DNA from: Ferribacterium limneticum | GTDB taxonomy: Bacteria; Pseudomonadota; Gammaproteobacteria; Burkholderiales; Rhodocyclaceae | Direction of reading: 5' to 3' | Assembly: GCF_020510565.1 (NCBI RefSeq) | Contig: NZ_CP075189.1 | Location: 3,393,501-3,457,500 of the forward strand | Length of the DNA: 64,000 bases | Part shown: positions 1-64,000 of the stretch, piece after piece | Position numbering within the stretch: position 1 is the first letter of the stretch | How the letters are laid out: the number at the start of each line of letters is the position of its first letter | Made by a program: the position numbers and the translations under genes | The notes under the pieces: generated by a model | Database searches by the model: none | What the model was told of the DNA's origin: nothing | The model's input: the letters and a program-made list of their open reading frames with translations, nothing else

Positions 1-943
1 GGTGGATGGAGATCGGCCGGGAAGCAGGCGTCACGCCGCCCGACTCGGTCCTGTTTCCACCCGCCTGCATGGCCGCATGCATGCGCTCACCAGCCAGATC
101 GAGCAACGCCCCGGCCGAAGTCACCAAATCGGTAGGTACACTGGCCAGGCCAATACTGACCGTCAAGGCCACGGTCTGGCCTTGGACCGACAAACGCGCC
201 ACCTCGACAGCCTCGCGCACGCGCTCGGCAAAAGTCGCGCAAAAAGCCGGCGCCGTTCCCGGCGAAACAACCGCAAACTGCCCGGCGCCGAAGTGGCCGA
301 GACTATCTTCCTGGCGCATCTTGCCCGCCAGCATCCTGGCAAAGCGATTGCCAACCTCATCGGCAACCTGCACCCCGAGCCGCTCACCCATGCCAGCGAA
401 ACCATCGAAACCAAGGACCATCACGCTGACCTCAACGCCATGCCGGTTGGCATGCGACATCGCCTGAGCGGCCTGCAACTCGAGATATTTTCGGGTAAAC
501 AAACCGCTGACCGGATCCTGGACCATCTGCTCGCGGCCGGCATCAAGGTGTTCCTGTGCGTCGGTCAGGACCAGCAAGTTATTCAGACGGGTCAACACCT
601 CTGTGCATCCCGCGCCCTTCGTAACAAAATCAGAAACGCCCATCGCCTTAGCTTTGGCCCGCTCCTCTTCGGTTTCCTCACCGGAAACCAGAATGAACGG
701 CAACTGTTGCAGACGCCGCAGCTTCGAAGTGCGCACACGCTCCAGCAACTCGTAACCATTCAGCTTCGGCATCTGGAGATCCGAAATCACGGCGCGAATG
801 GAGTGATCGAGCACCAAGGTCTGCCACGCCGCCTCGCCGTCGCCCTCCTCGCGCACTTCGTATTGCCCCTTCAAATGCTGGATGAGCGATATCCTGACTA
901 CCCGTGAGTCATCAACCACCAGAATGCGCGGCAACTCGGCCAC
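1..943 (-). CDS. Response regulator with degenerate GGDEF domain (3' end off window)
   Basis: Reading leftward from a GTG at 943, the product opens with a CheY-like receiver (ILVVDDS near residue 6, phospho-acceptor Asp in SDLQMP, Lys in VTKG). A GGDEF-type domain follows, introduced by DPVSGLFTRKYLE. The signature that should read GG(D/E)EF reads GAGQF (about plus 275-290), so the acidic residues needed for c-di-GMP synthesis are missing. It probably acts as a phosphorylation-dependent binding or regulatory protein, which is inference. The GTG lies one base after the TGA of the upstream gene, with GGCGGAGG as ribosome binding site, so translation is probably coupled. The gene runs off the left edge and its C-terminus is not visible. 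Recognition of the two domains is firm; output function is unknown. Confidence 0.8.
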   Translation of the reverse strand, partial: MAELPRILVVDDSRVVRISLIQHLKGQYEVREEGDGEAAWQTLVLDHSIRAVISDLQMPKLNGYELLERVRTSKLRRLQQLPFILVSGEETEEERAKAKAMGVSDFVTKGAGCTEVLTRLNNLLVLTDAQEHLDAGREQMVQDPVSGLFTRKYLELQAAQAMSHANRHGVEVSVMVLGFDGFAGMGERLGVQVADEVGNRFARMLAGKMRQEDSLGHFGAGQFAVVSPGTAPAFCATFAERVREAVEVARLSVQGQTVALTVSIGLASVPTDLVTSAGALLDLAGERMHAAMQAGGNRTESGGVTPASRPISIH

Positions 944-944
944 G

Positions 945-1940
945 TCAGCCTCCGCCAATTTCCACCACGACTCGCCCCTTGGCTCGTCCGGCAATGTATT
1001 CGCCGAAAGTGGCCGGCAGATCGTCAAACGGAATCCGCCGCGACATGGCGGCCAGATGCGGCGGACGCAAATCACTGGCCAGTCGTTGCCAGACACCGCT
1101 CCGATAGGGCTCCCGGATATAACCCGAGTCGACACCGAGCAAGGAAACGCCACGCAGGATAAAAGGCGCCACCGTCGTATTCAGCGACATGCTGGCCGCC
1201 AGCCCGATGCTGGCGATAGTGCCCCCCTGCTCCATGGTGCTGGCGATCCAGGCCAGAACATCTCCCCCGAGATTGTCCACGGCACCCGCCCAGCGCGCCC
1301 GATCCAGTGGCCTGATCTTCGACAGATCGAGACTTTGGCGCAGCATGACTTCGGCGGCACCGAGGCCGCGCAAGTAATCCGCTTCGCTCTCCTTGCCGGT
1401 CAGCGCGACCACGTGATAACCAATCCGGGCCAGCATATCGACCGCCAGACTGCCGACGCCACCCGTAGCACCAGTCACGATGACCGGCCCCTTGCTCGGG
1501 CGCAAACCGTTTTCTTCCATGCGGACGATGGCCAGCGCCGCGGTAAACCCCGCCGTGCCCAGGGCCATCGCATCGAAGAGTGACAGACCAGAGGGCAAGG
1601 GCACCACCCAGTCGCCCGGCACCCGGGCAATTTCGGCATAACCACCGTGATGGGCGACACCGATATCGAAACTGGTGGCAATTACCGAATCACCTGGTTT
1701 GAAGCGCGCGTCGTCGCTGGCGATGACCGTACCGGACAGGTCGATGCCACCGACGCAAGGGAAACGCCGAATGATCTTTCCCGCCCCCGTCGCCGCCAGT
1801 GCATCCTTGTAATTGATGCTCGAATAGGCAACCTTGATCGTGACAGTTCCGGCATCCAGCTGGCCTTCGCCCATCCGGACGAAACCACTGCTCACCTTGT
1901 CATCGCATTCTTCAATCAGCAGTGCCTTGAAGGAATCCAT
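945..1940 (-). CDS. acuI: YhdH/AcuI-type NADPH quinone / acrylyl-CoA reductase (MDR family)
   Basis: A medium-chain dehydrogenase/reductase of about 331 residues. The N-terminal GroES-like part contains SSINYKDALA, and a Rossmann fold carries VTGATGGVGSLAVDML. The YSSxNYKD segment and overall length fit the YhdH/AcuI group, cytosolic NADPH-dependent reductases of acrylyl-CoA and related enoyl substrates. No zinc-binding cysteine cluster is seen, as expected. I chose the ATG at 1940 (MDSFKALLIEE) because GAGG sits about six bases upstream; an in-frame ATG at 1976 would add 12 atypical residues. The stop precedes the GTG of the response regulator by one base. Substrate specificity cannot be read from sequence; the symbol is by family. 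Confidence 0.85.
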   Translation of the reverse strand: MDSFKALLIEECDDKVSSGFVRMGEGQLDAGTVTIKVAYSSINYKDALAATGAGKIIRRFPCVGGIDLSGTVIASDDARFKPGDSVIATSFDIGVAHHGGYAEIARVPGDWVVPLPSGLSLFDAMALGTAGFTAALAIVRMEENGLRPSKGPVIVTGATGGVGSLAVDMLARIGYHVVALTGKESEADYLRGLGAAEVMLRQSLDLSKIRPLDRARWAGAVDNLGGDVLAWIASTMEQGGTIASIGLAASMSLNTTVAPFILRGVSLLGVDSGYIREPYRSGVWQRLASDLRPPHLAAMSRRIPFDDLPATFGEYIAGRAKGRVVVEIGGG

Positions 1941-2022
1941 GTTTGCCTCACGCCTCGGGAACGAAATTGTATTCATAATTACGGATGATGAACATAGTTG
2001 CAGCCGGTGAATTTTCGTCGCC

Positions 2023-2051
2023 TTTACAGCCGGCTACTTTTCAAATATATT
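2023..2051 (+). promoter_or_regulatory. Candidate sigma-70 promoter for the NlpC/P60 gene
   Basis: TTTACA at 2023-2028 and TATATT at 2046-2051 are separated by 17 bp, close to the sigma-70 consensus. A start of transcription about 7 bases after the -10 would fall near 2058, almost on the ATG at 2060, so the message may be leaderless or nearly so. This also argues against the in-frame ATG at 1985. Confidence 0.5.
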
Positions 2052-2059
2052 TCGCCGCT

Positions 2060-2569
2060 ATGCATAAAGTACTGGTTTCTCTACTGCTTGCTTCCTCGCT
2101 GCTCCTGAGCGGGATCGGTGCGCCCTTGGCGGCCGAGCAGATTCGCAAGCCCGAAGAGCAACAGTCGTTTTTTGAACGTTACACCAACGCTGCTCAGGAT
2201 GTCATCCTGCAAGGTCTCAAGCTGGTTGGCGTCCGTTACCGCTGGGGCGGCAATGACGAAGAGAGCGGCCTGGACTGCAGCGGCTTTGTCCGACTCGTGT
2301 TCAAGGACAGCACTGGCACCTCGTTGCCACGCACCGCTCGCGAAATGAGCGAAGTCGGCCAGCAGGTCGATGCCAACCAGTTGAAACCGGGCGATCTGGT
2401 CTTTTTCAACACCATGCGTCGCACCTTTTCACACGTCGGCATCTATCTTGGCGACAACCATTTCCTCCATGCACCGCGCAAGGGCGCCGAAGTTCGTGTC
2501 GAGAACATGGATAACAGCTACTGGATGACCCGCTACAACGGAGCGCGACGAATACTCGAAGGCAATTGA
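2060..2569 (+). CDS. Secreted NlpC/P60 family peptidoglycan hydrolase
   Basis: A protein of 169 residues with a Sec signal peptide (MHKVLVSLLLASS..., likely cleaved after PLAA) and a C-terminal NlpC/P60 domain. The catalytic cysteine is in LDCSGF, the histidine in FSHVGIYLG, and a third polar residue lies in the HAPRKGAEV segment. The family cleaves gamma-D-Glu-diaminopimelate or related bonds in peptidoglycan in the periplasm; related proteins are Spr/MepS and YafL. No lipobox is seen, so it is probably soluble. The start at 2060 is chosen because the signal peptide begins there and the candidate promoter ends there. A strong terminator follows directly, so the gene is monocistronic. Confidence 0.9.
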   Translation: MHKVLVSLLLASSLLLSGIGAPLAAEQIRKPEEQQSFFERYTNAAQDVILQGLKLVGVRYRWGGNDEESGLDCSGFVRLVFKDSTGTSLPRTAREMSEVGQQVDANQLKPGDLVFFNTMRRTFSHVGIYLGDNHFLHAPRKGAEVRVENMDNSYWMTRYNGARRILEGN

Positions 2570-2572
2570 ACA

Positions 2573-2597
2573 AAAGCGGCTTCTAGCCGCTTTTTTT
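2573..2597 (+). terminator. Intrinsic terminator of the NlpC/P60 gene
   Basis: AAAGCGGC, a five-base loop TTCTA, then GCCGCTTT running into a T tract, immediately after the stop codon. Confidence 0.9.
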
Positions 2598-2609
2598 ACG
2601 CCCACCGAA

Positions 2610-2628
2610 GATAATCATTCTCATTTAC
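2610..2628 (+). promoter_or_regulatory. Fur-box-like operator before fbpA
   Basis: GATAATCATTCTCATTTAC matches most of the GATAATGATAATCATTATC Fur consensus. It overlaps a plausible -35 (TTTACA, 2624-2629) that is 17 bp from TAGACT (2647-2652). A Fur site covering the -35 of an iron-binding protein gene fits iron-repressed control. Confidence 0.7.
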
Positions 2629-2685
2629 AAGGCGGCCTGTAGCCAGTAGACTGGAAAAATTCTCATATCCAGCCGGAGTTCCCGC

Positions 2686-3702
2686 ATGAAACTGATGCCC
2701 GCCCTGATCGCTGTCGCGACTCTTGCCATATCCAATTCGGCGTTTGCTCAAGAAAAAATCCTCAATCTGTATTCGGCCCGCCACTACCAGACGGACGAAG
2801 CGCTTTACACCAGTTTTACCCAGCAGACCGGGATCAAGATCAACCGGATCGAAGGCAAGGAAGACGAACTGCTCGAGCGGATCAAAAATGAAGGCGCCAA
2901 CAGCCCGGCCGACATTTTCCTGACCGTCGATGCCGCCAGACTGGCCAAAGCCCATGAACTGGGCCTGTTTGCTCCGGTTTCCTCCAAACTGCTCGAATCG
3001 CGCATCCCGGCCCACTTGCGCACCGAAGACTGGTTTTCGTTTTCGACGCGGGCCCGGGTGATCGTTTACAACAAGGTCGCGGTCAAACCGGAAGATGTCC
3101 AGAACTATGCCGATCTGGCCAACCCGAAACTCAAAGGCAAGTTCTGCTCACGCTCCGGTTCGCACCCCTACAACCTTTCGCTGATGGCCTCGATCATTGC
3201 CCACCAAGGCGAAGCCAAGGCTGAAGAATTGGCCCGCGGCATGGTGGCCAATTTCGCCCGCGCCCCGAAGGGCGGCGACACCGACCAGATCAAGGCGGTT
3301 GCCGCCGGCGAGTGTGGCGTGGCGATTTCCAATACCTACTACGTGGCTCGCCTGCTTCGCTCGACCAAGGCCGAAGATCTGAAAATGATGGAACGGGTTG
3401 GCATCGTCTGGCCGGACCAGGGCGGCAATGGCGCCCACATCAATGTTTCCGGCGGCGGCGTGCTGAAGACTGCGCCGCATCGCGAGGCGGCCGTCCAGTT
3501 CCTCGAATACCTGGCCTCCGATCAGGCCCAGCGCTATTTCGCCGATGGCAATAACGAATGGCCTGCGGTCAACAGCGTCAAAGTGGCGAATCCGGCACTC
3601 GACGCCATGGGCAAATTCAAGGCCGACAAATTGCCGGTCAAGAACCTCGCCATGTACCAGACCAAGGCCCAGATCATTTTCGACCGTGCCGGTTTCAAGT
3701 AA
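2686..3702 (+). CDS. fbpA: Periplasmic ferric-iron-binding protein FbpA
   Basis: 338 residues; a Sec signal peptide ends in SAFA, with mature QEKILNLYSARHY. The family (FbpA/FutA/IdiA) carries Fe3+ in the periplasm to an FbpBC ABC importer. The paired tyrosines that coordinate iron are visible in SNTYYVARLL (about residue 223), and an N-terminal YSARHY supplies another conserved Tyr. Length is typical. The ribosome binding site is GGAG about eight bases before ATG. The Fur-like box at 2610 predicts repression by iron. The transporter's permease and ATPase genes lie about 0.8 kb downstream in a separate divergent arrangement, with an ankyrin gene between. Confidence 0.92.
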   Translation: MKLMPALIAVATLAISNSAFAQEKILNLYSARHYQTDEALYTSFTQQTGIKINRIEGKEDELLERIKNEGANSPADIFLTVDAARLAKAHELGLFAPVSSKLLESRIPAHLRTEDWFSFSTRARVIVYNKVAVKPEDVQNYADLANPKLKGKFCSRSGSHPYNLSLMASIIAHQGEAKAEELARGMVANFARAPKGGDTDQIKAVAAGECGVAISNTYYVARLLRSTKAEDLKMMERVGIVWPDQGGNGAHINVSGGGVLKTAPHREAAVQFLEYLASDQAQRYFADGNNEWPAVNSVKVANPALDAMGKFKADKLPVKNLAMYQTKAQIIFDRAGFK

Positions 3703-3732
3703 CACCAGCAAGTAACGCCAGTTCTCGCCAAA

Positions 3733-3762
3733 GCCCCGGCAATTACCTACAATTCCCGGGGC
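3733..3762. other. Stem-loop between fbpA and ankyrin gene
   Basis: GCCCCGG at 3733 and CCCGGGGC at 3755 can form a GC-rich stem around a 15-base AT-rich loop. There is no T tract, so it may be a 3'-end-stabilising hairpin for fbpA rather than a full terminator. Confidence 0.4.
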
Positions 3763-3780
3763 CTACGAAACAACTGGAAT

Positions 3781-4422
3781 ATGACCGTCAAAAGTTTCAC
3801 CACGCATAAACTGATCGATGCCATCCGCGCAGGCAGCTTGGCTGGCGTACTCACTGCGCTGGACGATGGCGCTGACATCGAGATGCCCGACATGCACGGC
3901 TGTAGTGGCCTGCCACTACGCGCCGCCTGTTTTGAAGGCAACCTGGCCGTCGTTCGCGAGTTGCTGAATCGTGGTGCCAATCCAAACGCCATCGCCAGCG
4001 ACGGCCCGGGAGCGCCACTGCGGCTGGCCCTGAGAAAAGGCCATCAGGACATCGCCGATCTGCTGCTGCAAAAAGGTGCGATACCGCTCGAGGCCATTGC
4101 GCTCAGCCCTGTGACTCCGAACGCCCCCGTACCCGACGAGGTCGTCACGCCGCCACCTCCTGAGACAAAGCCGGACAACACCGTCGAGTTCACCCTCTCC
4201 AACATGCCTCCGCCGACCGCCGAAGCAGTTGATCTGCCATTACACGAAAGCAAACCGGGCAACCTCATCGAGTATTCGTCTTCAGATACGTTTACTCCGA
4301 CTGACGACGCCGAGACGTCGAGTCAATTCGGAACCGATACCAGCCTTCTGAGCATGGACCTGCTTTTCCTGGAAGAAAGCGAAAACCAGGGCCCTTCGCC
4401 GCAGGCGCCGAAAAAACGCTAG
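3781..4422 (+). CDS. Ankyrin-repeat protein with disordered acidic C-terminus
   Basis: 213 residues. The N-terminal half holds two to three ankyrin repeats (LIDAIRAGSLAGVLTALDDGADI; PLRAACFEGNLAVVRELLNRGANPN; PLRLALRKGHQDIADLLLQKGA). The C-terminal half (from about residue 110) is rich in Pro, Glu, Asp, Ser and Thr and looks unstructured. There is no signal peptide, so it is probably cytosolic, with the repeats as a protein-binding surface. It sits between fbpA and the convergent fbpB. No function can be assigned; a link to iron uptake is only positional. Confidence 0.8.
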   Translation: MTVKSFTTHKLIDAIRAGSLAGVLTALDDGADIEMPDMHGCSGLPLRAACFEGNLAVVRELLNRGANPNAIASDGPGAPLRLALRKGHQDIADLLLQKGAIPLEAIALSPVTPNAPVPDEVVTPPPPETKPDNTVEFTLSNMPPPTAEAVDLPLHESKPGNLIEYSSSDTFTPTDDAETSSQFGTDTSLLSMDLLFLEESENQGPSPQAPKKR

Positions 4423-4461
4423 CAGTCTGCCGGGCTGCAGCCGAGAATTGAAGAAAGCCGG

Positions 4462-6099
4462 TTAGCGCCGGCGCGCGGCCGTAATCTGCCGCGACAAGGC
4501 GATCAGCGGCAACAAACCCACCGCGACGATGGCCAGGGCGGCCGTCGATGCTTCGGCCAGGCGCTCATCCGAGGCCAGCGTGTAGGCCTGTGTGGCCAGC
4601 GTATCGAAATTGAAGGGCCGCATGACCAGCGTGGCCGGCAGTTCCTTCATCACATCGACGAAAACCAGCAAACCGGCCGTCAACAGACTGCCGCGCAGCA
4701 TCGGCACATGCACCCGGCGCAGCGTTTCGCCCTGCCCCAACCCCAGGCTGCGCGCTGCGTCATCCATGTTCGGCGTGATCTTGGCCAGGCTCGATTCAAC
4801 CGTATGCAGCGCCACTGCCAGGAAGCGCACGAGATAGGCGTAGATCAGCGCGGCGATGCCGCCGGTCAGCAACAGTCCGGGGTTGTAACCGAACCACTGC
4901 GTCCATTGCCCGGCCAGCCAGTTGTCGAGACGCGTCACGGGAATCAGCACGCCAACGGCAATGACCGCACCCGGCACGGCGTAGCCCAGACCGACGAGAC
5001 GATTCAAGCCGTTGGCGAAGGTCGTTTTCGACAGGCGAGCGCCGTAGCCCATGAGCAGGGCGAGCAGGACGGCAATGGCGGCCGTCACGCCGGCCAGCAC
5101 GAAACTGTTGCGAGCGAGCACGAGGAAACGTTCTCCGAACTGGGCGTCACCTTCGGTCAAGGCCATTTTGAGCAGCAAGATCGCCGGCAGAACGAAGCCG
5201 AGCAACAACGGTACGGTGCAGGCCAGGGTTGCCAGCCAGGCGGCCGGGCCGCGTAGCTGCGCGCCAGCCATCGGCCGGTTGCGGCCGGTTGTGTTGTGAT
5301 AACGGGCCCGGCCGCGCGATGTGCGCTCGGCCATGAGCAGGAAGAGCACGAAGGCGAGCAGCATGGCGGCCAGTTGCGCGGCAGCGACGCGGTCGCCGAG
5401 CGAGAACCAGGCGCGGTAAATACCGGTGGTGAATGTATTGACCGCGAAATAGGCCACCGTGCCGTAATCGGCCAGCGTTTCCATGAGTGCCAGGGCAATG
5501 CCGGCGACGATGGCCGGCCGGGCCAGCGGTAGCGAGACCGCGAAGAAGCCCCGCCATGGCCCCATGCCCAGCGTTCGCGCGGCTTCCAGCATGCCGCTGG
5601 CGCGTTCGAGAAAGGCGGTGCGGGCGAGCAGGTAAACGTAGGGATAGAGCACGCTGACGAACATCAGAATGGCGCCGGGTAGCGTGCGGATGTCCGGGAA
5701 CCAGTAGTCGCCATGTTCCCAGCCGAAGGTGTCGCGCAGGAAGGTTTGCACCGGGCCAACGAACTGCAGGAAATCGGTGTAGACGTAGGCCATGACATAG
5801 GCTGGAACGGCCAGTGGGAGCACCATGGCCCATTCGAAAAAGCGGCGGCCGGGGAATTCGTGCATGGCGGTCAGCCAGGCCGTCGCCACGCCGACGATGC
5901 CGACGCCGCACCCGACGCCGAGGCACAGCCAGAGCGAATTGGCGATGTATTCGGAAAGTACGGTGTCGGCCAGGTGCGACCAGGTGGCGCTGGTGCCGCC
6001 AACAAAGAGATTGAGGCCAACGCTGGCCACCGGCAATCCAGCCAGCAGGGCAACGACGATTCCGACCGTCAGCAGGGGGGAATAAAGGGCTGTGCGCAT
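4462..6099 (-). CDS. fbpB: Ferric-iron ABC transporter permease FbpB
   Basis: 545 residues and strongly hydrophobic, with about twelve predicted membrane spans arranged as two fused binding-protein-dependent permease halves. An EAA-type loop is readable in each half (EAARTLGMGPWRGFFAVSLP; DDAARSLGLGQGETLRRVHVP), the contact site for the ATPase. The FbpB/SfuB family moves Fe3+ delivered by FbpA across the inner membrane. It is divergent from fbpC, with only 31 bases between start codons, unlike the usual fbpABC order in one operon. The region between them carries ATTATAAT, usable as a -10 in either direction. The family call is firm. Confidence 0.92.
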   Translation of the reverse strand: MRTALYSPLLTVGIVVALLAGLPVASVGLNLFVGGTSATWSHLADTVLSEYIANSLWLCLGVGCGVGIVGVATAWLTAMHEFPGRRFFEWAMVLPLAVPAYVMAYVYTDFLQFVGPVQTFLRDTFGWEHGDYWFPDIRTLPGAILMFVSVLYPYVYLLARTAFLERASGMLEAARTLGMGPWRGFFAVSLPLARPAIVAGIALALMETLADYGTVAYFAVNTFTTGIYRAWFSLGDRVAAAQLAAMLLAFVLFLLMAERTSRGRARYHNTTGRNRPMAGAQLRGPAAWLATLACTVPLLLGFVLPAILLLKMALTEGDAQFGERFLVLARNSFVLAGVTAAIAVLLALLMGYGARLSKTTFANGLNRLVGLGYAVPGAVIAVGVLIPVTRLDNWLAGQWTQWFGYNPGLLLTGGIAALIYAYLVRFLAVALHTVESSLAKITPNMDDAARSLGLGQGETLRRVHVPMLRGSLLTAGLLVFVDVMKELPATLVMRPFNFDTLATQAYTLASDERLAEASTAALAIVAVGLLPLIALSRQITAARRR

Positions 6100-6130
6100 G
6101 TGTGTGAATGGGAATTATAATCGACCACCT

Positions 6131-7279
6131 ATGGCCCAACTTGAACTAAATGGCGTTGTCCAGCGCTACGGCAACCACACCGTCGTCGATGGCGTTAACT
6201 TCTCGCTCGAAGTCGGCAGCATCGCCTGCCTGCTTGGTCCCTCCGGCTGCGGCAAGACGACCTTGCTGCGCTGCATTGCCGGGTTTGAAGACATCGCCGG
6301 TGGCGAAATCCGCCTGCACGGCAAAGTCGTCAGCCAGGCCGGCCAGCGTGTTGCGCCCGAGAAGCGGCGGATCGGCATGGTTTTTCAGGATTACGCGCTG
6401 TTTCCGCACCTTTCCATCGAAGCGAATGTCGCCTTCGGCCTCGGTCGCAACCCGGGCGAGGACGCTCATCTGCGCGTTCGTCAATTGCTGGCGACGGTTG
6501 GCCTGCATGGTCAGGGCAGCAAATTCCCGCATGAACTCTCCGGCGGCCAGCAGCAACGCGTGGCGCTGGCCCGCGCCCTGGCGCCGCGGCCGGAACTGAT
6601 CCTGCTCGACGAGCCGTTTTCCAACCTTGACGTCGGCCTGCGCGAGCGGCTGTCGGCCGAGGTGCGCGAAATTCTCAAGCGCGAGGGGTCGACGGCGGTC
6701 ATGGTCACCCACGACCAGAATGAGGCTTTCGCCATGGCCGACGAGATCGGCATCATGTACGAAGGTCGCATCCAGCAGTGGGACGTCCCGTACAACCTGT
6801 ATCACCGGCCGGCCAATCGTTTTGTCGCCGATTTCATCGGTCAGGGCGTGCTGGTGACCGGCACGGTCGGCGACAACAACAGCGTGCGCATGGAACTGGG
6901 CACGCTGATTTCCGATACGCCGGTCGAGTGCAACGAAACCTGCGCCGCCTGCGACAACGGCTGCAAGGTCGACGTGCTGTTGCGGCCGGACGATATCGTT
7001 CATGACGACACCAGCGCCGTCCAGGCCGAGGTGCTGAACAAGGCTTTCCGCGGCGCCGACATCCTGTACACGCTGCGCCTGGCCAGCGGCACGCAGGTCT
7101 TGTCGCTGGTCCCGTCGCACCACAATCATGCGCTGGGCGAAAAAATCGGCATCCGGCTCGACGCCGACCATGTCATCGCCTTCATGAAGCATGAGGAATG
7201 CGACGATCCGGCCTGCGAAATCAAGCTCGAACAGCAGGTCAAGCCGATCACCTGGCTGGCCAATAGCAGCGCCAGCTAG
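6131..7279 (+). CDS. fbpC: Ferric-iron ABC transporter ATP-binding protein FbpC
   Basis: 382 residues. It has Walker A (GPSGCGKTT), the ABC signature (LSGGQQQRVALARAL), Walker B (LILLDEPFSNLD) and the switch His in MVTHDQNEAF, followed by a C-terminal TOBE-like regulatory region. The start at ATG 6131 (MAQLELNG) is preferred over an upstream in-frame codon at 6092 that lies inside the fbpB start. Unusual: the regulatory region has a cysteine cluster CNETCAACDNGC (about residue 261), then SHHNH, and the tail has EECDDPACE. These could bind a metal and sense iron, which is inference. It powers Fe3+ import with FbpA and FbpB. Confidence 0.92.
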   Translation: MAQLELNGVVQRYGNHTVVDGVNFSLEVGSIACLLGPSGCGKTTLLRCIAGFEDIAGGEIRLHGKVVSQAGQRVAPEKRRIGMVFQDYALFPHLSIEANVAFGLGRNPGEDAHLRVRQLLATVGLHGQGSKFPHELSGGQQQRVALARALAPRPELILLDEPFSNLDVGLRERLSAEVREILKREGSTAVMVTHDQNEAFAMADEIGIMYEGRIQQWDVPYNLYHRPANRFVADFIGQGVLVTGTVGDNNSVRMELGTLISDTPVECNETCAACDNGCKVDVLLRPDDIVHDDTSAVQAEVLNKAFRGADILYTLRLASGTQVLSLVPSHHNHALGEKIGIRLDADHVIAFMKHEECDDPACEIKLEQQVKPITWLANSSAS

Positions 7280-7295
7280 TTTTTCACGATCACGC

Positions 7296-8000
7296 ATGAT
7301 CCCTTTTCTCGGCCCGCTCGACCTTTTTCCGCCGGTCGACATGGCCCGGGAAGAAATGGGCGGCCTGCTTGCCGTCGGTGGCGGCCTGCAGCCCGACCGT
7401 ATTCTCGCCGCCTACCGGCAGGGCATTTTCCCGTGGGGGACGGTCGATGGCTTGCCGCTGTGGTATTCGCCCGATCCGCGCATGGTGCTTTTTCCCGAAG
7501 AATTCCGGCTGACCCGTTCGCTGAAGAAGACGCTGCGCGCCGGCAAATTTGAAGTGCGTTTCGACACTGATTTCGCCGGCGTCATGGATGCCTGCGCGAC
7601 AACGCCACGCGACGGCCAGGATGGCACCTGGATCACGCCAGAAATGAAGGAAGCCTACTGCCGCCTGCATGAACTCGGCTGGGCGCATTCGGTCGAAAGT
7701 TACGAGGGAGACACGCTGGTCGGCGGCCTGTACGGGCTGGCCATCGGTCGCATGTTTTACGGCGAATCGATGTTCTCCCGGCGGACTGACGCATCGAAGG
7801 TCGCTTTCGCCCACCTCGTGCGTTATCTTGTGAGCAACCAATTCGGCATGATTGATTGTCAGATGCATACCGACCACCTCGCCTCGCTCGGCGCCCGCGA
7901 AATTCCGCGCGACGCCTTTTTGACCCGGCTGTTGACCTTGACCGCAGCCGAATCGGCGCGCGACCGCTGGTCGACTGACCAACTCGACCTCGCGTGGTAA
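7296..8000 (+). CDS. aat: Leucyl/phenylalanyl-tRNA--protein transferase
   Basis: 234 residues. It shows the Aat hallmarks AYRQGIFPW, WYSPDPRMVL, GGLYGLAIGRMFYGESMFSRR and DCQMHTDHLASLGAREI. The enzyme transfers Leu or Phe from tRNA to proteins with N-terminal Arg or Lys, marking them for ClpS/ClpAP in the bacterial N-end rule pathway. The ATG at 7296 gives the canonical MIPFLGP start. It is followed three bases later by bpt, the second N-end rule transferase, so the two are co-translated. Length is normal. Confidence 0.96.
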   Translation: MIPFLGPLDLFPPVDMAREEMGGLLAVGGGLQPDRILAAYRQGIFPWGTVDGLPLWYSPDPRMVLFPEEFRLTRSLKKTLRAGKFEVRFDTDFAGVMDACATTPRDGQDGTWITPEMKEAYCRLHELGWAHSVESYEGDTLVGGLYGLAIGRMFYGESMFSRRTDASKVAFAHLVRYLVSNQFGMIDCQMHTDHLASLGAREIPRDAFLTRLLTLTAAESARDRWSTDQLDLAW

Positions 8001-8003
8001 ACC

Positions 8004-8747
8004 ATGGCCCAGCCTGACGACGCCGAACTGCCCTTCTCGCTCCTCCAGTACTACGCCACCTCGCCCTATCCGTGCAGTTACCTGGCCGACCGCGAGGCGC
8101 GTTCGCAGGTAGCGACGCCGGCCCACCTGATCGACAGCGAAATTTACAGCGCGCTGGTCCGGGCCGGTTTCCGGCGCAGCGGGGTGTTTACCTACCGGCC
8201 GCATTGCGACCACTGCCAGGCCTGCGTGCCGGTGCGCCTGCCGGTCGCCGAGTTGCAGCCCAACCGCAGCCAGCGCCGAGCCCTGAAACAGCACGCCAAC
8301 CTGCGTGCCCGCGAGTTGCACCTGCTTTATTACGACGAACATTACGCCCTCTACAACCGCTACCAGCAGGCCCGCCACCCGGGCGGCGGCATGGACGAGG
8401 ACAGCCACGACCAGTACGCCCAGTTTCTCCTGCAAAGCCGGGTCGATACGCGGCTGATCGAGTTCACGGAAGACGGCGTCGTGCGCATGGTGAGCCTCAT
8501 CGACGTGCTCGACGACGGCCTGTCGTCGGTCTATACGTTTTACGATCCGGACATCCCGAACGCCAGTTTCGGCACCTACAACATCCTCTGGCAGGCCGCC
8601 CAGTGCAATGCCCTCGGCCTGCCCTACCTGTACCTCGGCTACTGGATTGCCGAAAGCCGCAAAATGGCCTACAAATCGGCCTTCCAGCCCATCGAAGGTC
8701 TGATCGACGGGCGCTGGATTCCCCTCCCCAAACCGGAAAACCCATGA
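8004..8747 (+). CDS. bpt: Aspartate/glutamate leucyltransferase Bpt
   Basis: 247 residues of the ATE-type transferase family. The N-terminal cysteines ([16 protein letters not shown]) match the ATE N domain, and the C domain contains [24 protein letters not shown] and [10 protein letters not shown]. Bpt adds Leu to N-terminal Asp or Glu, feeding the ClpS degradation route together with Aat. The upstream gene is aat, and the stop codon overlaps the ATG of the next gene (ATGA at 8744). The older annotation as arginyltransferase is possible by homology, but bacterial members of this length are Bpt. Confidence 0.95.
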
Positions 8748-9427
8748 ACCTCCGCCCCCTGCCGGCGCTACTGCTGGCATTGCTCGTCCCTTTTTGCGCC
8801 TTCGCCGGCGACGAACGCATCGCCTACACCTGCGACAACAACAGCCGCATCGACATTTCATTTTTGGCCGATATTTCCGGTCGACCGCAGGCGACGCTGC
8901 ATTTCGCCGACCAAGCCGTCGTTTTGCCGCAAGTCCCGGCCGCCTCCGGCGCGCTCTATCGCAGCGGCGACATCCGCCTGGCGACCAAGGGCGACGACGC
9001 CATTTTCGAAGACGGCAAGAACAACCTGCGCCGCTGTACGCGGGGCAGTGTGGCGCCTGTCATGCCGCAGGCCACAACGCAGCCAGCGGCGGCCAGCAGC
9101 TTCATCGACATCGCCGGCCGCGTCAGCTACCTCGCCCGCATTGCCCTGCCGGCCAACGCCATCCTCAAGATCCGCATCCAGTCCGGCCGGCGCACGCTGG
9201 CCGATCAGCGCTACGAACTCAACGGCGCCCAGGTTCCGATTCCCTTCAGCGCCACGGTCGACCGCGACCTCATGGGCAAGAAGGCCAGCGCCACGGTCAG
9301 CGCCCGGATCGAAGCTGGCGGCAAACTGCTTTTTGTCAGCGCCAAACCGACGCCGGCAACGAAAAACGGTCAGCCGGTGCCGGTTAACATCATGCTCAAA
9401 CCGGCCACGCGTGCGACATCCCGCTAG
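8744..9427 (+). CDS. Secreted MliC-like plus YbaY-like two-domain protein
   Basis: 227 residues, start ATG 8744 overlapping the bpt stop. A signal peptide ([21 protein letters not shown]) precedes an MliC-like domain ([13 protein letters not shown]..., about residues 25-100) of the type that inhibits C-type lysozyme. From about residue 120 ([23 protein letters not shown]) it resembles the YbaY/YscW beta-sandwich. A periplasmic role in envelope protection is inferred. Bases 8855-8890 match 30 of 36 positions of the dispersed repeat. No lipobox is evident. The MliC assignment is moderate and YbaY fair. Confidence 0.65.
8855..8890 (+). repeat. 36-bp dispersed repeat, degenerate copy inside coding sequence
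   Basis: It starts ATTTCATTTTTGGCCG and ends with GACCGCAG, about 30 of 36 positions matching the consensus in the same orientation as the gene. It lies in the MliC-like domain. It could be an absorbed copy or coincidence; the match spans the full element length. Confidence 0.45.
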
Positions 9428-9824
9428 TGCGCTGATCGGCACCCTGTTTGCCGGCCTGTTGATCAGCCACGCCAGCGCCGAGGAAAGCGTCTTCTGCCAC
9501 GTCGACTACGCCGGCCAGACGCAGATCGTCGAAGCCCGACCGACGGCCTCGCCCTACACCGTCGAGGCAGTCGAGTTCGGCTCCTACCTGCTCTTCCGCG
9601 CCGTCTTCCGGCGCGAGCCGGCCGACCTCGCCAGCATCAAGCTCTACACCTACGCCCAGCACGAAGACATCATCGGCCGCCCGCTCATCCACCAGGCGAC
9701 CTATGACTACCCGCCCGTGCCTGCCGGCCGCTACGGCTTCACCGGGCTGAACCATGCCTACGAGCCGCGCTACGGCCTCGTCCTCGATTACTGGTGCGAA
9801 CTGCGCGAGACGATTTCAAAATGA
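9411..9824 (+). CDS. Small secreted protein, unknown
   Basis: 137 residues from a GTG at 9411, which overlaps the 3' end of the upstream gene. A signal peptide (LIGTLFAGLLISHASA) is followed by EESVFCHVDYAGQ; two cysteines (FCHV and YWCEL) bracket the mature domain and could pair. I do not recognise the family. The stop overlaps the next ATG (ATGA, 9821), so it is translated in the aat-bpt operon. The last codons lie inside a copy of the dispersed repeat. Confidence 0.6.
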   Translation: MRHPASALIGTLFAGLLISHASAEESVFCHVDYAGQTQIVEARPTASPYTVEAVEFGSYLLFRAVFRREPADLASIKLYTYAQHEDIIGRPLIHQATYDYPPVPAGRYGFTGLNHAYEPRYGLVLDYWCELRETISK

Positions 9825-9848
9825 GGCATTTTTTCCGGTTGACCGTGG
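9813..9848 (+). repeat. 36-bp dispersed repeat, copy at CapA start codon
   Basis: It begins ATTTCAAA and ends CCGGTTGACCGTGG, with about 30 of 36 positions matching the consensus read from the other copies; the divergence is in the middle, where ATGAGGCA creates the start codon. It overlaps the upstream stop and encodes the residues FFRLTV of the CapA signal peptide. Confidence 0.7.
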
Positions 9849-10789
9849 GAATCGCCCTCTTGGCCGCGCTCACCGTCCAGGCCGAGCCGCTGACCCTCAT
9901 TTTTGCCGGCGACGTCATGCTCGATGACGGCCCCGGCCGGCTCATCGCCAAGGGTGGCGACCCGCTCGCCCCGTTCGCCAAAACCCTCAAGGCCGCCGAC
10001 TACCGCATTGCCAACCTCGAAACCCCCGTCGCCAGAAGTGGCCAGCGCTCCGCCGGCAAGCCCTACGCCTTCCGCGCCCACCCACGCGTGCTGCGCGTTC
10101 TGCGCGGACGCTTCGATGCCGTCACGCTGGCCAACAACCACGTTGGCGACTACGGCCACGCCGCCCTGCTCGAAACCCTGCGCCGCCTCGACGCCGCCGG
10201 CATCGGCCACTTCGGTGCCGGCAAAAACCTCATCGAGGCCCACCAGCCGCTGTGGATCGAACGCCACGGCCTCAAGATCGCCATCCTCGGCTACAACGAA
10301 TTCGCCCCGCGCGCCTTCGAAGCTGGCACCAACACGCCCGGCACGGCGTGGAGCGAGGACGATCACGTCATCAGCGACATCCGCGCCGCCAAGGCCGCCG
10401 GCGCCGACCTCATCATTCCCTTCATGCACTGGGGCTGGGAATACGAACCGGCCCCCAGCCCGCGCCTGCAAAGCTTCGCCCGGCGGATGATTGACGAAGG
10501 TGCCAGCATGGTCGTCGGCAGCCACCCGCACGTCACCCAGGGTGCCGACGTATATCAGGGCAAGCCCATCATCTACAGCCTCGGCAACTTCGTCTTCGAC
10601 GGCTTCGAGACCCCGGAAGCCAAGCGCGGCTGGCTGCTCCGCCTCAAGCTCGACAAAACCGGCGTGCTCGAATGGGAAACCCTGGCCGCCAAAATGGACG
10701 GCCACGGCACACCGCACCCCGTGGCCGGCGCAACGACACCCTGCGGCAAGGCCGGCGATACGCGGGTTTCGTTGTGCCGGAACCCGTAA
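9821..10789 (+). CDS. CapA/PgsA-like metallophosphoesterase-fold protein
   Basis: 322 residues. The signal peptide (MRHFFRLTVGIALLAALTVQA) is followed by a CapA fold: FAGDVML, NLETPVA, TLANNHVGDYG, PFMHWGWEYE, GSHPHVTQG and YSLGNFVFD. These Asp, Asn and His residues match the dinuclear-metal phosphoesterase layout. The family (CapA of poly-gamma-glutamate systems) is extracytoplasmic and its exact substrate is usually unknown. No capB/capC neighbours are present, so poly-glutamate synthesis is not supported. The start codon and first signal-peptide codons lie in a dispersed repeat copy (9813-9848). Confidence 0.85.
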   Translation: MRHFFRLTVGIALLAALTVQAEPLTLIFAGDVMLDDGPGRLIAKGGDPLAPFAKTLKAADYRIANLETPVARSGQRSAGKPYAFRAHPRVLRVLRGRFDAVTLANNHVGDYGHAALLETLRRLDAAGIGHFGAGKNLIEAHQPLWIERHGLKIAILGYNEFAPRAFEAGTNTPGTAWSEDDHVISDIRAAKAAGADLIIPFMHWGWEYEPAPSPRLQSFARRMIDEGASMVVGSHPHVTQGADVYQGKPIIYSLGNFVFDGFETPEAKRGWLLRLKLDKTGVLEWETLAAKMDGHGTPHPVAGATTPCGKAGDTRVSLCRNP

Positions 10790-10819
10790 CCCCCTGCTTC
10801 CACAGAAAGGACTGCCGTC

Positions 10820-11269
10820 ATGGATACCCGTTTTCTCGACGACCTCACCCCCGGCCAGCGCTTCACCTCGCCGGGACTGACACTGACCGAAGCCGAGATC
10901 ATCGACTTCGCCTGGCGCTACGACCCGCAGCCCTTCCATCTCGACGCCAACGCGGCCGCCGACTCGCCCTACGGCGGGCTGATCGCCAGCGGTTTCCAGA
11001 GTCTGGCCATCTGCTTCCGGTTGTTCATCCAGTCCGGCATCCTGGCCGAATCGAGCCTGGGGTCGCCGGGCATCGACGAATTGCGCTGGCTGGCCCCCGT
11101 GCGGCCAGGCGATACGCTGCACAGCGAGATCGAAGTACTTGAAGTCCGTCCATCGAACTCGAAGCCGGATCGCGGCATTGCCCGTCTCAAGTATCAGGCG
11201 GTGAACCAGCGTGGCGAGGCGGTCCTCAGTTTCATCGTCATGCATCTGCTGCGCCGCAAACCGGCCTGA
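10820..11269 (+). CDS. MaoC-like acyl dehydratase
   Basis: 149 residues with a hot-dog fold. TEAEIIDFAWRYDPQPFHLD contains the hydratase-2 type active-site segment (Asp and His), and SPYGGLIASGFQ follows as in MaoC-like proteins. The family hydrates enoyl-CoA thioesters or dehydrates 3-hydroxyacyl thioesters. The gene has its own AAAGGA ribosome binding site 30 bases after the CapA gene, so it may extend that operon. No acyl-CoA pathway neighbours help fix its substrate. A dispersed repeat copy starts 16 bases after the stop. Confidence 0.85.
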   Translation: MDTRFLDDLTPGQRFTSPGLTLTEAEIIDFAWRYDPQPFHLDANAAADSPYGGLIASGFQSLAICFRLFIQSGILAESSLGSPGIDELRWLAPVRPGDTLHSEIEVLEVRPSNSKPDRGIARLKYQAVNQRGEAVLSFIVMHLLRRKPA

Positions 11270-11284
11270 GACCTTCGGGCGACG

Positions 11285-11320
11285 ATTTCAATTTTGGCCG
11301 TTTTTTCGGGTTGACCGTGG
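11285..11320 (+). repeat. 36-bp dispersed repeat, downstream of MaoC-like gene
   Basis: A near-consensus copy: ATTTCAATTTTGGCCG, a T6 tract, then CGGGTTGACCGTGG, with one change from CCGG to CGGG. It points the same way as the gene it follows. Confidence 0.85.
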
Positions 11321-11360
11321 AATCGGGCTGGTAAAGCCAAGGGAATCGGATGAGGCCCTA

Positions 11361-11480
11361 CTCCCTCACCTTCAAGGGGAGGGCCGGGGTGGGGATGGGT
11401 ATCCACAAGCCATGGATTAGACTAGATATCCTCTTTTCACCCCCATCCCCCACCCAGCCTCCCCCTTGAAGGGGGAGGAG
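11361..11480. repeat. Paired palindromic GC-rich repeat (copy 1)
   Basis: The left unit contains TTCAAGGGGAGGGCCGGGGT and GGGATGGGT, and the right unit is an inverted counterpart (CCCATCCCCCACCCAGCC followed by CCCTTGAAGGGGG). The units are about 45 bp each around a spacer of about 30 bp. The right unit itself is a local palindrome around CTTGAAGG. A matching pair lies at 47392-47504. This REP-like class recurs in many betaproteobacteria. Together with the neighbouring dispersed repeat it fills the roughly 300-base gap before lemA; no gene is seen there. Confidence 0.8.
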
Positions 11481-11565
11481 TCCGCAAGCCCCAACCAAAC
11501 TTTACCCGCCCGGAAATATCACGATGGTATGCTGTTCCGCGAACCATTTTTCGGGAGTCATCTTC

Positions 11566-12171
11566 ATGCGCATTCGTCTCTACTCCATCCTCGTCCTCAT
11601 CGCCAGCCTGCTTTCCGGCTGCGGTTACAACCAGATCCAGATCAACGACGAAGGCGTCAACGCCGCCTGGTCCGAGGTGCTCAACCAGTACAAACGCCGG
11701 GCCGACCTGATTCCCAACCTCGTTTCCGTCGTCCAGGGCTATGCCGCGCATGAAAAGGAAGTCCTGACCCGCGTCACCGAAGCGCGCGCCAACGTCGCCG
11801 GCATGAAGATCACGCCGGAACTGGTCAATGACGAAGCCGCCTTCGCCAAGTTCCAGAAGGCCCAGGGCGAACTCTCCGGCGCCCTCTCCCGCCTGCTGGT
11901 AGTCGCCGAGAACTACCCGAACCTCAAGGCCGACGCCAATTTCCGCGACCTTCAGGCCCAGCTCGAAGGCACCGAAAACCGCATCACCGTGGCCCGCAAC
12001 CGCTACATCGACACGGTGCGCGTCTACAACATTTCGGTCCGTACCTTCCCGAACAACCTGACGGCGATGGCCATGGGCTACAAGCCCAAGGCCAATTTCA
12101 CGGTCGACGACGAGAAGGCGATTTCCGCCCCGCCGGTCATCAAGTTCGACACCCCGGCCGCCGCCAAGTAA
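11566..12171 (+). CDS. lemA: LemA family lipoprotein
   Basis: 201 residues. The lipobox LLSGCG lies at residues 14-19, so it is a predicted lipoprotein. The LemA core follows: GVNAAWSEVLNQYKRRADLIPNLV, VTEARANV, LLVVAENYPNLKADANF, ARNRYID and YNISVRTFPNN. LemA is a helical membrane-associated protein of uncertain role that regularly sits beside TPM-domain proteins, as here. ATG 11566 has GGGAG upstream and starts the signal peptide directly; the in-frame codons before it look untranslated. It starts a three-gene unit with the two downstream genes. Confidence 0.92.
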   Translation: MRIRLYSILVLIASLLSGCGYNQIQINDEGVNAAWSEVLNQYKRRADLIPNLVSVVQGYAAHEKEVLTRVTEARANVAGMKITPELVNDEAAFAKFQKAQGELSGALSRLLVVAENYPNLKADANFRDLQAQLEGTENRITVARNRYIDTVRVYNISVRTFPNNLTAMAMGYKPKANFTVDDEKAISAPPVIKFDTPAAAK

Positions 12172-12177
12172 GCCCTG

Positions 12178-13017
12178 ATGTTCCGCTGGCTCGCCGCCCT
12201 CTGTTTCGCGCTGCTGCCGCTGCTCGGCTGGAGCGCCAACGAGGTGGCGCTGCCGGCGCTGACCGAGCGCGTCACCGACCTGACCGCCACGCTGTCAGCC
12301 GAGGATAAAGCCGGGCTGACGGCCAGCCTGGCGGCGCTGGAAAAGGACAAGGGCGCGCAGATTGCCATCGTGCTGCTGCCGACGACGCAGCCGGAAAGCA
12401 TCGAGCAGTTCGGCATCCGACTGGCCGAGGCGTGGAAAATCGGTCGCAAGGGCGTCGATGATGGCGTGATCGTCATCGTCGCCAAGGACGACCGGCGCAT
12501 GCGCATCGAAGTCGGCTACGGGCTGGAAGGCGCCATTCCCGACGCCATCGCCAAGCGCATCGTGGCCGAACAGATGGCACCGCGTTTCCGCGAGGGCGAT
12601 TTTGCCGGCGGCTTGCGGGCCACCGTGGCAACGCTCGACAAGGTCATTCGCGGCGAGCCGCTACCGGCGCCTGTCGTGCAAACCGCCCCGAGCAGCGCCG
12701 ATTCCGGCGATGCGCTGACTTTCCTGCTCATCGTCTTCTTCATGGCCGGCGTCATCCGCTCCATGTTCGGCCTGCTCGGCTCGCTCGCCGTTTCCGGCGC
12801 GGCTGGCTGGCTGGCGTGGACCCTCTTCACTTCGCTCGGCCTTGCTGGTGGCGCGGCGCTGCTCGCTTTCGCGCTCTCCTTCATCCGCCTCGGCCGCGGC
12901 GGCTGGCAATCCGGCGGCGGCTTCCCCGGTGGTTTTGGTGGCGGCTCATCGGGTGGTGGCGGATTTTCCGGCGGCGGAGGCGGCTTTGGTGGCGGCGGCG
13001 CCTCGGGGAACTGGTGA
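12178..13017 (+). CDS. TPM-domain membrane protein (YgcG-like) with Gly-rich tail
   Basis: 279 residues. A signal peptide (MFRWLAALCFALLPLLGWSA) is followed by a TPM domain (residues about 25-165; DKGAQIAIVLLPTTQPESIEQFGIRLAEAWKIG and DDGVIVIVAKDDRRMRIEVGYGLEG). Two membrane spans follow (about 180-235), then a Ser/Gly tail (GGGSSGGGGFSGGGG) typical of the family. The TPM fold is exported and sits outside the membrane. The gene lies six bases after lemA, and the lemA-TPM pairing is common. Its biochemical role is unresolved. Confidence 0.88.
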   Translation: MFRWLAALCFALLPLLGWSANEVALPALTERVTDLTATLSAEDKAGLTASLAALEKDKGAQIAIVLLPTTQPESIEQFGIRLAEAWKIGRKGVDDGVIVIVAKDDRRMRIEVGYGLEGAIPDAIAKRIVAEQMAPRFREGDFAGGLRATVATLDKVIRGEPLPAPVVQTAPSSADSGDALTFLLIVFFMAGVIRSMFGLLGSLAVSGAAGWLAWTLFTSLGLAGGAALLAFALSFIRLGRGGWQSGGGFPGGFGGGSSGGGGFSGGGGGFGGGGASGNW

Positions 13018-13021
13018 AACC

Positions 13022-13516
13022 ATGCTGAAACGCCTGCTCAAACACCTCTCATCGCCCGGCTGGTGGGCCAGACGCGCCTTCCGCGCCGACGATCTGGCAG
13101 CCATCGGCGCAGCGGTAAAGGCTTCAGAATCGAAGCAGCGCGGCGAAATCCGCATCGCCATCGAAGGCCCGCTACCGCTCCGCGCCCTGCTCCGCAACGA
13201 ATCCTGCCGCGACCGGGCGGCAAGCCTCTTCCTGTCGCTCGGCGTGGCCGCAACACGCGAAGCCAACGGCATCCTCGTTTATGTTCAGCTGGTCGACCAT
13301 CAGGTCGAAATCCTCGCCGACCACGGCATTTCCGCCCTCGTCCCGCCAGCCGAATGGGACGCCATCTGCCGCCGCATGGAAACAGCGTTCGCTGCCGGCA
13401 ACTACCAAACCGGCATGGTGGACGCCATCGAGCGCATCACGGCCCTGCTCGCCCACCACTTCCCGGCCAGCGGCGACAACCCGAACGAACTCGCCGACGC
13501 GCCAACGCTGCTTTGA
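13022..13516 (+). CDS. Second TPM-domain protein, cytosolic type
   Basis: 164 residues, ATG at 13022 four bases after the previous stop. No signal peptide. The central part (SKQRGEIRIAIEGPLPL ... ASLFLSLGVAATREANGILVYVQLVDHQVEILADHGISALVPPAEWDAICRRMETAF) matches the TPM domain of the preceding gene but lacks its membrane spans and Gly tail. It is the third gene of the lemA unit. About 195 bases of apparently empty sequence follow before the convergent qorB-like gene. Confidence 0.85.
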   Translation: MLKRLLKHLSSPGWWARRAFRADDLAAIGAAVKASESKQRGEIRIAIEGPLPLRALLRNESCRDRAASLFLSLGVAATREANGILVYVQLVDHQVEILADHGISALVPPAEWDAICRRMETAFAAGNYQTGMVDAIERITALLAHHFPASGDNPNELADAPTLL

Positions 13517-13711
13517 GTCTTTGATACGAAATCTGCGACTGGCTGACATCGGCCAGTTGCGGTCTGTCATCGTTTCCTTCGACCCATCATTTGAATGGCC
13601 GCTCCACTTCTAAAGCTGCCGGGTAGCCTATGCCTACAACTCGGCCATTTCAATCGTTCGGGTGGCCGGACCTAGCGGGCTGCTATGTATCAGCAACCCG
13701 CCATTTATCAA

Positions 13712-14563
13712 TCACCCCAAGGCCAGCCTGACCAGTTCGGCCAGCGGAGTGGTCGGACGGTCGATCAAGGCGCTTAATTGCCGACTGTCGTCGAACAATC
13801 CCCCCTTTGATGCACCGACATCAGATTCGGCCAGTAGCGTCGCCAGGAAATCCGGCAGGCCGGCACCGAGCAAGGCGGTCTTGAATTCGCTTTCCGGCAA
13901 ATCCTGATAAGCGACGACTTTTCCAGATTGGCCAGCTATTTCGGCAGCCAGTTCGCCCAGCGTGTAAGACTCGTCACCGGCCAGTTCGTAAATACGCCCA
14001 GCCTGGTTTTCCTGCGTCAGCACGGCGGCTGCTGCTTCGGCGAAATCGGCCCGTGCCGCCGAAGCAATCCTCCCCTGCTTCGCGCTACCGAGCACCATAC
14101 CGTATTGCAGCGCTGTGGGAATCCCGGCCGTGCAGTTCTCGGTATACCAGCCGTTGCGCAGAATGACCGCTGGCAGACCTGAAGCGCGGATCAGGCTTTC
14201 CGTTTCTTTATGCTCGGCCGCCAGCGGCAAGGGCGACGTGTCGGCATGCAGGATGCTGGTGTAGGCCAGCAGACCGACGCCGGCCGCCTTGGCCGCATCG
14301 ATTACGGCACGATGTTGCGGCACGCGGCGGCCAACCTCGCTGGCCGAAATCAGCAACAGCTTGTCAGCTCCTTTGAAGGCCGCAACCAGACTGGCCGGCT
14401 GATCGTAATCGGCCTGGCGAACCTGGACGCCGCGCGCGGCCAGATCGGCCACTTTCTCGGGATTGCGCACGGCCGCGACGATTTCACCGGCCGGCAGTTT
14501 TTTCAGCAGGGCTTCGATAACCAGTCTGCCAAGTTGGCCGGATGCTCCAGTAACGACGATCAT
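13712..14563 (-). CDS. qorB: NmrA-type NAD(P)H:quinone oxidoreductase (QorB-like)
   Basis: 283 residues. The nucleotide-binding start is IVVTGASGQLGRLVIEALL, followed by VAAVRNPEKVADLAARGVQVRQADYDQPASL and YTSILHADTSPLPLAAEHKETE, the pattern of QorB/NmrA atypical short-chain reductases. It is likely an NADPH-dependent quinone reductase in detoxification. It is divergent from an HxlR regulator 90 bases away, the usual qorB/YtfH pairing, so probably controlled by it. Confidence 0.88.
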   Translation of the reverse strand: MIVVTGASGQLGRLVIEALLKKLPAGEIVAAVRNPEKVADLAARGVQVRQADYDQPASLVAAFKGADKLLLISASEVGRRVPQHRAVIDAAKAAGVGLLAYTSILHADTSPLPLAAEHKETESLIRASGLPAVILRNGWYTENCTAGIPTALQYGMVLGSAKQGRIASAARADFAEAAAAVLTQENQAGRIYELAGDESYTLGELAAEIAGQSGKVVAYQDLPESEFKTALLGAGLPDFLATLLAESDVGASKGGLFDDSRQLSALIDRPTTPLAELVRLALG

Positions 14564-14613
14564 GATTGAAATTCCTTTATTTCGTTGAGGGGAAGCAGCA
14601 GAATAACGACAGC

Positions 14614-14650
14614 ACTAACTTTTAGTAAGTACGCACTTAAAGGTAAGTAC
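14614..14650. promoter_or_regulatory. Candidate HxlR operator in the qorB/hxlR intergenic region
   Basis: The region holds AAGTACGCACTT, an inverted AAGT-N4-ACTT, and a second direct AAGTAC 15 bases later, just before the regulator's ATG. HxlR proteins bind short inverted repeats between divergent target genes; the match to this regulator is inference. Confidence 0.45.
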
Positions 14651-14653
14651 AAA

Positions 14654-15064
14654 ATGCATAACGCCGATGAAACCACCACACCAACTATCTCCGACCTCAT
14701 GCGGCGCGGCGAACTGTTTTCGGAAAAATGTCCGTCCCGCGAGGTCTTGAAACACGTCACCAGCCGCTGGGGCGTCCTGTTGCTCGTCGCCCTGCTCGGC
14801 GGAACCCAGCGCTTCAGCGACCTGCGACGCAAGGTGAACGGAATCAGCGAAAAAATGCTGGCCCAGACCCTGCAATGGCTGGAAGGTGACGGTTTCGTCG
14901 AACGCATCTCCTACCCCGTCGTGCCGCCCCATGTCGAATACCGGCTGACACCTCTGGGCGAGGAAATTGGCCTGAAGGTCGAGGCGCTGGCCGACTGGAT
15001 CGAGGTGAAGCTGCCAGAGATTTTAGCGACGCGCCGGCAATCCGTTTCAGTGCCGGCGCGCTGA
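14654..15064 (+). CDS. HxlR-family winged-helix regulator
   Basis: 136 residues. CPSREVLKHVTSRWGVLLLVALLGGTQRFSDLRRKVNGISEKMLAQTLQWLEGDGFVER is the complete HxlR winged helix, with Cys near residue 26, a position used as a redox or electrophile sensor in related QorR/HypR proteins. I chose ATG 14654 (MHNADETT) because an upstream in-frame codon at 14585 would put the operator-like sequence inside the gene. It probably represses the divergent quinone reductase and itself. Confidence 0.88.
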   Translation: MHNADETTTPTISDLMRRGELFSEKCPSREVLKHVTSRWGVLLLVALLGGTQRFSDLRRKVNGISEKMLAQTLQWLEGDGFVERISYPVVPPHVEYRLTPLGEEIGLKVEALADWIEVKLPEILATRRQSVSVPAR

Positions 15065-15073
15065 TTACTTCTG

Positions 15074-18171
<3,098 letters not shown>

Positions 18172-18175
<4 letters not shown>

Positions 18176-19308
18176 TTCTGCGCCCCACCGTTCGCCGCTG
18201 CGCCAGGTGCGGCGCTGCTGTCAGCCAAGCGAACCGCTTCGCCTTCGTGCAGCAGATGGGCGCCAAGTACGACGACACGATCACCCGCCGCCAGCCCACC
18301 GCTGATCGCAGCGGATTCACTGCTGAGGCCGGCTACCTGCACGGCGCGCCAGGTTGCCTGAAGCCCCTGTCCTTGTTCCTCCTGACCTTTGACAAGCCAG
18401 ACGCCGGGCCCCTTGCCCTGATCGAAGAGCGCGCTGACAGGAATCTGGAGCGCCGGGGTGGCGCGGCCGCTTTGAATTTCGATGGAAACGGTCGAGCCGA
18501 GTGGCGCGTCGGCCAGCCGGCCCTCCAATACGTAGCGCGCCTCGAAGGTACGTGTCTGTGGGTTGGCGGCATCCGACAACTGACGCAGTTTCGCGGCGCC
18601 GGTCAGCCCGCTGCCATACAAGGTCGCGCGCCCTGCGGAGCCGATCGCCGGACGCAGGCTTTCGGGGAGCGCAATGAGCGCTTCGCGGCGCCCGGCATGG
18701 GCCACACGGACGACGACCTGGCCAGCGCCGACCACCTGGCCCGGCTCGCCCAGGGTCTCGACCACGACCCCGTCCGAATCAGCGAGCAGTACGGCGTAGC
18801 CCGTTTCATTGTGGGCAACGTCGGCCTGGGCCTGGGCCGCCTTGAGCTCGGCTCGCGCCGAATCGGCGGACGCCTTGATCTTGTCGTAGGCAGAGGCTGA
18901 CACCGCCCCGGCCGAAACAAGATCGCGGTATCTCGACTCATCCTCCGCGGTCTGGCGCGCGCGCGCCGTGGCGGCGGCAACGGCCTCGTCGTGGGCACGC
19001 GTGGCGAGCTTCAAATCGGTGGGGTCGATGCGCATCAGCGCCTGACCGCGCTTGACGGTCTGGCCAGCATCGACCAGGCGCTCCAGCATCTTGCCGGGAA
19101 CGCGGAAACCCAGGTCGCTCTGCACCCGTGCCGCGACGACGCCGCTGAACGAAGGCTCGGCCTGGATGGCGGTCGCTACCGGCGCGACCCGGACGAGTGG
19201 CGCCTGGGTCCGCGGATCGATTGAAGACGTGGCATCGCTGCAGGCTGCCAAGGCGATAGGCAACAGACCGACGACGGCGAGGAAGGGAATATAGCGGCGC
19301 TGAAACAT
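18172..19308 (-). CDS. RND efflux membrane fusion lipoprotein (HlyD/AcrA type)
   Basis: 378 residues from ATG 19308, which has an excellent AAAGGAGG ribosome binding site; an ATG at 19338 would add ten residues without one. A lipobox LAACS marks a lipoprotein. The biotinyl-lipoyl-like half (VVAARVQSDLGFRVPGKMLERLVDAGQTVKRGQALMRIDPTDL) and a coiled hairpin precede the beta-barrel. It links the RND pump to an outer membrane channel. The operator-like palindrome at 19348 lies just upstream. Confidence 0.92.
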
Positions 19309-19347
19309 GATGACCTCCTTTAACGCGAAGGCCTTCATCTTCTATCG

Positions 19348-19373
19348 AGTGACCAATATTGTCAATGGTCACT
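19348..19373. promoter_or_regulatory. TetR operator candidate, efflux operon side
   Basis: Perfect inverted repeat AGTGACCA, 10-base spacer, TGGTCACT, about 40 bases upstream of the membrane-fusion gene start. A site with the same half and identical spacing lies on the far side of the TetR gene. Confidence 0.75.
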
Positions 19374-19390
19374 TTTGCTCAGGCAGCGTT

Positions 19391-20008
19391 CTAGGGGGCC
19401 AGGCTACGCAGCACCAGATTCGACAACTGGCTGGGCGCGTCCTCGATGAGGTCGAGGTTGTGCTGGAGCAGCAGCGGATTGGCAAAGGGCAGCATGACGA
19501 GATAGATCGCATGCACCGTCTCGTCGAGCGGCGTCTTGCGCTCGAACTCGCCCACTTCCCGCCCTTCGCGGACGATCTCTGTCAGGGTCTGCCGAATACG
19601 CTGTCCGTAGACAACGGCGGACGGCCAACCCTCGCCGGCGGAATGCGCGGCAATGTCGTACAGCTTGCGATCATTGAAGAAGAGTTCCACGCTCGTCGTT
19701 ACCATGGCCTTGAATAATCGACGGAACTTCTCCGTTGGCGTACTGGCGCCGGCAACCGCTTCATCGACCGCGGCGACGATGCTGCTCAATGTCTTGCTGC
19801 AGATGGCCTCGCCGATCGCCTGCTTGGAATCGAAGAACTTGTAGATGTAAGCCTTGGAAAAGCCGATTGCCTTGGCCAGATCGGAGACCGTGGTCTTGTC
19901 GTAGCCGTAATGGCTGAAGTGCGCCTCGGCTGCCTCGACGATCTGATCACGAACGCTGTGGTCGACGGGGCCGCGGGCCTGTGGGGTGGAAGATTCGATT
20001 TCGCTCAT
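19391..20008 (-). CDS. TetR-family repressor of the efflux genes
   Basis: 205 residues. The N-terminal helix-turn-helix (RDQIVEAAEAHFSHYGYDKTTVSDLAKAIGFSKAYIYKFFDSKQAI) is typical of TetR/AcrR; the C-terminal ligand domain is family-specific. ATG 20008 gives a normal-length protein; the open frame extends far upstream through the antisense of the outer-membrane-factor gene, which is not real. It lies between the pump operon (same strand) and the divergent NodT-type gene, with matched palindromes at both promoters, so it probably represses both. Confidence 0.92.
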   Translation of the reverse strand: MSEIESSTPQARGPVDHSVRDQIVEAAEAHFSHYGYDKTTVSDLAKAIGFSKAYIYKFFDSKQAIGEAICSKTLSSIVAAVDEAVAGASTPTEKFRRLFKAMVTTSVELFFNDRKLYDIAAHSAGEGWPSAVVYGQRIRQTLTEIVREGREVGEFERKTPLDETVHAIYLVMLPFANPLLLQHNLDLIEDAPSQLSNLVLRSLAP

Positions 20009-20045
20009 GGGAAAACAATACCGCGTTTGCTGTCGGTTGACAACC

Positions 20046-20071
20046 AGTGACCAGATTGGGTTATAGTCACC
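20046..20071. promoter_or_regulatory. TetR operator candidate, outer-membrane-factor side
   Basis: AGTGACCA, 10-base spacer, TAGTCACC. The left arm is identical to the 19348 site, the right arm matches six of eight, and the spacer length is the same. It sits between the divergent tetR and outer-membrane-factor starts. Confidence 0.7.
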
Positions 20072-20104
20072 AAAACAAACCAAACCAAACCCCGAAGGAC
20101 TCCC

Positions 20105-21589
20105 ATGTTCACCCATCCCCGCTCTCTCGCCCTTCTTCTGACCGTTGGCGTCTTGTCGGGCTGCGCTGTCGGTCCCGACTACCGGCCGCCCTTGGTCGAG
20201 CTGACATCCAGCTTTCTCGGGCAGAAGGGCGTCGAGCAACGTTCGGCGCAAGGCAAGGCAGACCTGCAACGCTGGTGGGCCGCCTTCGACGATGCCTTGC
20301 TCGCGCGCTACGTCGCCCTGGCGCTCGAGCAGAACCTCGATATCGCCCAAGCGACGGCGCGCGTAGCCCAATCGCGTGGCGCATTGCGCTACGCCGATGC
20401 GGCCTTGCTGCCCGCGGGCAACGTGAGTGCGAGCGCCGGGCGAGGCTACCTGTCGGTTGAGACCCCGCTCGGGCAGGTGCTCAATAGCTCGCCCGGCTTC
20501 GACCGCTGGGGTGGCACTTACGAGGCCAATCTCGGGGCGAGTTGGGAGATCGACCTGTTCGACGGTCTGCGGCGCGGGCGGGAGACTGCCCGCGCCGAAT
20601 ACGAGGCGTCCGAAGCTGGCGTTGCTGCGACACGGCTGGCCATCGCCGCGCAGACCGCGGACGTGTATGTCATGATCCGCGGCCTGCAGGCGCGCCTCGC
20701 GATTGCCCAACAGCAGGTGGAGACCCGACGCCGCTTGCTCGCCATGATCCAGCTCCAATACGAGAAGGGAATCGCCGCCGAACTCCAGAAGAACCAGGCC
20801 GAGGGTTCGCTGACCCAGGCCGAGGCACAGATCCCCGTCCTCGAAGCCGGCCTCGATTCGGCGATGAACGCGCTCGACGTACTGCTCGGCGTGCAGCCAG
20901 GAACCCACCGCGCCGAACTGGCGCCGGTGAAGCCGATCCCGGCCGCGCCGGCCCTAGCCGAGACCGGCACACCGGCCGAGCTGCTGCGCCGCCGGCCCGA
21001 CCTCATTGCCGCCGAACGGCACCTGGCTGCCGCCAACGCGCGCATCGGCGTGGCGGTCGCCGAGTATTACCCCAAGTTCTCGCTCGGCGCGCTGCTTGGC
21101 AGCGCCACCGCGATAGCGAGCGGCAACCTGTTCACCGGGGCCGCCAGCCAGGCCCAGGGCGTTCTCGGGTTGCGCTGGCGCCTGTTCGACTTCGGTCGCG
21201 TCGATGCGCAGATCGCCGCGGCCCATGGCCGGGAGGCGGAAGCCCTGGCGGCCTACCGGCTGGCCGTGTTGCGGGCGACCGAGGATGTCGAGAACGCCTT
21301 CTCCGCCCTGGTCAACCGCGAGGCCCAGGTCGGCATCCTGACCCGGGGTGAGTCATCGTTTGCCAAGGCGCGCGAGAACTCGTTTGCCGCCTACCAGGGC
21401 GGCGTCGTCAGCCTGATCGAGGTGCTCGATGCCGACGGCAATCTGCTGCAGGCGCGCGACGCCAAAGCCCAGGCACAAACCGAGGCGGCGCGTGCCGCCA
21501 TCGCTTCCTTCCGGGCCTTGGGTGGCGGCTGGGATACCCCATCGGAAAACAACAACCGCCTCGCCGGCAAACTCTCCACCAATGACTAG
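20105..21589 (+). CDS. NodT-type outer membrane efflux lipoprotein
   Basis: 494 residues. The lipobox LSGCAVGPDY at about residue 17 is the classic OprM/NodT start. Two outer-membrane efflux (TolC-fold) repeats follow, with LRRRPDLIAAERHLAAANARIGVAVAEYYPKFSL and LRWRLFDFGRVDAQIAAA as signature stretches. It forms the outer channel for the RND pump encoded on the opposite strand. Its own promoter region contains the second operator copy. An SDR gene follows 11 bases later. Confidence 0.93.
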   Translation: MFTHPRSLALLLTVGVLSGCAVGPDYRPPLVELTSSFLGQKGVEQRSAQGKADLQRWWAAFDDALLARYVALALEQNLDIAQATARVAQSRGALRYADAALLPAGNVSASAGRGYLSVETPLGQVLNSSPGFDRWGGTYEANLGASWEIDLFDGLRRGRETARAEYEASEAGVAATRLAIAAQTADVYVMIRGLQARLAIAQQQVETRRRLLAMIQLQYEKGIAAELQKNQAEGSLTQAEAQIPVLEAGLDSAMNALDVLLGVQPGTHRAELAPVKPIPAAPALAETGTPAELLRRRPDLIAAERHLAAANARIGVAVAEYYPKFSLGALLGSATAIASGNLFTGAASQAQGVLGLRWRLFDFGRVDAQIAAAHGREAEALAAYRLAVLRATEDVENAFSALVNREAQVGILTRGESSFAKARENSFAAYQGGVVSLIEVLDADGNLLQARDAKAQAQTEAARAAIASFRALGGGWDTPSENNNRLAGKLSTND

Positions 21590-21600
21590 AGGTAAGCAAA

Positions 21601-22386
21601 ATGATCACAACCAATAATTCATGGGTACTCATCACGGGCGCATCGAGCGGCTTCGGCGAGGAATTCGCCCGCCAATATGCCGAACAAGGCCACTCGCTAG
21701 TCCTCGTGGCGCGCCGGTTCGAACGGCTGCAAGCACTCGCCGAGACGCTGCGCCGGCAATACCGCGTCGAAATCGTGGTCGAGCAGGTCGATCTCTCGGA
21801 CATTGAAGCTATCGTCCAACTGCATCGTCGTCTAAGCGAGAGAGGTATTACAGTCGACATCCTGATAAATAACGCCGGACATGGGTTGCAAGGCCCGTTC
21901 GTGGATAGTCCGCTGGACGCGACGCAGGCAATAGTGCAACTGGATGTAGCGAGCCTGACCGCGGTCACCCATGTCTTTGCCCAGGACATGCGGGCGCGAG
22001 GACGCGGGAAGATCCTGCTGGTGGCCAGCCTGCTGGCCTACCAGGGCGTGCAGAACTTCGCCGTCTATGCGGCCGCCAAGGCCTACGTATTGCGTCTGGG
22101 CGAAGCGCTCCATCGCGAGCTCAAGGGCGATGGCGTCACCGTGACGACGCTTTGCCCCGGCATGTCGGATACCGGCTTCGCTGCCGCGGCGCAGCAGAAG
22201 GTCACGCCCGCGTTAAAGCTGTTGATGATGCAGCCAGCCCCCGTCGTGCGCACCGGTATCCGCGCCTTACAGACCGGACGCATCAGCGTCGTTCCGGGCT
22301 GGGCGAACAAGGCCCTCGTGATCCTCACGTGGGCCACGCCACGCTGGCTGCACCAAGCTTTTTTATCGCACGCGATGAACGGATGA
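21601..22386 (+). CDS. Short-chain dehydrogenase/reductase (DltE-like)
   Basis: 261 residues, classical SDR. Cofactor motif ITGASSGFGEEFA, NNAGHG, a catalytic Ser in LLVASLLAYQG, and YAAAKA carrying the Tyr-x3-Lys pair. Substrate unknown. It is close behind the outer membrane factor and likely shares the TetR-controlled transcript, suggesting induction along with efflux, which is inference. Confidence 0.88.
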   Translation: MITTNNSWVLITGASSGFGEEFARQYAEQGHSLVLVARRFERLQALAETLRRQYRVEIVVEQVDLSDIEAIVQLHRRLSERGITVDILINNAGHGLQGPFVDSPLDATQAIVQLDVASLTAVTHVFAQDMRARGRGKILLVASLLAYQGVQNFAVYAAAKAYVLRLGEALHRELKGDGVTVTTLCPGMSDTGFAAAAQQKVTPALKLLMMQPAPVVRTGIRALQTGRISVVPGWANKALVILTWATPRWLHQAFLSHAMNG

Positions 22387-22651
22387 CCGCAGGGCGCCGG
22401 TTAGGAGCTGCCGTTCAAGGACATCAGAGGCTAAAGGGCGGCTTACCACCCGATTCCGACCTACAGGCCAACGGCCGTTATGGCCGAGTAATTCTCAGCC
22501 AGCCGCCGCTCCGTATGACTGCTTCCCTCAGAAACCTGCTGCTGGAGGACCGAGACGACGAATGTCTCTTGTGGGCACTTTGCCGTCATGGAATAAGTGC
22601 CAGCAATCTCTTCTTTCGCCAGCCTTGGTCGTGCAAACACACACATTCCCA
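22387..22651. other. Intergenic stretch, no gene recognised
   Basis: About 265 bases between two converging genes. Only short open frames occur and none has a convincing ribosome binding site. A small GGCCGTTATGGCC hairpin lies near 22472. The character is that of decayed intergenic sequence, and a dispersed repeat follows at 22652. Confidence 0.6.
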
Positions 22652-22687
22652 ATTTCAATTTTGACCGTTTTTTCCGGTTGACCGTGG
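22652..22687 (+). repeat. 36-bp dispersed repeat, between SDR and acylphosphatase genes
   Basis: A near-consensus copy, ATTTCAATTTTGACCG then a T6 tract and CCGGTTGACCGTGG, with one change from GGCCG. It points the same way as the SDR gene upstream, and the convergent acylphosphatase gene ends 10 bases beyond. Confidence 0.85.
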
Positions 22688-22696
22688 CATTCGCCA

Positions 22697-22975
22697 TCAG
22701 CCGTTCGCCACCTGCTCAAAGCTCCGAAAATCTCCGTCACCCAGCGCGATATTGACCTGCTGAACGATCGCATGGTTCGGCCCGCGCCGTGCCCAGTTTA
22801 TCAATTCAAGCACGGCCATTTCTTCGCCGACGGCCATCGCCTCGACCCGGCCGTCAGCCAGATTGCGCACCCAGCCGACAACGCCGAGTGCCCGCGCCTG
22901 CTCGACCATGGACCAGCGATAGCCCACGCCCTGGACCCTGCCCTCAACCACCAGATGCCGTCTGATTTCTGCCAC
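22697..22975 (-). CDS. acyP: Acylphosphatase
   Basis: 92 residues from a GTG at 22975, preceded by [51 protein letters not shown] contains the acylphosphatase signature with the catalytic Arg (VQGVGYR) and Asn (WVRNLADG). It hydrolyses carboxyl-phosphate bonds of acylphosphates in the cytosol. A longer open frame upstream to 23125 would invade the structured kup leader and is unlikely. It is divergent from kup. Confidence 0.92.
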
Positions 22976-23050
22976 TTTCCGCTCCTTTCTACACCGCCGA
23001 CCATGCCTGCATCTATACCAAAGCTCAGTGCAAAGTGCTAGATTGGCGGG

Positions 23051-23127
23051 CTTGCCAGACCGCGCTACCGAGAGAAAGGCGCGGCTAGGCAAGCAGCATC
23101 GCAAAATTCTGCGCCCCAGGCGCAACA
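23051..23127 (+). other. Structured leader region before kup
   Basis: CTTGCC, a 3-base bulge, CCGCGC, a 13-base loop, GCGCGG, a 3-base bulge and GGCAAG form a nested inverted repeat at 23051-23093. A second hairpin, TGCGCC-CCA-GGCGCA, lies at about 23111-23125 just before the GGGG-containing ribosome binding site. The CCCC of that hairpin could pair with the GGGG. Regulatory function is inference. Confidence 0.4.
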
Positions 23128-23136
23128 GGGGAATAG

Positions 23137-25002
23137 ATGTCGTCGCATAACAAGCAAGCCTTGCCGGCCATCACGGTCGCTGCCATCGGGGTCGTCTTCG
23201 GCGACATTGGGACCAGCCCGCTTTACGCGCTGAAGGAAATCTTCAACGGCCATCACCCGATCCCGGTTACCCCGGAAAACATCCTCGGCGTGCTGTCACT
23301 GGTCTTCTGGGCAATCATCGTACTGGTCACGATCAAGTACGTGCTCATCATCATGCGCGCCGACAACCGTGGCGAGGGCGGCTCGCTGGCGCTGCTCGCG
23401 CTGGTCACCGAAAAGGCCAAGAACCCCCGCCTGTCGTGGATTGTCACGCTGCTCGGCATCTTCGCCGCCGCGCTGTTCTACGGCGACAGCATGATCACGC
23501 CGGCCATTTCCGTGCTCTCCGCCGTCGAAGGTCTGGAGATCATCACGCCGGATCTGAAACCCTACGTCATCCCGATCACGCTCGGCATCCTGACCGGCCT
23601 GTTCGTCATCCAGAAGCACGGCACCGGCGCCGTCGGCAAACTCTTCGGGCCGGTCATGGTCGCCTGGTTCGCCATTCTGGCCGTGCTCGGCGTGCTGCAG
23701 ATCGCCCATAATCCGGCCGTCCTGCTCGCCCTCAATCCGCTGTTCGCCACCTTTTTCATCGCCGAACACCCCGGCCTCGCCTTCCTCGCCCTCGGCTCGG
23801 TGGTGCTCGCCGTCACCGGCGGCGAAGCGCTGTACACCGACATGGGCCACTTCGGCCGCTTCCCGATTCGCCTGGCCTGGTTCGGCTTCGTCATGCCGGC
23901 GCTGGTCCTCAATTATTTCGGCCAGGGCGCCCTGCTGCTGGTCGATCCGCAAGCCATCGCCAGCCCCTTCTTCCACCTCGCCCCCGACTGGGCACTGATC
24001 CCGATGGTTGGGCTGGCCACTGCCGCCACCGTCATCGCCTCGCAGGCCGTCATTTCCGGCGCCTTCTCGGTCGCCCGCCAGTCGATCCAGATGGGCCTGC
24101 TGCCGCGCATGCAGATCATCCACACCTCGGGCATGGAAGAAGGCCAGATCTATGTGCCTTTCACCAACTGGTCGCTTTACCTGGCCGTCGTCGCCCTGGT
24201 CATCGGTTTCAAGAGTTCGTCCAACCTGGCCGCCGCCTACGGTATCGCGGTCACCGGCACGATGCTGATCGACACCATCCTTGTCGCCTTCGTCATGGTC
24301 CTGCTCTGGAAATGGAACAGGCTGCTCGTCGCGCTCGTCGCCGGCTCGCTGCTCGTTGTCGACATCGCCTTCTTCGCCGCCAATGCGATCAAGATTCCCG
24401 AAGGTGGCTGGTTCCCGCTGGCCATGGGCGTCGTTTCATTCACCGTGCTGACTACCTGGCGGCGCGGACGGCGCATGGTCTCCGACGAAATGGCCAAGCA
24501 AAGCATCCCGATGGACGATTTCCTGAACTCCATCGACGACGTGCACCGCATCTACGGCACGGCCATCTTCATGACCAGCGCCAAGGACGGCGTGCCGCCA
24601 GCCCTGTTGCACAACCTCAAGCACAACCAGGTGCTGCACGAGCGCGTCGTGCTGGTCACCGTGCAAACAATGCCGACGCCACACGTTAACGACATGGACC
24701 GCATTTACCTGCACGACATGAGCAAGGGTTTCAAGCGCCTGATCATCCGCTACGGTTTCATGGAAAGCCCGGACGTGCCCGGTGCGCTGGAGCAATGCAG
24801 CCGTTTCGGCGAAACTTTCGACATGATGGAAACCACTTTCTACCTGTCGCGCGAAACCATCGTCCCGTCGATGTCGCGCGGCATGCTGCCAATCCGCGCC
24901 CGGCTCTTCGCCATCATGTCGAAGAATGCGACGAGCGCCAGCGACTTCTTCCACATCCCGACCAACCGCGTCGTCGAACTGGGCACGCAACTGGTCATCT
25001 GA
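23137..25002 (+). CDS. kup: Kup (TrkD) potassium uptake transporter
   Basis: 621 residues, typical length. About twelve membrane spans begin [24 protein letters not shown], the Kup signature, with [14 protein letters not shown] and [11 protein letters not shown] further on; a cytosolic C-terminal domain starts near residue 440. Kup imports K+ by proton symport and works at low K+ or high osmolarity. Monocistronic, with a strong terminator. The leader may fold (see 23051). Confidence 0.95.
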
Positions 25003-25022
25003 AAGCCATCTTCGCACCATCG

Positions 25023-25052
25023 ACGCCCTGCCCGACCCGGCAGGGCGTTTTT
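25023..25052 (+). terminator. Intrinsic terminator of kup
   Basis: ACGCCCTGCC, a six-base loop, GGCAGGGCGT, then a T run. Confidence 0.92.
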
Positions 25053-25160
25053 CATTGGCACTGCGCGGCCATATCAGCAAAAACTGAAACTAGCGCAGAT
25101 CAAGGTTGTCCGAGAGGCAAGCGGCAACAATCGCCCGATCAACCATTTCCGGATGCCCGC

Positions 25161-25634
25161 ATGAAGCGCCTGCTCTCCCTGTTTTTCGCTGCCAGTCTGG
25201 TCTTTCCGGCATTTGCCGAGGTTCAGAGCTACGACCAGCCGATCCATGACGCCGCCCGGGCCGGCAATGGCGACGACGTTCGCCGCCTGCTCAAGGCCGA
25301 CCCGAAACAGCGTGAAGTACGCACGGCGCAAGGCTCGACGCCCCTGCATCTGGCCGCCACCAATCCGGACACGACGGCCATGAAAGCGCTCATCGCCGCC
25401 GGCGCCAATGTAACAGCCCGCGACAACGACGGCGCCACGCCGCTGCATATGGCCGCCTATTCGAGCCGGGCCAAGAATGTCCAGATCCTGCTCGAAGCCG
25501 GCGCCGATCCCTTCGCCAAGACCGACAACGGCCGCGACCCCGGTTCGATGGCGCGCAAGGTCAAGGCCGACGAAGCCGCCGGCGTCCTGTCGCTGTGGGT
25601 ACTCAAGGGCTGCCAGGCCGGCAAGCCATGCTGA
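25161..25634 (+). CDS. Secreted ankyrin-repeat protein
   Basis: 157 residues. A signal peptide (MKRLLSLFFAASLVFPAFA) is followed by about three ankyrin repeats (PIHDAARAGNGDDVRRLLKADPK; TPLHLAATNPDTTAMKALIAAGANV; TPLHMAAYSSRAKNVQILLEAGADP). The C-terminus carries a Cys pair (GCQAGKPC). Probably periplasmic, binding a partner. The stop overlaps the ATG of the DUF411-like gene, so the two are co-translated and may act together. Confidence 0.85.
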   Translation: MKRLLSLFFAASLVFPAFAEVQSYDQPIHDAARAGNGDDVRRLLKADPKQREVRTAQGSTPLHLAATNPDTTAMKALIAAGANVTARDNDGATPLHMAAYSSRAKNVQILLEAGADPFAKTDNGRDPGSMARKVKADEAAGVLSLWVLKGCQAGKPC

Positions 25635-26125
25635 AAGCCATTCCGCTACTGCTCGCCCTGCTGGCGGCTAACGCCGGCGCCGAGCCGACGGCCCCGCTGC
25701 CTTCGGTCGAAGTATTCACGCCAACCGTCTGCCTGACCTGCATCGAATGGGCCGAACACCTGCGCCAGAACGGCTTCCCGGTCAAAGTAACGCCAACCGC
25801 CGACATGGATGCAGTGAAACGCCGCCTCAAGGTGCCGAAGGACATGGAGTCGGTACCCAGCGCGCTGGTCGCCGGCTATTTCGTCGAAGGCCACGTGCCA
25901 GCCGAGGACATCAAGCTGTTGCTGATCGAGAAGCCGCGCGCCCTTGGCCTCGCCGTTCCCGGCCTGCCGCAGGGTGCGCCGGGCCGCGAGTTCTCGAATC
26001 CGACCTGTGAAACGGCATGCACGATGCTCGACAAGGAGGGCATCGAACAACCCGTCCGCCGCGAGTTTTTCGAGACTTTTCTCGTTGACCGCAAGGGCAA
26101 GTCTTCGCGCTTCGCTCGCCACTGA
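25628..26125 (+). CDS. Secreted DUF411-like (CopG-type) thioredoxin-fold protein
   Basis: 165 residues, ATG 25628 inside the end of the ankyrin gene. Signal peptide (MLKAIPLLLALLAANAGA); then VEVFTPTVCLTCIEWAEHLRQNGFPV, a CxxC motif, and VAGYFVEGHVPAEDIKLLLIEKPRALGLAVPGLPQGAPG, the DUF411 core. DUF411 proteins are periplasmic and often associated with copper or other metals. The CxxC could be redox or metal-binding. A C-terminal extension with two further Cys (NPTCETAC) is unusual. Confidence 0.75.
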   Translation: MLKAIPLLLALLAANAGAEPTAPLPSVEVFTPTVCLTCIEWAEHLRQNGFPVKVTPTADMDAVKRRLKVPKDMESVPSALVAGYFVEGHVPAEDIKLLLIEKPRALGLAVPGLPQGAPGREFSNPTCETACTMLDKEGIEQPVRREFFETFLVDRKGKSSRFARH

Positions 26126-26217
26126 ACGGCGCCATCCAGCTTCGGCAGTCGCCACCAAACGCTCCGGGAGTGCAATAATCGGCGTTTCATCAACGCCCAA
26201 CTCCCGGTTGCCTCGAT

Positions 26218-28818
26218 TTGTCCCTGCCCGCCTCCTTAAACCCAACACCCATCAATTCACCGAAATCGGCTTCCCGATTTCTTGGCTGGCTGATATTTGG
26301 CGTGCTCATCCTCAACGCCGTGATGATTTCGGTCAGCGTCGTCAATCTGCTCAATCACCAGAAACGTACGGTGGAGCAAGTGGTCGGCACCACCGGCAAC
26401 CTGGCGGCCCTGCTCGAACTGAATGTGGCCGACGCGGTCCGCCGTGTCGATCTCGGGCTTCTGGCCATTGTCGACGCGCTCGAAGGGCGGCTGAACGACG
26501 GACGCCTCGATGCCGATCAAATCGAGCCGATGCTCAACATGCATCTGTTGCGCCATCCGGCCGTCGATGCCTTCCGGGTCGCAGATAGCCAGGGCAAAGT
26601 CATCCGGGGCAAGGGGGTTACGCCCGACACAATGGTCAGCTATGCCGACCGCCCTTTTTTCGCCGAGCATCAGCTCAGGCCGGGGCAAGACCTGATCGTT
26701 TCCGAGCCGATTCTGGGGCGCGTTTCAAAAATCTGGGTTGTCGCGCTGACCCGCTCGTATCGCAACGCCGATGGGTCTTTCGCCGGCGTCGTCACCGCTG
26801 CGGTCAATCTCGAACATTTCACCGGTTTACTGTCCACACTCAGTCTGGGTCAGCATGGATCGGCCATCATCCGCCACCAGAATACCGCCTTGCTGGCCCG
26901 CTTCCCCTTGGTCGACGGGCCTGCCGGGGAGCCCGGCAACCAACAGCTTGAACCGGAACTCAAGACCCTGCTTGATTCCGGAAAGGCAACCGGCATGTTC
27001 CACGGCGCCCAGTTGGCGGATGGTATCGAACGAACCTATGCCTTTCGCCGAGTTGCGCAGACGCCATTTCTCGTGACGGTGGGCATGGCGCCTCACGACT
27101 ACCTGGAAGACTGGCGCAGCGAGCTGCGCAATGCCATTTTGCTCATTCTCGGATTTTTAACGACCACCGTGCTTGGCGCCTGGCTGTTGCATCGCTACTG
27201 GCAAAAAATCCAGAACCAGACCCTGTTTCTCCACACACTGATCGAGAGCGTTCCCGTGCCCCTCTTTTACAAGGACACGGCGGGTATCTACCTGGGTTGC
27301 AACCGGGCCTTCGAGGAATCTCTCGGCAAACGTCGCGACGACATTGTCGGCAAGTCCGTTTTTGACATGGCGCCGCCCGAGATTGCCCAGCGCTACAAGG
27401 ACAAGGACGACGAGCTGTTCAGCCAGCCCGGCACCCAGACCTACGACTGGCTGACCGTCAAGGGCTGCGAGTCGCACAACGTCATCTTCCACAAAGCCAC
27501 TTTCCGCCGCATCGATGGCGAAGTTGCCGGGCTGATCGGCGCGGTCACAGATGTCACCGAGCTCAAGCAGGCTCACGCCGAGTTGCAGGCGCACCGCGAC
27601 AATCTGGAACAGCTGGTGGCCGAGCGTACGGCAGAACTGCAACAGACCAAGGAGGCGGCCGAGGCTGCGAGCCTGGCCAAGAGCACCTTCCTGTCGAACA
27701 TGAGCCACGAACTGCGGACACCGATGAATGCCATCCTGGGCATGACCGGTCTGGCGCTGCGCAAGGCTGAAGACCCAGGACTGCAAAATCAGCTCGGCAA
27801 GATCGACTTTGCGGCCCATCACCTGCTTGGCGTCATCAACGACATTCTCGACATCTCGAAAATCGAGGCCGAGCACATGCACCTCGAGCAGATCGACTTC
27901 CGGATCGATGAAATCCTGGCCAATCTGCGCAACCTGATTGCCCAGCGGGCGCTCGATAAAGGTTTGCGACTGGAGATTGAGAGCAGCGCCGAGATCGGCG
28001 GCCTGGCGTTGAAGGGCGATCCGTTCCGGCTGGGCCAGATCCTGCTCAATCTGTCAGCCAATGCGATCAAATTTACCGACCAGGGCACGATCACCGTCCG
28101 CATCCAACAGGCGGAAAGTGGCGCCAACCATGCCGTATTGCGCTTCGAGGTCAGCGATAGCGGCATCGGCATCGCCGCCGAGGATCAGCAACACCTGTTC
28201 AATGCCTTCGAGCAGGCCGACGGTTCGATGTCGCGAAAATACGGCGGAACCGGCCTTGGCCTGGCGATCAGCAAGCGGCTCGTGAAAATGATGGGTGGCG
28301 ACATCGGTGTCGACAGCGTACCGAATGTCGGCAGCACCTTCTGGTTTACCTTGAGCCTGCAAAAGGCGCAGCACGATCCCCGGCCCGTCGCGACGCAACT
28401 CCGGATGTCGTCCGAAACCATGCTCAGGGAACGCTACTCGGGCACCCGGGTCTTGCTCGTCGAGGACGAACCGATCAACCAGGAAGTATCGATGAGCCTG
28501 CTCGAAGAAGCGGGGCTCTCGGTCGATCTGGCCGAGGATGGAGAAGTGGCCCTCGCCCTGGCCGGCCAGAATCAATACGCGCTCATCCTGATGGACATGC
28601 AGATGCCCAGGATGAACGGCGTCGATGCAACGCGGGCCATCCGGGCCCTGCCCGGCTATGCGCAAACCCCCATTCTGGCGGTCACCGCCAATGCCTTCGA
28701 GGAAGACCGCCAGATCTGCCTCGCGGCTGGAATGAACGACCACATCGGCAAGCCGGTCATGCCCGACCTGTTGTTCGACACCTTGCTCAAATGGCTGAGC
28801 TGCCGCCCCTTGGCTTGA
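26218..28818 (+). CDS. Hybrid sensor histidine kinase (CACHE-PAS-HK-REC)
   Basis: 866 residues from a TTG at 26218; no ATG or GTG lies upstream of the first span in frame, so the start is uncertain. Order: membrane span (about 22-45), an extracytoplasmic dCACHE-like sensor (about 50-295), a second span (about 302-322), PAS (about 335-450), coiled coil, HisKA with phospho-His in MSHELRTPMNAILGM, HATPase (GDPFRLGQILLNLSANAIKFT; GTGLGLAISKRL), and a receiver (LILMDMQMPRMNG, K in GKPV). No separate output gene is adjacent, so the phosphoryl group may go to an unlinked HPt. Ligand unknown. Confidence 0.9.
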   Translation: MSLPASLNPTPINSPKSASRFLGWLIFGVLILNAVMISVSVVNLLNHQKRTVEQVVGTTGNLAALLELNVADAVRRVDLGLLAIVDALEGRLNDGRLDADQIEPMLNMHLLRHPAVDAFRVADSQGKVIRGKGVTPDTMVSYADRPFFAEHQLRPGQDLIVSEPILGRVSKIWVVALTRSYRNADGSFAGVVTAAVNLEHFTGLLSTLSLGQHGSAIIRHQNTALLARFPLVDGPAGEPGNQQLEPELKTLLDSGKATGMFHGAQLADGIERTYAFRRVAQTPFLVTVGMAPHDYLEDWRSELRNAILLILGFLTTTVLGAWLLHRYWQKIQNQTLFLHTLIESVPVPLFYKDTAGIYLGCNRAFEESLGKRRDDIVGKSVFDMAPPEIAQRYKDKDDELFSQPGTQTYDWLTVKGCESHNVIFHKATFRRIDGEVAGLIGAVTDVTELKQAHAELQAHRDNLEQLVAERTAELQQTKEAAEAASLAKSTFLSNMSHELRTPMNAILGMTGLALRKAEDPGLQNQLGKIDFAAHHLLGVINDILDISKIEAEHMHLEQIDFRIDEILANLRNLIAQRALDKGLRLEIESSAEIGGLALKGDPFRLGQILLNLSANAIKFTDQGTITVRIQQAESGANHAVLRFEVSDSGIGIAAEDQQHLFNAFEQADGSMSRKYGGTGLGLAISKRLVKMMGGDIGVDSVPNVGSTFWFTLSLQKAQHDPRPVATQLRMSSETMLRERYSGTRVLLVEDEPINQEVSMSLLEEAGLSVDLAEDGEVALALAGQNQYALILMDMQMPRMNGVDATRAIRALPGYAQTPILAVTANAFEEDRQICLAAGMNDHIGKPVMPDLLFDTLLKWLSCRPLA

Positions 28819-28850
28819 AACGCTCGCCCCTCACCTGAAGACTGCGCACC

Positions 28851-29186
28851 ATGGAAAAGACGCTCCCGGAAAACCACCCCGACATGATCCGGATCGTGCA
28901 CGCCGCCCATCGCGACATTGCCCCAAAACCGCCGAAGGGCCAGGCCAACTCGCTGGCCAACGCCCTTGCCTCAGCGCTCGGCAATGCCCCGGGCAACGAC
29001 GAGGATCTCGAGAACATCGAGTTCCTGACCTACGTCCTGTCGGTCAATCGCGCCTCGGGCGACATCGATGACGAAGCTTTCGAACGACTGCTGCAGCGCA
29101 TCGAGACAAAGGCCGGCCGGGCCGAGCTGACCCGACAATTCACCGAGGAGCTGGAGGCAGAACACGGCTACGAGGACGAGGACTGA
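28851..29186 (+). CDS. Small acidic hypothetical protein
   Basis: 111 residues, acidic C-terminus (FTEELEAEHGYEDED). No signal peptide or span. An Ala-rich segment (ANALASALGNAPGND) precedes a helical region (FLTYVLSVNRASGDIDDEAFERLLQRI). I do not recognise the family. It lies 32 bases after the hybrid kinase and may be transcribed with it. Confidence 0.6.
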   Translation: MEKTLPENHPDMIRIVHAAHRDIAPKPPKGQANSLANALASALGNAPGNDEDLENIEFLTYVLSVNRASGDIDDEAFERLLQRIETKAGRAELTRQFTEELEAEHGYEDED

Positions 29187-29314
29187 CCCGCCGGGGAATA
29201 CGCATCGTCATCAAGCGCAACAGCAGCGTTACACGCTGCTACACGATGATCGTCATCGCAAACAGAGGCTGGCTCGTTAAGCAGACATAGCACCTCAAAC
29301 CCTGCGGAGAGATC

Positions 29315-29602
29315 ATGATCCCCAACCCGAATACCGAATCCACCCTGTTCATCCAGTCCCTCAAGGGCGCTGGTGTCGCCATCAGCAATGAGCGCGAAGT
29401 CATCGAGCGCCTCGAGGAAGCACGCGAATGGCACTACGCCTTCACGACGCTGGTCAAGCAGGGCGACAGGATCGGCATCAACTTCATGGCCAATCCCGGC
29501 ATGCAATCGGCCAAGTTATCGGCTGAATTGCAGCGCGTCTTTGCCCTGTACCGTTTTCCCGACCAGACCGAATCGATTTTCGAAGCCAGGCTTCTGCACT
29601 AA
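29315..29602 (+). CDS. Small hypothetical protein
   Basis: 95 residues, ribosome binding site CGGAGAG seven bases before ATG. Soluble, mixed helix (ISNEREVIERLEEAREWHYAFTTLVKQGDRIGINFM). Not recognised. It is preceded by a short GCAGCG/CGCTGC inverted repeat in the 128-base gap and converges on the flavoprotein gene. Confidence 0.55.
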   Translation: MIPNPNTESTLFIQSLKGAGVAISNEREVIERLEEAREWHYAFTTLVKQGDRIGINFMANPGMQSAKLSAELQRVFALYRFPDQTESIFEARLLH

Positions 29603-29607
29603 ACAGT

Positions 29608-30863
29608 TCACGGCCGCAGGAAATCGCGGTACATCGTCTCGGCCCAGGCGGCATCCTCGCCGGCCGGGTTTGGCTCCCGCGTCTGCCTGACCTGCTGCAG
29701 CAGAAAACCATCGCCACGCTGCCGGTAGCTGGTGTCGATCCGGGTGTATTCGAGCGGTTCGACGTTACTCACAACGTGGCAAACGCTTTCCGGCAGCAGC
29801 GCCGGGAAGGTCTGGCCGGTGGCGCTTGCTGCGATCTGCCGGGCGACGATGGCGCCCATGCGGTTGGCGACATGGCCGGTCTTCGGATAATGGCCGAATA
29901 GCGGCGAGGCCAGACCGGCCGCATCGCCGATGATGAAAACCCGTTCGTCGGCGACGCTGCGAAAGTTCAGGCCGCCCTGATCAGCCCAGCCGGTGGCCCG
30001 GCCGCCCTCGTCGCGGCGAATCAGCCCGGCCTGCCAGAGCAGATCGGCCGCTTCCTGCGGCGGGCAGAGCAAGGCCTCGTCGAAGCGGATGTCGTCGATA
30101 TCCGTCATCACTGTCTTGCGCGCCAAGTCGACCTGGCGGACCTTGGCGTGGTCGAGGTAGGTGATCTGCGCCTTGAAACGGTCGAGCAAAATCGATTTGA
30201 AGGCCGGCATCAGCGGATTGGGGTCGATGATGACCAGCTTGCCCGGAATTTTCTGCGTTTTGAGCCACCGGGCGATGAGCATCGCCCGCTCGTAGGGCGC
30301 CGGCGGGCAACGGTAGGGCGCTGGCGGAATGGTCATGAGCAGGTCGCCGCCCTTGAAAGCGGCGAGGCGTTTCTTGAGCGCTGGCAGATCGGCAGCATTG
30401 AGCATGGCGCCGGAATGGCGCTGGCGCAGTTCGGCCACGGCCTGCGGGTCATTGACCTGCCAGGCGGCGTAGTTTTCACGAATCCCCGGGGCCAGCACCA
30501 GCCAGTCGTAAGGCAGGCGGCCGGAAGCCGTGTGCACCGTGCGCTGGGCGCGATCGATGTTGTCGACGCTGGCCTGCACGAAACGGTAACCCCTGGCGGC
30601 AGCAAGGGCAGCGTAGTCCTGTCGTTCGATGTTGCCGGCGCCATGGTCGACCAGCCAGCGGTTGCTCAGGGCGAACGAGGTGAAGGCCGGCTGGCGGTCG
30701 ACGAGCGTGACCTCGATGTCGGGCGCCAGCCGGCGCAAATGGCTGGCCGCCGACAGGCCACCCCAGCCGCCGCCGACGATGACCACGCGCTCGCCTGCCG
30801 CGCGCAACGGCCGGACCAGCGGCAACAAGCCGGCAGCGAACAAAAACTGGCGGCGACCGCTTT

Positions 30864-30867
<4 letters not shown>
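29608..30867 (-). CDS. Tat-type flavocytochrome c sulfide dehydrogenase-like flavoprotein
   Basis: 419 residues. An RR-containing leader (SGRRQFLFAAGLL) suggests Tat export. FAD-binding VVIVGGGWGGLSAASHLRRL is followed by the FCSD/SQR pattern with Cys in YRCPPAPYERAM and Cys in ALLCPPQEAADLL, then VFIIGDAAG. Family members oxidise sulfide in the periplasm, usually with a cytochrome c subunit (FccA), which is not present here. The ATG overlaps the stop of the MacB-like permease, so it is translated at the end of that ABC operon, an unusual setting. Confidence 0.85.
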
Positions 30868-32084
<1,217 letters not shown>

Positions 32085-32119
32085 GGCGAAACCTCACGAT
32101 TGCCGCTTTTAGGTGACTT

Positions 32120-32173
32120 CCACGGTCGACCGGGTTTACTACGTGAAACGTAAAAAACGGCCAAAATTGAAAT
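32120..32173 (-). repeat. Dispersed repeat copy interrupted by about 18 bases
   Basis: The outer parts match the repeat (ATTTCAATTTTGGCCG and GACCGTGG read on the minus strand), but about 18 extra bases occur in the middle, containing TTTAC...GTAAA inverted ends. It lies between the export ATPase and permease genes, in the orientation of the upstream gene. Confidence 0.75.
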
Positions 32174-32181
32174 GTTCGCGC

Positions 32182-32883
32182 TCATGCCGGTGCGTGCTCC
32201 GTCAGGTGATCGCTGACGATCTCGCCGTCGAGAAATTTGACCTGCCGCTTGGCGTGCGCCGCGATGTCCGGCTCGTGGGTGACGAGCACAATCGTGATCC
32301 CCTCGGCATTGAGGTCGCCGAACAGGCGCATGATTTCCTCGCTGGTATGGCTGTCGAGATTGCCGGTCGGTTCGTCGGCGAGGATCAGACGCGGCGCATT
32401 GACCAGCGCCCGGGCGATGGCGACACGTTGCTGCTGACCACCGGAGATCCGGTTGGGCAGGGATTCGGCGTACTGGCCGAGGCCAACCTTGGCGAGCATT
32501 TCGCGCGCCTTGGCCCGCCGCGTTTCCTTGTCGGCGCCGGCGTAAACCAGCGGCAGCGCGACGTTGTCCTGCAGGCTCATGCGCGGCAGCAGATTGAAGC
32601 CCTGAAAAACGAAGCCCAGCGTCCGGTTGCGCAGGATGGCCAGGGCGTCCTTGTCCATTTGCGCGACATTCTTGCCGGTCAGAAAATAGTCGCCCATGGT
32701 CGGCGTATCAAGGCAGCCGAGCAGGTTCATGAAGGTCGATTTGCCCGAGCCGGACGGCCCCATGATGGCGATGTACTCGCCGGGCTGGATAGCAAGATTG
32801 ACGCCCTTGAGCGCCGGAAACAAACCCGCCGCCGTTTCATAGGACTTGCCCAGGCCGACGACCCGGATGACTGAATCAGTCAT
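32182..32883 (-). CDS. MacB/LolD-type ABC transporter ATP-binding protein
   Basis: 233 residues. Walker A GPSGSGKST, signature ISGGQQQRVAIARAL, Walker B LILADEPTGNLD, H-switch VTHEPDI. A standalone ATPase of the LolD/MacB class. Start and stop overlap neighbours on the MacA side (32883). It supplies energy for the MacA-TolC export system in this operon. Confidence 0.93.
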   Translation of the reverse strand: MTDSVIRVVGLGKSYETAAGLFPALKGVNLAIQPGEYIAIMGPSGSGKSTFMNLLGCLDTPTMGDYFLTGKNVAQMDKDALAILRNRTLGFVFQGFNLLPRMSLQDNVALPLVYAGADKETRRAKAREMLAKVGLGQYAESLPNRISGGQQQRVAIARALVNAPRLILADEPTGNLDSHTSEEIMRLFGDLNAEGITIVLVTHEPDIAAHAKRQVKFLDGEIVSDHLTEHAPA

Positions 32884-34127
32884 CAGAACATCCGCATGCC
32901 GACGCTGGACGGCTTGCCGGTCTGACCACCGCCGTTCTCGCCGGTCACGATGCGGTCGCCTTCCTTGAGATCGCCGCCGACGATTTCGGTATTGCGGTTG
33001 TCGGTGATGCCGAGCTGGACGCTGACCGGTTTGAGTTCTTCGCCCGCCAGCACATAAACCGTGCCGCTCTGGCCGTCGCGCTTCTTGCCCTTGCCGGCAC
33101 CGGCCTTGGCAGCGCTGCCATCGGAACCGGCACCCATGCCCGGCCCGACGCTCGACGGGCCTGCGGCTGGTTTCTGGCCATTTTCCGCCTTCTTGTCGCC
33201 GGCATCGGCCGGCTTGAAACGCAGCGCGGCATTCGGCACGAGCAGCACGCCCTCGCGCTTCTGCACGCCGATATTGACGTAGGCCGTCATGCCCGGCAGC
33301 AGCACCTGCTCCGGGTTGGCGACGTTGATGCGGACGTTGTAGGTCACAACGTTCTGCTGGTTGGTCGGGTTCAGGCGGATTTGCTGCACCTCGCCGACGA
33401 AACTGCGGCTCGGGAAGGCATCGACCGTGAAGCGCGCTTTCTGGCCTTCGCGGATGTTACCGATGTCGGCTTCGGCGAAGCTCGTGTCGATGCGCATTTC
33501 CGACAAATCCTGGGCGATCTTGATCAGCGTCGGCGTCTGGAAGCTGGCCGCCACCGTCTGGCCGAGATCGACGACGCGGTCGATGACGACGCCGTCGACC
33601 GGCGAGCGGATCACCGTGAAATTGAGGTTGGCCCGGTCGCGCTCGTTCTGCGCCCTGGCCAGCGCCAGTTGCGCCCGGGCCGACTTGAGGGCCTGGGTGG
33701 ACTGGTCGTACTCCTGCTTGGAGACGTACTCCTGGGCGATCAGCGACTTCATGCGCGCCTCGTTGGCCTGCGCCAGTTCCAGTGTCGCCTGGGCATTGAT
33801 CACATTCGCCGCGCTCTGCCGCTCGGTGGCCGAGACCAGCGCGTCGTCGAGTTCAAGCAGCGGCTGGCCCTTCTTCACCTTGTCGTTGAAATCGACGTAG
33901 AGCTTGCGCACGGTGCCCGACACCTGCGTACCGACGCTGATCAGCACGACCGGGTTGAGCGTGCCGTTGGCCGACACGGTCTGCGTCACGTCGCCCTTTT
34001 CGACCGTCGCCAGCTTGTAGCGGGTTTCCGGGTTTTGCGCCGCGCGCTGCTTGCTGTACCAGACGCCGCCACCGATCAGGCCGGCAATCACGGTGACGCC
34101 AAGCAGAATCTTGCCGATTTGTTTCAT
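32883..34127 (-). CDS. MacA-like membrane fusion protein
   Basis: 414 residues. An N-terminal anchor (GKILLGVTVIAGLIGGGVWYSK), lipoyl-like halves around GTQVSGTVRKLYVDFNDKVKKGQPLLELDD, a coiled hairpin, then beta barrel and a Gly/Lys-rich insert (about 305-355; GPGMGAGSDGSAAKAGAGKGKKRDG). The insert is low complexity and unusual. It bridges the ABC permease and outer channel. Start overlaps the tolC-like stop. Confidence 0.9.
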   Translation of the reverse strand: MKQIGKILLGVTVIAGLIGGGVWYSKQRAAQNPETRYKLATVEKGDVTQTVSANGTLNPVVLISVGTQVSGTVRKLYVDFNDKVKKGQPLLELDDALVSATERQSAANVINAQATLELAQANEARMKSLIAQEYVSKQEYDQSTQALKSARAQLALARAQNERDRANLNFTVIRSPVDGVVIDRVVDLGQTVAASFQTPTLIKIAQDLSEMRIDTSFAEADIGNIREGQKARFTVDAFPSRSFVGEVQQIRLNPTNQQNVVTYNVRINVANPEQVLLPGMTAYVNIGVQKREGVLLVPNAALRFKPADAGDKKAENGQKPAAGPSSVGPGMGAGSDGSAAKAGAGKGKKRDGQSGTVYVLAGEELKPVSVQLGITDNRNTEIVGGDLKEGDRIVTGENGGGQTGKPSSVGMRMF

Positions 34128-35509
34128 GGTCTTCCTTCCGCCGCCGGTTGCAGCAGCGTGTAATCGAGCGCGCCCATGGACTGAGCCAGCGTGGCGCGAT
34201 AAACATTCCAGTCGAGCTGCGCCTGAATGCGTTGCAGCCGGGCACTGGCCAGGGCGCTCTGCGCCGACAGCAGATCGAGCACGGTGCCGACGCCGGCCTT
34301 GTAGCGGCCGAGCGCGACGCGTTCCGACTGCTCGGCGCTGGCGACCAGATCAGCCGAGGTCTTCAGGCTTTGCGTCGCTGTCGTCAGGCTTTGATAAGCC
34401 CGCCAGACATCGAGGGCAATCTGGTTCTTGATGCGGTCGCGCTGCGCGGCGCGAACATCCGCCTGCGCCGCGGCCGAACGCACGCGGTAAGTCGTGTCGA
34501 AACCCGTGAAGATCGGCACATTGAGCGTCAGGCCGATGCTGCCACCCTGCGTGACGACGCCAGCCGAATTCTGCCAGCTCGGCCCGGCCGCCAGCGAGAC
34601 GGTCGGCCGGCCTTGGGCGCGTGCCAGATCAACACTCGCCTCAGCGGCCTTGAGCTGCGCCTCGGCCGCCTTGAGATCAGGCCGCCGGGCCTGCGCCTCG
34701 GCGATCATGGCGTCGACTTCCTTCTGGAAAGCCAGCTCGGCCGGCAAAGCGGGCAGCTCGGCCAACACGATTTTTTGCTGCGCCTCGAAACCGAGCGCAT
34801 TGGCCAGCGCACCGAGCCCGTTGCGTGCCTCGCCCTCGGCCCTGATGCGATTGAGCGTCGCTTGCGACAACGCGGTCTGCGCCTGCAGGCGATCAGCCGG
34901 CGTGGCGACGCCGACGTTGTAGCGGGCGTCAGCCGCCTGATAAGCCTCGCGCGCCGAACGCTCGGCCTCGCTCGCCGAAATCACCGCCGCCTGCGTCGCC
35001 TGCGCCGTGTAGTAAGTCTGTAGCGCGGCGAGGAACAGCGACTGCACCGTCGCATCCTGCGTCGCTGCGGCTGCATTGAGCAATTGCTGGGCATTCTCGA
35101 CATTGGCCGAACGCTGGCCGAAATCGATCAGCAACCAGGACAACGTCAGCGCAGCGGAACGCCGGTTGTACGAACCATCGTCATACTGAAACCGCGTCGC
35201 GCTGGCGCTGGCATCGAGGTTCGGCAACCAGCCGGCCCGGGCGACACCAACGAGCGCCGCCTGCACCCGCGCCGAGGCCCACACCTCGCGCGTCTGCGGG
35301 TGGTTGCACAGGGCCAGATCGACCGCCTCGAGCGCCGTCAGCGCTGTCGCCGGCAAGGCCGTGGCACAGGGCGCTTCGCCAACCCGGGCAGCCAGGCTGG
35401 GCGACACCTTGAGCGGCGCCATGGCCTCGGTGCCGAACGGATCGTCCAGGCCGCCGGCCCAAGAGGGCAGTGCTACGGTCAACAGGAAAAAACAGGGTAA
35501 AAATCGCAT
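34124..35509 (-). CDS. TolC-family outer membrane channel
   Basis: 461 residues; signal peptide MRFLPCFFLLTVALPSWAG. Two TolC repeats (ALTALEAVDLALCNHPQTREVWASARVQAALVGVARAGWLP; RPDLKAAEAQLKAAEASVDLARAQGRPTVSLAAG). It is the first gene of a tolC-macA-ATPase-permease-flavoprotein operon. The start codon and first signal-peptide codons overlap a degenerate dispersed repeat (35473-35509), encoding FFLLTV as in the CapA gene. Confidence 0.92.
   Translation of the reverse strand: MRFLPCFFLLTVALPSWAGGLDDPFGTEAMAPLKVSPSLAARVGEAPCATALPATALTALEAVDLALCNHPQTREVWASARVQAALVGVARAGWLPNLDASASATRFQYDDGSYNRRSAALTLSWLLIDFGQRSANVENAQQLLNAAAATQDATVQSLFLAALQTYYTAQATQAAVISASEAERSAREAYQAADARYNVGVATPADRLQAQTALSQATLNRIRAEGEARNGLGALANALGFEAQQKIVLAELPALPAELAFQKEVDAMIAEAQARRPDLKAAEAQLKAAEASVDLARAQGRPTVSLAAGPSWQNSAGVVTQGGSIGLTLNVPIFTGFDTTYRVRSAAAQADVRAAQRDRIKNQIALDVWRAYQSLTTATQSLKTSADLVASAEQSERVALGRYKAGVGTVLDLLSAQSALASARLQRIQAQLDWNVYRATLAQSMGALDYTLLQPAAEGRP
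35473..35509 (-). repeat. Dispersed repeat, degenerate copy at tolC-like start
   Basis: On the minus strand a T-rich stretch followed by CCTGTTGACCGTAG matches the 3' half of the repeat; the first half has diverged and supplies the ATG. The frame relative to the repeat is the same as in the CapA gene. Confidence 0.55.
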
Positions 35510-35670
35510 GGACGGAAGTTTAGCCTCGCCGGAGGAATTAAGTCGTTTCCGATTGTTTCAGGAATCGGCTCGGAGCAATTATCGCCGCGCCGCCCGGCGC
35601 TGCCACCGGCACAGATCAAGAAATCCAGTCGCGAGAGGGACGGCGACTGGCTTTCTCAAGCCGTGTGTTC

Positions 35671-35900
35671 CGCCTTGAGGGCGGGCGTACTTTCTTCTTG
35701 CTTCGCCAAGAAGAAAGTAGCCAAAGAAGAAGGCGACCCCGGGGGCGGCGCCGGCTACGCCGGTTCCTTGCGCTACTCGGCAGCCCGGGCGGCTTGCTAA
35801 ACTCGCCTGCGGCTCAGACAACGCAAGCCGAAGGCTCCCGGCCCGCCTGCGTTGCTCAGCGCCTTCCACGGGGACCCCAAAGGCGTCCGGGCTCAACCAT
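35671..35900 (+). repeat. Composite inverted repeat, left arm
   Basis: About 210-230 bases that align, in reverse complement, with 36001-36212 over nearly their whole length. Both contain a 13-bp terminal hairpin, GGCGACCC, GCCGGCT, CCGGTTCC, CGCTACTCGGCA and a CTGCGTTGCTC segment. The hairpin at 35688-35719 is TACTTTCTTCTTG / CAAGAAGAAAGTA. Short ORFs in it are not genes. Together with the right arm and a 36-bp repeat it fills the 800-base gap between the tolC-like gene and pyrD. Confidence 0.8.
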
Positions 35901-35920
35901 TTTGCCGAAAAAGCAGACTT

Positions 35921-35956
35921 CCACGGTCAACCGGAAAAAACGGCCAAAAATGAAAT
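35921..35956 (-). repeat. 36-bp dispersed repeat between the arms of the composite repeat
   Basis: A near-perfect copy on the minus strand (begins ATTTCATTTTTGGCCG, ends CCGGTTGACCGTGG). It sits in the 100-base core between the two inverted arms. Confidence 0.85.
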
Positions 35957-36000
35957 CTGCCATTCAGGCACCCAAGCTAAAGCACGGATCGTTTCACCGG

Positions 36001-36212
36001 GCCCCTTGAGAGGTGCCGAGCAACGCAGGAAGGCCGGGGGCCTTCGGCGAAGACTGTTTGAGGGGCGAAGCCCCGAGTTCCGCAGCCGCCCGGCCTGCCG
36101 AGTAGCGCAGGGAACCGGCGCAGCCGGCACCGACCCAGGGTCGCCTTCTTTTTGCTTACTTTTTCTTGGCGAAGCAAGAAAAAGTAAGACGCCCCGCAAG
36201 GGCGGAACCCCA
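36001..36212 (-). repeat. Composite inverted repeat, right arm
   Basis: The inverse counterpart of 35671-35900. Its terminal hairpin at 36156-36187 is TTACTTTTTCTTG / CAAGAAAAAGTAA, also perfect over 13 bp although its sequence differs from the left hairpin, so changes have occurred in pairs. Confidence 0.8.
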
Positions 36213-36307
36213 TGCCAATTTGCCCCAACAGAGCAGGGATTATCCCCATAGTTCCGAACACGGAACCCAAACGCCCCCCCCGCAATGCGGTAAAATCCTG
36301 CCCCACT

Positions 36308-37351
36308 ATGCTCTATCCCCTCATCCGCAAGTTCTTTTTCGCCCTCGACGCTGAAACTGCCCACGGCATCGGCATGAATGGCATCGATTTTCTCAACGCC
36401 GCCGGCTTCTCCTGCCTGGTCGCCAAAAAGGTCGCCGCCTGTCCGGTCGACGTCATGGGCCTCAAGTTCCCGAATCCGGTCGGTTTGGCTGCTGGCCTCG
36501 ACAAGAACGGCGACCACATCGATGCGCTGGCCAAGCTCGGCTTCGGCTTCATCGAAATCGGCACGATCACGCCGCGCCCGCAGGATGGCAACCCGAGGCC
36601 GCGCCTGTTCCGCATCCCGGAAGCGCAGGGCATCATCAACCGGATGGGCTTCAACAACGCCGGCGTCGACAAGTTGCTGGAAAACGTCCGCCGCGCCGAA
36701 TTCCCCAAAAAGGGCGGCATCCTTGGCATCAATATCGGCAAGAACGCGACGACGCCGATCGAGAAAGCCGCCGACGACTACCTGATCTGCCTCGACAAGG
36801 TGTACAACGACGCCAGCTACGTGACCGTCAACATCTCGTCGCCGAACACCAAGAACCTGCGCGAGTTGCAAAAGGATGAAGCACTCGACGACCTGCTGTC
36901 CCAACTCAAGGCCAAACAGCTGCAACTGGCCGAGCAGCACGGCAAATACGTCCCGATGGCCCTCAAGATCGCCCCCGATCTCGACGACGAGCAGATCACC
37001 GCCATCGCCGACGCGCTACGCCGCCACCGTTTCGATGGCGTGATCGCCACCAACACGACATTGTCGCGTGACGGCGTCGAAGGTCTGCCGAATGGCGCCG
37101 AAACCGGCGGCCTGTCGGGCAAGCCGGTTTTTGAGAAATCGACCGCCGTACAGAAAAAGCTGTCGATTGCCCTGGCTGGCGAACTGCCGATCATCGGCGT
37201 CGGCGGTATCATGGGCGGCGAAGATGCAGCCGAAAAAATCCGCGCCGGCGCAAGCCTGGTGCAGTTCTACAGCGGTTTCATCTACCGCGGCCCCGACCTG
37301 GTGGCCGAAGTGGCGGAAACCTTGGCCCACGTCATGCGGAAAACCAGCTAA
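36308..37351 (+). CDS. pyrD: Dihydroorotate dehydrogenase (quinone), class 2
   Basis: 347 residues from ATG 36308 ([20 protein letters not shown]), the standard class 2 start with its membrane-associated helices. FMN-site motifs [35 protein letters not shown] (catalytic Ser), GGLSGKP and GVGGI are present. Oxidises dihydroorotate to orotate with ubiquinone at the inner membrane, step four of pyrimidine synthesis. Earlier in-frame codons lie in the repeat region and are unlikely. Confidence 0.96.
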
Positions 37352-37370
37352 AGCCACAAGCAGCGCGCGG

Positions 37371-37399
37371 TTGTTTGCACTGCAGCAAAGCCCGATAAT
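37371..37399 (+). promoter_or_regulatory. Candidate promoter of the rnf operon
   Basis: TTGTTT (37371-37376), a 17-base spacer and GATAAT (37394-37399), with rnfA starting 25 bases later. Moderate fit to the sigma-70 consensus. Confidence 0.4.
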
Positions 37400-37423
37400 A
37401 CGCGCCTCAAGTTTGCCTAATTT

Positions 37424-38008
37424 ATGAGCCACTACTTATTCATCCTCGTCGGCGCGGTGCTGGTCAACAACGTCGTGCTGGTGAAGATTCTCGGTCTTTG
37501 CCCCTTCATGGGCGTTTCCAAAAAACTGGAAACCGCCTACGGCATGGGCGCCGCCACGACTTTCGTGCTGACCATGGCGACCGGCGCCAGCTACATCATC
37601 GACCATTACCTGTTGATGCCGTTCGGGCTTGAATACCTGCGCACGCTGTCCTTCATCGTCACCATCGCCGCCATCGTCCAGCTGACCGAAATGGTCATCG
37701 CCAAGACTTCGCCGACGCTGCAGCAGACGCTGGGCATCTACCTGCCGCTAATCACGACCAACTGCGCCGTGCTCGGCGTGCCGCTGCTCAACGTTTCGAA
37801 CGGCTACAACTTCATTGACTCGCTGCTCTTCGGAGCCGGTAGCGCGGTTGGCTTCTCGCTGGTCCTGATCCTCTTCGCCGGTATCCGCGAACGAATCGAA
37901 GGCGCCGACGTCCCCACCCACTTTCGCGGCGTCGCCATTGCCATGGTCACCGCCGGCCTGATGGCACTGGCCTTCATGGGCTTTGCCGGCCTGGACAAGT
38001 ACCAATAA
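37424..38008 (+). CDS. rnfA: Rnf/Rsx electron transport complex subunit A
   Basis: 194 residues, six spans. [24 protein letters not shown] and [16 protein letters not shown] hold the conserved cysteines of the RnfA/NqrE family. A membrane subunit of the ion-motive ferredoxin:NAD oxidoreductase; paired with RnfE, its inverted-topology homologue encoded below. The TAATG overlaps rnfB. Confidence 0.96.
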
Positions 38009-38553
38009 TGGACATCCTGCTCGCCATCGCCATCATGGCCCTCGGGGCCATCGTGCTGGGCGCCCTGCTCGGTTTTGCCGCGATCAAGTTCAAGGTCGAA
38101 GGCGACCCGCTGGTCGAAAAGATCGAGGCCATCCTGCCGCAGACCCAGTGCGGCCAGTGCGGCTTTCCCGGTTGCAAGCCCTATGCCGAAGCCATCGTCA
38201 ATGGTGAGGAAATCAACAAGTGCCCGCCGGGCGGTGCCGAAGGCGTGCAGCGTCTGGCCGACCTGCTCGGGCGCGAAGTCAAGCCGCTCGACGCCGAAGA
38301 AAAGCCCAAGCAGGTCGCCATCATCGACGAGAACACCTGCATCGGTTGCACGCTGTGCATCCAGTCCTGCCCGGTCGATGCCATCGTCGGCGCCGCCAAG
38401 CAGATGCACACCATCATCGCCCAGCAATGTACCGGCTGCGAACTATGCCTGCCGCCCTGCCCGGTCGAGTGCATCCACATGGAAGTCATCCCCGAAACCA
38501 TCGACAACTGGAAATGGAAATACCCGGTCGTCGAGATCAAGGCAGCAGCCTGA
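38008..38553 (+). CDS. rnfB: Rnf/Rsx subunit B, iron-sulfur protein
   Basis: 181 residues. One N-terminal span, the four-Cys RnfB cluster ([19 protein letters not shown]...NKCPPGG) and two 4Fe-4S motifs ([32 protein letters not shown]). It passes electrons from ferredoxin into the complex. Overlaps both neighbours. Confidence 0.96.
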
Positions 38554-40304
38554 TGCTGATGAATCTGTTCAAGTTCAAGGGTGGCGTCAAGCCGCCGAGC
38601 AACAAGCTGCAATCGAACCATCTGCCGATTGCCCAGGCACCGATGCCTTCGCGGCTGGTCGTACCGTTGCACCAGAGTATCGGCGGCACGCCGCGGCCGA
38701 TCGTCGCCGCCGGCGATCATGTCCTCAAGGGCCAGATGATCGGCGAGGCTGACGGCTGGATTTCCGCCGCCGTGCATGCCCCGACATCGGGCACCGTGGT
38801 CGAGGTGGCGATGCATGTCCGCCCCCACCCGTCCGGCCTCGACTCGCTGTGCGTCGTCATTGAACCCGATGGCAAGGACGAGTGGATCGCCCGCACGCCG
38901 ATCGATCACAAGGCGGCAGCGCCGGCCGACGTCTTCCATCACCTGCAGCAATGCGGCATCGTCGGCCTCGGCGGCGCCGGTTTCCCGGCCCACGGCAAGC
39001 TGACACCGTCCACGGGCGTGCCGATGGATGAGCTGATCATCAACGGCGCCGAGTGCGAACCCTTCATCACCTGCGACGACCTGCTGATGCGCGAGCGCGC
39101 CGATGAAGTCGTGCGCGGCATCGCTGTTTTCCGCGATCTTCTGCAACCGAAAAAGGTGCTGATCGGCATCGAGGACAACAAACCGGAAGCCATCGCCGCC
39201 ATGCGTGCCGCGGTCGACGCCCAAAAAGAACCATTTTCCGTCGTTGCCGTGCCGACGCTTTACCCGGCCGGTGGTGCCAAGCAGTTGATCCGCGTGCTGA
39301 CTGGCAAGGAAGTGCCGGGCTCGATGCGGTCGACGGCCGACATGGGTGTCCAGGTCTTCAACGTCGGCACCGCCTACAGCGCCTGGCGCGCCGTCGCCCA
39401 CGGCGAGCCGCTGATTTCTCGCATCCTGACCATTACCGGCAATGTCCACGCGCCGCGCAATTACGAAGTCCTGATCGGCACGCCGATGGACGAACTGCTC
39501 GCCCTCGCCCAGCCGCACCCGGACACCGACGGCATCCTGATGGGCGGCCCGATGATGGGTTTCCTGGTGCCCAACCCGCAGGTGCCGGTGGTCAAGACGA
39601 CCAATTGCCTGATCGCCCACGACGACCGGCTGTTCCCGCCCAAGGCCCCGGAGATGCCGTGCATCCGTTGCGGCGCCTGCGCCCGGGCCTGCCCGCACGA
39701 ACTGCAACCGTTCGAGATGTACTGGTTCTCGCGCGCCAAGAATTTCGGCAAGACGCAGGAATACAACATCTTCGACTGCATCGAATGCGGCTGCTGCTCC
39801 TACGTCTGCCCGTCGCGCATCCCGCTGGTCCAGTATTTCCGCTTTGCCAAGAGCGAAATCTGGGCACGCGAACGCGAAAAGAATGCCTCCGACCAGGCCA
39901 AGACGCGTTTCGAGTTCAAGCAGTATCGCGAAGAGCGCGAAAAGGCCGACAAGGCTGAAAAGCTGGCCAAGGCCGCCGCCGCGCAAGCCGCCAAGAAGGC
40001 GGCCGAAGCGGCAGCAGCGGCAGCCGAAAGCGGCGCCGCGCCGGCCGCCGATACGGCCGCTTCGCCGGCAGTCACTGCCGATGCACCCGCTGCCACGGTC
40101 AACCCGGAAAAAGAGGCAAAACGCGCAACGATTGAGGCCGCCATGGCGCGAGCCAAGGCACAGCGCGAAGCCGTTCAACCGAAGAACACCGAAAACCTGT
40201 CGGCGGACCAGCAGAAGGCTGCCGCCGACATCGAGGCGCGCCGCATCGCCGCCCACCTGATAGAGCCCGAGCCGGCAACCCCGGCCAGCGAGAAACCCGA
40301 GTAA
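38553..40304 (+). CDS. rnfC: Rnf/Rsx subunit C
   Basis: 583 residues, ATG 38553 overlapping the rnfB stop. The SLBB and NADH-binding region (GGAGFPAHGKL, NGAECEPFITCDD) and two 4Fe-4S motifs (CIRCGACARACP; CIECGCCSYVCPSRIP) are present. The long Ala/Lys/Glu tail (about 465-583) is typical in length of proteobacterial RnfC and probably helical. Bases about 40093-40120 in the tail resemble the dispersed repeat. Confidence 0.95.
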   Translation: MLMNLFKFKGGVKPPSNKLQSNHLPIAQAPMPSRLVVPLHQSIGGTPRPIVAAGDHVLKGQMIGEADGWISAAVHAPTSGTVVEVAMHVRPHPSGLDSLCVVIEPDGKDEWIARTPIDHKAAAPADVFHHLQQCGIVGLGGAGFPAHGKLTPSTGVPMDELIINGAECEPFITCDDLLMRERADEVVRGIAVFRDLLQPKKVLIGIEDNKPEAIAAMRAAVDAQKEPFSVVAVPTLYPAGGAKQLIRVLTGKEVPGSMRSTADMGVQVFNVGTAYSAWRAVAHGEPLISRILTITGNVHAPRNYEVLIGTPMDELLALAQPHPDTDGILMGGPMMGFLVPNPQVPVVKTTNCLIAHDDRLFPPKAPEMPCIRCGACARACPHELQPFEMYWFSRAKNFGKTQEYNIFDCIECGCCSYVCPSRIPLVQYFRFAKSEIWAREREKNASDQAKTRFEFKQYREEREKADKAEKLAKAAAAQAAKKAAEAAAAAAESGAAPAADTAASPAVTADAPAATVNPEKEAKRATIEAAMARAKAQREAVQPKNTENLSADQQKAAADIEARRIAAHLIEPEPATPASEKPE

Positions 40305-41320
40305 TGTTCGCCCCCGCCCCCTTCCTTCTCAAAGATGTCAGCGTCAGCCAGGTGATGATCCAGGTCTGCGTCGCGCTGATCCCAGGCATTGCCGCCTACG
40401 CCAGCCTGGTCGGCCCGGCCATTCTGGTTCAGCTGGTCATCGCCACGCTCGCCGCGCTGCTCGCCGAAGCGATCATGCTCAAGCTGCGCGGCAAACCGCT
40501 GGCCCTCTTCCTGACCGACGGCTCGGCCATCGTCACCGCCTGGTTGATCGCCCTGACCTTTCCGCCACTGGCGCCGTGGTGGCTGGTCGTCACCGGCACC
40601 GTCTTTGCCGTCGTCGTCGCCAAGCACCTCTACGGCGGACTCGGCCAGAACCCGTTCAACCCGGCCATGGTCGCCTTCGCCGTGTGCATCGTCGCCTTCC
40701 CGGCGCTGATGTCGCAGTGGCCAAGCGTCGGCCTGCAACTGGGCCTGATTGACCAGATGAACATCATTCTGGGCTGGGCACCACGCGTCGATACGCTGAC
40801 CGGCGCGACGCCGCTCGATGCGATGAAGACCGCCCTCAAGCTCGGCGAAGGCAGTTTCGATGTCAGCACGCTGCTCGCCAACCAGGACATCTACGGCAAC
40901 TTCGCCGGTCGCGGCTGGGAATGGGTCGCTGCCGGTTACCTGCTCGGCGGCCTGTGGCTCTGGCATCGCAAGCTCATCACCTGGCACGTGCCGCTCGCCT
41001 TCGTCGCTTCCCTGAGCCTGATTTCCGGCGCACTCTGGCTCTACAACCCGAGCCAGTTTGCCAGTCCGCTCTTTCACCTGCTCTCCGGCGGCGCCATGCT
41101 CGGCGCTTTCTTCATCGCCACCGACCCGGTTTCCGGCTGCACGACGCCGCGCGGCAAGCTGATCTTCGGCGCCGGCTGTGGCCTGCTCGCCTACATCATT
41201 CGCGTTTTTGGCGGTTATCCGGACGGCGTCGCCTTCGCCGTGCTGCTCATGAACCTGTCCGCCCCGGTCATCGACCTGCTCACCCAGCCCCCGGTTTTCG
41301 GCATGAAGGACAAGGCATGA
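40304..41320 (+). CDS. rnfD: Rnf/Rsx subunit D
   Basis: 338 residues, many spans. SGCTTPRGKLIFGAGCG and TGATPLDAMKTAL hold the Thr site for covalent FMN (GATPL). Membrane subunit homologous to NqrB. Start overlaps rnfC, stop overlaps rnfG. Confidence 0.95.
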   Translation: MFAPAPFLLKDVSVSQVMIQVCVALIPGIAAYASLVGPAILVQLVIATLAALLAEAIMLKLRGKPLALFLTDGSAIVTAWLIALTFPPLAPWWLVVTGTVFAVVVAKHLYGGLGQNPFNPAMVAFAVCIVAFPALMSQWPSVGLQLGLIDQMNIILGWAPRVDTLTGATPLDAMKTALKLGEGSFDVSTLLANQDIYGNFAGRGWEWVAAGYLLGGLWLWHRKLITWHVPLAFVASLSLISGALWLYNPSQFASPLFHLLSGGAMLGAFFIATDPVSGCTTPRGKLIFGAGCGLLAYIIRVFGGYPDGVAFAVLLMNLSAPVIDLLTQPPVFGMKDKA

Positions 41321-41982
41321 CCAGCGCGCCGAAGGAATACACCGCACCCGTCATGGCTGCCCGCACGGCAGCGACGCTGTTCGTTTTCGTGGCCATTTTT
41401 ACCGGCCTGCTCTCCGCCGCCTATTTGTGGACCAAGCCGGCCATTGAAGCTTCGGCGACCGAAGAAAAAATGAAACTGGTCGACGAAGTGCTGCCGCGCA
41501 CCGAGTACGACAACGCATTGCTCGAAGATACGGTCGCCCTGCCGGCAACGCCTGAGCTCGGCCTGAAAGACCCGACTACGCTGTTTCGCGCCCGCCAGGG
41601 TGGCCAACCGGTCGCGCTGATTTTCGAAGCCGTCGCCCCCGATGGTTACGCCGGCAAGATCCGCCTGATCATTGCCATGCGCGCCAATGGCGAAGTCGCC
41701 GGCGTGCGCGTGACCCAGCACAAGGAAACGCCCGGACTCGGCGATTACGTCGAGATCAAGAAGGACAAGAACAAGGCCCGGCCGTGGATCACGCAATTCA
41801 ACGGCATGTCGCTGGCCAAGGTCGCCGACAAGGACTGGAAGCTCAAGAAGGATGGCGGCCAGATCGACTATCACGCCGGCGCCACCGTGACACCACGAGC
41901 AGTCTCGAAAGCCGTGCTCAAGGCTGTCCAATGGGCCGAAGCCAATCGTGACCGACTGTTCGCTGAAGGAGCCGCCAAATGA
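41317..41982 (+). CDS. rnfG: Rnf/Rsx subunit G (FMN-binding)
   Basis: 221 residues, ATG 41317 overlapping the rnfD stop. One N-terminal span (TAATLFVFVAIFTGLLSAAYL) and an FMN_bind domain with GVRVTQHKETPGLG and HAGATVTPRAV, where Thr carries FMN. Faces the periplasm. Overlaps rnfE. Confidence 0.94.
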   Translation: MTSAPKEYTAPVMAARTAATLFVFVAIFTGLLSAAYLWTKPAIEASATEEKMKLVDEVLPRTEYDNALLEDTVALPATPELGLKDPTTLFRARQGGQPVALIFEAVAPDGYAGKIRLIIAMRANGEVAGVRVTQHKETPGLGDYVEIKKDKNKARPWITQFNGMSLAKVADKDWKLKKDGGQIDYHAGATVTPRAVSKAVLKAVQWAEANRDRLFAEGAAK

Positions 41983-42668
41983 TCACGCGTGATGAATTGA
42001 AGACCATCGCCGGCAACGGCATCTGGAAGCAGAACACCTCCATCGTCCAGATTCTCGGCCTGTGCCCACTGCTCGCCGTCACCACCAATGCCGTCAACGG
42101 CATCATGCTGTCGCTGGCCACGATCATCGTCATGGCCATCTCGGGCTTTGCCGTCGCCTCACTGCGCAACCTGATACCGCATGAAATCCGCATCCCGGTC
42201 TTCATCCTGATCGTTGCCGCTCTGGTCACCGTCGTCGACCTGCTGTTCAACGCCAACCTGCATGAGCTTTACCTCGTGCTCGGCATCTTCATTCCGCTCA
42301 TCGTCACCAACTGCATCGTGCTTGCCCGCGTCGAAGCCTTTGCCGCCAAGAACGCGCCGGCACAGGCCAGTTTTGACGGCATTTTCATGGGCATCGGCAT
42401 GCTGTGGACGCTCGGCCTGTTGGGCGCCATGCGCGAATTTCTCGGTAGCGGCACCATCCTCGGCGGCATCGACATGGTTTTCCCGAGTCTGCAACCGATC
42501 CAGGTGCTGCCGGAAAGCTATCCCGGCTTCCTGCTCGCCCTGCTGCCACCCGGCGCCTTTATCCTGCTTGGCTGCATGATTGCCTGGAAAAACTGGATCG
42601 AAGCCCGTGCCGCCGCGCGCGCCAAGCTGAAGCCGCCAGCCCCGGTCGCCACGGCCGGTTGCCACTGA
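41979..42668 (+). CDS. rnfE: Rnf/Rsx subunit E
   Basis: 229 residues, six spans, ILGLCPLLAVTTNAVNGIMLS and LIVTNCIVLARVEAFA with conserved Cys. Partner of RnfA. It completes the rnfABCDGE set in canonical order; a GGCCCG/CGGGCC hairpin at 42680-42694 follows before the radical SAM gene. Confidence 0.95.
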   Translation: MITRDELKTIAGNGIWKQNTSIVQILGLCPLLAVTTNAVNGIMLSLATIIVMAISGFAVASLRNLIPHEIRIPVFILIVAALVTVVDLLFNANLHELYLVLGIFIPLIVTNCIVLARVEAFAAKNAPAQASFDGIFMGIGMLWTLGLLGAMREFLGSGTILGGIDMVFPSLQPIQVLPESYPGFLLALLPPGAFILLGCMIAWKNWIEARAAARAKLKPPAPVATAGCH

Positions 42669-42679
42669 TCATTCCCGGC

Positions 42680-42694
42680 GGCCCGTTGCGGGCC
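42680..42694. other. Hairpin after rnfE
   Basis: GGCCCG-TTG-CGGGCC, no T tract; possibly a transcript-processing or pausing hairpin between rnfE and the next gene. Confidence 0.4.
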
Positions 42695-42710
42695 TGACGG
42701 AAACGCCCGC

Positions 42711-43754
42711 ATGCGCATCGAAACCATCCGCCAAGCCCTGTTTGCAACGGGCGCCAAGGATTGCCACGTCGACCGCGTCATGCGCGCCTGGGCGCAGGGC
42801 AAACCGCTCGATGCCGGGCCAAGCCGCCATCCGCCGGAAACCTTTCTGCCGCTTGCCCTGCGCAATGCGCTGCCCGGGTTGCACGATGAACTCTCGGCGC
42901 TGGCCCGCGTCCGCTCCGAGCACCCGGGCGAGGATGGTTCGTCGCGCCTGCTCGTCGAACTGGCCGATGGCCAGACCGTCGAAAGCGTGCTGCTGCCGCG
43001 CGACGGCCTGTGCATCTCGACGCAGATCGGCTGCGCCGTCGGCTGTACTTTCTGCATGACCGGCCGCGATGGCCTCCTGCGTCAGGTAAGCAGCGGCGAG
43101 ATGGTCGCCCAGGTCATCCTCGGCCGGGCCCGGCGCAAGGTCACGCGGGTTGTATTCATGGGCATGGGCGAGCCGTCGCACAACATCGACAACGTGCTCG
43201 AGGCGATTGATCTGCTCGGTACGGCCGGCGGCATCGGGCACAAGAACCTGGTGTTCTCGACGGTCGGCGATTTGCGCGTTTTCGAGCGGCTGCCGCAGGA
43301 AACCGTCAAGCCGGCGCTGGCCATTTCACTGCACTCGACCCGCGCCGAACTGCGCGCCGAGTTGTTGCCCAAGGCTTCCCGCATCGACCCGGCCGAACTG
43401 GTCGAACTGGCTGAGCATTACGCGCGGACGACGAGCTATCCGATCCAGTACCAATGGACGCTCATCGACGGCATCAACGACAGCTTTGAGGAAATGGACG
43501 GCATCGTTCGCCTGCTCACCGGCAAGTACGCGATCATGAACCTGATCCCGTACAACGCCACGGCGGCGCTGTCCTACCAGCGCCCACCGCTTGAGCGGAT
43601 TACCGAACTGACGCGCTACCTGCACGCCCAAGGCATCCGGACGACAGTACGCAACTCGGCCGGGCAGGATGTCGATGGTGGCTGCGGCCAGTTGCGGGCG
43701 CGCGAAAGCGCTCGCCCATTGCTACGGTCAACCGGAAAAATCGGCCAAAAATGA
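42711..43754 (+). CDS. RlmN/Cfr-like radical SAM RNA methyltransferase paralogue
   Basis: 347 residues. Radical SAM cluster CAVGCTFCMTG, SAM segment FMGMGEPSHN, ISLHSTRAELR and the C-terminal Cys in GGCGQLR, homologous to the methyl-carrying Cys of RlmN. RlmN methylates A2503 of 23S rRNA and some tRNAs. It is shorter and clearly divergent from standard RlmN (the N-terminal part is reduced), so it may be a paralogue with a different RNA target. The last 11 codons (LLRSTGKIGQK) and stop lie in a dispersed repeat copy, so the native tail may have been replaced. Confidence 0.82.
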   Translation: MRIETIRQALFATGAKDCHVDRVMRAWAQGKPLDAGPSRHPPETFLPLALRNALPGLHDELSALARVRSEHPGEDGSSRLLVELADGQTVESVLLPRDGLCISTQIGCAVGCTFCMTGRDGLLRQVSSGEMVAQVILGRARRKVTRVVFMGMGEPSHNIDNVLEAIDLLGTAGGIGHKNLVFSTVGDLRVFERLPQETVKPALAISLHSTRAELRAELLPKASRIDPAELVELAEHYARTTSYPIQYQWTLIDGINDSFEEMDGIVRLLTGKYAIMNLIPYNATAALSYQRPPLERITELTRYLHAQGIRTTVRNSAGQDVDGGCGQLRARESARPLLRSTGKIGQK

Positions 43755-43757
43755 AAT
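43722..43757 (-). repeat. 36-bp dispersed repeat overlapping the radical SAM gene stop
   Basis: A near-consensus minus-strand copy. It encodes the last codons and stop of the plus-strand radical SAM gene and follows the 3' end of the minus-strand cyclase gene by about 25 bases, in that gene's orientation. Confidence 0.85.
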
Positions 43758-43781
43758 GCGCCGGGCGCGGGTTCCGGCTCT

Positions 43782-45182
43782 TTAACCTTCGAGCACGACG
43801 CAGTTCTTGCCGCGCTCCTTGGCCCGATAGCTCGCTTCGTCAGCCCGCCGGATCAGGCTGATCTCATTGTCGGTTGGCAAGTGCCGGGAAACGCCGATGC
43901 TGATGGTGCAGCGGATTATTTCGCCGTTCGTCGCCAGCGTTTCCTGCGCCGCAAACATGCCGCGCAGACGTTCGGCCAGGGTCATGGCCGCCATCGCGTC
44001 GGCCTCCGGAAGCAGCACGACAAATTCCTCGCCGCCGTAACGATAAGCACTGTCCGAACGGCGCAGGCAATGTCGGATCACCTCGGCCAGGCTTTGCAAT
44101 ACCTTGTCGCCATCAAGGTGACCATAGCAGTCGTTGATGCTCTTGAAATTGTCGCAGTCGATAACCAGCATCGACAGCGGCCGGCCATAGCGCGTCGCCC
44201 GCTCGAGCTCGCCGGGCAGGCGTTCGCGCAGATAGCGGGAGTTGTACAGGCCGGTCAGCGAATCGGTCTGGCTCAGGCTGCGGTAACGCTCCTCGCTTTC
44301 GCGCAGCGCCTCCTCGGCACGGCGGCGCTCGCTGACATCCTGCAGCGTTTCAAGCGCGCCGATCACCTCGCCCGCCGCGTTGCGCAACGGTGCAGCCGTA
44401 AAAAACAACCAGCGCCCCCGGTCACCGAAATGCGGGAAGAAATCCTCGGCTTCGTAGCCCCCGGGAATCAGCAAGGAGGGCCGGAAACGTCCGTGATAGA
44501 GCCGGTCGACGGCAATTTCACTGGCGTCATCGAGGACCATGTCGGCCATGATCGGACGTTTGGACGCATAGAAGGCTTTCCACTGGTCACTGGTGCCGAT
44601 CACGTCGCGCGCCAGCGTCCCGGTCATCGACTCGCAGGCGCGGTTCCAGTGCGTGACGCGGTGCCCGGCATCGATGACCAGCATGGCCACCGACGAACCA
44701 TCGACGATCTGCGCCAGATAGGCCTCGCTATCGCGCAAGGCCACCTCGGCCCGGTGCCTTTCCGTGACGTCCTGCAGCGTTTCGATTGCGCCAATAATTT
44801 CGCCGGCCGCGTTGCGAATGGCCGCCGCCGTAAAAAACAGCCAGCGGCCACCCTGGCCGAATGACGGAAAGAAGTCCTCCGCCTCGAAGGCATCGTCCAT
44901 CAGCGCCGAATGTCTGAATTTCCCGTGATAAAACCGGTCGATGGCAGCTTCCTGCGCGCCATCGACGACCAGATCGGCAAGGATCGGCCGCGATGTGTCG
45001 TAGAACGCCCGCCATTGATCGGAGCTCCCGATCATGTCCTCGGCCGCGACGCCAGTCAGCACGGCACAGGCACGATTCCAGTGCGCGACCCGGTGCTCGG
45101 CATCGATGACGATGGTCGCCACCGGGTTGCCTTCGACCAACTGTTTCAAGGCAATGACGTTGCCATCTGTCGCACGCGGCAT
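43782..45182 (-). CDS. PAS-PAS-GGDEF diguanylate cyclase
   Basis: 466 residues from ATG 45182, with AGGGAGA upstream. Two PAS domains in tandem are close copies (GNPVATIVIDAEHRVAHWNRAC; SSVAMLVIDAGHRVTHWNRAC), each with the same RPI-AD-V-D insert. The GGDEF domain has an intact YRYGGEEFVVLLPEA, so it should be active for c-di-GMP. No membrane span; it senses an internal signal, perhaps redox or a small ligand. It interrupts the usual rnf-nth neighbourhood, on the opposite strand. Confidence 0.92.
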   Translation of the reverse strand: MPRATDGNVIALKQLVEGNPVATIVIDAEHRVAHWNRACAVLTGVAAEDMIGSSDQWRAFYDTSRPILADLVVDGAQEAAIDRFYHGKFRHSALMDDAFEAEDFFPSFGQGGRWLFFTAAAIRNAAGEIIGAIETLQDVTERHRAEVALRDSEAYLAQIVDGSSVAMLVIDAGHRVTHWNRACESMTGTLARDVIGTSDQWKAFYASKRPIMADMVLDDASEIAVDRLYHGRFRPSLLIPGGYEAEDFFPHFGDRGRWLFFTAAPLRNAAGEVIGALETLQDVSERRRAEEALRESEERYRSLSQTDSLTGLYNSRYLRERLPGELERATRYGRPLSMLVIDCDNFKSINDCYGHLDGDKVLQSLAEVIRHCLRRSDSAYRYGGEEFVVLLPEADAMAAMTLAERLRGMFAAQETLATNGEIIRCTISIGVSRHLPTDNEISLIRRADEASYRAKERGKNCVVLEG

Positions 45183-45270
45183 GGGAGTCTCCCTTCTCTG
45201 TCGGGTAGAATTGTTTGTGACAATATGGCGCATCCCGCTGCGCCTGACAATCCACTCTCGCCCCCCCTCC

Positions 45271-45903
45271 GTGAAAAAAGCCAATATCGAGCAGTTCTAC
45301 AGCCGCCTGCGCGACGCCAATCCGGCGCCGACGACCGAGCTGCACTACGCCACGCCCTTCCAGTTGCTGATCGCCGTCATTTTGTCGGCGCAGGCCACCG
45401 ACGTCGGCGTCAACAAGGCGACGGCGCGGCTCTACCCGGTCGCGCCAACGCCATCCGCCATGCTGGCGCTCGGCGAAGAGGGCCTGACCGAATACATAAA
45501 AACCATCGGCCTGTACCGCACCAAGGCCAAAAACGTCATCGCCACCTGCCGCATGCTGCTCGAACTGCACGACGGCGAGGTGCCGGACGACCGCGCGGCC
45601 CTCGAAGCCCTGCCCGGCGTCGGCCGCAAGACGGCCAATGTCGTGCTCAACACGGCTTTCGGCCAGCCGACCATCGCCGTCGACACGCACATTTTCCGCC
45701 TCGGCAACCGTACCGGGCTGGCCCCCGGCAAGACGGTCGAAGAAGTCGAAAAGAAGCTGCTCAAGGTGACGCCGGAAGAATTCAAGAAGGACGCCCACCA
45801 CTGGCTGATCCTGCACGGCCGCTACGTCTGCAAGGCGCGCAAGCCGGACTGTGGCCGCTGCGTCGTGCTCGACCTGTGCAGCTACCGGAGCAAGAGCGTA
45901 TGA
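45271..45903 (+). CDS. nth: Endonuclease III
   Basis: 210 residues from a GTG at 45271. HhH motif LPGVGRKTANVVLN, catalytic Asp in AVDTHIFRL, and the 4Fe-4S cluster C-x6-C-x2-C-x5-C near the C-terminus. Base-excision repair glycosylase/lyase for oxidised pyrimidines. nth commonly follows rnfE in proteobacteria; here a radical SAM gene and a cyclase lie between. Overlaps the FIST gene (ATGA). Confidence 0.95.
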   Translation: MKKANIEQFYSRLRDANPAPTTELHYATPFQLLIAVILSAQATDVGVNKATARLYPVAPTPSAMLALGEEGLTEYIKTIGLYRTKAKNVIATCRMLLELHDGEVPDDRAALEALPGVGRKTANVVLNTAFGQPTIAVDTHIFRLGNRTGLAPGKTVEEVEKKLLKVTPEEFKKDAHHWLILHGRYVCKARKPDCGRCVVLDLCSYRSKSV

Positions 45904-46916
45904 AAGCTGGCAGCGCCCTCGTTTCGGGCCAGCGACCGGAAGCGGAACTGGCTCATGAGGCTGTCCAGGCAGCGCTGGCCGCCGCCGGGCTGGAACGCGC
46001 CGATAACGTCATCCTGCTTCTGACCCACGATTTCAACCGCAATCCGCAACCTGCCGTACTCGCCGCGGCGCGCGCTGCCGGCTGCCTTGCGGTTAGCGGC
46101 GGCACGGCCAGCGGGCTGTTTACCGAGCGCGGCTGGCGCCTCGATCAACCGGCGGCAGCGGCCCTCGTTTATGCAGCGCCGACCAGCGAACTATCGGCAG
46201 AATCGCCGCTCCTCTCATTCAGCGGCCACAGCCGCCTGCCTTTCGAATGGCAGGAAGGCGCCGCGCGAGTCGGCCTGCTCGACACCGATGCCGCCGTCTG
46301 GTCGCATGGCCGCACGGCAGAAAACGCCTGTGCCGAGTTTCGCTTGCCCGGGGTGAACGCCCGCATCGCCCGCTCATCCGGCCTGCGCCTGCTCAGCGAA
46401 GCACAGTCTGTCGAGCAATGCGCCGGTTACGAATTGCGCCGGGTCGGCGGCCACAGCGCCGTCGACAGCCTGCGCCGCGCCCTGCCGGCCGAATTGCGCG
46501 AACGCCCGCCGCTGCACCACATCGTCGCGCTGCGCCAGGCCGACGCGCCGGGTATCGCCATCCTCTCGGCCAATGCCGACGGTTCGCTGACCCTGGCCGA
46601 AAACCTCAACGAGGGCGAGACGATCACCTGGGCCATCCGCCAGCCGCTCGCCGCCGAGCAGGACATGCGGGAAGTGCTCACTGCCACGGTCAACCCGGGA
46701 AAACAGCCAAATTTCGCCTTGATGTTTTCCTGCATCGGCCGCGGTCCCCTGTTCTACGGCAACGACGACCGCGACCTCGTCGCCTTCCGCGACACCTTCC
46801 CCGGCACGCCGCTGCTCGGCGCCTACGGCACCGGGCAAATCGCCCCGCTGGCCGGGTCCAACCGCCTGTTCCACAACACTGCACTCACCTTAATGTTCGA
46901 AAGCGCTCATGTTTAA
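45900..46916 (+). CDS. FIST N- and C-domain protein
   Basis: 338 residues. FIST_N (LVSGQRPEAELAHEAVQAALAAAGLERADNVILLLTHDF) and FIST_C (GRGPLFYGNDDRDLVAFRDTFPGTPLLGAYGTGQIAP), a sensory/ligand-binding module thought to bind small molecules. No attached kinase, so it may act in trans. Bases about 46684-46716 in the C domain resemble the dispersed repeat in frame. Overlaps nth and DUF1841. Confidence 0.85.
   Translation: MKAGSALVSGQRPEAELAHEAVQAALAAAGLERADNVILLLTHDFNRNPQPAVLAAARAAGCLAVSGGTASGLFTERGWRLDQPAAAALVYAAPTSELSAESPLLSFSGHSRLPFEWQEGAARVGLLDTDAAVWSHGRTAENACAEFRLPGVNARIARSSGLRLLSEAQSVEQCAGYELRRVGGHSAVDSLRRALPAELRERPPLHHIVALRQADAPGIAILSANADGSLTLAENLNEGETITWAIRQPLAAEQDMREVLTATVNPGKQPNFALMFSCIGRGPLFYGNDDRDLVAFRDTFPGTPLLGAYGTGQIAPLAGSNRLFHNTALTLMFESAHV
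46684..46716 (-). repeat. Dispersed-repeat-like segment inside the FIST gene
   Basis: CCACGGTCAACC followed by GGGAAAACAGCCAAATTTC matches the repeat with one inserted base; in the gene it encodes ATVNPGKQPNF. It may be an absorbed copy or coincidence. Confidence 0.4.
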
Positions 46917-47340
46917 TCCCTCCCGCGAGCAGGTCCGCCTCTTCTTTTGCGATGCCTGGAAAAAGCACGTCGACCGCCTGCCGCTGGTCGGCGCCGAAGT
47001 CACCGCCGCCGACATCGCCGCCCGCCACCCGGAATACCACCCGCTGCTCAACGATCCGAAAGGCGCAGTGGACAAGGAATGGACGCCGGAAGGCGGGGCC
47101 ATGAACCCCTTCCTCCACCTCTCGCTGCACCTCGCCATCCACGAGCAGGTCAGCATCGACCAGCCGCCGGGCATCCGCATGGCCTTCGAGCAACTGCGCG
47201 CCCGCATGGACCCGCATGACGCCGAACACGTGCTGCTCGACTGCCTGGGCGAAACGATCTGGCGCGCCCAAAGCCAGGGCCAGCCGATGGATGCGATGGC
47301 CTATGTCGACGCGGTAAAGCGCAAATCGAGCCTGATTTAG
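46909..47340 (+). CDS. DUF1841 family protein
   Basis: 143 residues: MFNPSREQVRLFFCDAWKK, HPEYHPLL and NPFLHLSLHLAIHEQVSIDQPPGI match DUF1841, a conserved betaproteobacterial protein of unknown function. Many His and Asp residues could bind metal, but this is unproven. Translationally coupled to the FIST gene. Confidence 0.85.
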   Translation: MFNPSREQVRLFFCDAWKKHVDRLPLVGAEVTAADIAARHPEYHPLLNDPKGAVDKEWTPEGGAMNPFLHLSLHLAIHEQVSIDQPPGIRMAFEQLRARMDPHDAEHVLLDCLGETIWRAQSQGQPMDAMAYVDAVKRKSSLI

Positions 47341-47391
47341 GGAAAAATCTGGCCCCCAAACAATTCTTCCCCGCGCAATCGCGCGACTAGT

Positions 47392-47504
47392 CCCCCTCCC
47401 CTTCAAGGGGAGGGCCGGGGTGGGGATGGGTTATTCGGCGGCAGTCACGATCGGCTTCCTTCAGACCCATCCCCCACCCGACCTCCCCCTTGAAGGGGGA
47501 GGAG
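47392..47504. repeat. Paired palindromic GC-rich repeat (copy 2)
   Basis: The same two units as at 11361-11480 in the same arrangement (left unit with TTCAAGGGGAGGGCCGGGGT, right unit inverted, ending CTTGAAGGGGGAGGAG), with an unrelated spacer. Confidence 0.82.
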
Positions 47505-47540
47505 AAAAACCATCCGTAGTTATGCGATTGCCCGCCAGTC

Positions 47541-47576
47541 CCACGGTCAACCGGAAAAAACGGCCAAAATTGAAAT
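47541..47576 (-). repeat. 36-bp dispersed repeat just after the GspE/PilB-like gene
   Basis: A perfect or near-perfect consensus copy on the minus strand, about six bases from the stop of the ATPase gene it follows. Confidence 0.88.
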
Positions 47577-47582
47577 GCCGGC

Positions 47583-49367
47583 CTAGCTGTCATCCGACGG
47601 CGGAGCGACCTTGATAACCTCTTCCAGCGAAGTGATCCCCTGCGCCACCTTGAGCGCGCCGGAAATGCGCAGCGGGCGCATGCCTTCGCGGAAGGCCTGT
47701 TCGCGCAGCTTGGGAATCTCGGTGAGCGGTTTGATCATGCGGCGAATTTCCGGCGAATTGACCAGGATTTCATAGACACCGACCCGGCCGGAATAACCGG
47801 TCATCCGGCATTCCAGGCAACCGACCGGCTGCCAGATCTGGGTTGGTTCGGCCGATTTCCACGGGGCGACCAGCGCCCGCCAGGCGGCGCGCTGCTCTTC
47901 GCGCGGCGTCACGGCCTTCTTGCAGTGCGGGCACAGGGTACGGACGAGGCGCTGGGCCATAACGCCGAGCAGCGTCGAGTTGATCAGGTAGGCCGGCACG
48001 CCGAGGTCGAGCAGGCGGGTGATGGCCGACGGTGCGTCGTTGGTGTGCAGCGTCGACAACACGAGGTGACCGGTCAGCGCCGCCTGGATGGCCATCTCGG
48101 CCGTTTCCAGATCGCGGATTTCGCCGATCATGACGATGTCCGGATCCTGCCGCATAAGCGCGCGCACGCCGTCGGAAAAGCCGAGGTCGATGGCCGGGCT
48201 GACCTGCATCTGGTTGAACGAAGCCTCGACCATTTCGATCGGGTCTTCGATGGTGCACACGTTCACTTCCGGCGTCGCCAGTTGTTTCAGCGTGGTGTAC
48301 AGCGTCGTCGTCTTGCCCGAACCGGTCGGTCCGGTCACCAGGATGATGCCGTTCGGCGACGAGGTCATCTGCTTCCAGCGCGCCTGGTCTTCATCCGAAA
48401 AGCCCAGCGAGCGGAAGTCACGAACGAGCACTTCCGGGTCGAAAATCCGCATCACGAGCTTTTCGCCGAAGGCCGTCGGCAGCGTCGACAAACGTAGCTC
48501 GACCTCCTGCCCGGCCGGCGTCCGCGTCTTGATCCGGCCGTCCTGCGGCCGGCGTTTTTCGATGACGTCCATGCGGCCGAGCAGCTTGATACGGCTCGTC
48601 ATCGCGTTCATCACCGCCATCGGAATCTGGTAAACCTGATGCAGCACACCGTCGATGCGGAAGCGGACGATGCCGAGATTGCGCCGTGGCTCGATGTGGA
48701 TGTCGGAAGCGCGCTGGTCAAAGGCGTACTGCCACAGCCAATCGACGATGTGCACGATGTGCTGGTCGTTGGCGTCGAACTGCTTGTTGGCCTTGCCCAG
48801 CTCGACCAGTTGCTCGAAGCTCGACAGGCCGGAAGTCACATCGCCCCGGGCGTTGGCCTTCTTGACCGATTTGGCGAGATTGAAGAACTCGACGAGGTAA
48901 CGGCTGATGTCCTCGGGATTGGCCATCACCCGGCGAATCTGCTTGCGCAGGATCTGCTGCAACTCCTCGACCCATTCGCGAACGAAGGGCTCGGCCGTCG
49001 CGATGACAATCTCGCGCGTCGTCACCTGCACGGGCAGGATGCCGAAACGGGCGGCATAGGCGCTGGACATGACTTCGGCAACGCCGGTGAAATCGATCTT
49101 GAGCGGGTCGATATGCTGGTAGTCGAGGCCGACCCGGCCAGCCAGCCATTCGGTCAGCACTTCCAGCGTAAGCAGGCGGGTGGGCGGACCAGCCTGTCGC
49201 CACTTTTGATCGGCGATGACGATCAGCGGATGCGTCTTGCCGCCATGCAGGCGACGCTCGCTCTTGAGCGCATCAGCCGCCTCCCGGCTGACCAGCCCAT
49301 CCTCCACCATCCAGTCGAGCACTTCGGTCAGTGCCAGGCGGTGTTCGCCGATATTCTTGTCACTCAT
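47583..49367 (-). CDS. GspE/PilB-family secretion or pilus ATPase
   Basis: 594 residues from ATG 49367 (MSDKNIGEHR). The N-terminal GSPII_E domain is followed by the ATPase with Walker A GPTGSGKTT, Asp box and Walker B (LMRQDPDIVMIGEIRD), HLVLSTLHTNDA, and a zinc tetra-Cys site (CPHCKK...CLECRMTG). Such ATPases assemble type IV pili or type II secretion pseudopili. No other pilus or Gsp genes adjoin, so which system it serves is open. Confidence 0.9.
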   Translation of the reverse strand: MSDKNIGEHRLALTEVLDWMVEDGLVSREAADALKSERRLHGGKTHPLIVIADQKWRQAGPPTRLLTLEVLTEWLAGRVGLDYQHIDPLKIDFTGVAEVMSSAYAARFGILPVQVTTREIVIATAEPFVREWVEELQQILRKQIRRVMANPEDISRYLVEFFNLAKSVKKANARGDVTSGLSSFEQLVELGKANKQFDANDQHIVHIVDWLWQYAFDQRASDIHIEPRRNLGIVRFRIDGVLHQVYQIPMAVMNAMTSRIKLLGRMDVIEKRRPQDGRIKTRTPAGQEVELRLSTLPTAFGEKLVMRIFDPEVLVRDFRSLGFSDEDQARWKQMTSSPNGIILVTGPTGSGKTTTLYTTLKQLATPEVNVCTIEDPIEMVEASFNQMQVSPAIDLGFSDGVRALMRQDPDIVMIGEIRDLETAEMAIQAALTGHLVLSTLHTNDAPSAITRLLDLGVPAYLINSTLLGVMAQRLVRTLCPHCKKAVTPREEQRAAWRALVAPWKSAEPTQIWQPVGCLECRMTGYSGRVGVYEILVNSPEIRRMIKPLTEIPKLREQAFREGMRPLRISGALKVAQGITSLEEVIKVAPPSDDS

Positions 49368-49503
49368 GCGCGGCAATATAGCACGCAGCAGGTAACGATT
49401 TGTAAGCAGACAGCACTCTGTTTGCAGACCTTTACAACTTGCCGGGAACATTCCATTTCATGCACCTAGAATGAAGCTGTACCCCACTCGCAAGGAGCGA
49501 AAA

Positions 49504-50049
49504 ATGAAAACCCGCCTGATGATGATCGCCAGCGCCCTGCTGGCTTCCCTGATCTGCCTGCCGGCCAGCGCCCAGCCCGCTCAAGGCCCGGGAGGAATGG
49601 GCGGCGGCATGAACGGCATGGGCCCCGGCGGCGGGATGATGCAAGGCGCCGGCCCGCGCGCCCGTGCCCCGCGCGACTGCAGCCAGGCCCAGAACCCGGC
49701 CGCCTGCACCGCCCAGCGCGAAGCCCGCACCCAGGCCCGGGAAGCCTGCAAGAACACCACCGGCCCGCAACGCCGGCAATGCATGCAGGAACAGCGGCAG
49801 AACTTCGACTGCACCAAAGCCGGCAACCCGCAGCAATGCGAAGCCCGCAAGATGGCCTACAAGGAATGCCAAGGCCAGACCGGCCCCGCCTTCCGCCAAT
49901 GCATGCAACAGAAAATGCCGCCGGTCGACTGCAGCAAAGCCCCGAACCAGGCCCGCTGCGAGCAACACCAAAAAGCCCGCGCCGCCTGTCAGGACAAAAT
50001 CGGCCCGGAACACAAAGCCTGCCTGCGTGAGCAGTTCGGTGCGAAATAA
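49504..50049 (+). CDS. Secreted Cys-rich protein with three tandem repeats
   Basis: 181 residues; signal peptide (MKTRLMMIASALLASLICLPASA) then a Gly/Met-rich linker and three units of about 36 residues with pattern DC-x-A-NP-x2-C-x-A-...-C-x5-GP-x2-R-x-C, giving four Cys each. GPQRRQCM, GPAFRQCM and GPEHKACL end the units. Not recognised as a named family; the pattern suggests disulfides or metal binding outside the cytoplasm. The ATG at 49504 has AAGGAGCGAA just upstream. A hairpin and dispersed repeat copy follow its stop. Confidence 0.75.
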   Translation: MKTRLMMIASALLASLICLPASAQPAQGPGGMGGGMNGMGPGGGMMQGAGPRARAPRDCSQAQNPAACTAQREARTQAREACKNTTGPQRRQCMQEQRQNFDCTKAGNPQQCEARKMAYKECQGQTGPAFRQCMQQKMPPVDCSKAPNQARCEQHQKARAACQDKIGPEHKACLREQFGAK

Positions 50050-50066
50050 ACCAGAAAATCAGCCGC

Positions 50067-50090
50067 GAAATGCCGGGCAACCGGCATTTC
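50067..50090 (+). terminator. Hairpin fused to a dispersed repeat, after the Cys-repeat gene
   Basis: GAAATGCCGG-GCAA-CCGGCATTTC, a perfect 10-bp stem with a GCAA tetraloop, then AATTTTGG. The 3' arm ends in the ATTTC that begins the dispersed repeat. Confidence 0.6.
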
Positions 50091-50121
50091 AATTTTGGGC
50101 AAATATTCCGGTTGACCGTGG
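50086..50121 (+). repeat. 36-bp dispersed repeat, after the Cys-repeat gene
   Basis: ATTTCAATTTTGGGCA then ATATTCCGGTTGACCGTGG; same orientation as the upstream gene, with a few changes in the T-tract region. Confidence 0.82.
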
Positions 50122-50150
50122 TGATTGGGACAATCAGCGGGATAGCTGCC

Positions 50151-50185
50151 CAACAAAAAGGAACCTCTCGGGTTCCTTTTTGTTG
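50151..50185. terminator. Strong bidirectional-type terminator
   Basis: CAACAAAAAGGAACC, loop, GGTTCCTTTTTGTTG: a perfect 15-bp stem with A and T tracts, able to terminate in both directions. It separates the Cys-repeat gene from the PQQ locus. Confidence 0.88.
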
Positions 50186-50484
50186 AGGGGATTTAGAAGC
50201 GATGGTTGGTCTGGTGTGTGCCTTGAAGAGACATTCGGCTTGCTGGTGGAATCTATCCTGTGCTGAAGGCGAATCCGACATCCAAGCTGTAGCCTCACAT
50301 CGGTCTATTTTGATTAAAACTGCAAGCACCCGATGCCGCTGCTGCGGGAAGCTCATCACACATCATCCCGGTCGCTCCTTTGCTCAGGGTGTGCTGTTTC
50401 TCCGGGTTGCCGATCCGAATGTAAGAAAGAACCCTCTGGCGCGCTCCACAAAGTGGAAAATTACGCGCCCCTGTCCGGGTTAAC
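50186..50484. other. Leader region before the PQQ-locus kinase, no gene
   Basis: About 300 bases with only short open frames lacking good ribosome binding sites. Nothing recognisable until the palindrome at 50485. Confidence 0.5.
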
Positions 50485-50503
50485 GTCGGGCAATTTACCC
50501 GAC
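50485..50503. promoter_or_regulatory. Palindromic operator candidate, PQQ locus (site 1)
   Basis: GTCGGG-caattta-CCCGAC, a perfect 6-bp inverted repeat 45 bases before the kinase gene start. The same GTCGGGCAA core recurs at 56521 before the associated binding-protein gene. Confidence 0.6.
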
Positions 50504-50548
50504 AGTTTTGAGGCATCCTATGTCCACATCGACGATTACCGCCTGACC

Positions 50549-51958
50549 ATGTTCGCCTCTCCCCCATTGCGCCCGCTTGACCTCAAGCGCCATCTCCTTG
50601 TTCGCGTCAGCCTGTTTGCCCTGATCGTGCTTTTCGTCGGGGCCGCAGTGACGCTGCTCGAGGCCCGCTATCGCATCCGCAGCGACATTCAGCGCACTGG
50701 CATTGCCATCCGCCTGCTTATCGCCGACGAGATCAATCGCAATTACTCGGTCTACAACGCGCCCCTGGCCGAGCTTAACCTCGACTTGGCCGCCTTAAAG
50801 GCGATCGGCCAAGTACTCAATTTCTGCATTGAGATGACCGATTTCCATAGCCATACCATGTACCGGCAATGTTTTGCCGAAGCAACCAAGCTGCCCGGCC
50901 CCGTGGACGACTTCATGCGCTGGGTAATCGGCAGCGATATGGCATATCTGGACAGCATTGGCCATTATCCAGGCGTCACCGCCGGGCAACTGGTGGTCAC
51001 ACCCAATTACTGCAGCGAAGTGCAGGAATTGGCTAGGAAGCTTGGCAATCTCCTGGCAGTCAGCGTGATGATTTTGCTCCTCAGCTTTTTCGTCTATCGC
51101 CCGGTACGCAATGCCCTGGCACCTTCGGAGGCCATTCTTGGCACCCTCAGACGAATGGAGCAAGGTGATCTCAGCGCCCGCATGCCGAACTCCGCTCTGA
51201 TTGAACTGAACAGTATCGGCGAGGGCTTCAACCATTTGGCCAACCGTCTGGAAAATACTATCCACAGCCAGCAACGCCTGGCGCACCGATTGCTGTCGGT
51301 CCGTGAGGAGGAACGCCGGCACCTGGCCCGGGAGCTCCACGATGAATTTGGTCAGTATCTGGCTTCCCTCAATGCCGAAGCAGCCTTTGCCCGGGAGCTG
51401 GCCGACGAAGCCGTACCTGCCCTACGTCCCTGCGCAGATTCCATCGTTAAGACCGTCGAGCACATGATGGAAGCCCTGCAACAGATTCTCCATCGCTTGC
51501 GGCCCATCGGCCTCGAAGAATTCGGGCTGCTGCCCAGCCTGGAACAGTTGATCACGGGCTGGAATCAGCGCTGCCGGGATACCCGTTTCACGCTCGCCGC
51601 TGACCCAGCGCTTGGCGACTTGCCGAACAACATCAACGTCAGCCTCTACCGAATTATTCAGGAGAGCATTACCAATGCCGTGCGCCATGGCCAGCCTGAT
51701 CGGGTCGAGGTAATACTGCAGCGCCGGCCAGCAGGCCTGGTGCTGGAGATTCGCGACGACGGCCAGGGCAGTGCTTCCCGTGAAAGCTCAGGCAAGTCCG
51801 GAAAGCCGGGCGGCTTCGGGCGGCTGGGCATGGAAGAACGGGTCCTGGCCTTGGGCGGCACTCTGAGCATCCTGCCGGCACCGCCGCGAGGAACCCTCGT
51901 CAGCGTCTCCCTGCCCTTGGCGGGCGCCGATGAAACCGCAGGGAAGGAAGCGTCATGA
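50549..51958 (+). CDS. HisKA_3 (NarL-type) membrane sensor histidine kinase
   Basis: 469 residues, ATG 50549 (MFASPPLRPLDLKRH). Two spans flank a periplasmic sensor (about 45-165), then HAMP (about 185-240), HisKA_3 with phospho-His in EERRHLARELHDEFGQYL, and HATPase (IIQESITNAVRHG). Stop overlaps the regulator (ATGA). Placed at one end of a PQQ alcohol dehydrogenase locus, convergent with it, so it probably senses alcohol or related metabolites as kinases of ethanol-oxidation loci do, by analogy. Confidence 0.88.
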   Translation: MFASPPLRPLDLKRHLLVRVSLFALIVLFVGAAVTLLEARYRIRSDIQRTGIAIRLLIADEINRNYSVYNAPLAELNLDLAALKAIGQVLNFCIEMTDFHSHTMYRQCFAEATKLPGPVDDFMRWVIGSDMAYLDSIGHYPGVTAGQLVVTPNYCSEVQELARKLGNLLAVSVMILLLSFFVYRPVRNALAPSEAILGTLRRMEQGDLSARMPNSALIELNSIGEGFNHLANRLENTIHSQQRLAHRLLSVREEERRHLARELHDEFGQYLASLNAEAAFARELADEAVPALRPCADSIVKTVEHMMEALQQILHRLRPIGLEEFGLLPSLEQLITGWNQRCRDTRFTLAADPALGDLPNNINVSLYRIIQESITNAVRHGQPDRVEVILQRRPAGLVLEIRDDGQGSASRESSGKSGKPGGFGRLGMEERVLALGGTLSILPAPPRGTLVSVSLPLAGADETAGKEAS

Positions 51959-52584
51959 TCCGCATTCTCCTGGTCGACGACCATGCCGTCGTCCGCGAAG
52001 GCTATCGCCGGCTCCTCGAACGCCGCGCCGACCTGCGCGTCGAGGCTGAGGCCGATTCCGCCGAAGAGGCTCTGCAACGACTGCGGGAATTCGAGCCCGA
52101 CCTGATCATTCTCGACTTGTCACTACCGAACATGGGCGGCATCGAACTCACCCGCCGTATACTTCAGCGCCAGCCGGATGCCCGTATCCTGGCCTTCAGC
52201 ATGCATCGCGACCCACTTTTCGCGGCACAGGCCATCCGTGCCGGCGCCCTCGGCTACGTGACCAAGAGCAGCAGTCCGGATGTGCTCATCCAGGCCGTGT
52301 ACAAGGTCGCCCGCAAGGAAAAAGTACTGAGCCCGGACATCGCGCCGGAGATGGCCTTGATTCTGCTGCAGGGTGAGAGCAATCCGGCGGAAGAGCTGAA
52401 TCCACGGGAATTCGAAATCCTCCGCCTGCTTCTTGGCGGCCATGGCGTCGAGGAAATCGGCAACATCCTCAGTATCAGTCCCAAAACCGTGCAGAACGTT
52501 CACTACCAGATCAAGGCCAAGCTGGGCGTCAGGACGGATATCGAACTCGCCCGCTTGGCCATGAAGCTCAAACTGATCGATTAG
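51955..52584 (+). CDS. NarL/FixJ-type response regulator
   Basis: 209 residues. Receiver with IRILLVDDHAVVREGYRRLL and phospho-Asp in LIILDLSLPNMGG, and a LuxR HTH (ELNPREFEILRLLLGGHGVEEIGNILSISPKTVQNVHYQIKAKLGV). Translationally coupled to the kinase. It is the natural candidate to bind the GTCGGGCAA palindromes and control the locus. Confidence 0.93.
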   Translation: MIRILLVDDHAVVREGYRRLLERRADLRVEAEADSAEEALQRLREFEPDLIILDLSLPNMGGIELTRRILQRQPDARILAFSMHRDPLFAAQAIRAGALGYVTKSSSPDVLIQAVYKVARKEKVLSPDIAPEMALILLQGESNPAEELNPREFEILRLLLGGHGVEEIGNILSISPKTVQNVHYQIKAKLGVRTDIELARLAMKLKLID

Positions 52585-52617
52585 CCTGACTAGCGGGATT
52601 CCGGTGAGCCTGTGGCC

Positions 52618-53688
52618 TCAAGGCTGATCGAGGCTGCCAAACGCCTTCGGATAAGTGACGATGCCCCAGGGCATGCCCTTGTTGGCAATCCTCTTGGTCA
52701 CTTCCAGCGTCTTGGTATCGATCACGATCACCTCGTCGGAGCGACCGCAAGTCAGCAGAACCTGCTTGTCATCCGGGGTAAAGGTGAAGTGCCAGCAACG
52801 CTCGCCACTCGGAATCTCCTTGATTTTCTCAAGTGACGCTGCATCGAAAACCTGCAGCGTATTTGCCCGCGACGCGGCGACGAAAATGCGCTGGCCGGTA
52901 CGATCAAAGGCAATACCGTAGGGCGTCTTGCCGGTTTCCACCGTCTTGATCGGGTCAAGTTTGTCGTCGAGGATGAGGAACTTGTTGCCAAACTCCAGCG
53001 TCGCGACATAGCGCTTGCCGTCCGGCGATACCTTGATGCCGCGCGGCCGGTCGCCGTACTTGCTGGTCGGGACGGTCTTGAGCAGTTTGCCGCTGCGGAT
53101 GTCATGCAAGGTAATGGTGTTGTCGGCCTCGTTGGTGACGATCATCCGCTTGCCGTCGGGTGTGAACTCGATACCTTCAGTTTCCGGGCCGCTGGTAATT
53201 TCCTTGAGCAGCTTGCCTTTCCTGATATCGACAATGGCGATGCGGGCCGGCACCTTGTCATCGTCGTCGTCTTCCTCGACCACGACGGCACCGGGCTTGG
53301 GTGGCGGACCGCCCTTGGAACTGGGTTCGTAAGTGACAAAGGCCTTGTCGCCGAGAACGCGGACGAACTCCGGATTCTTGCCGATCTTGACCTGCTTGAC
53401 GACCTTGCGGGTGGCCAGGTCGATGATTGAAACGTTGGCATCATCCTTGTTGGCCGTAACCAGATACTTGCCGTCGGCCGTGACGCCGATGCCGCGCGGC
53501 CCCTTGGCTCCGACCTCGAATGAACCGGTCAGTTCGAGTGTCGCCAGATCAAGGACACCGATGCCGCCATTCTGGTTCGAGATATAAGCCACGCCGGCCG
53601 TCTGGGCCTGGGCGGCGGCGGCGAGGCCCAGGGCAAACAGGGTGGCGCAAATGAGTTTGTTGGGCATTCTGATCGACTTCATTTTCAT
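52618..53688 (-). CDS. YVTN beta-propeller protein, PQQ-catabolism type
   Basis: 356 residues from ATG 53688 (GGAG eight bases upstream; a GTG at 53697 is an alternative). Signal peptide ends QAQ. Repeats of the YVTN type (VAYISNQNGGIGVLDL, GVTADGKYLVTANKDDANVSIIDL, PDGKRMIVTNEADNTITLHDI...) form a seven-bladed propeller. An acidic insert VVVEEDDDDDKV (about 142-153) follows GGPPPKPG. Such proteins occur beside PQQ dehydrogenases; the role is unsettled. 20 bases after the PQQ gene, same operon. Confidence 0.88.
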   Translation of the reverse strand: MKMKSIRMPNKLICATLFALGLAAAAQAQTAGVAYISNQNGGIGVLDLATLELTGSFEVGAKGPRGIGVTADGKYLVTANKDDANVSIIDLATRKVVKQVKIGKNPEFVRVLGDKAFVTYEPSSKGGPPPKPGAVVVEEDDDDDKVPARIAIVDIRKGKLLKEITSGPETEGIEFTPDGKRMIVTNEADNTITLHDIRSGKLLKTVPTSKYGDRPRGIKVSPDGKRYVATLEFGNKFLILDDKLDPIKTVETGKTPYGIAFDRTGQRIFVAASRANTLQVFDAASLEKIKEIPSGERCWHFTFTPDDKQVLLTCGRSDEVIVIDTKTLEVTKRIANKGMPWGIVTYPKAFGSLDQP

Positions 53689-53716
53689 CGCAATCACTCC
53701 GATTTATCCAAGCACT

Positions 53717-55477
53717 CTAATGATTCAGCTTATAGACCTGGAACATATCTCCAGCCTTGTATCCAAAAATCTGATTGCCGCCGGCAGCGACCGCCACATA
53801 CTGAACACCATCGATCTGATAAGTAATCGGAGGAGCATTTACCCCAGCGTCCAATTGATCGCTCCACAACACTTGGCCAGTCGTGGCGTCATAAGCATTG
53901 AATCTCCCCCCGCCCTCGCCCATGAAGACAAGATTGCCCTCGGTCGCCAACAAGCCGCCCACCAATGGCTGCGCCGTCTTGCGTTGCCACTTGACCTTCC
54001 CCGATGCCAGATCAATCGCCGACAACACGCCCCAACGCGGGACATCCATCAGTGGTTCAAGTGTCGTGTATTCCACTGCTGGCTTGCTTGGCGAGGCGGG
54101 AAGAACCCTCTTGGTGTATTTGACCGGCCAGTGGATCGCCGGCACATACGCAACCAGTTTCTTCGCGTCCACAGAGGTCGGCGACCAACTAACCCCACCA
54201 AGCACGCCTGGCAAGATCACCTGGCCTTCCGGAGTTGGGTTGGTAAAGGTATTTTGGTGAGCCACGAACTCTTCCGATTTGAGCAGCAACTCGCCGGTCA
54301 GGCGGTTATGAATATAGTACCAGCCGATCTTGGCGGCCTGGCCTACAGCCGGTACCAGTTTTCCTCTATGAGGGTAATCGAACAGGACTGCCGGGCTGGC
54401 CACGTCATAGCCCCACTGGTCGTGCGGCACCTGCTGGTAATGCCAGCGAATTTTTCCGGTGTTGACGTCCAAGCAGACTAAGGAGACCGTATATAGGTTA
54501 TCTCCAGGTCTTGAAGTGCCATCCATCTGGGGGGATGGGTTGCCAGTACCGAAGTACAACAAACCATTCTTGGCATCTATCGCCGGAGTAGACCACGCCG
54601 AGCCTCCACCATACTTAGCTGCCTCAGGATACTTCGACAAATCTGCCCGTTCCTTCTCGATATCCCGATGAAGAGTTATGCCATCGGGCGTCGTTTGACT
54701 GAATTCACCTTCCCAATTGACCGGGGCGATCGTGTCGAACTGCCAGATGCGCTTCCCTGTATTCACATCAAACGCCGCCAGGAATCCAGACCGTCCATAG
54801 CTGCCTGCGAAGCCGACAACGGTACCAAGTGGCGCGCCATCCCGGTCGGAATCCAAATGCAGGCCGAAGCCAACGCCGGTCACCCCGATGAGCACCTTGC
54901 CTTGGTAAACCACGGGCGCCATGGCGATACCGACGCCGGATTGCCCGGCAATGCCGGCCTTTCTGAGTGGATCAGAATCCTTCAGGGAAGCAATGGACTC
55001 GCTTTTGACGCTACCAGCGTCCGCTACTTCAATATCCCATAGAACTTTCCCGGATTGCACATCCAGCGCAATCAAACGGGCATCCACGGTGCCAATGAAG
55101 ACCTTGCCATCAGCGACCGCTACACCACGATTCGCCGGACCGCAGCACATTGGATAATCCTTTTTGCGCTGATGGTCATAGCGCCACAACTGTCTTCCTG
55201 TAACGGCATCTAGCGCGACGACATGATTGAATGGCAGAGACAGGAATATGGTGCGATCAACCATGATGGGCGTCGCCTGAAACGTCGCCTTGATTCCACT
55301 CTGGTAAGTCCACGCCCTGCTCAGCTTATTCACGTTCCCGGTGTTGATCTGGTCAATCCCGGAATACCTCCGGTTGCTGTGATCCAGACCATAAGTTGGC
55401 CAGTCGATATCGCCGGCAAAGACTGGCGTGAGAACGATGGTGGCAACCATCAATAGCAGATGTTTATATAAGCGCAT
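53717..55477 (-). CDS. PQQ-dependent alcohol dehydrogenase-like quinoprotein
   Basis: 586 residues, signal peptide (LLLMVATIVLTPVFA), W-motif propeller repeats and the adjacent-cysteine pair (PMCCGPANRG) that contacts PQQ. In the active-site segment the usual W-D-Y-(D) is HDQWGYDVASP, so the position of the first, catalytic Asp is Gly while the next Asp is kept. Either the catalytic base is supplied elsewhere or the subfamily differs. No cytochrome c partner or pqq synthesis genes in the window. AT content looks higher than in its neighbours, hinting at transfer. Confidence 0.9.
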   Translation of the reverse strand: MRLYKHLLLMVATIVLTPVFAGDIDWPTYGLDHSNRRYSGIDQINTGNVNKLSRAWTYQSGIKATFQATPIMVDRTIFLSLPFNHVVALDAVTGRQLWRYDHQRKKDYPMCCGPANRGVAVADGKVFIGTVDARLIALDVQSGKVLWDIEVADAGSVKSESIASLKDSDPLRKAGIAGQSGVGIAMAPVVYQGKVLIGVTGVGFGLHLDSDRDGAPLGTVVGFAGSYGRSGFLAAFDVNTGKRIWQFDTIAPVNWEGEFSQTTPDGITLHRDIEKERADLSKYPEAAKYGGGSAWSTPAIDAKNGLLYFGTGNPSPQMDGTSRPGDNLYTVSLVCLDVNTGKIRWHYQQVPHDQWGYDVASPAVLFDYPHRGKLVPAVGQAAKIGWYYIHNRLTGELLLKSEEFVAHQNTFTNPTPEGQVILPGVLGGVSWSPTSVDAKKLVAYVPAIHWPVKYTKRVLPASPSKPAVEYTTLEPLMDVPRWGVLSAIDLASGKVKWQRKTAQPLVGGLLATEGNLVFMGEGGGRFNAYDATTGQVLWSDQLDAGVNAPPITYQIDGVQYVAVAAGGNQIFGYKAGDMFQVYKLNH

Positions 55478-55542
55478 TTTTTCAGCCCAGGTATTGATAA
55501 TCTGAACGGCTAGAACAGGAGTCTTGCAGCCATTCGTCGCGT

Positions 55543-55557
55543 GTCCGCCGAGCGGAC
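55543..55557 (-). terminator. Small hairpin after the binding-protein gene
   Basis: GTCCGC-CGA-GCGGAC, five bases beyond the stop of the 55562 gene and before the PQQ gene. No T tract; could attenuate or process the shared transcript. Confidence 0.4.
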
Positions 55558-55561
55558 GGTG

Positions 55562-56410
55562 TCAGCGTGTGTGCAAGGTCACCCCGTGACGCTCGAAAAT
55601 CGCGGCCACCGTGCCATCCTTCTGCAATTCCGAAAGAGCGCCGGACAATGCGGCTGCGAGTTCATCCGCCTCGGCCTTGACGGCCATGCCGACAAGCCAG
55701 CTCTTCGGCCTCAGTTCGCCGAGCTTCGCTTCACCGATGGCAAAGCGGGTGTCGCCGGCGAGGTTGCCCTCAAGTTCGCCGAGCGGCGCCATGATGGCCG
55801 AAATGCTGTCTTCGCCGAGTGCCTTGGCGGCCTCTCTGATTGAAAGGAAATGCACGACATTCGAGCGTAGCCTGCCATGTAGCACGCTTCCGAGAAAGGA
55901 GGCGGCCAGCGAGTCGACTTCGACGCCAATTTTCTCGCGGGTGAACACTTCGAGCGCGACCGCAGCCGAACCGCTGGGGGCCGGAATGCGCTTGGCGACC
56001 CGTGCCATCCCCATCACTTCATGATGATAGGGGGCAAAAATACGCACCTTGTCGTTGGCCTTGGCGAATTCCGCATCGACCGGCACGCGCATCATCACGT
56101 CAGCCGGATTGCCGCGCAGATAGTGGCCTTTCCAGACCATGTTGCGCAGGTCGTCGTTCATGTCCTCGCCAACCATGAAACCGATGATCTCGGCCTGGAG
56201 CCCGAGTTTAGCGGCCAGGGCCTGACCGAGTTCGACGTCAATGCCTTTTCCCGCATCGGAATAAGGGGGGAAATTATTGTAGACGGCGACTTGCAGCCGG
56301 CCACGCTTGCGAATGGTGTCCATCTGCTCGTCGGCCTGCACCGGGGAAAGGCAGATGAGCAGAAAAATGGCAAACGCCAGGAAGAAAGGGCGGCGGTTGG
56401 AACATGTCAT
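55562..56410 (-). CDS. Quinoprotein-associated periplasmic substrate-binding protein
   Basis: 282 residues. Signal peptide (PFFLAFAIFLLICLSPVQA) and SBP family 3 fold (IRKRGRLQVAVYNNFPPYSDAGKGIDVELGQALAAKLG). It matches the MoxJ/XoxJ-like proteins found with PQQ dehydrogenases, thought to help maturation or bind the enzyme rather than feed a transporter. No permease nearby. First gene of the binding-protein, PQQ dehydrogenase, propeller transcript. Candidate operators lie 90-130 bases upstream. Confidence 0.88.
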   Translation of the reverse strand: MTCSNRRPFFLAFAIFLLICLSPVQADEQMDTIRKRGRLQVAVYNNFPPYSDAGKGIDVELGQALAAKLGLQAEIIGFMVGEDMNDDLRNMVWKGHYLRGNPADVMMRVPVDAEFAKANDKVRIFAPYHHEVMGMARVAKRIPAPSGSAAVALEVFTREKIGVEVDSLAASFLGSVLHGRLRSNVVHFLSIREAAKALGEDSISAIMAPLGELEGNLAGDTRFAIGEAKLGELRPKSWLVGMAVKAEADELAAALSGALSELQKDGTVAAIFERHGVTLHTR

Positions 56411-56498
56411 ACGTTTTCTCCGGGATGTTGAATGGGGTTGCGTGCTGTCAGTCCGGATTCTAGGGATATGAACGCGGGACGGAAGCGCCTGGCAAGGG

Positions 56499-56539
56499 GG
56501 CGGGCAATATCGGCGCTCACGTCGGGCAAATTGCCTGCC
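56499..56539. promoter_or_regulatory. Operator candidates, PQQ locus (sites 2 and 3)
   Basis: GTCGGGCAAATTGCCTGCC at 56521-56539 resembles the 50485 palindrome, and GGCGGGCAATATCGGCG at about 56499 is a weaker copy, giving two sites about 22 bases (two helical turns) apart. Confidence 0.5.
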
Positions 56540-56912
56540 AGCGGACCCCTTGTCACTTACGGGCCGGGGTCAGTCACGACCTTGCCGATATGGGTGCCGC
56601 TATAGTGATGCGGGTTAACCAGACACAGCTTTGCGCTCGATGACATCGGTATTGGTTTTTCGTCGCTCTCGTACCTTACGCGCATGCTACTGGGTCAATT
56701 AAAGATCTATCGCGCTTTCGTTCTAGACGTGCCGGGCAACCACATCGACCGATCTGCTCGCAGAGACCGCCTGGCCGCTTTCAGATGTAACACTGTCGTT
56801 GGGCTAACCGCTTTCTGGAAACATTGAACGGCGACAGCTGGCCGAACTCCGCCTGATGACGCTTGCAAATTGAGCTCAAAACGTCATTCGCAAATAGACA
56901 AACAAGTACCTG
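56540..56912. other. Gene-poor stretch, possible relics
   Basis: About 370 bases with no convincing gene. A 29-codon minus-strand frame (56557-56646) ends HIGKVVTDPGP, reminiscent of an MDR dehydrogenase C-terminus, and the rest looks like decayed sequence. Confidence 0.45.
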
Positions 56913-57125
56913 CTACTTCCGCCGCAACGGTCTCAGCAAATCCGACAACCCGTTGTGATCAATCTCCTGCATCAGCGCCAGCAGGCGGCCGATTTCGCCG
57001 GGCGGGAAGCCTTCGCGGGCGAACCAATTGAGGTAGTTGCCGGGGAGGTCGGCGATCAGCGTGCCTTTGTGCTTGCCGAAGGGCATGGCGCGGGTGACGA
57101 GGAGGAGCAGGTCTTCGGGGTTCAT
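56913..57125 (-). CDS. DUF3820 family small protein
   Basis: 70 residues. MPFGKHKGTLIADLPGNYLNWFAREGFPPGEIGRLL is the DUF3820 core. Cytosolic, function unknown; some members are noted as quorum-regulated. 40 bases from the TauE-like gene upstream on the same strand. Confidence 0.85.
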   Translation of the reverse strand: MNPEDLLLLVTRAMPFGKHKGTLIADLPGNYLNWFAREGFPPGEIGRLLALMQEIDHNGLSDLLRPLRRK

Positions 57126-57165
57126 TGACGGCGGTGTTCAGGCAGAGCCGCCATTGTGCCAAAAC

Positions 57166-57918
57166 TCAGCCGAGGCAGATCATCCACAGCGCGGTGGCGA
57201 CCAGCATCAGCGCGAAAGCGACACGCAGACGACGCTCGGGCAGGCGATGGGCGATGCGGACGCCGTAGGAAACGGTCAGCGCACCACCCAAGGCGAACAG
57301 CACCCCGGTTTTCCAGTCGACCAGCCCGGCGTTCGTGAAGGTCAGCAGGGCGACGATGGAACTGGGGGTGACCAGCGCAATGGCAAAGCCCTGTGCCATG
57401 GCCTGCGTTTGCCGGAAAAAGGTGACGAGAATGGGCGGCGTGATCATGCCGCCGCCGATGCTGATCAGTCCCTGACAGGTGCCGCCGATCAAACCGACCA
57501 GCGGAATCAGCCGCTCCGGTAACGCGAACGACCAGCGTGAGCGGCCAGCGCGCAGGGACCACAGGCTGTGGACGGCCAGCCAGAGCAGGAAGGCGCCGAA
57601 ATAGCGACGCAGTTCGCTGGAGGCCAGATTGCTCGCGTAGTGGGCGGTCAAGGCCGTGGCCGTCACCGAGCAGAGCATGAGCAAGGCGGTGCGCAGCTTT
57701 GGCAGCGGCTGGCGCTGGCAGTAACGCCACAGGGCAATGCTCAGGTTGGGCACCATCATGACCAGCGCCGTGCCCTGCGCGAGTTTCTGGTCCATGCCGA
57801 ACAGCCCGGTCATCACCGGGATGGCGATGATGCCGCCGCCGATGCCGAAGATGCCACCGGCCAGGCCGAGGGCGGCACCGATCAGGAGGGGCAAGACAAG
57901 GCTAAGGGCGAGGATCAT
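57166..57918 (-). CDS. TauE/SafE-type sulfite exporter family permease
   Basis: 250 residues, about eight spans. LIGAALGLAGGIFGIGGGIIAIPVM and LIGGTCQGLISIGGGMITPPIL are the two pseudo-repeat TauE motifs. Substrates in the family include sulfite, sulfoacetate and other anions; specific cargo unknown. Divergent from LysR across an AT-rich 102-base gap, so possibly its target. Confidence 0.88.
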   Translation of the reverse strand: MILALSLVLPLLIGAALGLAGGIFGIGGGIIAIPVMTGLFGMDQKLAQGTALVMMVPNLSIALWRYCQRQPLPKLRTALLMLCSVTATALTAHYASNLASSELRRYFGAFLLWLAVHSLWSLRAGRSRWSFALPERLIPLVGLIGGTCQGLISIGGGMITPPILVTFFRQTQAMAQGFAIALVTPSSIVALLTFTNAGLVDWKTGVLFALGGALTVSYGVRIAHRLPERRLRVAFALMLVATALWMICLG

Positions 57919-57959
57919 GGCTGGACTCGGAAATAATGTCGGGCCATGTTACTGCTTTG

Positions 57960-58018
57960 CACAAAAGCTAAAATATCGCTAAATTTACTTGATTCGTTAA
58001 TTTTATTTATCAATAAAC
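57960..58018. promoter_or_regulatory. AT-rich divergent promoter region
   Basis: About 60 bases of strongly AT-rich sequence in an otherwise GC-rich region, between divergent permease and LysR starts, the usual location of LysR binding and both promoters. Confidence 0.4.
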
Positions 58019-58020
58019 CG

Positions 58021-58941
58021 ATGTCATCCGAACTTGCTTTCTTCAGCCTGCTTGCCCAGCAGGGCAGCCTGGCCCGGGCGGCCCGCGAGCTTGGGCTGAC
58101 CGGCCCTGCCGTCAGCCGTCGCCTGGCACAGCTTGAACAGCGCCTTGGTGTCCGCCTGTTGACGCGGACGACGCGCCGGATGAGCCTGACACCGGAGGGC
58201 GAGCTTTACCTGGCCGAAAGCCGGCGCATCCTCGGTGAAATCGAGGCGCTGGAACAGACGCTGACGCGCACCCGGGCCGAACCGCGCGGCCTGCTGCGCA
58301 TCCACGCCACCTACGGTTTCGGCCGCCGTCAGCTGGCCCCGGCCGTTTCCGAGTTCGTCCGCCAGTACCCGGCCGTCGACATCCAGCTCACGCTGGGCGA
58401 TCAGGCCGTCATGCCGGGCGACCAGAGTTTCGATATCGCCATCCGTTTTGGCGAACCGCCGGAGGCGCGCGTCGTGGCCCGCAAGATCGCCTCCAACCAG
58501 CGCTACCTGTTTGCGTCGCCCGCTTACCTGGCCCGCCGCGGTGAACCGCTGGACCCGGACGATCTGGGCAGCCATGACTGCATCGTCATCCGCGAAGGCA
58601 GTGGCGCCTTCGGCACGTGGACGCTGTGCGCCGGCAAGCAGTGCCGCAACGTCAAGGTGAGCAGCAAGCTGAGTACCAATCACGGCGAGGTGGCGGTCGA
58701 TTGGGGGCTCGACGGCCATGGCATCCTGCTGCGCTCCTTGTGGGATACGGCAGCCGAGCTGCGGGCCGGCCGGCTGGTCCGCATTCTGCCCGAATGGTCG
58801 GGCAGCCCGGCCGACATCTACGCGCTGTACCCGCAACGCCTGAACCTGTCGGCCAAGGTGCGGGTGTTTCTCGATTTCCTGACCGAACGCTTCGCCGCCT
58901 ACCGTAGCGCCACCGACGGCAACGCCGAATTGCCCTGGTAG
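58021..58941 (+). CDS. LysR-family transcriptional regulator
   Basis: 306 residues from ATG 58021 (MSSELAFFSLLAQQGSLARAARELGLTGPAVSRRLAQLEQRLGVRLLTRTTRRMSLT), the normal LysR HTH start. C-terminal effector domain present. Closest in style to the DsdC/CrgA-type subgroup. Divergent from the TauE-like gene, a common regulator-target layout; ligand unknown. It converges with the MFS gene seven bases away. Confidence 0.9.
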   Translation: MSSELAFFSLLAQQGSLARAARELGLTGPAVSRRLAQLEQRLGVRLLTRTTRRMSLTPEGELYLAESRRILGEIEALEQTLTRTRAEPRGLLRIHATYGFGRRQLAPAVSEFVRQYPAVDIQLTLGDQAVMPGDQSFDIAIRFGEPPEARVVARKIASNQRYLFASPAYLARRGEPLDPDDLGSHDCIVIREGSGAFGTWTLCAGKQCRNVKVSSKLSTNHGEVAVDWGLDGHGILLRSLWDTAAELRAGRLVRILPEWSGSPADIYALYPQRLNLSAKVRVFLDFLTERFAAYRSATDGNAELPW

Positions 58942-58948
58942 GCCCGGC

Positions 58949-60115
58949 TCAGCGCGCTGAACGCCAGAGCGGGTAAAGGCCGAGCAAGCCGAGCAGCGGC
59001 CCGGGCAGGAGGAGCCAGGCGATGCTCATGCCCCAGTCGGCGATCCACGCGGTGCCGAGCTGGATGGAAAACATGGTGATGGCAAAACCGATGGAGTTCT
59101 GAAAAGCCAACGCGCTGCCGACGATTTCCGGCGGGCAGGCGCGGGCCGAGAGGGCCGAAAAATGTGGCGAATCGGCGACAACCGTGGCGCCCCAAAGGAG
59201 CAGCAAGGCAATCCTGGCGGCGGCCGGCCAGTCGCCGGTCAGCGGAAACAGGGCGCAGCAGATCGCCGAGCCGGCCAAAGCCGTGGCCGCCACACGCGCG
59301 CTACCGATGCGCTGGCTCCACCAGCCGCCGAACAGGCAACCCAGCGCGCCGATGCCGATGATGGCGAAGGCCTGCCCGGAGAGTTGGCGGCTCCCCGCCT
59401 CGGCCAGGCCGCTCAGGATGATGAGAGCCGGGGTCAGCGTCCAGAAAGCGTAAAGCTCCCACTGATGACCGAAATAACCGAAGGCGGAGGCGCGGAATTC
59501 GCGCACCGAGAAGGCGTAGAAGACGCGGCCCAGACGCAAAGGCGGCGCACCGTGCCGGCGCTTGAGGTGCGGCCCGTCACCGAGGTGGAAGATCATGACT
59601 GCGGCCAGCAATGCCAGTCCGGATGAAACAAGAATGGTCGCCTGCCACGACCACCCTGCCCCGGCCAGGCGGATGCCGTGCGGCAAGGCGGTGCCCAGCG
59701 TCAGCATGCCGACCAGCTGGGCCAGCGCGGCACCGGCCCGCTCGGGCACCCAACTGACAACCAGTTTCATGCCCAGCGGGTAGACGCCGGCCAGACAGAA
59801 GCCGACGGCGAAACGCAGGGGGACAGCTGACGCCATGCCATCGGCGAGCAGGGCGAAGGCACCGTTGCAGATGGCGCCAAGCACGGCACAGACGGCGAAG
59901 ATGCGGCTCGCGGCGAAGCGGTCGGCCAGACCGGAAATGGCGAAGGTCAGCGTGCCGAGGATGAAGCCGAGTTGCACGGCATTGGTCAGCGTCCCGATGT
60001 CGGCCGGCGCGATGCCCCAGGCGCGGATCAGGTCGTCGGCCGCGCTGTTGGCGGAAAACCACAGCGAGGTGCCGAAGAGTTGGGCAATGACGATGATGAG
60101 GACGGGGTTTTGCAT
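58949..60115 (-). CDS. MFS transporter
   Basis: 388 residues from ATG 60115 (MQNPVLIIVIAQLFGTSLWF). About twelve spans, with GLADRFAASR in the first cytosolic loop resembling MFS motif A. Not matched to a substrate family by eye. An upstream in-frame codon at 60232 would overlap the YgjP-like gene start and is rejected. Confidence 0.85.
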   Translation of the reverse strand: MQNPVLIIVIAQLFGTSLWFSANSAADDLIRAWGIAPADIGTLTNAVQLGFILGTLTFAISGLADRFAASRIFAVCAVLGAICNGAFALLADGMASAVPLRFAVGFCLAGVYPLGMKLVVSWVPERAGAALAQLVGMLTLGTALPHGIRLAGAGWSWQATILVSSGLALLAAVMIFHLGDGPHLKRRHGAPPLRLGRVFYAFSVREFRASAFGYFGHQWELYAFWTLTPALIILSGLAEAGSRQLSGQAFAIIGIGALGCLFGGWWSQRIGSARVAATALAGSAICCALFPLTGDWPAAARIALLLLWGATVVADSPHFSALSARACPPEIVGSALAFQNSIGFAITMFSIQLGTAWIADWGMSIAWLLLPGPLLGLLGLYPLWRSAR

Positions 60116-60209
60116 GGGTGAATCGATTTTGAAATTTCGCGCTAGCTTATCGTTGATTGCCGCGTGCCCGCCAGAAAAGCGCCGAGGCTTCCAGTAAAAT
60201 CGGCGCGCC

Positions 60210-60752
60210 ATGACCAAACTCGCCACGCCCAACTACCTCGCCGGCTACCCCGCGCATCTGACGGATTCGGTGCACCGGCTGATCGAACAGGATCAGCTCG
60301 GCCAGGTACTGCGCCAGAAGTATCCCGAGGTGCACCAAATACGCACCGACAGGGCGCTCTACGACTACGTTCAGGAGATCAAGGCGACGTATTTGCGCAA
60401 CGCGCCGCAGCCGAGCAAGGTGGCTTTTGATGGCAAGTTGCAGACGCTGCAAAAAGCGCTCGGCATCCACAGCCGGATCGCCCGCATCCAGGGCGGCAAG
60501 CTCAAGAGCAAGCGCGAAATCCACGTCGCCAGCATCTTCCGCGAGATGCCGCCGGAGTTCCTGCAAATGATCGTCGTCCATGAAATCGCCCACCTCAAGG
60601 AACCAGAGCACGACAAGGCGTTCTATCAACTTTGCCAGCACATGGAGGCGAATTACTTCCAGCTGGAATTCGACCTGCGCGCCTATTTGTGCCACCTGGC
60701 CGCCGGCGGCCCGCCGTTGTGGGCGGCCGAAGTTTCGGCCGGGAATTCGTGA
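60210..60752 (+). CDS. YgjP-like zinc metallopeptidase-domain protein
   Basis: 180 residues. HEIAHLKEPEHDKAFYQLCQHM gives HExxH plus a third His, matching the YgjP/M48-like family, cytosolic and of unknown substrate. Divergent from the MFS gene. A dispersed repeat copy starts three bases after the stop. Confidence 0.88.
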   Translation: MTKLATPNYLAGYPAHLTDSVHRLIEQDQLGQVLRQKYPEVHQIRTDRALYDYVQEIKATYLRNAPQPSKVAFDGKLQTLQKALGIHSRIARIQGGKLKSKREIHVASIFREMPPEFLQMIVVHEIAHLKEPEHDKAFYQLCQHMEANYFQLEFDLRAYLCHLAAGGPPLWAAEVSAGNS

Positions 60753-60755
60753 ATG

Positions 60756-60791
60756 CTACGGTCGACTGGAAAAAATGGCCAAAATTGAAAT
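60756..60791 (-). repeat. 36-bp dispersed repeat between YgjP-like and YkgJ genes
   Basis: A minus-strand copy (ATTTCAATTTTGGCCATT...CAGTCGACCGTAG) between two plus-strand genes, 10 bases before YkgJ; one of the two intergenic copies not co-directional with the gene before it. Confidence 0.82.
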
Positions 60792-60800
60792 ACCTTGCCA

Positions 60801-61316
60801 ATGAGCCAACTGACCGAACTCCACGCCGACATCGATTCCCGCGTTCTCAGCATCCGCGAAAACCACGCCGACTGGCTGTGCGGCAAGGGCTGCGACAGTT
60901 GTTGCAAACGCCTGGCCGAAGTGCCGCAATTGACCGCCGCCGAGTGGAATTTGCTGCGCGAGGGGCTGGCCGAACTGGCAGCTGATCATCTGCAGGCCAT
61001 CAGCCGGGAGATCGCTGCTTTGGCTGGATCGGCTGAGCGCCCGGTCATCTGCCCGCTGCTCGACCACGCCACCGGCGCCTGCCCGGTCTATGTGCATCGC
61101 CCGGTGGCCTGCCGCAGCTACGGTTTCTACATGCAGCAAGGCCTCGGGCTGTATTGCCACGACATCGAACAGCAGGTTGCCAATGGCGAGTTGTCGAACG
61201 TGGTCTGGGGCAACCACGACGCCATCGATCACCGGCTGGCCGGACTCGGCGAAAGTCGGCCGCTGACCGACTGGTTTGCCGATTGGGAACGCGAAAAGCA
61301 CGCCATCGACCGGTGA
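60801..61316 (+). CDS. YkgJ-family cysteine cluster protein
   Basis: 171 residues, ATG 60801 (a TTG at 60795 is an alternative). CGKGCDSCCK, CPLLDHATGACPVY, RPVACRSYGFY and YCHDIE supply the Cys cluster, which probably binds zinc or iron-sulfur. Function unknown. Convergent with dbpA. Confidence 0.87.
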   Translation: MSQLTELHADIDSRVLSIRENHADWLCGKGCDSCCKRLAEVPQLTAAEWNLLREGLAELAADHLQAISREIAALAGSAERPVICPLLDHATGACPVYVHRPVACRSYGFYMQQGLGLYCHDIEQQVANGELSNVVWGNHDAIDHRLAGLGESRPLTDWFADWEREKHAIDR

Positions 61317-61324
61317 AAACGTTT

Positions 61325-61360
61325 CCACGGTCAACCGGAAAAAACAGCCAAAATTGAAAT
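61325..61360 (-). repeat. 36-bp dispersed repeat between YkgJ and dbpA
   Basis: A near-consensus minus-strand copy following the dbpA gene; its ATTTCAA forms part of the terminator stem below. Confidence 0.87.
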
Positions 61361-61386
61361 CACGCCAATGGCTGGCGTGATTTCAA
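61354..61386. terminator. Perfect hairpin between convergent YkgJ and dbpA genes
   Basis: TTGAAATCACGCCA, loop ATGGC, TGGCGTGATTTCAA: a 14-bp perfect stem. On the minus strand it is followed by TTTTGG and the repeat's T tract, fitting dbpA termination. Confidence 0.75.
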
Positions 61387-61392
61387 AACCGC

Positions 61393-62793
61393 TTAATTGG
61401 TCAGAATCCGCACCTTGACGGTCTTGCCTTTGACCTTGCCTGCCGACAGCTTGCGCACCGTTTCCTTGGCAACACCACGCGCCACGGCGACGTAGGTGCT
61501 CTGATCAGTCACCGTGATCTTGCCGACCTGCTCGCGGGTCAGGCCGGCCTCACCGGCCAGCGCGCCCATGACGTCACCGGGGCGAATTTTGTCCTTGCGC
61601 CCGCCGAGCATGAGCAGCGTGGACATCGGCGGCACGAGCGGTGAGTCGTCAGTGACTTCGACAGTTTTCAAGTCGAGCACGTCGAGCTTGCACTTCATCA
61701 TCTCGGCGATAGTCGCCACACGGCGGCGGTCGCCGGAACTGCACAAGCTCAGCGCCCAGCCCTCCTCATCGCCCCGGCCGGTGCGGCCGATGCGGTGAAT
61801 GTGGATTTCCGGGTCGGGCGTCACATCGACGTTGATGACCGCTTCCAGCTGATCGATATCGAGGCCACGGGCTGCGACATCGGTCGCCACGAGCACCGAG
61901 CAACTGCGATTGGCGAACTGGATCAACACCTGATCGCGCTCGCGCTGTTCCAGATCACCATTCAGCGTGAGCGCGTGAATACCGGCGTGGCGCAGGACAT
62001 TGACCAGATCGCGGCACTGCTGCTTGGTGTTGCAGAAGGCCAGCGTGCTGACCGGGCGGTAATGTTTGAGCAGGCGCACGACGGCGTCGAGACGCTCTTC
62101 GTGTTTCACCTCGTAAAAACGCTGGCGAATTTTCGTTTCTTCGTGCTGCTCAAGGAGTTTGACCTCCTTCGGCTGACGCAAGAACTGCTTGGCCAGCTGG
62201 GCGATGCCTTCCGGATAAGTCGCCGAAAACAGCAGTGTCTGGCGCTGCGCGGGGCAACGCTTGGCGACGTAGGCAATGTCGTCATGGAAGCCCATGTCGA
62301 GCATGCGGTCGGCTTCGTCGAAGACCAGCGTGTTCAGCTCGTCGAGCTTGAGATAACCGCGCTCCATGTGATCCATGATGCGACCGGGCGTGCCGACGAC
62401 GATATGCACGCCGTTTTCCAGACTGTTCGCCTGATTGCGCAGCGTCGAGCCACCGACCAGCGAGAGCACCTTGATGTTCTCTTCAAAGCGGGCCAGACGA
62501 CGGATTTCCTGCGTCACCTGATCGGCCAGCTCGCGCGTCGGGCAAAGGACCATGGCCTGCACGGCAAAACGGCTGGTATTCAGGCGATTGAGCAAGGCAA
62601 GGCCGAAGGCGGCGGTCTTGCCGCTGCCGGTCTTGGCCTGGGCGATCAGATCTTGGCCAGCCAGGGCCAGCGGCAGGCTGGCGGCCTGGATCGGCGTCAT
62701 GCTCAGATATTCAAGCTGCACCAGATTGGCCAGCATGGCCGGCGACAAGGGCAGCGTGTCAAAAGCGTTGCTGGCGGTGGAATTCTCGCTCAT
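61393..62793 (-). CDS. dbpA: DEAD-box ATP-dependent RNA helicase DbpA
   Basis: 466 residues. Q motif, AKTGSGKTAAFG, PTRELADQV, DEAD in VFDEADRMLDMGF, SAT, and C-terminal helicase motifs (RIGRTGRG), followed by the DbpA RNA-binding domain (DKIRPGDVMGALAGEAGLTREQVGKITV) that targets 23S rRNA hairpin 92. A ribosome assembly factor. The preceding gene is seven bases upstream, likely same transcript. Confidence 0.93.
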   Translation of the reverse strand: MSENSTASNAFDTLPLSPAMLANLVQLEYLSMTPIQAASLPLALAGQDLIAQAKTGSGKTAAFGLALLNRLNTSRFAVQAMVLCPTRELADQVTQEIRRLARFEENIKVLSLVGGSTLRNQANSLENGVHIVVGTPGRIMDHMERGYLKLDELNTLVFDEADRMLDMGFHDDIAYVAKRCPAQRQTLLFSATYPEGIAQLAKQFLRQPKEVKLLEQHEETKIRQRFYEVKHEERLDAVVRLLKHYRPVSTLAFCNTKQQCRDLVNVLRHAGIHALTLNGDLEQRERDQVLIQFANRSCSVLVATDVAARGLDIDQLEAVINVDVTPDPEIHIHRIGRTGRGDEEGWALSLCSSGDRRRVATIAEMMKCKLDVLDLKTVEVTDDSPLVPPMSTLLMLGGRKDKIRPGDVMGALAGEAGLTREQVGKITVTDQSTYVAVARGVAKETVRKLSAGKVKGKTVKVRILTN

Positions 62794-62800
62794 GCGCCGC

Positions 62801-63289
62801 TCAAACCTTGCGCTTGCGCGCCGGCATCGGCTTGCGCTGGCGCTGGCCCGGCTTATGAACTTCGGCCTCCGGCTTTGGCTTGGGGACCAGCAGATTCTTG
62901 GCAGTCGTCTTCTCCGAAGCGCGATGGGCCAGAATGGCCGCGGTCACGTCAGCGGGATCAACGGTTACGCCGGCATGCTCGCCCTTGACGTTGTAAGCCG
63001 AGAGCCTGTCCTTGATGGCGAACAGGCGTTCCGGATTTTCCGCCTTGCGGGGAAGGCCGGTCACGATTTCCTGCGCGGCAGCAGTCAGCACGAACCCACC
63101 GCCCTCCGCCTTGATCAGGCCATGCTTGGCCAAGCGATCAAACGCCTCGACCAGCTTCGCCTCGTTGGGAATGTTGTTCTGCAGCAGATCAGCCGCCGCA
63201 ACGATCTCGACCAGTTCGCCCGGCCGCCGCTTGGAAGAAAGCGCCGTGGCGAGAATGAGAAGGGAGTCAACGTCGTGGACTGGATGCAT
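62801..63289 (-). CDS. Winged-helix-like small protein with basic tail, dbpA partner
   Basis: 162 residues. The N-terminal region (LVEAFDRLAKHGLIKAEGGGFVLTAAAQEIVTGL) looks like a winged helix, and the tail is rich in Lys, Arg and Pro (KPGQRQRKPMPARKRKV), suggesting nucleic acid contact. Family not recognised. Seven bases from dbpA, so a role with the helicase is possible. Confidence 0.65.
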   Translation of the reverse strand: MHPVHDVDSLLILATALSSKRRPGELVEIVAAADLLQNNIPNEAKLVEAFDRLAKHGLIKAEGGGFVLTAAAQEIVTGLPRKAENPERLFAIKDRLSAYNVKGEHAGVTVDPADVTAAILAHRASEKTTAKNLLVPKPKPEAEVHKPGQRQRKPMPARKRKV

Positions 63290-63439
63290 CGGAGTACCTA
63301 TGAATAGCGGAGGAATGAGAAACGGCGGGGAATCAGCGGGTCAAAGGCCTGTGAAAATGCGGCCTGAAATCAGTTTCTCGAAAGGACGACAGTGTACCCG
63401 GTTTGCCGGTCAAGGCGGCGCGAAACCTGACATCCAATG

Positions 63440-63471
63440 CTACGGTCAACCGGAAATTCATGCCAATTTCC
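63440..63471 (-). repeat. 36-bp dispersed repeat, truncated copy after htpG
   Basis: On the minus strand it keeps AATTGGCATGAATTTCCGGTT and GACCGTAG-type ends but has lost several central bases. Orientation follows htpG. Confidence 0.6.
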
Positions 63472-63477
63472 ACTCGT

Positions 63478-63507
63478 GAAAAAGGGCCACCCTTGGGTGA
63501 CCCTCTT
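63478..63507 (-). terminator. Terminator of htpG
   Basis: On the minus strand AGGGTCACCC-AA-GGGTGGCCCT runs into TTTT, with one wobble pair; 20 or more bases after the htpG stop. Confidence 0.82.
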
Positions 63508-63530
63508 GTCGTTACCGAAATTCCGGCAGC

Positions 63531-64000
63531 TTACTTGGCGGATAGCGCCATCATCAGATCGTTGATGCGTTTGACGAAACCGGCCGGATCATCCAACTGG
63601 CCGCCTTCGGCCAGCGTCGCCTGTTCGAACAACAGCGCTGCCCAGTCATCGAAACGGCTTTCCTCGTACTTCAAGCGCATCACCGCCGGGTGCTGCGGAT
63701 TGATTTCGAGGATAGGCTTCGAGTTCGGCATCGGCTGACCAGCCGCCTTCATCAGGCGGGCCAGGTTGCCCGACGGGTCATGCTCGTCAGATACCAGGCA
63801 GGACGGCGAATCGGTCAGGCGATAGGTAACGCGAACATCCTTCACCTTGTCACCAAGCGACGCTTTCACCTTCTCGAGCAGTTCCTTGTACTCGTCAGCG
63901 GCCTTTTCGGCTTCCTGCTTCTCGGTTTCATCTTCCAGCTTGCCAAGATCAAGACCACCCTTGGCGACGGATTGCAGATGCTTGCCGTCAAACTCGGTCA
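63531..64000 (-). CDS. htpG: Chaperone HtpG (Hsp90), C-terminal part
   Basis: The last 156 codons or so: SVAKGGLDLGKL, then EEKQEA-type helical region, VKDVRVTYRLTDSPSCLVSDE, MKAAGQPMPNSKPILEINPQHP and the C-terminal dimerisation end LMMALSAK. Hsp90-type cytosolic chaperone. Its N-terminal ATPase lies beyond the right edge. A terminator and repeat copy follow the stop. Confidence 0.95.
   Translation of the reverse strand, partial: TEFDGKHLQSVAKGGLDLGKLEDETEKQEAEKAADEYKELLEKVKASLGDKVKDVRVTYRLTDSPSCLVSDEHDPSGNLARLMKAAGQPMPNSKPILEINPQHPAVMRLKYEESRFDDWAALLFEQATLAEGGQLDDPAGFVKRINDLMMALSAK

What the first reader, a model, noticed from the sequence alone, without database searches (positions are those of the whole stretch)
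8855..63475. A dispersed 36-bp repeat with about 15 copies in 64 kb, mostly at gene 3' ends
Copies at 11285, 22652, 32120 (interrupted), 35921, 43722, 47541, 50086, 60756, 61325 and 63440 (truncated) plus two at start codons (9813, 35473) and weaker in-gene ones (8855, 40093, 46684). In T-rich orientation it begins ATTTCAATTTTGG and ends CCGGTTGACCGTGG. Of the ten non-start intergenic or gene-end copies, eight run in the same direction as the gene directly upstream of them, a bias unlikely for random insertion. The constancy in both flanks and the T6 centre suggests a transcript-end or protein-binding function, or a short mobile element. I do not recognise it as a named family.
Basis: partly seen in the sequence, partly recalled or inferred. 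Interest (0 to 1): 0.78.

Follow-up and report, generated by a model that had tools for sequence, protein, structure and literature searches.

The report
Likely new bacterial DNA-uptake signal sequence
The scattered repeat looks like a "self" tag that these environmental bacteria use to recognise and take up DNA of their own kind, a system so far known only in two other bacterial families; no experiment has yet shown this.

Summary
The repeat is real and far more abundant than the window suggests. All 15 reported copies exist. A 40-column profile finds 207 sites (score >5) in 60 evenly spaced 20-kb stretches (29% of the 4.15-Mb genome) and none in the reversed control. The motif is a near-invariant core, YACGGTCAACCGG, followed by A/T tracts near +13-18, +24-29 and +31-34. 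It heads the over-represented 10- and 12-mers of that sample.

At coding sites it is not a mobile element. 85 of 207 sites lie inside genes, in both orientations. Against site-poor congeners, 15 of 19 coding comparisons show no net length change, while identity falls from 0.76 in flanks to 0.53 in the site. Congeners carry one- or two-base dialects of the core with the same second A/T tract. Low-GC stretches hold fewer sites. Competence genes are present.

This matches the anatomy and evolution of Pasteurellaceae uptake signal sequences. Best reading: a third, independent self-DNA uptake sequence, in one genus of probable Rhodocyclales. Function is inferred. Against it: no receptor, and comEC integrity does not predict site number. 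Main rival: a genus-specific nucleoid-protein site.

The parts
8855..8890 (-). site inside gene 8744-9427 (YscW/MliC-domain protein); variant core TGCGGTCGAC
   Evidence: profile score 44.9; site-poor G154 homologue aligns with balanced 3/3 gaps; Pfam
9813..9848 (-). site over the probable start of gene 9839-10789 (PGA_cap); likely encodes its first residues
   Evidence: score 45.6; kept in L040, L079, L144; Pfam
11285..11320 (-). intergenic site, 15 bp after stop of 10820-11269
   Evidence: score 70.3
22652..22687 (-). intergenic site between 21601-22386 and 23137-25002
   Evidence: score 72.5
32120..32173 (+). composite: left half-site CCACGGTCGACCGGG plus degenerate full site, after the 3' end of 32182-32883(-)
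   Evidence: full part score 45.5
35473..35508 (+). site with intact core and poor tail, at the probable start of gene 34124-35482(-)
   Evidence: core TACGGTCAAC at 35474; not among profile sites above 5
35921..35956 (+). intergenic site in a divergent gap
   Evidence: score 73.6
40093..40128 (+). core-only site inside gene 38553-40304
   Evidence: core CACGGTCAAC at 40094; not among profile sites above 5
43722..43757 (+). site supplying the stop codon of gene 42711-43754 (radical SAM)
   Evidence: score 72.0; Pfam
46684..46719 (+). site inside gene 45900-46916 (FIST_C)
   Evidence: score 17.8; site-poor G154 homologue: flank identity 0.89, site 0.59, gaps 1/1
47541..47576 (+). intergenic site, 6 bp from the stop of 47583-49367(-), an MshEN/T2SSE ATPase
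   Evidence: score 72.8, exact match to the 32-mer; Pfam
50086..50121 (-). intergenic site
   Evidence: score 40.8
60756..60791 (+). intergenic site, 3 bp after stop of 60210-60752
   Evidence: score 66.4
61325..61360 (+). site in convergent gap between 60801-61316 and 61393-62793(-)
   Evidence: score 72.8
63440..63475 (+). site with intact core and degenerate tail, intergenic
   Evidence: core TACGGTCAAC at 63441; not among profile sites above 5

Best explanation
The repeat is a self-specific DNA uptake signal, in function like the USS of Pasteurellaceae and the DUS of Neisseriaceae, evolved independently in one genus of probable Rhodocyclales. A surface receptor, most likely a type IV minor pilin (inferred, not identified), would bind the core around CGGTCRAC. 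The A/T tracts one and two helical turns downstream would help the DNA kink or open so that it passes the outer membrane (as proposed for USS). ComEA and ComEC would then carry one strand into the cell for recombination. Alleles that carry a better site are taken up and recombined preferentially, so sites accumulate by point substitution throughout the shared genome and are scarcer in newly acquired DNA. Receptor drift gives each lineage its own dialect. Shown here: abundance, anatomy, dialects, spread through genes, origin by substitution at coding sites, depletion in low-GC DNA, and presence of competence genes. Inferred: receptor, kinking, uptake itself.
For: Abundance: 896 YACGGTCRAC in the genome against 38 in the reversed control; heads the over-represented 10- and 12-mers with 25 or more copies in the sample. 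Anatomy: selecting by the 10-mer alone, 106 deep-genic cores have 0.85 and 0.83 A+T at +14-17 and +24-28 against 0.34 beyond; site-poor genomes 0.43 and 0.38 (n=10). USS segments 2 and 3 are centred 12 positions apart with an A-then-T texture in segment 2 (PMC1626085, passages); here about 11. Genes: 85 of 207 sites genic, 49/36 by orientation. No strand bias, 289/281. Substitution, not insertion: 19 coding comparisons with site-poor congeners (18 distinct), 9 gapless, 15 with net zero length change, identity 0.76 flanks against 0.53 site. No genic site was lost from this test through a split alignment (0 split). The same kind of test was used to show that USS are not insertions. Dialects found de novo: YACGGTCAACCGG (G000, G195), CACGGTCGAC (G147, G156, G201), TGCGGTCGAC or CGCGGTCGAC (G155, mixed in G188 and G205); no such motif among the top 10-mers of G150, G154, G168, G202. 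Core enrichment of at least 3-fold in 46 of 76 genus genomes. Overlapping dyad pairs in G147, 9 at 13-bp spacing in 180 kb, one of which folds as a strong hairpin (z -9.7); overlapping dyad pairs are described for S. muelleri DUS (PMC3630211, passage). Depletion in low-GC stretches: 1.38 against 4.02 sites per 20 kb, p 3e-6. ComEC 833-aa frame, DprA, ComEA, 17 pilin-type N-termini, 16 over cut-off.
Against: No uptake experiment and no receptor. comEC frame length does not predict site enrichment among 56 genomes at least 90% complete (45 long against 11 short frames, p 0.43); G181 and G205 are rich despite short comEC frames. Density is lower than in classical systems (one core per 4.6 kb; USS/DUS close to one per kb). 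Intergenic density is about 8 times genic density. For intergenic copies the gap test does not show origin by substitution: 0 of 5 spanned alignments gapless, and 3 more are split with 23-104 extra bases here; copying of intergenic copies is not excluded. The dialect-A unit is conserved over about 36 bp, longer than a receptor footprint needs. The first A/T tract is weak in G188 and G205 (0.47, 0.43). In the mixed cross-species set, sites are not more conserved than flanks (0.78 against 0.80, p 0.74). A pilin search found matches in 75 of 76 genomes, rich or poor. One normal-GC stretch (L230) also has no site.
Confidence: 0.75

Rival explanations
1. Binding site of a genus-specific chromosome-organising or nucleoid protein spread over the whole chromosome. 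Sites are kept and recreated by selection for occupancy, and dialects follow the protein.
For: Sequence-specific site with helically phased A/T tracts, found genome-wide; kept at orthologous places in carriers (strict core kept in 21 of 30 comparisons not used to fetch the locus); higher density between genes.
Against: No ori/ter gradient seen: skew maximum near 2.35-2.42 Mb, ordinary density there. No strand bias (289/281). Poisson-like spread (dispersion index 1.05). 30 of 76 genomes of the genus are below 3-fold enrichment, odd for a chromosome-maintenance site. Low-GC DNA is depleted.
Confidence: 0.15
2. Transcript-end element (terminator, processing or regulator site).
For: Excess in convergent gaps, 41 of 115 against 20% expected. 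Overlapping dyad pairs in G147 can fold as strong hairpins. One of two single sites folded is weakly more stable than shuffles (22652, z -2.2).
Against: 85 of 207 sites inside genes in both orientations; no orientation bias in same-strand gaps (25 of 60 A-rich with the genes); the single site at 47541 folds no better than shuffles on either strand (z -0.2 and 0.2). Only these two single sites were folded.
Confidence: 0.04
3. Short mobile element (REP/MITE/IS-end) copied by a transposase.
For: Near-identical 36-bp copies with sharp edges between genes; patchy copy number in the genus; intergenic alignments with site-poor relatives are gapped or split.
Against: Coding sites arise without net insertion (15 of 19). 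No Y1 transposase match in G000 or in the rich genomes G165, G181, G191, G195, G196, although other rich genomes (G166, G171, G207, G218) have one or two; 33 of 76 genomes have a match. No match in 72,556 plasmid or 50,697 phage records. Core dialects with a fixed second tract.
Confidence: 0.03

Closest known systems
Uptake signal sequence (USS) of Pasteurellaceae
   Same: Short core followed by A/T segments about one helical turn apart; no orientation bias; coding copies arose by substitution, not insertion; dialects by subclade (PMC1626085 passages; PMC12616744 introduction)
   Different: Unrelated core (CGGTCRAC; USS inner core is GCGG), extra third A/T segment and GAAAT end in dialect A, lower density, betaproteobacterial host; no uptake test
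DNA uptake sequence (DUS) of Neisseriaceae
   Same: Betaproteobacteria; dialects differing by few bases around a fixed inner core; overlapping dyad pairs in some species (PMC3630211, section on dialects and passages)
   Different: DUS has no flanking motifs; different sequence; 943 to 5918 copies per genome in the species quoted in smaller genomes (size recalled), against 896 here
REP/REPIN elements with RAYT transposases
   Same: Hundreds of short intergenic copies
   Different: No RAYT-family match in G000; not a perfect palindrome; inside genes without insertion
Chromosome-organising motifs such as KOPS or matS (recalled)
   Same: Short dispersed sites, also in genes
   Different: No strand or ori/ter bias; much longer site

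Membership tests
Self-specific DNA uptake sequence (USS/DUS kind) | Hundreds to thousands of copies, most over-represented oligomer of the genome | tested here: met
   896 against 38 control; heads the 10/12-mers of a 29% sample
Self-specific DNA uptake sequence (USS/DUS kind) | In genes and gaps, without strand or orientation bias | tested here: met
Self-specific DNA uptake sequence (USS/DUS kind) | Coding copies arise by point substitution, not insertion | tested here: met
   15 of 19 net zero, 9 gapless, 0 lost through split alignments
Self-specific DNA uptake sequence (USS/DUS kind) | Intergenic copies arise by point substitution | tested here: inconclusive
   0 of 5 gapless, 3 split
Self-specific DNA uptake sequence (USS/DUS kind) | Dialects among relatives around a fixed inner core | tested here: met
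Self-specific DNA uptake sequence (USS/DUS kind) | Scarce in recently acquired DNA | tested here: inconclusive
   low-GC stretches 1.38 against 4.02 sites, but ten proteins from site-poor stretches matched ordinary metabolic, transport and signalling families, so acquisition rests on composition alone
Self-specific DNA uptake sequence (USS/DUS kind) | Competence machinery present | tested here: met
   ComEC, ComEA, DprA, pilins; other parts such as PilQ not searched
Self-specific DNA uptake sequence (USS/DUS kind) | Site density tracks integrity of competence genes | tested here: not met
   comEC frame length against enrichment, p 0.43; not a defining feature in Pasteurellaceae, where recent competence losses leave USS in place
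Self-specific DNA uptake sequence (USS/DUS kind) | DNA with the site is preferentially taken up | not testable with these tools
   needs an uptake assay
Self-specific DNA uptake sequence (USS/DUS kind) | Cognate surface receptor (minor pilin) | not tested
   one candidate pilin searched by sequence only, found in rich and poor genomes; no binding data
USS proper (Pasteurellaceae) | Core containing GCGG, in Pasteurellaceae | tested here: not met
   core CGGTCRAC; named carriers are Azonexaceae
REP/RAYT | RAYT transposase in the genome | tested here: not met
   0 PF01797 matches in G000

The most novel reading that the evidence does not exclude
A third, independently evolved self-DNA recognition system for natural transformation, found in one genus of probable Rhodocyclales, with at least three dialects and several site-less species within that single genus. 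It would be a natural experiment on how uptake specificity starts, drifts and is lost, and would show that USS-type architecture (core plus helically phased A/T tracts) has evolved twice.
Probability: 0.72. Interest if true: 0.92.

Novelty: new variant of a known kind. Interest (0 to 1): 0.86.

Why it matters
[quoted passage not shown] A third origin, in environmental bacteria with dialect-rich and site-less sister species, would let one ask directly why uptake sequences evolve, which receptor reads them and how dialects split species. The repeated core-plus-A/T-tract design would argue that the tracts serve a general physical step of DNA entry. It would also give a genome-wide marker of recombining against foreign DNA in these bacteria.

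Tried and rejected
REP/RAYT: no PF01797 match in G000. Plasmid or phage element: blastn of the 36-mer found nothing. A degenerate 32-mer had 0 exact matches in viral contigs, though such a long pattern has little power. IS21-type ends: considered from memory, not searched by family. Known motif in print: literal searches for three pieces of the sequence gave 0, 3 and 0 papers, the 3 unrelated by title. No paper of the held library contains both "uptake sequence" and Dechloromonas, or "DNA uptake sequence" and Rhodocycl. Wider searches were seen as listings only. Competence loss as predictor of site loss: not significant. Receptor by presence/absence of one pilin: uninformative; 75 of 76 genomes match, many only over the conserved N-terminus. 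The labels fimT-like and pilE-like are mine from memory; NCBIfam gives only the generic prepilin domain above cut-off. Other genera: in a 180-genome family sample (5 from this genus) no genome outside the genus has more than 87 cores; a few are mildly above their control, such as G052 (61 against 8). Close pairs in G000: 4 within 100 bp, about what chance gives (5.7), though two share one divergent and two share one direct geometry. Cross-species identity of sites against flanks, mixed set of 49: no difference (p 0.74); 25 of 49 relatives score above 5.
Full report
**What was checked.** The repeat exists at all 15 reported places. The window is G000:C1:3393501-3457500 of a 4,150,051-bp single-contig genome. 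The named carriers are Azonexus, Dechloromonas (including Dechloromonas denitrificans ATCC BAA-841), Azonexaceae and Rhodocyclaceae records, besides metagenome bins labelled only Proteobacteria, Betaproteobacteria or Gammaproteobacteria. Azonexus and Dechloromonas are Azonexaceae, Rhodocyclales. The window's own genus (g1) is unnamed in the tools, so its placement is inferred from these carriers. The 32-base consensus with up to 3 mismatches occurs 174 times (90/84), reversed control 0. Among 76 genomes of the genus, 13 have more than 30 such copies and the rest 0-7.

**How many sites.** I took 60 evenly spaced 20-kb stretches (1.2 Mb, 29% of the genome). A 40-column profile trained on 38 copies of the same genome finds 215 sites above score 0 and 207 above 5. 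The same sequence read backwards gives none above -10. Among 10-mers and 12-mers with 25 or more copies, this motif heads both lists (ACGGTCAACC 163 against 3.5 expected). Genome-wide there are 896 YACGGTCRAC against 38 in the reversed control.

**Anatomy.** Read on the A-rich strand: ATTSC, then the core YACGGTCAACCGG, an A/T tract at +13 to +18, a GC spacer, a second A/T tract at +24 to +29, G, and a third tract at +31 to +34. The tract bases vary (AAAAAA, AAATTT); the composition does not. The profile does not create the tracts. With sites picked only by the 10-mer core, 106 cores well inside genes have 0.85 and 0.83 A+T in tracts 1 and 2 against 0.34 beyond. Ten cores of site-poor congeners have 0.43 and 0.38, and nine mirror-control cores 0.42 and 0.40.

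**Where the sites lie.** Of 207 sites, 97 are intergenic, 25 overlap a gene end and 85 are inside genes, at all relative positions and with 49/36 orientation. Convergent gaps are favoured (41 of 115, p 1.7e-4) and divergent gaps avoided (14 of 115, p 0.016). Orientation in same-strand gaps is not biased (25 of 60, p 0.25), and density is about 8 times higher between genes than inside them. Gene calls are my own. Sites follow a Poisson-like spread (dispersion 1.05). There is no strand bias (289/281), and density is ordinary around the skew maximum near 2.35-2.42 Mb. Density correlates with GC (rho 0.64, p 3e-8): the 13 stretches below 58.5% GC hold 1.38 sites each, the other 47 hold 4.02; one normal-GC stretch, L230, has none. 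Ten proteins from the site-poor stretches L220, L227, L228 and L229 matched metabolic, transport and signalling families, not phage genes. Acquisition of these stretches is therefore inferred from composition only.

**Insertion or substitution.** I aligned sites with homologous DNA of four congeners that lack the motif. Of 19 comparisons at genic sites (18 distinct, because window 8855 equals L237 13172), 9 are gapless and 15 have no net length change; one lacks 20 bases. Mean identity is 0.76 in the flanks and 0.53 in the site. Requiring an unbroken alignment did not hide insertions: no genic site had a split alignment. So these coding sites were made by base substitution. For intergenic sites there were 5 spanned comparisons, none gapless, and 3 split ones with 23-104 extra bases in this genome, which leaves their origin open. 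Redfield and colleagues used the same kind of gap test to show that Haemophilus USS are not insertions (PMC1626085, passages read). In carrier species, sites mostly stay at the same places. Excluding the matches that fetched each locus, and the stretch L237 that repeats the window, the strict core is kept in 21 of 30 comparisons (24 distinct sites). Of the 9 others, 4 have a TGCGGTC-type variant core in the relative (in 3 of them here too), 2 concern the composite at window 32120, 2 align to an opposite-facing copy in L050, and 1 looks like a true loss. In the wider mixed set of 49 comparisons, sites are not more conserved than their flanks.

**Dialects.** Over the genus (76 genomes), YACGGTCRAC is at least 3 times its control in 46 and at least 8 times in 21. 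De novo 10-mer counts, without assuming the motif, put CACGGTCGAC first in G147, G156 and G201; CGCGGTCGAC with TGCGGTCGAC in G155; mixtures in G188 and G205; and the dialect of this genome in G195. No such motif is among the top 10-mers of G150, G154, G168 or G202. The inner core CGGTCRAC and the second A/T tract (0.72-0.90 A+T) are common to all seven rich congeners sampled; the first tract is weak in G188 and G205. G147 also has nine overlapping dyad pairs of 13-bp spacing, and one folds as a strong hairpin; similar overlapping pairs are reported for S. muelleri DUS (PMC3630211, passage). In a family sample of 180 genomes, no genome outside this genus has more than 87 cores.

**Competence genes.** ComEC (833-aa frame), DprA, ComEA and 17 pilin-type N-termini (16 over cut-off) are present. 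The expected link between short comEC frames and low site numbers is not significant (p 0.43): G157, G168 and G202 fit, G181 and G205 do not. One pilin searched by sequence occurs in rich and poor genomes, so no receptor is named.

**Reading.** Abundance, core plus helically phased A/T tracts, spread through genes in both orientations, origin of coding copies by substitution, lineage dialects around a fixed inner core and scarcity in odd-composition DNA are together the signature of a self-DNA uptake sequence. A 2025 paper states that only Neisseriaceae and Pasteurellaceae are known to have such sequences (PMC12616744, abstract and introduction read). I found no paper in the held library that links uptake sequences with Dechloromonas or Rhodocyclales. 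It works like a USS but is not filed as one: the core is unrelated and the named carriers are betaproteobacteria. The main rival, a nucleoid-protein site, is not excluded; site-less congeners, the lack of chromosomal gradients and the depletion in odd-composition DNA argue against it. Uptake itself has not been shown.

Noticed in passing
G181:C33:109525-144033 and G202:C1:2218607-2251879: comEC is split into two pieces about 33 kb apart in two congeners, as if a large element had integrated in it; other congeners have short comEC frames (G158, G219, G220, G197, G205) or broken ones (G168, G160).
   Followed up: partly
window 11363-11480 and 47394-47504: Two copies of a roughly 110-bp GC-rich intergenic repeat (blocks 91% and 97% identical), each near a site (11285 and 47541).
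   Followed up: no
window 35667-36208: Nested long inverted repeats (arms 50-59 bp) surround the site at 35921.
   Followed up: no
window 44291-45143: Direct duplication with 432-bp spacing (70-73% identical) inside the gene 43782-45182(-).
   Followed up: no
L233 3027, L239 2937, L023, L024, window 32120: Composite sites: a left half-site directly repeated before a full site (19 bp in L233 and L239; half-site partly degenerate in L024, full site degenerate in the window).
   Followed up: partly
L206 2161 and L216 1152: Two near-identical sites near the 5' ends of two 996-bp genes, perhaps paralogues.
   Followed up: no
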